From Verrucomicrobiota bacterium (GTDB taxonomy: Bacteria > Verrucomicrobiota > Verrucomicrobiia > Chthoniobacterales > UBA10450): a stretch of 15,688 bases of DNA. Shown here piece after piece: positions 1 through 15,688 of the stretch. Position numbers and translations under genes: made by a program. The notes beneath the pieces are model-generated. The model ran no database searches and was not told the origin of the DNA. It was given only the letters and a program-made list of their open reading frames with translations. Within the stretch, counting starts at the first letter, position 1. Each line of letters opens with the position of its first letter. Where the stretch lies: positions 1 through 15,688 of the forward strand of contig QHOR01000020.1 in assembly GCA_003219395.1 (NCBI GenBank), given 5' to 3'.

Positions 1-24
1 GATTAACTCGGCTTTTTGAGGCAT
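1..24 (-). CDS. Possible 5' end of a leftward gene, cut by the window edge
   Basis: An ATG on the minus strand opens an uninterrupted frame of eight codons (reading MPQKAELI) to the left edge. It lies about 60 bases beyond the lpxK stop and on the same strand, as the next gene of an operon would. Eight codons cannot be assigned to any family and could be chance. It is listed only because lpxK seems to be followed by a start codon. Confidence 0.2.
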
Positions 25-47
25 GGCGTCACAGCAACCGTGCAATG

Positions 48-68
48 TTCAACGCCCAACGTCCAACG
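48..68. repeat. Three tandem heptamers, YYCAACG
   Basis: Three adjacent 7-base units read TTCAACG, CCCAACG and TCCAACG. They lie in the short gap just beyond the lpxK stop codon. No gene reads through them. A different heptamer array lies at the other end of lpxK. Confidence 0.6.
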
Positions 69-85
69 GCGAATTGAGAAAACGA

Positions 86-1237
86 TCAAGCGAAGAATCT
101 CTCGGGCGGGAGCAGAGGCTGCGGTTTGCAAATGCGCGCCACACAATGCTCCCAGCTTTCGTGGCCGCTAAGGATTTCAATCTCCACCCGCAAAAAATAA
201 ATGGGAACTTTTATGTCGGCGTCAGGCAAACGAGGCATACGCACCGAATCTTTTTCAGTGGTCACAATCATCTCCAGGTCGCGTCGGACACAACGTTTGA
301 TGAAACTGATTAGCTCCGCTTCGGAGTAGTAATGATGATCGATATAGCGCTTGGCCAGATCGACGCGCGCGCCGAGCTTTTGCAATGCAGCTTCGAAGCT
401 TTCGGGCGCGGCGATCGCGCTGATCGAGCCGATGAAAGTGTCGCGCAATGCCTTCAGCGGAATCTTTTCCCCGCTGAAAACGTTCTGCAGATAGAGCGGC
501 TTGTGCGCGCATTCGATAATCTCGGCCGTGCGGTTGTAACGGCGAATGCGTTTCAGGAGAGCGTCATTGGGTTCGCCCGTGTTTTTCGTGATAAAAATGT
601 AGCTGGCACGCCGAAGGTCCCGTGGCGCCTCACGCAGCGTGCCACGCGGAAGAAGAAATTCGTTTCCGAACGGTGCCTGACGGTCCACAAGCACGATGTC
701 GAGCCGATGTTTGAGATGGAGATACTGGAGGCCATCGTCCAGCAGCAGCGTGTCGACTTTCCATTTGTCGATAGCAACCAGGCCGCTTTTGACGCGATCT
801 TTGTCGACGAGAACGATGACCTTTTTCAAGTTATGCGCCAGCATGTAGGGCTCGTCACCAGCAGTACGCGAATCCAGCAAGAGAGAAGTGCCGTCGGAGA
901 CGATCCGGGGAGGATCGGGATTTCTGTTGTACAACCGGCTTAGCAAGCTTCGTCGGCGCGGCATGCTCTTGTAGCCGCGAGTTAAGATCGCCACCCGACG
1001 CCCGCCTGCCTGCAGCGCGCGGGCAATCTTTTCCACGATGGGTGTCTTGCCGGTGCCTCCTACAGTGAGGTTGCCCACGCTGATCACGAGAACCCCCAGT
1101 GCGCGCTCGCGAAAAATCCGTTTACGATAAAAATAAAGCCGCATCTGTACGACCCGATCGTAAGCAAACGAGAGCGCGTAAAGGATTCCCCGTAATACAG
1201 AGGCGCGACAGGTTTTCAAGCCGCCGGCCCATGGCAA
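86..1237 (-). CDS. lpxK: Tetraacyldisaccharide 4'-kinase (lipid A pathway)
   Basis: LpxK phosphorylates the 4' position of the lipid A disaccharide precursor with ATP at the inner membrane. From the TTG start used here, an N-terminal hydrophobic/basic membrane-associating helix covers about residues 15-42. The Walker A segment [12 protein letters not shown] is near 56-67, DEP(YML) near 128-130, LLLDDGLQ near 164-171, and the basic [13 protein letters not shown] segment near 191-203. The size is slightly above the usual 330-370 residues. The start is uncertain. A GTG at 1297 would add 20 residues encoded by a heptamer repeat and would overlap thrB by 53 bases. The TTG at 1237 avoids the repeat and leaves 7 bases after the thrB stop; the first ATG (1144) would cut into the N-terminal helix. 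No clear Shine-Dalgarno sequence precedes either candidate. Close spacing suggests cotranscription with thrB. The family call is very secure. Confidence 0.95.
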
Positions 1238-1240
1238 ATG

Positions 1241-1268
1241 GTGATCAGTGATCGGTGATCCGTGATCG
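1241..1268. repeat. Four tandem heptamers, GTGATCN
   Basis: Four adjacent 7-base units differ only in the last base (A, G, C, G). They form the last codons and the stop of thrB and lie just upstream of lpxK. In the longer lpxK frame they would encode a low-complexity [14 protein letters not shown] leader, which argues against the GTG start of lpxK. Confidence 0.8.
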
Positions 1269-2174
1269 GATAATACGCGCGCCCTGGTTATCGGCACGTG
1301 TTACAATTGTAGCAGACGGAGACGATCTGGCGGCACGCTTCATCGCTGCCGCAACCCGGTCTGGATGCAGCAATGTGATCGCGCAGATTGCCGACCCACT
1401 GCCACTAAGGAAGGCGCCGAGCGCGCCTGCTTGTTCTGCACCGGCTATGACCTCCGGAAGGAACGAAATCAGTTTTTTCCGAAAAGGCTGATGCAGATAA
1501 TCAGCAAAAGCTCCGCGCAGCTTTTCGTAATCTCTTGAGGCGAAGGCAGCGGTAATGCCGCACGCATTTGCACAATTCATAACCGCGGCGGCATGCGAAA
1601 TTTTCGATGGCAAAAGTTTTCTCGCTATCGAAGTCGAAATTTCAAGGTCTGGAATTAGCAAGACGAAAAACAAGCGCTGGGAAACCTCGAACCGTTGCAA
1701 AGTAGGAATGCCACGGCCGCGCGCCAAACGTCCGCCACTTGGACGGTCTCGTTTCGTAGCGAGCTTTCGAGAGTCACGGCAGGGTCCCGAACCTGCCACT
1801 GCCGTAAACCCGCCAAAAGCAGCTGGCGCAGCATTATCAGGGTGACCTTCCAAGTCAGCGCATAATTGGAACAGGGTCAGACGATCGAGGTTAAGCGCGG
1901 ACAATATTCCGAGGCGGATCGTTGCGCTGCTGCCGAGGCCGCGCGAACGCGGAATGTTTTGTGCGATTGAAAAAGAAAATGGAAACGCGCTGCGACGTAC
2001 CTGTCTAAAGAACCGGTCGGCTGCCTGCGCGACAATTTGCGGATGCAGGCGTTCGCTCGATAGAACGCGGGTAACTGTTACGCTGTTATGAATGCGTAGT
2101 GCGACACCCAGGCAATCGAAGCCAGGACCAAGATTCGAGGTGCTCGCCGGAACGCGAACGGTAGCTTGCTGCAT
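1245..2174 (-). CDS. thrB: Homoserine kinase (GHMP family)
   Basis: ThrB phosphorylates homoserine with ATP in the last-but-one step of threonine synthesis in the cytosol. The ATG at 2174 gives MQQATVRVPASTSNLGPGFD, the normal GHMP N-terminus, and a 309-residue protein. The ATP-binding motif PRSRGLGSSA is at about residues 75-84, followed by EGHPDNAAPAAFGGF (about 109-123) and the C-terminal GAFLSGSGSA motif. A longer frame runs upstream to 2348 but overlaps the divergent methyltransferase gene and lacks homology-like sequence. Two oddities are visible. Residues about 126-160 form an Arg/Gly/Ser-rich segment between GGFTAV and FVLLIP that looks like an in-frame palindromic repeat insertion. 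The last residues (RSRITDH) are encoded by a heptamer array. The essential motifs on both sides are intact, so the enzyme may still work. Confidence 0.95.
   Translation of the reverse strand: MQQATVRVPASTSNLGPGFDCLGVALRIHNSVTVTRVLSSERLHPQIVAQAADRFFRQVRRSAFPFSFSIAQNIPRSRGLGSSATIRLGILSALNLDRLTLFQLCADLEGHPDNAAPAAFGGFTAVAGSGPCRDSRKLATKRDRPSGGRLARGRGIPTLQRFEVSQRLFFVLLIPDLEISTSIARKLLPSKISHAAAVMNCANACGITAAFASRDYEKLRGAFADYLHQPFRKKLISFLPEVIAGAEQAGALGAFLSGSGSAICAITLLHPDRVAAAMKRAARSSPSATIVTRADNQGARIIRSRITDH
1695..1805 (+). repeat. GTAG-headed multi-hairpin element inside thrB (copy A)
   Basis: On the plus strand, antisense to thrB, GTAG (1702-1705) is followed by three self-complementary parts. The first is CGTCC/GGACG (1729-1733 and 1741-1745) with a 7-base loop. 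The second is CTCG/CGAG (1748-1751, 1760-1763). The third is a compound hairpin in which GGCAGG (1778-1783) can pair with CCTGCC (1792-1797), or ACGGCA (1776-1781) with TGCCGT (1800-1805). The segment matches the part of ThrB that looks inserted. Its boundaries and its kinship with the other copies are inferred. Confidence 0.45.
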
Positions 2175-2269
2175 TCGGAGACGGAGTGTAGCGACGCGCA
2201 GCTCGGGCGGCAACCGATCCGTCAGGCCATGCCGAATCGAAAGTGTGCGCGTAAATACGGCTGAGCAAA
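2175..2269. promoter_or_regulatory. Divergent intergenic region between thrB and the methyltransferase gene
   Basis: These 95 bases separate two genes transcribed away from each other, so promoters for both should lie here or just inside the genes. I found no convincing -35/-10 pair, operator palindrome or Shine-Dalgarno sequence. The role rests on position alone. Confidence 0.35.
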
Positions 2270-3181
2270 ATGAGTCCTGGCTGGATTGATGCAAGTTTGT
2301 TTCGCGACTTCCAAGCCGAGGGAACCGACGCCCATCGACTCTGCACAATCGAAGATGGCTGGGTCGAGCGCTTCGGACCCGACATTCTCATCTCGTTCAA
2401 ACGAGTCTTGACCCGCGAGCGGCTAATTCAGGAATTGAAGGAATGGGCGCGTGGTATCCCTTTCACGTTTGAACGCATCTTCGCGCGATTCGTTCCTCGA
2501 AAAAACGAACAACGCGAACCGCCTCGGCTCATCTGTGGAAACCCGGCTGAAAATCTACAAACCATTGCTGCCGAGCGGCGTTTGAAGTTTGGGATCGATT
2601 TCGGCGTGGGCTTCTCTGTCGGTCTATTTCCAGATCAGAGAGAAAATCGCAGTTTTGTCCGTCAAATCGCGCCGAAGCGCCTGTTGAACTGTTTTGCCTA
2701 CACTTGCTCGTTTTCTGTGAGCGCGGCCCACGTCGGAGCAGTGACTCTTAACATCGACCTTTCAAAGAAATCTCTGGCACGCGGACGGGAGAATTTTGCC
2801 CTGAACAGCCTGCCAACAATGGACCATCGCTTCATCGCCGACGACGTAATGGCGGTATTACCGCGGTTAGCTGGTAAAGGCGAGAAATTTGACGCCATCA
2901 TTCTCGATCCGCCAACTTTTTCGCGTTCGCCCGGAGGAAATACCTTTCACGTTGAAGATGACTTCGAAAAATTACTGATTGATTCCCTCGAACTGGCAGA
3001 ACGAAATAGCCATATCCTGATCTCTACTAATTGCTCCACATTACGGGAGCAGGCCTTAGAAGTGATGGCCCGCTACGGCCTGAAGAAAGCACGCCGCGCC
3101 GCCACATGGCGCCGGTCGTCCCCCCTGCCTGATTTCCCGGCCGGAACAGGCGCAAGCTCGATTTGGCTAACCTTGCGTTAA
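2270..3181 (+). CDS. Class I SAM-dependent methyltransferase, RlmI/RlmK-like (23S rRNA type)
   Basis: The 303-residue protein resembles the catalytic part of 23S rRNA methyltransferases of the RlmI (m5C1962) group. GIDFGVGFSVGLFPDQRENR (108-127) is the family signature before the SAM fold. LLNCFAYTCSFSVSAA (138-153) is SAM motif I, NIDLSKKSLARGRENFALN (161-179) holds the acidic ribose-binding residue, and LDPPTFSRS (212-220) is motif IV. TNCS places a Cys at 255, where m5C enzymes carry a catalytic Cys. The N-terminal PUA domain of E. coli RlmI (about 396 residues in all) is missing, so the exact rRNA base is uncertain. The ATG at 2270 has no clear Shine-Dalgarno sequence. The small downstream membrane-protein gene could overlap its stop if read from its longest start. 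Confidence 0.85.
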   Translation: MSPGWIDASLFRDFQAEGTDAHRLCTIEDGWVERFGPDILISFKRVLTRERLIQELKEWARGIPFTFERIFARFVPRKNEQREPPRLICGNPAENLQTIAAERRLKFGIDFGVGFSVGLFPDQRENRSFVRQIAPKRLLNCFAYTCSFSVSAAHVGAVTLNIDLSKKSLARGRENFALNSLPTMDHRFIADDVMAVLPRLAGKGEKFDAIILDPPTFSRSPGGNTFHVEDDFEKLLIDSLELAERNSHILISTNCSTLREQALEVMARYGLKKARRAATWRRSSPLPDFPAGTGASSIWLTLR

Positions 3182-3228
3182 AGGTCGATGCGCGCAGAGC
3201 AGGATCACAATCCGAATCATTTAACGAA

Positions 3229-3510
3229 ATGGATCGATCAACTGCTGAAGTCGCCGCTGAACTTCCGGAACGCGGTCTGCATTGGGTAAAGGAACAAGTC
3301 GAGACAGCTCTGAGCGAAACTGAGGGTTACGTTCGCGAAAAACCGGCGCAGTCACTTCTGTGTGCGTTCATGGCGGGTTACGTTTTGAATCGTTTGCCGC
3401 TCGTCAGAATTCTGGCCGGTGTTTTACGATTGGTTATGGTGGCACTAAGGCCCGCTATTCTGATTTACGGCGCTGCCAAGCTGTATCAGGCGGCACAGGA
3501 AGAAGAGTAA
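3229..3510 (+). CDS. Small membrane-anchored protein of unknown function
   Basis: The 93-residue protein has an acidic amphipathic N-terminal half (MDRSTAEVAAELPERGLHWV onwards, to about residue 40). After the KPAQSLL junction come two hydrophobic stretches at about residues 41-58 and 62-84, ending in a charged AAQEEE tail. The layout (soluble helix, then a C-terminal membrane hairpin) resembles the DUF883/YqjD type of ribosome- or envelope-associated proteins. The resemblance is general and I do not assign a function. An alternative ATG at 3163 adds 22 residues and overlaps the methyltransferase stop by 19 bases. I prefer 3229 because the extra residues are basic and look like non-coding sequence. 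It is probably cotranscribed with the methyltransferase gene. Confidence 0.7.
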   Translation: MDRSTAEVAAELPERGLHWVKEQVETALSETEGYVREKPAQSLLCAFMAGYVLNRLPLVRILAGVLRLVMVALRPAILIYGAAKLYQAAQEEE

Positions 3511-3515
3511 TGCTG

Positions 3516-3600
3516 TAAGAGGTGTCGCCTGCGGCAGGCGCTAATCTCAGATCGGCGTTTCGCATAGCGCCCCGTGCGTCAGCCCTCCAAGGTGAAACCA
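3516..3600. repeat. Palindrome-rich spacer between convergent genes (possible copy E or bidirectional terminator)
   Basis: The spacer starts with GTAAGAGG, close to the GTAG(A/G)GG head of the other elements. It contains an exact 7-bp inverted repeat, CGCCTGC (3526-3532) and GCAGGCG (3534-3540), and then a weaker GGCG...CGCC pair with CATAGCGCC nearby. It lies between the ends of two genes facing each other, and its right end overlaps the last codons of the dodecin gene. Without a T-run a classical terminator is not shown. Membership of the repeat family is tentative. Confidence 0.4.
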
Positions 3601-3788
3601 ATCTTGAGCGTTACCTGCCAGTGATCAACCTTGCCGTTTTCGATGTATCCCCGTGTCTCGCTCACTTCAAACCACCGCATGTTGCGGACGGTTTTATGAG
3701 CGCGTGCCAGTGCATTCGTTACTGCATCCTCGAATCCGTTCGGTGAAGAGCCAACAACCTCAATTTTTTTATAAACATGATCAGACAT
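3579..3788 (-). CDS. Dodecin family flavin-binding protein
   Basis: Dodecins are small proteins that form hollow dodecamers storing or buffering flavins (and in some cases CoA) in the cytosol. The start at 3788 gives [20 protein letters not shown], the standard dodecin N-terminus, and 69 residues, the normal family size. [18 protein letters not shown] contains the Trp that stacks against the flavin ring in this family. [13 protein letters not shown] is the closing strand, whose Gln contacts the flavin. The frame extends upstream to 3857 with a hydrophobic leader ([14 protein letters not shown]...), but that extension has no place in a cytosolic dodecin. The gene stands alone between a convergent and a divergent neighbour. 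Confidence 0.93.
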
Positions 3789-3944
3789 GCGCTGATTATT
3801 TCTTGAGAGCGTCGGGAAAAACAATAAAAAGACGAGTCTTAGGTACCAGAGAGCCATGACGGCGGCGGGGTGCGGCGTGATGAATTGCCAGAAATTTGCT
3901 TTACAAACAGCTTGTAATTTCGGCAGCCTCGCTGCGTGGGGAAA
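3789..3944. promoter_or_regulatory. Divergent intergenic region, dodecin and secreted protein genes
   Basis: These roughly 155 bases separate two divergent starts and should hold both promoters. I tested TTGCCA (3885-3890) and TTTACA (3900-3905) as -35 boxes. Neither has a good -10 box at 16-18 bases, so no promoter is called. Confidence 0.3.
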
Positions 3945-4451
3945 ATGGTGGCAATCTCGGTCTCACTCCTGACGGCTCTCTCCTGCCTTCGCGCTCAGGA
4001 CCAGGAGCGCAAGCTGGTCGACCGCTTGCTTAGACCGGACATGAGCCTGCAAAGTGGCGAGCAGAAGAAAAAATTCATGGCAGATGGAACATCAATAAAC
4101 AAAAAAGCAACGGTCGGTGCATTTTACATCGAGAAAAAATCTAGATCGAAAGCGTTTTTGGGGACACGTGAAGTCTCGGCGAAGCAATTCAATTTCCCGC
4201 TTTTTCATGGTAGCCACGGCACATTTGAGAATTCATCGCAGCAATCATTGAGAAATTCTCGGGTTGCTTATCCCACTCAATCTATTCGCGAACCCCACGA
4301 TGCTCCTCAATCGGGCAAGAAGGTCGCCAGCCGTTCGTACGCAGAGAACCGGCCGTTTCTGGATCAGGGTAAGAGCCAGAAGTCGCTCAATCGGCAAAAC
4401 GCGCCGCTCACAATCGATCAGGTGCGCGAGTTGCTGAATAAAAACAAGTAG
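3945..4451 (+). CDS. Predicted secreted protein of unknown function
   Basis: The 168-residue protein begins with a short signal peptide ([17 protein letters not shown]), and cleavage is plausible after the Ala before QDQERK. The Cys is not in a canonical lipobox. The mature part is hydrophilic, Ser/Lys/Arg/Gln-rich and probably largely disordered. Two segments look constrained: [18 protein letters not shown] just after the signal peptide, and a C-terminal motif [14 protein letters not shown] that should form an amphipathic helix. I recognise no domain. A GTG at 3936 would add three residues; the ATG has GGGGAAA directly upstream. The gene ends 29 bases before tyrS on the same strand, so the two may be cotranscribed. 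Confidence 0.65.
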
Positions 4452-4471
4452 CGCGCCGGCCGGCGGCGCTA
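4449..4471. terminator. GC-rich imperfect hairpin between the secreted-protein gene and tyrS
   Basis: A nearly palindromic G+C stretch runs from the TAG stop of the upstream gene to 10 bases before the tyrS ATG. The outer arms are TAGCGC and GCGCTA, and the inner CCGGCCGG adds further pairing with a one-base bulge. No T-run follows, so it could be an attenuating stem at the tyrS start or simply a stable spacer. I cannot show that it terminates transcription. Confidence 0.35.
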
Positions 4472-4480
4472 TCGTTGATC

Positions 4481-5656
4481 ATGCAACCGGATGAAGCTCT
4501 CGCGTTGTTAAGCCAAGGCGCCGCGCAACTCATCGACGAGGAGCAACTGCGGAGCAAACTCGCGCTCGGGCGGCCGTTGCGGGTCAAATTAGGTGTCGAT
4601 CCAACCACCTCCGACATCCATCTTGGACACACTGTTGTGTTGCGAAAACTGCGGCAGTTTCAGGACCCGGGACACCAGGCAATTCTGATCATCGGTGATT
4701 TCACTGGCATGATTGGCGATCCGAGTGGTCGATCTGTGACGCGGCCACAGTTGACGCACGCTGAGGTGCTGGCAAATGCGGCGACTTACCGCGAACAGGC
4801 TTTTAAGATTCTGGATCGCGAGCGGACAGAAACCGTTTGTAACGGAGACTGGTTTCGTGCGATGTCGTTTGAAGATGTTATTCGACTAAACAGCCGAGTC
4901 ACCTTGCAACAGATGTTGCAGCGCGAAGATTTCAAGACTCGGATCGACAACCAGCACTCAATTCGCGCTCATGAAATCCAATACCCGATCATGCAGGGCT
5001 GGGATTCGGTAATGGTTCGGGCCGACGTGGAACTTGGCGGAACGGATCAACTATTCAACATTCTGATCGGGCGCGATTTCCAACAAGAAGAAGGGTTGCC
5101 GCAGCAGGTTGTTTTCCTGCTTCCTATTCTCGAGGGTTTAGATGGCTCCAAAAAAATGAGTAAGAGCCTCGGAAACTTCGTCGGAATTAACGAACCGGCC
5201 TCTGAGATGTTCGGGAAACTGATGAGCATCTCGGACGATTTGATGGCACGGTACTATGATCTGCTCCTTGGACGCAGCCGACCAGCCGGTGTGCATCCGC
5301 TCGAGGCTAAGAAGCAACTCGCGTTTGAGATTGTTCAGACGTATCACTCGCCTGCTGCTGCTCAAAAAACGCTCGTTGAGTGGAACACCCGCTTTAGCAA
5401 GCGCGACTTGGAACATGTTGATCTGCCTGCGTTCTCACCCATTTCCGGAGAGGGCCTGGCGGCTGTAGCGCTCGTTTCGCAGGTCTATCGAGAAGCATTC
5501 AACCTGGAAAAGTCCCATAGCGAAGTCTCGCGGCTGATTAAACAGGGAAGCGTAGAAATCGACGGGGCGAAAATCCGCGACCCAAAGGCTATAGTTATGC
5601 TTAAGCCAGGTCAGACACTTCGCCTCGATAGAAAACGCGCGGTGCACGTGCGCTGA
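4481..5656 (+). CDS. tyrS: Tyrosyl-tRNA synthetase
   Basis: TyrRS charges tRNA-Tyr with tyrosine using ATP. The 391-residue product carries the class I HIGH-type motif HLGH (47-50, within VDPTTSDIHLGHTVVLRKL), the nucleotide-binding IIGDFTGMIGDPSGRS, ELGGTDQLFN in the tyrosine/ATP pocket region, and a canonical KMSKS loop (225-229, GSKKMSKSLGN). The C-terminal 65 residues (SRLIKQGSVEIDGAKIRDPK...) are the S4-like tRNA-binding domain. The KMSKS and ELGGTDQ signatures match the TyrZ-type branch and not the E. coli TyrS branch, which has KFGKT. The ATG at 4481 is preferred over a TTG two codons upstream. No T-box leader is visible. The gene converges on the SRPBCC gene, with a 51-base spacer that has no clear hairpin. 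Confidence 0.98.
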   Translation: MQPDEALALLSQGAAQLIDEEQLRSKLALGRPLRVKLGVDPTTSDIHLGHTVVLRKLRQFQDPGHQAILIIGDFTGMIGDPSGRSVTRPQLTHAEVLANAATYREQAFKILDRERTETVCNGDWFRAMSFEDVIRLNSRVTLQQMLQREDFKTRIDNQHSIRAHEIQYPIMQGWDSVMVRADVELGGTDQLFNILIGRDFQQEEGLPQQVVFLLPILEGLDGSKKMSKSLGNFVGINEPASEMFGKLMSISDDLMARYYDLLLGRSRPAGVHPLEAKKQLAFEIVQTYHSPAAAQKTLVEWNTRFSKRDLEHVDLPAFSPISGEGLAAVALVSQVYREAFNLEKSHSEVSRLIKQGSVEIDGAKIRDPKAIVMLKPGQTLRLDRKRAVHVR

Positions 5657-5707
5657 TCGGGTGGTCAAGCGACGGCAACGGCTCCTCGGTTTAAGGTGTT
5701 CGTTTTG

Positions 5708-6184
5708 TCAGGCGGTAGCCGTTTGGAATATGGGCAGAACGCGTGCATGATCCAGGTAGCTGGCAGCAATGCCTTCGAAGTGTGCACGAATACTGCGCAG
5801 TTCGGCGGTGACAAAATTGTCCACAAAATGTAGGCGCCGGTCCAGCCAGGCAAACAGTTTGTTCTTAATCTCGTAATGAACTGCCAGCGTCACTTCAGTG
5901 CAATTTGGTCTAATCTCGGCAAAATCGACGATTCCCATCAGCGCAATATTTCCTCCGACTGACTCAAACGCGTATTGGTCAGGCGAATCGCTCTCGACGG
6001 ACAGGAGCACTGTGTGAGCTTGAAAGCCCAACGGACCTCGGAAGCTAAAATCGACGGTCTTGGACGAAGTCACAGTCGCCCGGGTGACCATCAGAAACTG
6101 CCGGCGATACGACTGAATGCTGGCAAGGCGAGCTTTGCACTCTGCCACCGGTTGACTCATGTGTAAGGTTTTTTGTAACAGCAT
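5708..6184 (-). CDS. SRPBCC-fold (polyketide cyclase/lipid-transport-like) protein
   Basis: The 158-residue protein (150 from the second ATG at 6160) shows the pattern of START/Bet v1-type proteins with a hydrophobic cavity. Alternating strands occur in the first half (RRQFLMVTRATVTSSKTVDFSF and HTVLLSVESDSPDQYAFES). A CTEVTLAVHYEIKN strand follows, and the end is a long helix (FVDNFVTAELRSIRAHFEG...). Ligand and role are unknown and no catalytic residue can be named. The MSQPVAECKARL start at 6160 looks more natural than the longer one, but neither has a ribosome site. It lies about 130 bases downstream of bioD, and the gap shows no terminator, so it may be the last gene of that transcript. 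Confidence 0.65.
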   Translation of the reverse strand: MLLQKTLHMSQPVAECKARLASIQSYRRQFLMVTRATVTSSKTVDFSFRGPLGFQAHTVLLSVESDSPDQYAFESVGGNIALMGIVDFAEIRPNCTEVTLAVHYEIKNKLFAWLDRRLHFVDNFVTAELRSIRAHFEGIAASYLDHARVLPIFQTATA

Positions 6185-6311
6185 AAGATAGCGCTTTCTT
6201 TTTGGAATAGTGAGAGCAACAGCGATGCCAGCCTCTCTCCACAGGGGAAACGCGCTCAGAATCCCTCAGTAAGTGTTCGTTTTTTTTACAACGCTGTATC
6301 GAGGCAACACG
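6185..6311. other. Gap between bioD and the SRPBCC gene
   Basis: These 127 bases hold a run of eight T on the plus strand (A on the transcribed minus-strand copy) near 6284-6291. They contain no open frame of note, no stable hairpin followed by T in the direction of transcription, and no convincing promoter. Confidence 0.4.
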
Positions 6312-6962
6312 CTACAACCCGATGGTGGACTTAAGCACAAGTCTCCAGTCAGCAGGCAGTTCGCTAGGATTTTCCCCTAGTCCACTCAGCACTGGTACAT
6401 TGAGAATTGTTCTGAGAATATCGGCATTGGTGAGAGAAGCTATGCCGCTGTTGTCTCGCGCGTTATTCAACACCAGCCCCGCACAACGGAGTCCGGATCC
6501 CACAACGCTTTGGACAGTGAGAACGGCGTGATTGAGACAACCGAGCCGATTGGCTGCGACCACCAAGACTGGCAGGTTCATCGCCACAGCCAGGTCGCTG
6601 GTGAAATAATCACGACGAATCGGGACCATCCAGCCGCCGACCCCTTCCACGACGACGTGTCCCACCCGATCCCGAAGAGCATCAAAAGCGGCGAGAATAT
6701 CTTCCACATCAATGTCCGTGTTCTCAAGCAGGCTGCCCACAATAGGCGCCGCCGGCGTTTTTAACCAAACCGGGTTGATATTTTCGATTGTCAGGCCGCG
6801 ATCACCGACTGCCAGCAGAAGCTCTGCATCTCGGCGATCTCCGCAGCAGATCGGTTTCATCCCCGCACAGGACCCACCGGCGGCCCGCAACAGCCGCAAA
6901 AGGCGAGTAACAGTATACGTCTTCCCGACGCCAGTGTCCGTCCCGGTGACGAAAAGACTCAC
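6312..6962 (-). CDS. bioD: Dethiobiotin synthetase
   Basis: BioD closes the ureido ring of dethiobiotin from 7,8-diaminononanoate, CO2 and ATP, the next-to-last step of biotin synthesis. The 216-residue size is normal. The P-loop GTDTGVGKT is at 7-15, the conserved KP(I) at 36-37, and VEGVGGWMVP (105-114) supplies the acidic residue and glycines at the dimer active site. LNLPVLVVAANRLG-type and LVLNN motifs follow. The GTG start overlaps the purQ stop (GTGA), so translation is probably coupled to purQ. No other biotin gene is in the window, so this bioD is separated from bioA/B/F, at least locally. Confidence 0.95.
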   Translation of the reverse strand: MSLFVTGTDTGVGKTYTVTRLLRLLRAAGGSCAGMKPICCGDRRDAELLLAVGDRGLTIENINPVWLKTPAAPIVGSLLENTDIDVEDILAAFDALRDRVGHVVVEGVGGWMVPIRRDYFTSDLAVAMNLPVLVVAANRLGCLNHAVLTVQSVVGSGLRCAGLVLNNARDNSGIASLTNADILRTILNVPVLSGLGENPSELPADWRLVLKSTIGL

Positions 6963-7693
6963 GCAACCTGCTTTACACGCTCCGGTGTGCGCGCAGAGCG
7001 GCTCGCGCTGATGCTTTGCACCATTGACCGGAAGATCTTTGCGCCATCCATGCTGCCAAGTCGCGCATCCGACGCACGATCAGGATGAGGCATGAGTCCA
7101 AACACGTTGCCCTGGCGATTGCAAATACCTGCAATGTTCTCGATCGACCCATTTGGATTTGTTTCCGGCGTAACCGAACCCTTGCCATCAACGTAACGCA
7201 AGATCACCTGTCGGTTTGCGTTCAGCTCGCGCAACGTCGCTGCATCCGCAAAAAAACAGCCTTCGCCATGCGCTATCGGCAGTCGGAGAACCGTCCCCTT
7301 TGGGCAACCGCGGGTGAATGGTGAATCATCGACTTCGACACGCGTATTGATCATCTCACACACGAAACGCAGCGAACGATTGCGAACCAGCGCGCCCGGC
7401 AACAGACCAGCTTCGCACAGCACTTGGAATCCATTGCACGTCCCGAGGATGAGCTTCCCGGCACGCGCATCATTAATCACTGCCTTCATGATGGGGGAAA
7501 ACCGAGCAATGGCGCCGCAGCGCAGGTAATCGCCGTGGGCGAAGCCTCCAGGCAGCACAATTGCGTCGAAAGCGTCCAGTGACGTATCCTTGTGCCAAAC
7601 GTATTCGGCACGCAAGCCATCGAGGCCATTGATTGCGGCAACGCAGTCCTGATCGCAATTCGAACCGGGGAACTGGATAACGGCGAATCTCAT
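6959..7693 (-). CDS. purQ: FGAM synthetase glutaminase subunit PurQ
   Basis: PurQ hydrolyses glutamine and passes ammonia to PurL for the fourth step of purine synthesis, in a complex with PurS. The ATG at 7693 gives MRFAVIQFPGSNCDQD, the normal PurQ start. The frame upstream to 7768 would run into pmp3. LPGGFAHGDYLRCGAIAR (47-64) precedes the nucleophile elbow GTCNGFQVL with Cys86, and PIAHGEGCF follows near 139-147. The C-terminal motif is MPHPDRASD. His203 is in place, but the residue two further on, normally the triad Glu, is Asp205 (codon 7079-7081). The protein is 244 residues, somewhat longer than the B. subtilis form (about 227), with an Arg-rich C-terminal tail. Confidence 0.96.
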   Translation of the reverse strand: MRFAVIQFPGSNCDQDCVAAINGLDGLRAEYVWHKDTSLDAFDAIVLPGGFAHGDYLRCGAIARFSPIMKAVINDARAGKLILGTCNGFQVLCEAGLLPGALVRNRSLRFVCEMINTRVEVDDSPFTRGCPKGTVLRLPIAHGEGCFFADAATLRELNANRQVILRYVDGKGSVTPETNPNGSIENIAGICNRQGNVFGLMPHPDRASDARLGSMDGAKIFRSMVQSISASRSARTPERVKQVA

Positions 7694-7700
7694 CGGTAAT

Positions 7701-7886
7701 TCAACGCACTGCTGCGGCACGCTGCTCCGCGTGATAATCATTGACGACCAGGCAAGCGTGAATAACACCCGGAATCCAGCCCAGCAAAGTCAAAATGAGG
7801 CTGAGAAAGAAACTGGCGATGCGACCCGTCAGTAGCACGGCGAGCGGTGGCAACAAAACGCAGAAAAAATATCGCAGCGCTTTCAT
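7701..7886 (-). CDS. Pmp3/YqaE (UPF0057) small membrane protein
   Basis: This 61-residue peptide is almost entirely two hydrophobic helices, about residues 5-20 (YFFCVLLPPLAVLLTG) and 25-47 (SFFLSLILTLLGWIPGVIHA), followed by a short polar tail. The pattern LPPLAVLL...LTLLGWIPGVIHA is the Pmp3/YqaE signature. Members sit in the cell membrane and are linked to salt and membrane-potential stress in yeast and plants; the bacterial role is unclear. Its ATG overlaps the purS stop by 4 bases (ATGA), and it ends 7 bases before purQ, so it is locked inside a purine operon. Confidence 0.92.
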   Translation of the reverse strand: MKALRYFFCVLLPPLAVLLTGRIASFFLSLILTLLGWIPGVIHACLVVNDYHAEQRAAAVR

Positions 7887-8185
7887 TCTTGTTCCTTCGC
7901 CGTTCGTTTGCGTCGTTGAGATTTGCGCGTTTTCCCCTGCTCTCCGGTGTCTGCTTGTTCCAACTCGTAATCTTCAATCACCGGGTTCGAAAGCAAATCG
8001 CGACACAGCCCGCGCAATCGCGTTTCAAGGTCACTATTTTGCCCATCGATATCTATCTCCATGTATTTCCCAATCCTGACGCTGCGGACTTCCGGCATAC
8101 CCAGGTGGCGCATGGCATCACAAACGGCGTTCCCCTGAGGATCGAGCACCGCAGCCTTCGGCATGACGATGACCTTTGCTTTCAT
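7883..8185 (-). CDS. purS: FGAM synthetase subunit PurS, with a basic tail
   Basis: PurS is the small subunit that docks PurQ onto PurL and helps channel ammonia. MKAKVIVMPKAAVLDPQGNAV (1-21) and VRSVRIGKYMEIDID (33-47) are the two family strands. CRDLLSNPVIEDYELE (71-86) is the conserved C-terminal end. About 14-16 Lys/Arg/Gln-rich residues follow (GKTRKSQRRKRTAKEQE), making 100 residues instead of the usual 80-85. A start at 8212 would add 9 residues. The stop overlaps the pmp3 start by 4 bases. The upstream gap of 70 bases to the debranching gene has no visible terminator. Confidence 0.93.
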   Translation of the reverse strand: MKAKVIVMPKAAVLDPQGNAVCDAMRHLGMPEVRSVRIGKYMEIDIDGQNSDLETRLRGLCRDLLSNPVIEDYELEQADTGEQGKTRKSQRRKRTAKEQE

Positions 8186-8255
8186 CGCATCACCATATTT
8201 GCGGTCACTCAAACGACAAGGCCGAATACCCGCAGATGGACTAACTCTGGTGCTC

Positions 8256-9323
8256 TCATTTCAAGACCACAATCTCAAGCTCACCATCGCGGCCAAGTAC
8301 GTTAAGACCTACGTCTCCTTCATCATGTCTGGTAAGCAGAAGGTTGACGCGCGCTTCTCCTACCCGCACCTCACGAATACTCACTTGGCGCAGGAAACCC
8401 GGTAGAAGTGGCTTGGAAAAAACCAGTTTTTTTTCCGGAGCCATTATGCTCAATCCAAGGCAGGCCTCGAGCAATAGGAACACCGCTCCGGATGCCCACG
8501 CCTGCGGCGCGCATGCCACGGGATACAACGTTGGAGATTCACCAGGCCGCCTCGGAAAACCGCAAAACAATTCCGGGAGCCGATGGAGATCGAAGAACAG
8601 ACTGGCGTCCAGCAAACCTGCCAAAACTGCGATTGCAGATTGAGTCAGTCCGTATCGGGCGAATCCAGCGGCGATTAAAGCATTGTCGTGTGGCCAGACC
8701 GACCCGTTATGATACGACATCGGGTTGTAACGTGCCTCGCTGGTGGCCACAGTGCGGATTCCCCAGCCCGAAAACGAACTCTCATCCATGAGCGTCGCCG
8801 CGACACGACGTGCATGTTCATCCGTGGCAATCCCAGCAAAAAGGCAGTGTCCGGCATTCGACGTTCGCACCCGGCAAGGCTCCTTGTTACCATCAAGCGC
8901 AAGCGCATACGTAGAAAGATCCTCGCACCAGAAGCGTTCCTCGAATCGGCGCTGCAAGTTTTGCGCTTGCTTCTTTAAATCTCGGGATCGCGTTTGATTG
9001 CCCATCAGCGCAGCAAGCTCCGCGGCGGCCAATTTTGCCGCATACACGTAAGCCTGCACTTCGCAAAGTGCGATGGGAGCTTCGGCAGGCGTGCCATCAC
9101 TATGGAAGACCGCATCGTGAGAATCTTTCCAACCTTGATGAATCAGCCCTCGTTTTGCCTTACGGGCATATTCAACGAAGCCATCACCGTCTGTATCGCC
9201 ATAGGAGTCAATCCAATCAAGCGCCCGATCAACGTTTGGCCATATTGACTCGGCAAAAGGACGATCGCCCGTGCGGTTGTAGTACGCGCCTGCGAGAATA
9301 ACGAAAAGCGGCGTAGCGTCCAC
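8256..9323 (-). CDS. Glycogen-debranching-type amylo-alpha-1,6-glucosidase, C-terminal fragment
   Basis: This is the catalytic (alpha/alpha)6-barrel half of a bacterial debranching enzyme, out of frame with its N-terminal half. The frame is open from about 9338, where it reads FGSVDATPLFVILAGAYYNRTGDRP, a typical internal sequence and not an N-terminus. Conserved pieces include QGWKDSHDAVFHSDG (63-77 counted from the GTG at 9323), RTSNAGHCLFAGI (153-165) and YNPMSYHNGSVWPHDNAL (199-216), which resemble the barrel motifs of GH15/GH63-like glucosidases. The C-terminus ends in a beta-rich domain (REVRVGEARVNLLLTRHD...). The GTG shown is simply the first possible start; I doubt it is a real initiation site. 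It is part of one gene with the frame upstream. Confidence 0.85.
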   Translation of the reverse strand: MDATPLFVILAGAYYNRTGDRPFAESIWPNVDRALDWIDSYGDTDGDGFVEYARKAKRGLIHQGWKDSHDAVFHSDGTPAEAPIALCEVQAYVYAAKLAAAELAALMGNQTRSRDLKKQAQNLQRRFEERFWCEDLSTYALALDGNKEPCRVRTSNAGHCLFAGIATDEHARRVAATLMDESSFSGWGIRTVATSEARYNPMSYHNGSVWPHDNALIAAGFARYGLTQSAIAVLAGLLDASLFFDLHRLPELFCGFPRRPGESPTLYPVACAPQAWASGAVFLLLEACLGLSIMAPEKKLVFSKPLLPGFLRQVSIREVRVGEARVNLLLTRHDEGDVGLNVLGRDGELEIVVLK

Positions 9324-10416
9324 GCTCCCGAATTTCGCCTAAAAGCGCCATTTCGTCCGCCCGCATCTCATGGACCACCTTGCCGGGCTGCGCATCTTGT
9401 TCCGGATTTTCCGAGTCGGCCTGAGTCGCCGCGAGATACGAGAGAACGCCACGGGCGATTGAGGGATCAAACCACAGACACTGCAGCGCGGTAATGATTC
9501 CGTCGCGGCCGAATACGGTGCTAAACCATGGAACGCCAGCGTAGGGATAGAGACCATACGGGGTATCCGTCAGCATCATTCGCAGATCGGCCAGGGAGCG
9601 ATTCAGCCAGTCGTTGAATTGCTCGTTGGCAGCGAAAATCTGTGGCTCTCGAGCGTTGGCACGGTCCTGTGCAGCTGCGGCTTCCTGGACAATTTTTTCG
9701 TAGCATGGCTCGACCTTGACCGATGGATCGCCATCGACTTCGCACCCGATCACGCACCGATAGCTGATTGCTTCACCGGCCTCCAACCTGACCTTGAAAG
9801 TGGCAAGCGATTCGCTCAATCGCATAGGCGGTGGATCAAAAATAATTCGTGTCCGCCGAAGACGATCATCCAGCCCTTGATAGGAAAGGACGACCTGGTC
9901 GGGCGTGACCACTGTTTCCAATCGTTGGCCGCGGCGTTCTCGCTTGGTGCCGCGCAGCTCAAAAATATCCACAAAATCAGCGTCAAACTCGATCGAGAAA
10001 GAAAATTCTACAGCTGCCCGTCCGAAGTTATGAATTCGAAGGCGCTCGTAACAAGCTCGCTCCCACAGAATCTTCGACCGAAAGAAATGCACCGTTCCCC
10101 GCGGAATCGCAATTTCGCTGTCGCGCCACGTGTCGGGATTCGTAGCATCCACGGCCATCACAGCATTGTCTTCCCTCACTGTCGAACTCAGCAGCAAAGG
10201 GCGATCCTGTCCGAGCCTCAATGTCAGCCGCGAGAGGAACCGGGTGTCTTGGCAATACAGCCCGAGTTCGCCAGTGCCGAAAGTGTCGATGTCACCGAAA
10301 CGATCGAAAACGGCGAACGTATCGCCATGTTTAAGTACCAGGGTGCGGACATCGATGCGCGTCGATGACGAGCGAATGTAAAATGCGTCCCGAACACGGA
10401 TCACTTCTTTGGCCAT
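9229..10416 (-). CDS. Glycogen-debranching-type amylo-alpha-1,6-glucosidase, N-terminal fragment
   Basis: Residues 1 to about 230 form the N-terminal beta-sandwich domain of bacterial glycogen debranching enzymes (FGDIDTFGTGELGLYCQDTRFLSRL at 40-64 is the signature). The barrel begins near residue 265 (FNDWLNRSLADLRMMLTD) with the conserved VPWFSTVFGRDGIITALQ (295-312). Homology-like sequence stops at LLGE (residue 361), and the last 34 residues are read in the wrong frame. The ATG sits one base after the glycosyltransferase stop and has GGAGGGG about 12 bases upstream, one of the few recognisable ribosome sites here. With the C-terminal fragment the protein would be about 720 residues, the expected size for this family. 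Its likely role is trimming alpha-1,6 branches of glycogen or related glucans. Confidence 0.87.
   Translation of the reverse strand: MAKEVIRVRDAFYIRSSSTRIDVRTLVLKHGDTFAVFDRFGDIDTFGTGELGLYCQDTRFLSRLTLRLGQDRPLLLSSTVREDNAVMAVDATNPDTWRDSEIAIPRGTVHFFRSKILWERACYERLRIHNFGRAAVEFSFSIEFDADFVDIFELRGTKRERRGQRLETVVTPDQVVLSYQGLDDRLRRTRIIFDPPPMRLSESLATFKVRLEAGEAISYRCVIGCEVDGDPSVKVEPCYEKIVQEAAAAQDRANAREPQIFAANEQFNDWLNRSLADLRMMLTDTPYGLYPYAGVPWFSTVFGRDGIITALQCLWFDPSIARGVLSYLAATQADSENPEQDAQPGKVVHEMRADEMALLGEIRERGRYAAFRYSRRRVLQPHGRSSFCRVNMAKR
9324..9345 (-). other. Frameshift/small deletion in the debranching enzyme gene
   Basis: On the minus strand the upstream frame reads LLGE-IRERG and the downstream frame reads KFGSVDATPLF, overlapping within about 10 bases. 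Relatives that I recall carry a short stretch such as (I/V)PFGxYYGSVD between the two, so several codons appear to be missing and the net loss is not a multiple of three. The site has no homopolymer longer than four bases, so a simple slip is a less natural reading than a short deletion. A sequencing or assembly error is still possible. Confidence 0.75.
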
Positions 10417-10417
10417 A

Positions 10418-11473
10418 CTACGCGCGCCCCTCCAATCGCTTGTCCTGCCCGCTTTTTATTCGTCGTTCGTAAACCTGCACGTAATCGTCAGCCATTCGAG
10501 TGGCGGTGAAACGTTGCTCGAAGACTTCGCGACACCGCTTGCGGCTCAATTCCGGCACACGGCCAACGGCTTGTACTGCGTCTTCTAGTCCCTTGACGAT
10601 GAAGCCCGTATGTCCCTGCTCCATTATTTCGGAAACGGCCCCTCCGCGATAGGCGATCACCGGTGTCCCGCACGCCATCGCTTCGATCATCACCAGTCCA
10701 AATGGTTCTGGCCAATCAATGGGAAACAATAAAGCGTGGGCGTTTCCAAGAAACTCCTCCTTCTCGCCGTCGCCAATCTCACCAACGAATTCCACCAGTG
10801 GATCGCGAAGTAACGGTTGAACGACTGCCTCGAAATAATCCTTGTCTATTCGGTCCACTTTGGCTGCAATCTTGAGCGGGATTTGCACGCGCTTGGCAAT
10901 TTCGATCGCACGGTCGGCGCGCTTCTCCGGAGAAATTCGCCCTAGAAACGCGAGATACTTTCCCGGTTCCGAGTGAAACCGGTACAGGTCAGCGGGCACT
11001 CCGTGATAAACTGTAGCCTGCCAATTTGCCTGAGGTAAAGGTTGTCTTTGCCCATTTGAGATCGAGATGACAGGCATGTCTCGAAACTCCTGGTAAAGGG
11101 GAATCAGGTCTGGGATATCCAGGCGGCCATGTAACGTGGTGACATGCGTGGTCGACTGCCGACGACTCAGCGGAAAGTGCAGGTAATCGACGTGAAAATG
11201 AACGATATCAAATTCCGCAGCGCGCTGGAAGACGTGTTCAAGCATAAGGATTTGGTGCGCCATTTGGTCGACGCAATGTTTATCCAGGCGCAGTGAACGG
11301 CGGCATGCGGCAACAAGGTGGGCCTTAGTCACCGAATCACCGCTCGCAAAGAGAGTAACTTCGTGGCCCTGACGAATTAATTCTTCAGTGAGATACGACA
11401 CCACCCGTTCTGTTCCTCCGTAGTACTTCGGAGGCACGCTCTCAAAAAGCGGTGCGATCTGAGCGATTCGCAT
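10418..11473 (-). CDS. GT4-family glycosyltransferase
   Basis: This 351-residue enzyme has the GT-B fold of retaining GT4 transferases. MRIAQIAPLFESVPPKYYGG (1-20) with GGTERVVSYLTEELIRQGHEV (19-39) forms the acceptor-side N-domain. FLGRISPEKRADRAIEIAK (176-194) starts the nucleotide-sugar domain. EPFGLVMIEAMACGTPVIA (256-274) contains the EX7E motif (Glu256 and Glu264). Sugar donor and acceptor cannot be told from sequence. Such enzymes often sit beside this type of debranching enzyme, and here the two genes are one base apart, which suggests joint alpha-glucan or trehalose/glycogen metabolism. GGGA five bases before the ATG is a weak ribosome site. It starts 95 bases after ligD, so it may have its own promoter. 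Confidence 0.9.
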   Translation of the reverse strand: MRIAQIAPLFESVPPKYYGGTERVVSYLTEELIRQGHEVTLFASGDSVTKAHLVAACRRSLRLDKHCVDQMAHQILMLEHVFQRAAEFDIVHFHVDYLHFPLSRRQSTTHVTTLHGRLDIPDLIPLYQEFRDMPVISISNGQRQPLPQANWQATVYHGVPADLYRFHSEPGKYLAFLGRISPEKRADRAIEIAKRVQIPLKIAAKVDRIDKDYFEAVVQPLLRDPLVEFVGEIGDGEKEEFLGNAHALLFPIDWPEPFGLVMIEAMACGTPVIAYRGGAVSEIMEQGHTGFIVKGLEDAVQAVGRVPELSRKRCREVFEQRFTATRMADDYVQVYERRIKSGQDKRLEGRA

Positions 11474-11568
11474 AACATTCCCAAACTCTTCCCATTGGAA
11501 TTGTTCAATTTTTCGCGCAGCCGCAGGTCAAGCCACAACTACACCAATCAAAGGCCACGGCGTCCGCC

Positions 11569-13320
11569 TTAAGTCTCGCGAATAACTTCGCTGGGATTTT
11601 TATCTTCGCGCAACCCGAGAAAAACCGGCGCACGCAATTTTTTATCTCGCGTCCACTCGGCAAATTTAACTTCGCAAACGAAAACCGGATTTACCCAATG
11701 CATCTTGCGCATCATGGAAGGTGTGATGTCTTGAACCCATTGCCCATTTTGCCTCGATGGTAGATCGACAAAAGGACAATCGTTGCGCGCTTCCTTCTGA
11801 AATTTTTTGTACAAAATCGACAATGATTTCACCGTGAAGCCGGTGCCAACCTTGCCGGCAAAAACGAGCTTTTTGTTCTGGTAATAACCAACGAGGATCG
11901 CTCCGAAATATTTGCGAGACCCCTGAGGTGGCGTGTATCCCCCGATGACAAATTCCTGTTCGTTGACGCACTTGAGCTTTATCCATGCGGCACTTCTGCG
12001 CCCCGGTTCGTAAACAGAATTAGATTGTTTTCCGATAAGCCCTTCCAGGCCCCGACGTTTTACTTCTGCCAGAAGTCGCCTGGCGTCGGTGCCAATCGCG
12101 CCGGAGAAGCGAATCGGATCACGTGCCTCGGCGCAGAGTTTTTCCAGAACATCTTTGCGCGCCTCCAACGGCAATGACGCCAGACTGTGGCCATCAATTT
12201 GCAGCAGATCGAATGCGTAAAAATAAACCGGTGTCTTTCGCCCCTCCATCTCCCGCGCTTGGAGGAGTTGAAAGGAGGAACGGCCCTCCTGGTCAAGCGC
12301 CACCACTTCGCCGTCGATTACACATTCGCGCGCGGGCAAAGTTTTCATCGCCTCGACCACTTCAGGGAACCGCTTAGCCAATTCGTTTTCATTGCGCGAG
12401 AGCAACGAAATCTTTTCGTTCCTTTTAACTCCAATTAGACGGATGCCGTCGAATTTGAGTTCGTAAATCCAATCACCCGTCACTGGCGGTTGCTCAACCA
12501 GCTTTGCTTTCATCGGTTCGACGAAACGAGCTTTTGCCGCAGGCAAATTGGATAGAGACAGCTCGCCCTGCCTTTCATGTCCATCTTCGGATGTGATTTT
12601 CCGCTGCGCCCGACCCGCCTCTGCCGTAGGGGGCCTTAGCCGTGGCGAGCGACCACGCCGCGTCGATTCACGCCCTGCCATGGCAGTGCGGATGCGCGCC
12701 TTGAATTGTGACGAGGGGCTCTGGTCCGCTTCGCGACCGGATTCCCACTCGGCATCTCGAGCCTCGGCGATTTGCTCCATGGTGCGTCCAGTTTTTACCG
12801 AACGATCTTCCATTTTTTTTGATACCGGATTCGCGTCATCTCCCGTTTTCAGGATCAACCACTGATTTTTTTCTTCATCACGACCGCGAATTCGCACCAG
12901 AGTCCATTCGCCTTTTGCTTTGGCGCCGTCGAGAACGAGATGAAGCTTTCCTTCCTTGAGCGACTTGCTCGGTTGTTCGCCGTAAACGCGATAATTCCCT
13001 CGATCCCACACCATGACCGTGCCGCCCCCATATTGCCCCTCCGGGATAATTCCTTCGAAGCCTTCATATTCGATCGGATGATCTTCTACTTCCACTGCGA
13101 GGTGCTTTTCACCCCGTTTCCAAGGAACTCCTTTAGGCAATGCCCATGATTTCAGGACGCCCTCCATTTCCAGGCGGAAGTCGTAATGCAAACGCCGCGC
13201 GGCGTGTTTTTGAATGACGAAACGCGACGCACCTTTGATTTGCCTCGGCAGCGGTTTGCCGCCGGCAGGCTCAGCTGTCTTCTTGAAGTCGCGTTTCCGC
13301 TTGTATTCGGCTAGGCCCAT
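11569..13320 (-). CDS. ligD: ATP-dependent DNA ligase LigD, phosphoesterase plus ligase domains
   Basis: LigD repairs double-strand breaks with Ku. This 583-residue form has the 3'-phosphoesterase domain first (about 30-190: FVIQKHAARRLHYDFRLE with His39 and His45, VEDHPIEYEGFEG with His81). The ATP-dependent ligase domain follows (about 265-575). Motif I is YELKFDGIR with the adenylated Lys289, then IDGEVVALD (335-343), GLEGLIGKQ (motif IV, 424-432), WIKLKC (motif V, 446-451) and an OB-fold end (EFVIGGYTPPQGSR...). The primase/polymerase domain of Mycobacterium or Pseudomonas LigD is absent. Residues about 205-241 in the interdomain linker are Arg-rich and lie on a palindromic repeat. No ku gene is in the window. 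The ATG at 13320 has only a weak GTGGA upstream. Confidence 0.95.
   Translation of the reverse strand: MGLAEYKRKRDFKKTAEPAGGKPLPRQIKGASRFVIQKHAARRLHYDFRLEMEGVLKSWALPKGVPWKRGEKHLAVEVEDHPIEYEGFEGIIPEGQYGGGTVMVWDRGNYRVYGEQPSKSLKEGKLHLVLDGAKAKGEWTLVRIRGRDEEKNQWLILKTGDDANPVSKKMEDRSVKTGRTMEQIAEARDAEWESGREADQSPSSQFKARIRTAMAGRESTRRGRSPRLRPPTAEAGRAQRKITSEDGHERQGELSLSNLPAAKARFVEPMKAKLVEQPPVTGDWIYELKFDGIRLIGVKRNEKISLLSRNENELAKRFPEVVEAMKTLPARECVIDGEVVALDQEGRSSFQLLQAREMEGRKTPVYFYAFDLLQIDGHSLASLPLEARKDVLEKLCAEARDPIRFSGAIGTDARRLLAEVKRRGLEGLIGKQSNSVYEPGRRSAAWIKLKCVNEQEFVIGGYTPPQGSRKYFGAILVGYYQNKKLVFAGKVGTGFTVKSLSILYKKFQKEARNDCPFVDLPSRQNGQWVQDITPSMMRKMHWVNPVFVCEVKFAEWTRDKKLRAPVFLGLREDKNPSEVIRET
12620..12690 (+). 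repeat. GTAG-headed multi-hairpin element inside ligD (copy B)
   Basis: On the plus strand, antisense to ligD, GTAG (12626-12629) is followed by GGC/GCC (4-base loop). Next comes CGTGG/CCACG (12641-12645, 12653-12657) with a 7-base loop, then the exact 12-base palindrome CTGCCATGGCAG (12675-12686). The order and the 5/7/5 hairpin geometry match copies A and D although the arm sequences differ. It encodes the Arg-rich interdomain linker of LigD, where an in-frame insertion would be tolerated. Confidence 0.45.
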
Positions 13321-13360
13321 TCCACGGCAACTTAACTACGGATTGGCCGTGTGCACGCGA

Positions 13361-13431
13361 CGTTGTCGGGCACCTGTATGGAGCGCCTATGGCTGTGTCT
13401 GCCTTCGCCGGGGCGAACGCCCTCTACAACG
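13361..13431 (-). repeat. GTAG-headed palindromic element between tsf and ligD (copy C)
   Basis: On the minus strand, directly after the tsf stop, GTAG (13424-13427) is followed by GGGCG/CGCCC (13411-13415, 13418-13422). An alternative and mutually exclusive pairing is TTCGCC/GGCGAA (13404-13409, 13412-13417). The whole block is bounded by CGTTGT (13361-13366) and its inverse ACAACG (13426-13431). It may also act as the tsf terminator stem, but no T-run follows. Confidence 0.45.
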
Positions 13432-13432
13432 C

Positions 13433-14050
13433 CTACGCCTCGCTCGGTAACGCTTCGCCGACCAGGTAACGGACAAAACGACGGATGACGATGTTTTCAC
13501 CCAACTCGGAAATCTTTGCATTCAGCAAATCCTTAACGGTCACATCAGGGTTCTTGATGAAGCCTTGTTCGAGCAGGCAAACGGTACTGTAAAATTTGTC
13601 GAGCTTTCCTTCAACAATTTTGTCGGCAACATTCGCTGTTTTGCCTTTGACCTGGGCCTTGTAAATTTCACGCTCAGCTTCAATGAGGTTGCCGGGCACA
13701 TCTGCACGGCTGACGTAAAGTGGGTGGGCTGCTGCAATATGCAATGTGATGTCCTTCACGAACTCGCGAAAATTCTCGTTTCTCGCCACGAAGTCCGTCT
13801 CACAATTCACCTCCACGAGCACGCCGACCTTTCCTTGCAGGTGAATATAGGAAGCCACGACGCCTTCTTTCGTTGCGCGTGAAGCTTTCTTTCCCGCGCT
13901 GGCAATTCCCTTGGTCCGTAAAATCGTTTCCGCTTTCTCCAGATCGCCGCCGCTCTCCACGAGCGCGCGCTTGCAATCCATAAAACCTGCATTGGTTTTT
14001 TCGCGGAGCTGCTTAACTAGTTGGGGATCAATCTCGGCTGTTGTCTTCAT
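13433..14050 (-). CDS. tsf: Elongation factor Ts
   Basis: EF-Ts exchanges GDP for GTP on EF-Tu during translation. The 205-residue protein is the short form, like that of Thermus, and lacks the extra C-terminal subdomain of the E. coli protein (283 residues). Residues 1-48 form the UBA-like N-domain (VKQLREKTNAGFMDCKRALVE). TDFVAR at 85-90 contains the Asp-Phe pair that enters the EF-Tu nucleotide site. The end (LGENIVIRRFVRYLVGEA) closes the core. It follows rpsB by 73 bases on the same strand, the near-universal arrangement, and is probably read from the same message. No Shine-Dalgarno sequence is visible. Confidence 0.98.
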   Translation of the reverse strand: MKTTAEIDPQLVKQLREKTNAGFMDCKRALVESGGDLEKAETILRTKGIASAGKKASRATKEGVVASYIHLQGKVGVLVEVNCETDFVARNENFREFVKDITLHIAAAHPLYVSRADVPGNLIEAEREIYKAQVKGKTANVADKIVEGKLDKFYSTVCLLEQGFIKNPDVTVKDLLNAKISELGENIVIRRFVRYLVGEALPSEA

Positions 14051-14123
14051 GAATAATTAGGGTGTTAAAAAAGAATTCAGCGGACGTTAACCATCAATCA
14101 TCGGCGAGTGGCTATGCGGCCAG

Positions 14124-14855
14124 CTACGCTGAGACGCCAGCCATCTCAACTTGCTCGCGGATCCGCGCTTCGTTGCTTGCAGAGACGATGGCATCCACGA
14201 GCTTCTGCAGAATCACGCGAATCGCACGAATCGCGTCATCGTTGCCAGCAATGGGATAATCGATGATGTCTGGGTCCGCATTCGTGTCCACGATGGCAAC
14301 CACTGGAATCCCAAGTCGGCGAGCCTCGTTGACGGCGTTTTGTTCACGGATCGTGTCGATTATAACCAGAGCGTCGGGCAATTGAGACATCTCGAGTATA
14401 CCCTCAAGATTGCGCCGGAGCTTTGCCGCTTCACGATTAAGAGCAGCGAGCTCCTGCTTGCCCATCTTTTTGTATTCGGGTGACTTCTCGATCTCTTCGA
14501 TGTATCTCAGTCGCCCGATGCTCTTGCGAATGGTCGCGAGGTTGGTCAATGTGCCGCCCAGCCATCGCTGATTGACGTAGAACTGAGCGCAAGCCAGCGC
14601 CGCTTCCTTTATCGCTTCCTGCGCCTGTTTCTTGCAACCAACAAATAAGATTCTGCCTCCGCGGCGGGTTACTTCCTGGAGAAATTCAGTTGCCCGGCGA
14701 AGCTGCAGCACGGTTTCATCCAAATTGATGATGTAAATCTGGTTGCGCTGCTCAAAGATGAACGCCTTCATCTTCGGATTCCAGCGCTTCGTCTGATGTC
14801 CAAAATGAACACCAGCTTCCAAAAGCTCAGGTACTAATTCTGTCGTATCGGCCAT
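14124..14855 (-). CDS. rpsB: 30S ribosomal protein S2
   Basis: S2 binds late to the 30S subunit and is needed for S1 attachment in many bacteria. The 243 residues carry the family signatures LLEAGVHFGHQTKRWNPKMK (11-30), IYIINLDETV (40-49), ILFVGCKKQAQEAI, FYVNQRWLGGTLTN, and PDALVIIDTIREQNAVNEAR followed by GIPVVAIVDTNADPD. The length is normal. It lies 48 bases after the membrane-protein gene and upstream of tsf. In several bacteria S2 represses its own message through a leader structure. I see no such structure here in so short a leader, and no clear ribosome site. Confidence 0.99.
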   Translation of the reverse strand: MADTTELVPELLEAGVHFGHQTKRWNPKMKAFIFEQRNQIYIINLDETVLQLRRATEFLQEVTRRGGRILFVGCKKQAQEAIKEAALACAQFYVNQRWLGGTLTNLATIRKSIGRLRYIEEIEKSPEYKKMGKQELAALNREAAKLRRNLEGILEMSQLPDALVIIDTIREQNAVNEARRLGIPVVAIVDTNADPDIIDYPIAGNDDAIRAIRVILQKLVDAIVSASNEARIREQVEMAGVSA

Positions 14856-14903
14856 AAGAGAAAATCCGCGAGAGGGGAACTCCGGAACGGGACGGTGAAG
14901 ATG

Positions 14904-15488
14904 CTACAGCACGGGTGGATGTGCAACCTGAAATTCAGCGCCAGGACTGGCATCATTAAGTGCTGTTTTACGACCTCTGACCGTGGACTTGGGATGTCTC
15001 TCCGGCACGCCGTGCGACACAACACGCGATCGGGTTCGGAATTGCCCCGAAGGACGTGTCCTCCTACCCACAAGGATGTGGATCAACAGGAAGATCGGCA
15101 AAGCCAGTCCGATACCAAGATGAAGCCAACTCGTCCACGCGCGCAGTCTTTCGCCGCCCGCATAGTAAAGGCCATACCCGGTAATGACCAAAACGGTGAA
15201 TACACTCAGAAACAGTGAGCCGTTTACACGATTACGGCCCGCGCGCCATGCGAATCTCACATGGCCGCTCAAGAGCATGCCGATCAACACCAGAATCGCC
15301 ATGGCCGCCGCGCCATGAATCTTCATGGCCCAGCTTTTCGCGCCTGTTTCAAAATCGCCCGGCGCCACCGCCAGATAATTCCAATATGCCCACACGACAC
15401 CGCTGAAAAAAAGCAGTGCGACGACGACGTACAGCAAATATCTCTGCAAGCGTTTCAATCGAATCGAGTCTGGTCGCGGGTGTCGCAT
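14904..15488 (-). CDS. Four-helix membrane protein, possible diheme cytochrome b-like subunit
   Basis: From the ATG at 15488 the protein has 194 residues and four hydrophobic helices, at about 17-33, 57-75, 91-109 and 119-140. Four histidines sit at helix ends: His58 (MKIHGAA) and His76 (SGHVRFAW) on helix 2, and His123 (SWLHLG) and His137 (LLIHIL) on helix 4. Helices 2 and 4 should run parallel, so His58/His123 and His76/His137 could each bind one b-type heme near opposite membrane faces, as in cytochrome b561/DUF4405-type proteins. This is inference. About 50 C-terminal residues (from GRRTRP on) look non-native: Arg-rich, without helices, and read from a palindromic repeat. The start overlaps the apbE 3' end by 34 bases. 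An alternative start at 15509 adds 7 residues. Confidence 0.72.
   Translation of the reverse strand: MRHPRPDSIRLKRLQRYLLYVVVALLFFSGVVWAYWNYLAVAPGDFETGAKSWAMKIHGAAAMAILVLIGMLLSGHVRFAWRAGRNRVNGSLFLSVFTVLVITGYGLYYAGGERLRAWTSWLHLGIGLALPIFLLIHILVGRRTRPSGQFRTRSRVVSHGVPERHPKSTVRGRKTALNDASPGAEFQVAHPPVL
15001..15067 (-). repeat. GTAG-headed multi-hairpin element at the 3' end of the membrane-protein gene (copy D)
   Basis: On the minus strand GTAG (15064-15067) is followed by AGGAC/GTCCT (15051-15055, 15058-15062), and TTCGG/CCGAA (15035-15039, 15047-15051) with a 7-base loop. GCACG/CGTGC (15005-15009, 15011-15015) comes last. This is the same order as copy B: head, short stem, 5/7/5 hairpin, then a tight palindrome. 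The host gene reads through it and gains an Arg-rich tail. Confidence 0.45.
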
Positions 15489-15688
15489 GGCGAGTGAAAT
15501 GACCAGCATGGCGTACCATTGCGCTCAAGCAACAGTGCGTCTGCACGCGACTGCGTCAGCAAGTCCGCGGCTTTCTCACGCAAGACATAAACAATTTTCG
15601 TCAAAGCATCCGCTACCATGCATTCCGCAGCTGCGACGCTCACGCTGATTAATTCGCGGGCAGCTTGACCGGTGCGCCCGTTAAGTAT
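15455..15688 (-). CDS. apbE: FAD:protein FMN transferase (ApbE), 3' end only
   Basis: The frame is open to the right window edge, so only the last 77 codons are seen. It reads NGRTGQAAREL-ISVSVAAAECMVADALTKIVYVL...ADALLLERNG, the ApbE C-terminal pattern. (D)PRTG-like NGRTG is followed by a strand and by the ADALTK segment, whose Asp and Thr lie at the Mg2+ site in this family. ApbE covalently attaches FMN to threonine of exported or membrane proteins. After LLLERNG about 19 extra residues run into the start of the next gene, which overlaps by 34 bases, so the two are probably translationally coupled. Most of the gene and its likely flavoprotein target lie outside the window. Confidence 0.82.
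   Translation of the reverse strand: MLNGRTGQAARELISVSVAAAECMVADALTKIVYVLREKAADLLTQSRADALLLERNGTPCWSFHSPCDTRDQTRFD

Follow-up and report, generated by a model that had tools for sequence, protein, structure and literature searches.

GTAG-tagged REPs are described as carrying a GTAG end beside a hairpin, as forming inverted dimers and as falling into several stem families (Di Nocera et al. 2013, PMC3733652). They also lie inside genes, in frame, many of them adding 20-30 residues, and the verrucomicrobium O. terrae is rich in GTAG REPs, one of which is located in a DNA ligase gene. Rickettsia palindromic elements are mentioned there as in-frame inserts in unrelated host proteins. For the TnpAREP/RAYT classes, double-foot REPs of the form GT[AG]G ... 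C[TC]AC and REPs in frame in tnpAREP genes have been reported in a survey that discarded proteins longer than expected, regarding them as fusions or annotation mistakes (PMC6006769). Intragenic REPs are thus known.

Here we present the analysis of a window, i.e. the whole stretch of 15,688 nt that was analysed, belonging to a metagenome-assembled genome of 2.8 Mb (370 contigs, 62% complete) from a genus of soil bacteria which includes Candidatus Udaeobacter. The initial annotation had grouped four of its stretches, and perhaps a fifth (A to D and E, Table 1), as copies of one small multi-hairpin element. By sequence comparison, A, B and C appear as relics of GTAG-tagged REP elements, a known kind, and D as a chance resemblance.

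The elements of the window and their orthologous sites

Table 1. Elements and host genes in the window, as interpreted from sequence comparison
Feature	Position	Strand	GTAG head	Basis
A, degenerate GTAG REP doublet with nested second hairpin, linker of homoserine kinase	1695..1800	+	1702-1705 (+)	orthologues
Homoserine kinase (GHMP kinase domains), host of A	1245..2348	-		
E, possible REP doublet remnant between convergent genes	3508..3582	+		
B, degenerate REP doublet with nested element, LigD linker	12549..12685	+	12626-12629 (+)	limits by eye against relatives
LigD-type protein (3'-phosphoesterase domain and ATP-dependent DNA ligase), host of B	11569..13320	-		
C, degenerate GTTGTAG...ACAAC REP doublet, EF-Ts/LigD spacer	13362..13430	-	13427-13424 (-)	orthologues
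D, rejected; ordinary C-terminal tail, cytochrome-b-like protein	15001..15067	-	15067-15064 (-)	

The GTAG heads and the perfect hairpins with 5-bp arms and 7-base loops in A, B and D are as first described; no hairpin of this size is present in C or E, and E is devoid of GTAG. A and B lie in protein linkers, C in an intergenic spacer and D in a protein tail; D is no copy. The interval first given for B (12620-12690) covers only part of the insert, the approximate limits of which, drawn against relatives, are those of Table 1.

Orthologous segments were searched for doublets, defined as a GTAG followed by a CTAC whose end lies 25-115 nt further downstream, and compared with 300 shuffles. Doublets were found at A in 11 of 29 segments (0.34 in shuffles), at B in 17 of 30 linkers (0.26) and at C in 9 of 27 spacers (1.08), none of the 300 shuffles reaching the observed number at any of these sites; as orthologues share ancestry, the counts represent non-independent events. 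At E there was one in 29, a value reached by 91 of 300 shuffles. Among 240 words, ranked without composition control, GTAG takes the 2nd place at A, 7th at B, 10th at C and 75th at E. The plan said to be shared by all copies stands at A, B and C, owing to their orthologues, and is wrong at D, which is a protein tail; E, which fails the doublet test, is a possible copy.

Element A makes up about 30 codons of the homoserine kinase linker. Of 30 genus loci, 29 were readable between the conserved GGF and QRF of this enzyme; the stretch varies from 9 to 37 residues, with the reading frame kept in all 29 and the longest linker in the window. In L029 and L031 the site contains GTAGGGCATGCGTCCCGCTTGCC, and near variants occur in other loci. 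Outside the genus a match was obtained in 21 of 23 genomes, the flanking pieces being at most 24 nt apart in all 21. Orthologous loci, the comparison proposed with the initial annotation, show short and filled alleles at A inside the genus.

The content of the LigD linker at B varies between species and comprises TTGTAGGGCAGGCG pairs, GGTAGGGCGCGACCGCC pairs and nested elements, as well as an unrelated GTCATTCCGAGC...GGATGACA-type element in G021, G008 and G031 and, more changed, in G023. More than one element class therefore uses this site. Linker length is a multiple of three in 30 of 30 genus loci of the orthologue set. Exceptions to in-frame retention exist, as in three genus genomes outside that set (G017, G018, G032) the linker is where LigD passes from one frame to another; within a named collection, 77 of 80 linkers were measurable, 71 being multiples of three and 6 not.

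In the EF-Ts/LigD spacer at C several relatives hold intact dimers. At the E site some relatives look doublet-like by eye, with 28-44 nt in L212, L220-L222 and L227, and E is a possible remnant of a REP doublet.

D was ruled out as a REP copy. Three orthologues align over the whole tail with unchanged length, GTAG is absent in the other 7 genomes with the gene, and the site reads GGGAAGG in G016, G029, G027 and G006 against GGGTAGG in the window. The GTAG of D is a point difference in an ordinary protein tail.

Hairpins in the window and across the genus

Within the window, 5-bp/7-base hairpins number 25 against 19.0 in shuffles, a count reached by 24 of 200 shuffles; by themselves they show no enrichment. 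Cases of a GTAG[AG] head with such a hairpin within the next 70 nt number 6 against 1.5 in shuffles, a count reached by 0 of 200, under a rule taken from the same data on which it was tested. Folding z-scores against shuffled sequence amount to 0.41 for A, -0.39 for B, -0.21 for C and -0.24 for D, and for E to -2.05 on one strand and -0.65 on the other, with a background mean of -0.09 over 186 windows. A covariance model built from 14 intact genus REPs gave 11 matches in the window at an E-value of up to 10, none of them significant (best 1.4; head of C 4.2). Rfam at gathering thresholds gave 0 matches in the window, and no inverted pairs exist in the window copies themselves. A covariation count was set aside because its rows had been picked for perfect stems. 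The REP rule of PMC6006769 asks for GTAG or GTGG 0-2 nt before a 7-20 bp stem with a 2-5 nt loop; A, B and C have the heads, but no such stem by model or folding, while sequences that follow the rule are found elsewhere in the own genome (L009) and in relatives, also at A and B.

The proposal that structure was kept in the window is thus not supported for A to D. That arm sequences differ entirely is valid for the intact REPs of the genus, in which a common head precedes stems of several types, whereas in the window copies the pairing is gone.

Beyond the window, the pattern GTAGGGCNNGCGNNCCGCNNGCC, representing one stem subfamily and allowing up to one mismatch, gave 333 matches, spread over 34 of the 35 genomes, and in its reversed form 8; in the own genome the numbers are 10 and 0. 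At an E-value of up to 0.1 the covariance model found at least 17-80 matches per genome, and at least 20 in the own genome, with up to 150 candidates scored per genome. In sampled stretches, three of which had been chosen for holding thrB or LigD, four-letter words were ranked for being followed by a stem of at least 8 bp. GTAG comes first in G018 (32-fold), G030 (17-fold) and the pool (11-fold); in G016 it is 6th, on 2 cases, and in the own genome 7th, on 3 cases that include both halves of one dimer. Dispersed copies in the own genome, 62% complete as it is, are modest in number and few are intact, one inverted pair being located at L009; word enrichment over 161 kb of it gave no high-copy repeat, initial scans of it for hairpins yielded a weak signal, and a DNA search of it with element A as the query returned only A itself.

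The statistics of the window being weak, the family is not proven by the window alone; it is the orthologues that prove A, B and C. One could regard all these stretches as ordinary fast-evolving linkers and spacers with GTAG words and short hairpins arising by chance. Such an explanation is true for D and agrees with the shuffled-like folding of the window copies, the ordinary number of 5-bp/7-base hairpins and the lack of a significant covariance match in the window. It is nevertheless improbable, as the GTAG...CTAC doublets of relatives at A, B and C are far above shuffles and a genus-wide GTAG family exists.

RAYT-like genes in frame with host genes

The observation that no transposase is present holds for the window as far as it was read. 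The own genome has two PF01797 (Y1_Tnp) matches, both RAYT-like and both in frame with host genes. One lies in the DNA-repair helicase RecG, in a frame of 831 residues with RecG matches on both sides and the RAYT match at residues 430-570 (NF047646 78.2 bits, cut-off 80); the last part of the frame, located after a masked run, does not belong to RecG. The other (L002) is an in-frame fusion to a cytochrome c protein adjoining actD, with 85.5 bits against the same cut-off.

PF01797 matches occur in 33 of 35 genomes, IS200-type transposases included. All six stand-alone proteins tested score as IS200/IS605 and none at the RAYT cut-off; of 20 stand-alone loci, 5 have a hairpin of the GT[AG]G or GC[AG]G type within 350 bp. 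Among the matches listed from other genomes, 35 surrounding stretches were selected for an open frame of more than 500 residues, so that their in-frame reading is given by selection. Their hosts, among these matches, are RecG (11), CarB (13) and MetH (6) by sequence motif and AlaRS (2), RarA (1) and Sua5 (2) by eye, i.e. at least 24 in-frame RAYTs outside recG, in carB, metH, alaS, rarA and sua5. Pfam, applied to 7 of the 35 stretches, found host domains together with Y1_Tnp in all 7, and host domains on both sides in 6. With NF047646 the copies in RecG, MetH, AlaRS, CarB, RarA and Sua5 reach 55-78 bits, below its cut-off of 80 and, where tested, above the Pfam cut-off for Y1_Tnp. Of 719 candidates in a protein database, 559 matched the embedded RAYT. 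The 120 matches listed all contain Pfam domains of helicases, and for many of them the source gives the name RecG-like helicase/RayT. Among the open-licence papers listed by our searches we found none on RAYTs inside housekeeping genes, judging by titles and the beginnings of abstracts.

Compared with the sequences of the PDB, the embedded RAYT had only weak regulator-of-G-protein matches (best E 0.00068), taken as chance. The predicted structure of a RecG-RAYT protein had a mean pLDDT of 48.8 and was set aside.

For the RecG site 35 genomes were searched, yielding 30 loci, of which 28 were scored and two left out (G027, partial; G017, stops seen). The scored loci comprise 15 RAYT-length alleles (678-909 bp between anchors), 2 REP-only alleles (156 and 228 bp) and 11 empty alleles (60-96 bp), every one of the 28 being a multiple of three and free of stops. 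Thus this site, filled or empty, is polymorphic for the insertion, as is the A linker. A second RecG piece without insert was seen in G021 and G022, perhaps contamination or a second gene.

Ends of the RecG inserts, for example in L369, are of the form GGTAGCGCACGCGTCTCGCGTGC-TGGCGACGGCGTCGCGCCGTCGC, with a GTAG head, two successive hairpins and an inverse counterpart at the other side. The 5' stretch of the 15 inserts contains GGGTAGCGC in 6 cases, GGGGAGC in 4 and neither in 5; the own copy is among those with GGGGAGC, its ends being degenerate, and relatives have GTAG ends. On a tree of the RecG host parts the site states need at least 9 changes. The nearest relatives of the own genome, G016 and G029 (87.6 and 87.9% identity), have an empty site, and a filled and an empty locus (G032 and G010) are 97.4% identical.

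HUH and Tyr motifs were found in 12 of 12 RecG RAYTs; in the set of 15, MPDHVH is present in 14 and MPDHAH in one, and the Tyr pattern in 14. The median dN/dS of the RAYT part is 0.11, from 27 usable pairs of 66 and with synonymous sites near saturation, against 0.48 and 0.52 for the REP-derived flanks and 0.08 and 0.05 for the host. Part of the RAYT value could reflect selection that had acted before the insertion.

Origin of the elements and comparison with known systems

Taking the evidence together, we consider it very probable that A, B and C, and possibly E, are decaying copies of GTAG-tagged REPs, mostly inverted pairs, probably spread by a RAYT. The REP/MITE-like element first suggested is in this sense upheld for A, B and C by the genus-wide family and by orthologous sites that are short in some loci and filled in others, with varying content; it is refuted for D and possible for E. 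A RAYT, an HUH/tyrosine single-strand transposase, would recognise the GTAG guide beside a hairpin and spread the elements, and is their most likely mover. Insertions into spacers, or into protein linkers that are flexible, may be retained as long as their length is divisible by three and they bring in no stop; once settled, they would lose pairing and act only as linker, presumably through tolerance rather than function, and other elements may nest in them or replace them. The tie between the window's elements and the embedded RAYTs is one of kind, and that these RAYTs moved them is an inference; the abundant GTAGGGC type is tied to no particular RAYT.

Classical MITEs moved by a non-RAYT transposase would fit the unrelated element in the LigD linker of four genomes, yet the GTAG guide with its hairpin, the inverted pairs and the GTAG-type ends that bound RAYT inserts in RecG render this origin distinctly improbable. 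Least credible, and highly improbable, is the retention of structured RNA or DNA elements for a role in regulation: intact copies do have hairpins of differing stem sequence behind the head, and 8 of 23 homoserine kinase inserts of relatives fold better than shuffled sequence (z -2.3 to -3.5), but pairing is lost in the window copies, close relatives range from short to filled sites and Rfam gave no match.

A broader scenario can be drawn, the chances of which we regard as evenly balanced. In Candidatus Udaeobacter, REP/RAYT elements would reside embedded in proteins, in fixed linkers of essential enzymes (RecG, CarB, MetH, AlaRS, RarA, Sua5), with RAYT-bearing and RAYT-less forms in frame and translated as an extra domain. 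Their catalytic motifs would be under purifying selection, they would be gained and lost at the same sites among close relatives, and the LigD and homoserine kinase linkers of the window would be the worn-out RAYT-less end state.

Within one genus, a single essential gene occurs with an empty, a REP-only and a RAYT-filled site, which opens gain, loss, in-frame tolerance and a potential use of the embedded transposase to testing. A survey from which fused RAYTs are excluded would overlook such protein-embedded residence. Mobile DNA can also set the linker lengths of essential enzymes.

Compared with the GTAG REPs of PMC3733652, the GTAG end with its hairpin, the dimers, the stem families and the in-frame intragenic copies are shared, whereas here the genus is another one, the window copies are decayed, orthologous short, empty and filled sites are at hand, and whole RAYT genes lie in frame in hosts. 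With the Rickettsia palindromic elements the in-frame inserts are in common, but the sequence class differs and a GTAG guide and a link to RAYTs are added. The double-foot form is shared with the tnpAREP systems of PMC6006769, while in our case the RAYT itself is in frame inside host enzymes. Intragenic GTAG REPs being already known, what appears to be new, judging by the papers listed, is that REP/RAYT elements reside in frame within essential genes whose alleles may be filled, REP-only or empty.

RAYT-like inserts in host genes

In the genome holding the window, RAYT-like sequence was found in frame within a RecG helicase, and a RAYT is also joined in frame to the N-terminal side of a cytochrome c protein; this second RAYT scores 85.5 bits, above the cut-off, and actD adjoins the fusion gene. 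Across the genus, the RecG site is RAYT-filled in 15 of the 28 scored loci, holds REP only in two and is empty in 11. In 35 frames from other genomes (L343-L377) the hosts of in-frame RAYT-like inserts were CarB (13), RecG (11), MetH (6, distributed over two sites), AlaRS (2), Sua5 (2) and RarA (1), the in-frame reading being due to selection, as open frames longer than 500 residues were chosen among the PF01797 matches listed.

Variation in the LigD linker

In many orthologues a nine-A run, equal to three AAA lysine codons, lies ahead of the REP; it is absent from the window copy. LigD is out of frame in loci L321, L323 and L324, the run reaching ten A in the last two; a sequencing error and a slippery site are the two alternatives here. 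In four genus-mate genomes (G021, G008, G023 and G031) the linker holds, in place of the REP, an element of GTCATTCCGAGC...GGATGACA type that is unrelated to it; the copy in L135 is more altered than those in the other loci tabulated.

Possible frameshift in the window

Two overlapping ORFs of the same strand look like a single gene broken by a frameshift.

Location of the features described
Feature	Location	Strand
RecG helicase with in-frame RAYT insert	L001:184-2679 (own genome, contig C314)	
RAYT joined in frame to front of cytochrome c protein	L002:1312-2424 (own genome, contig C32)	
LigD linker with GTCATTCCGAGC...GGATGACA-type element	L124, L128, L135, L139	
Overlapping ORF pair	window 8256-10416 (9229-10416 and 8256-9323)	-
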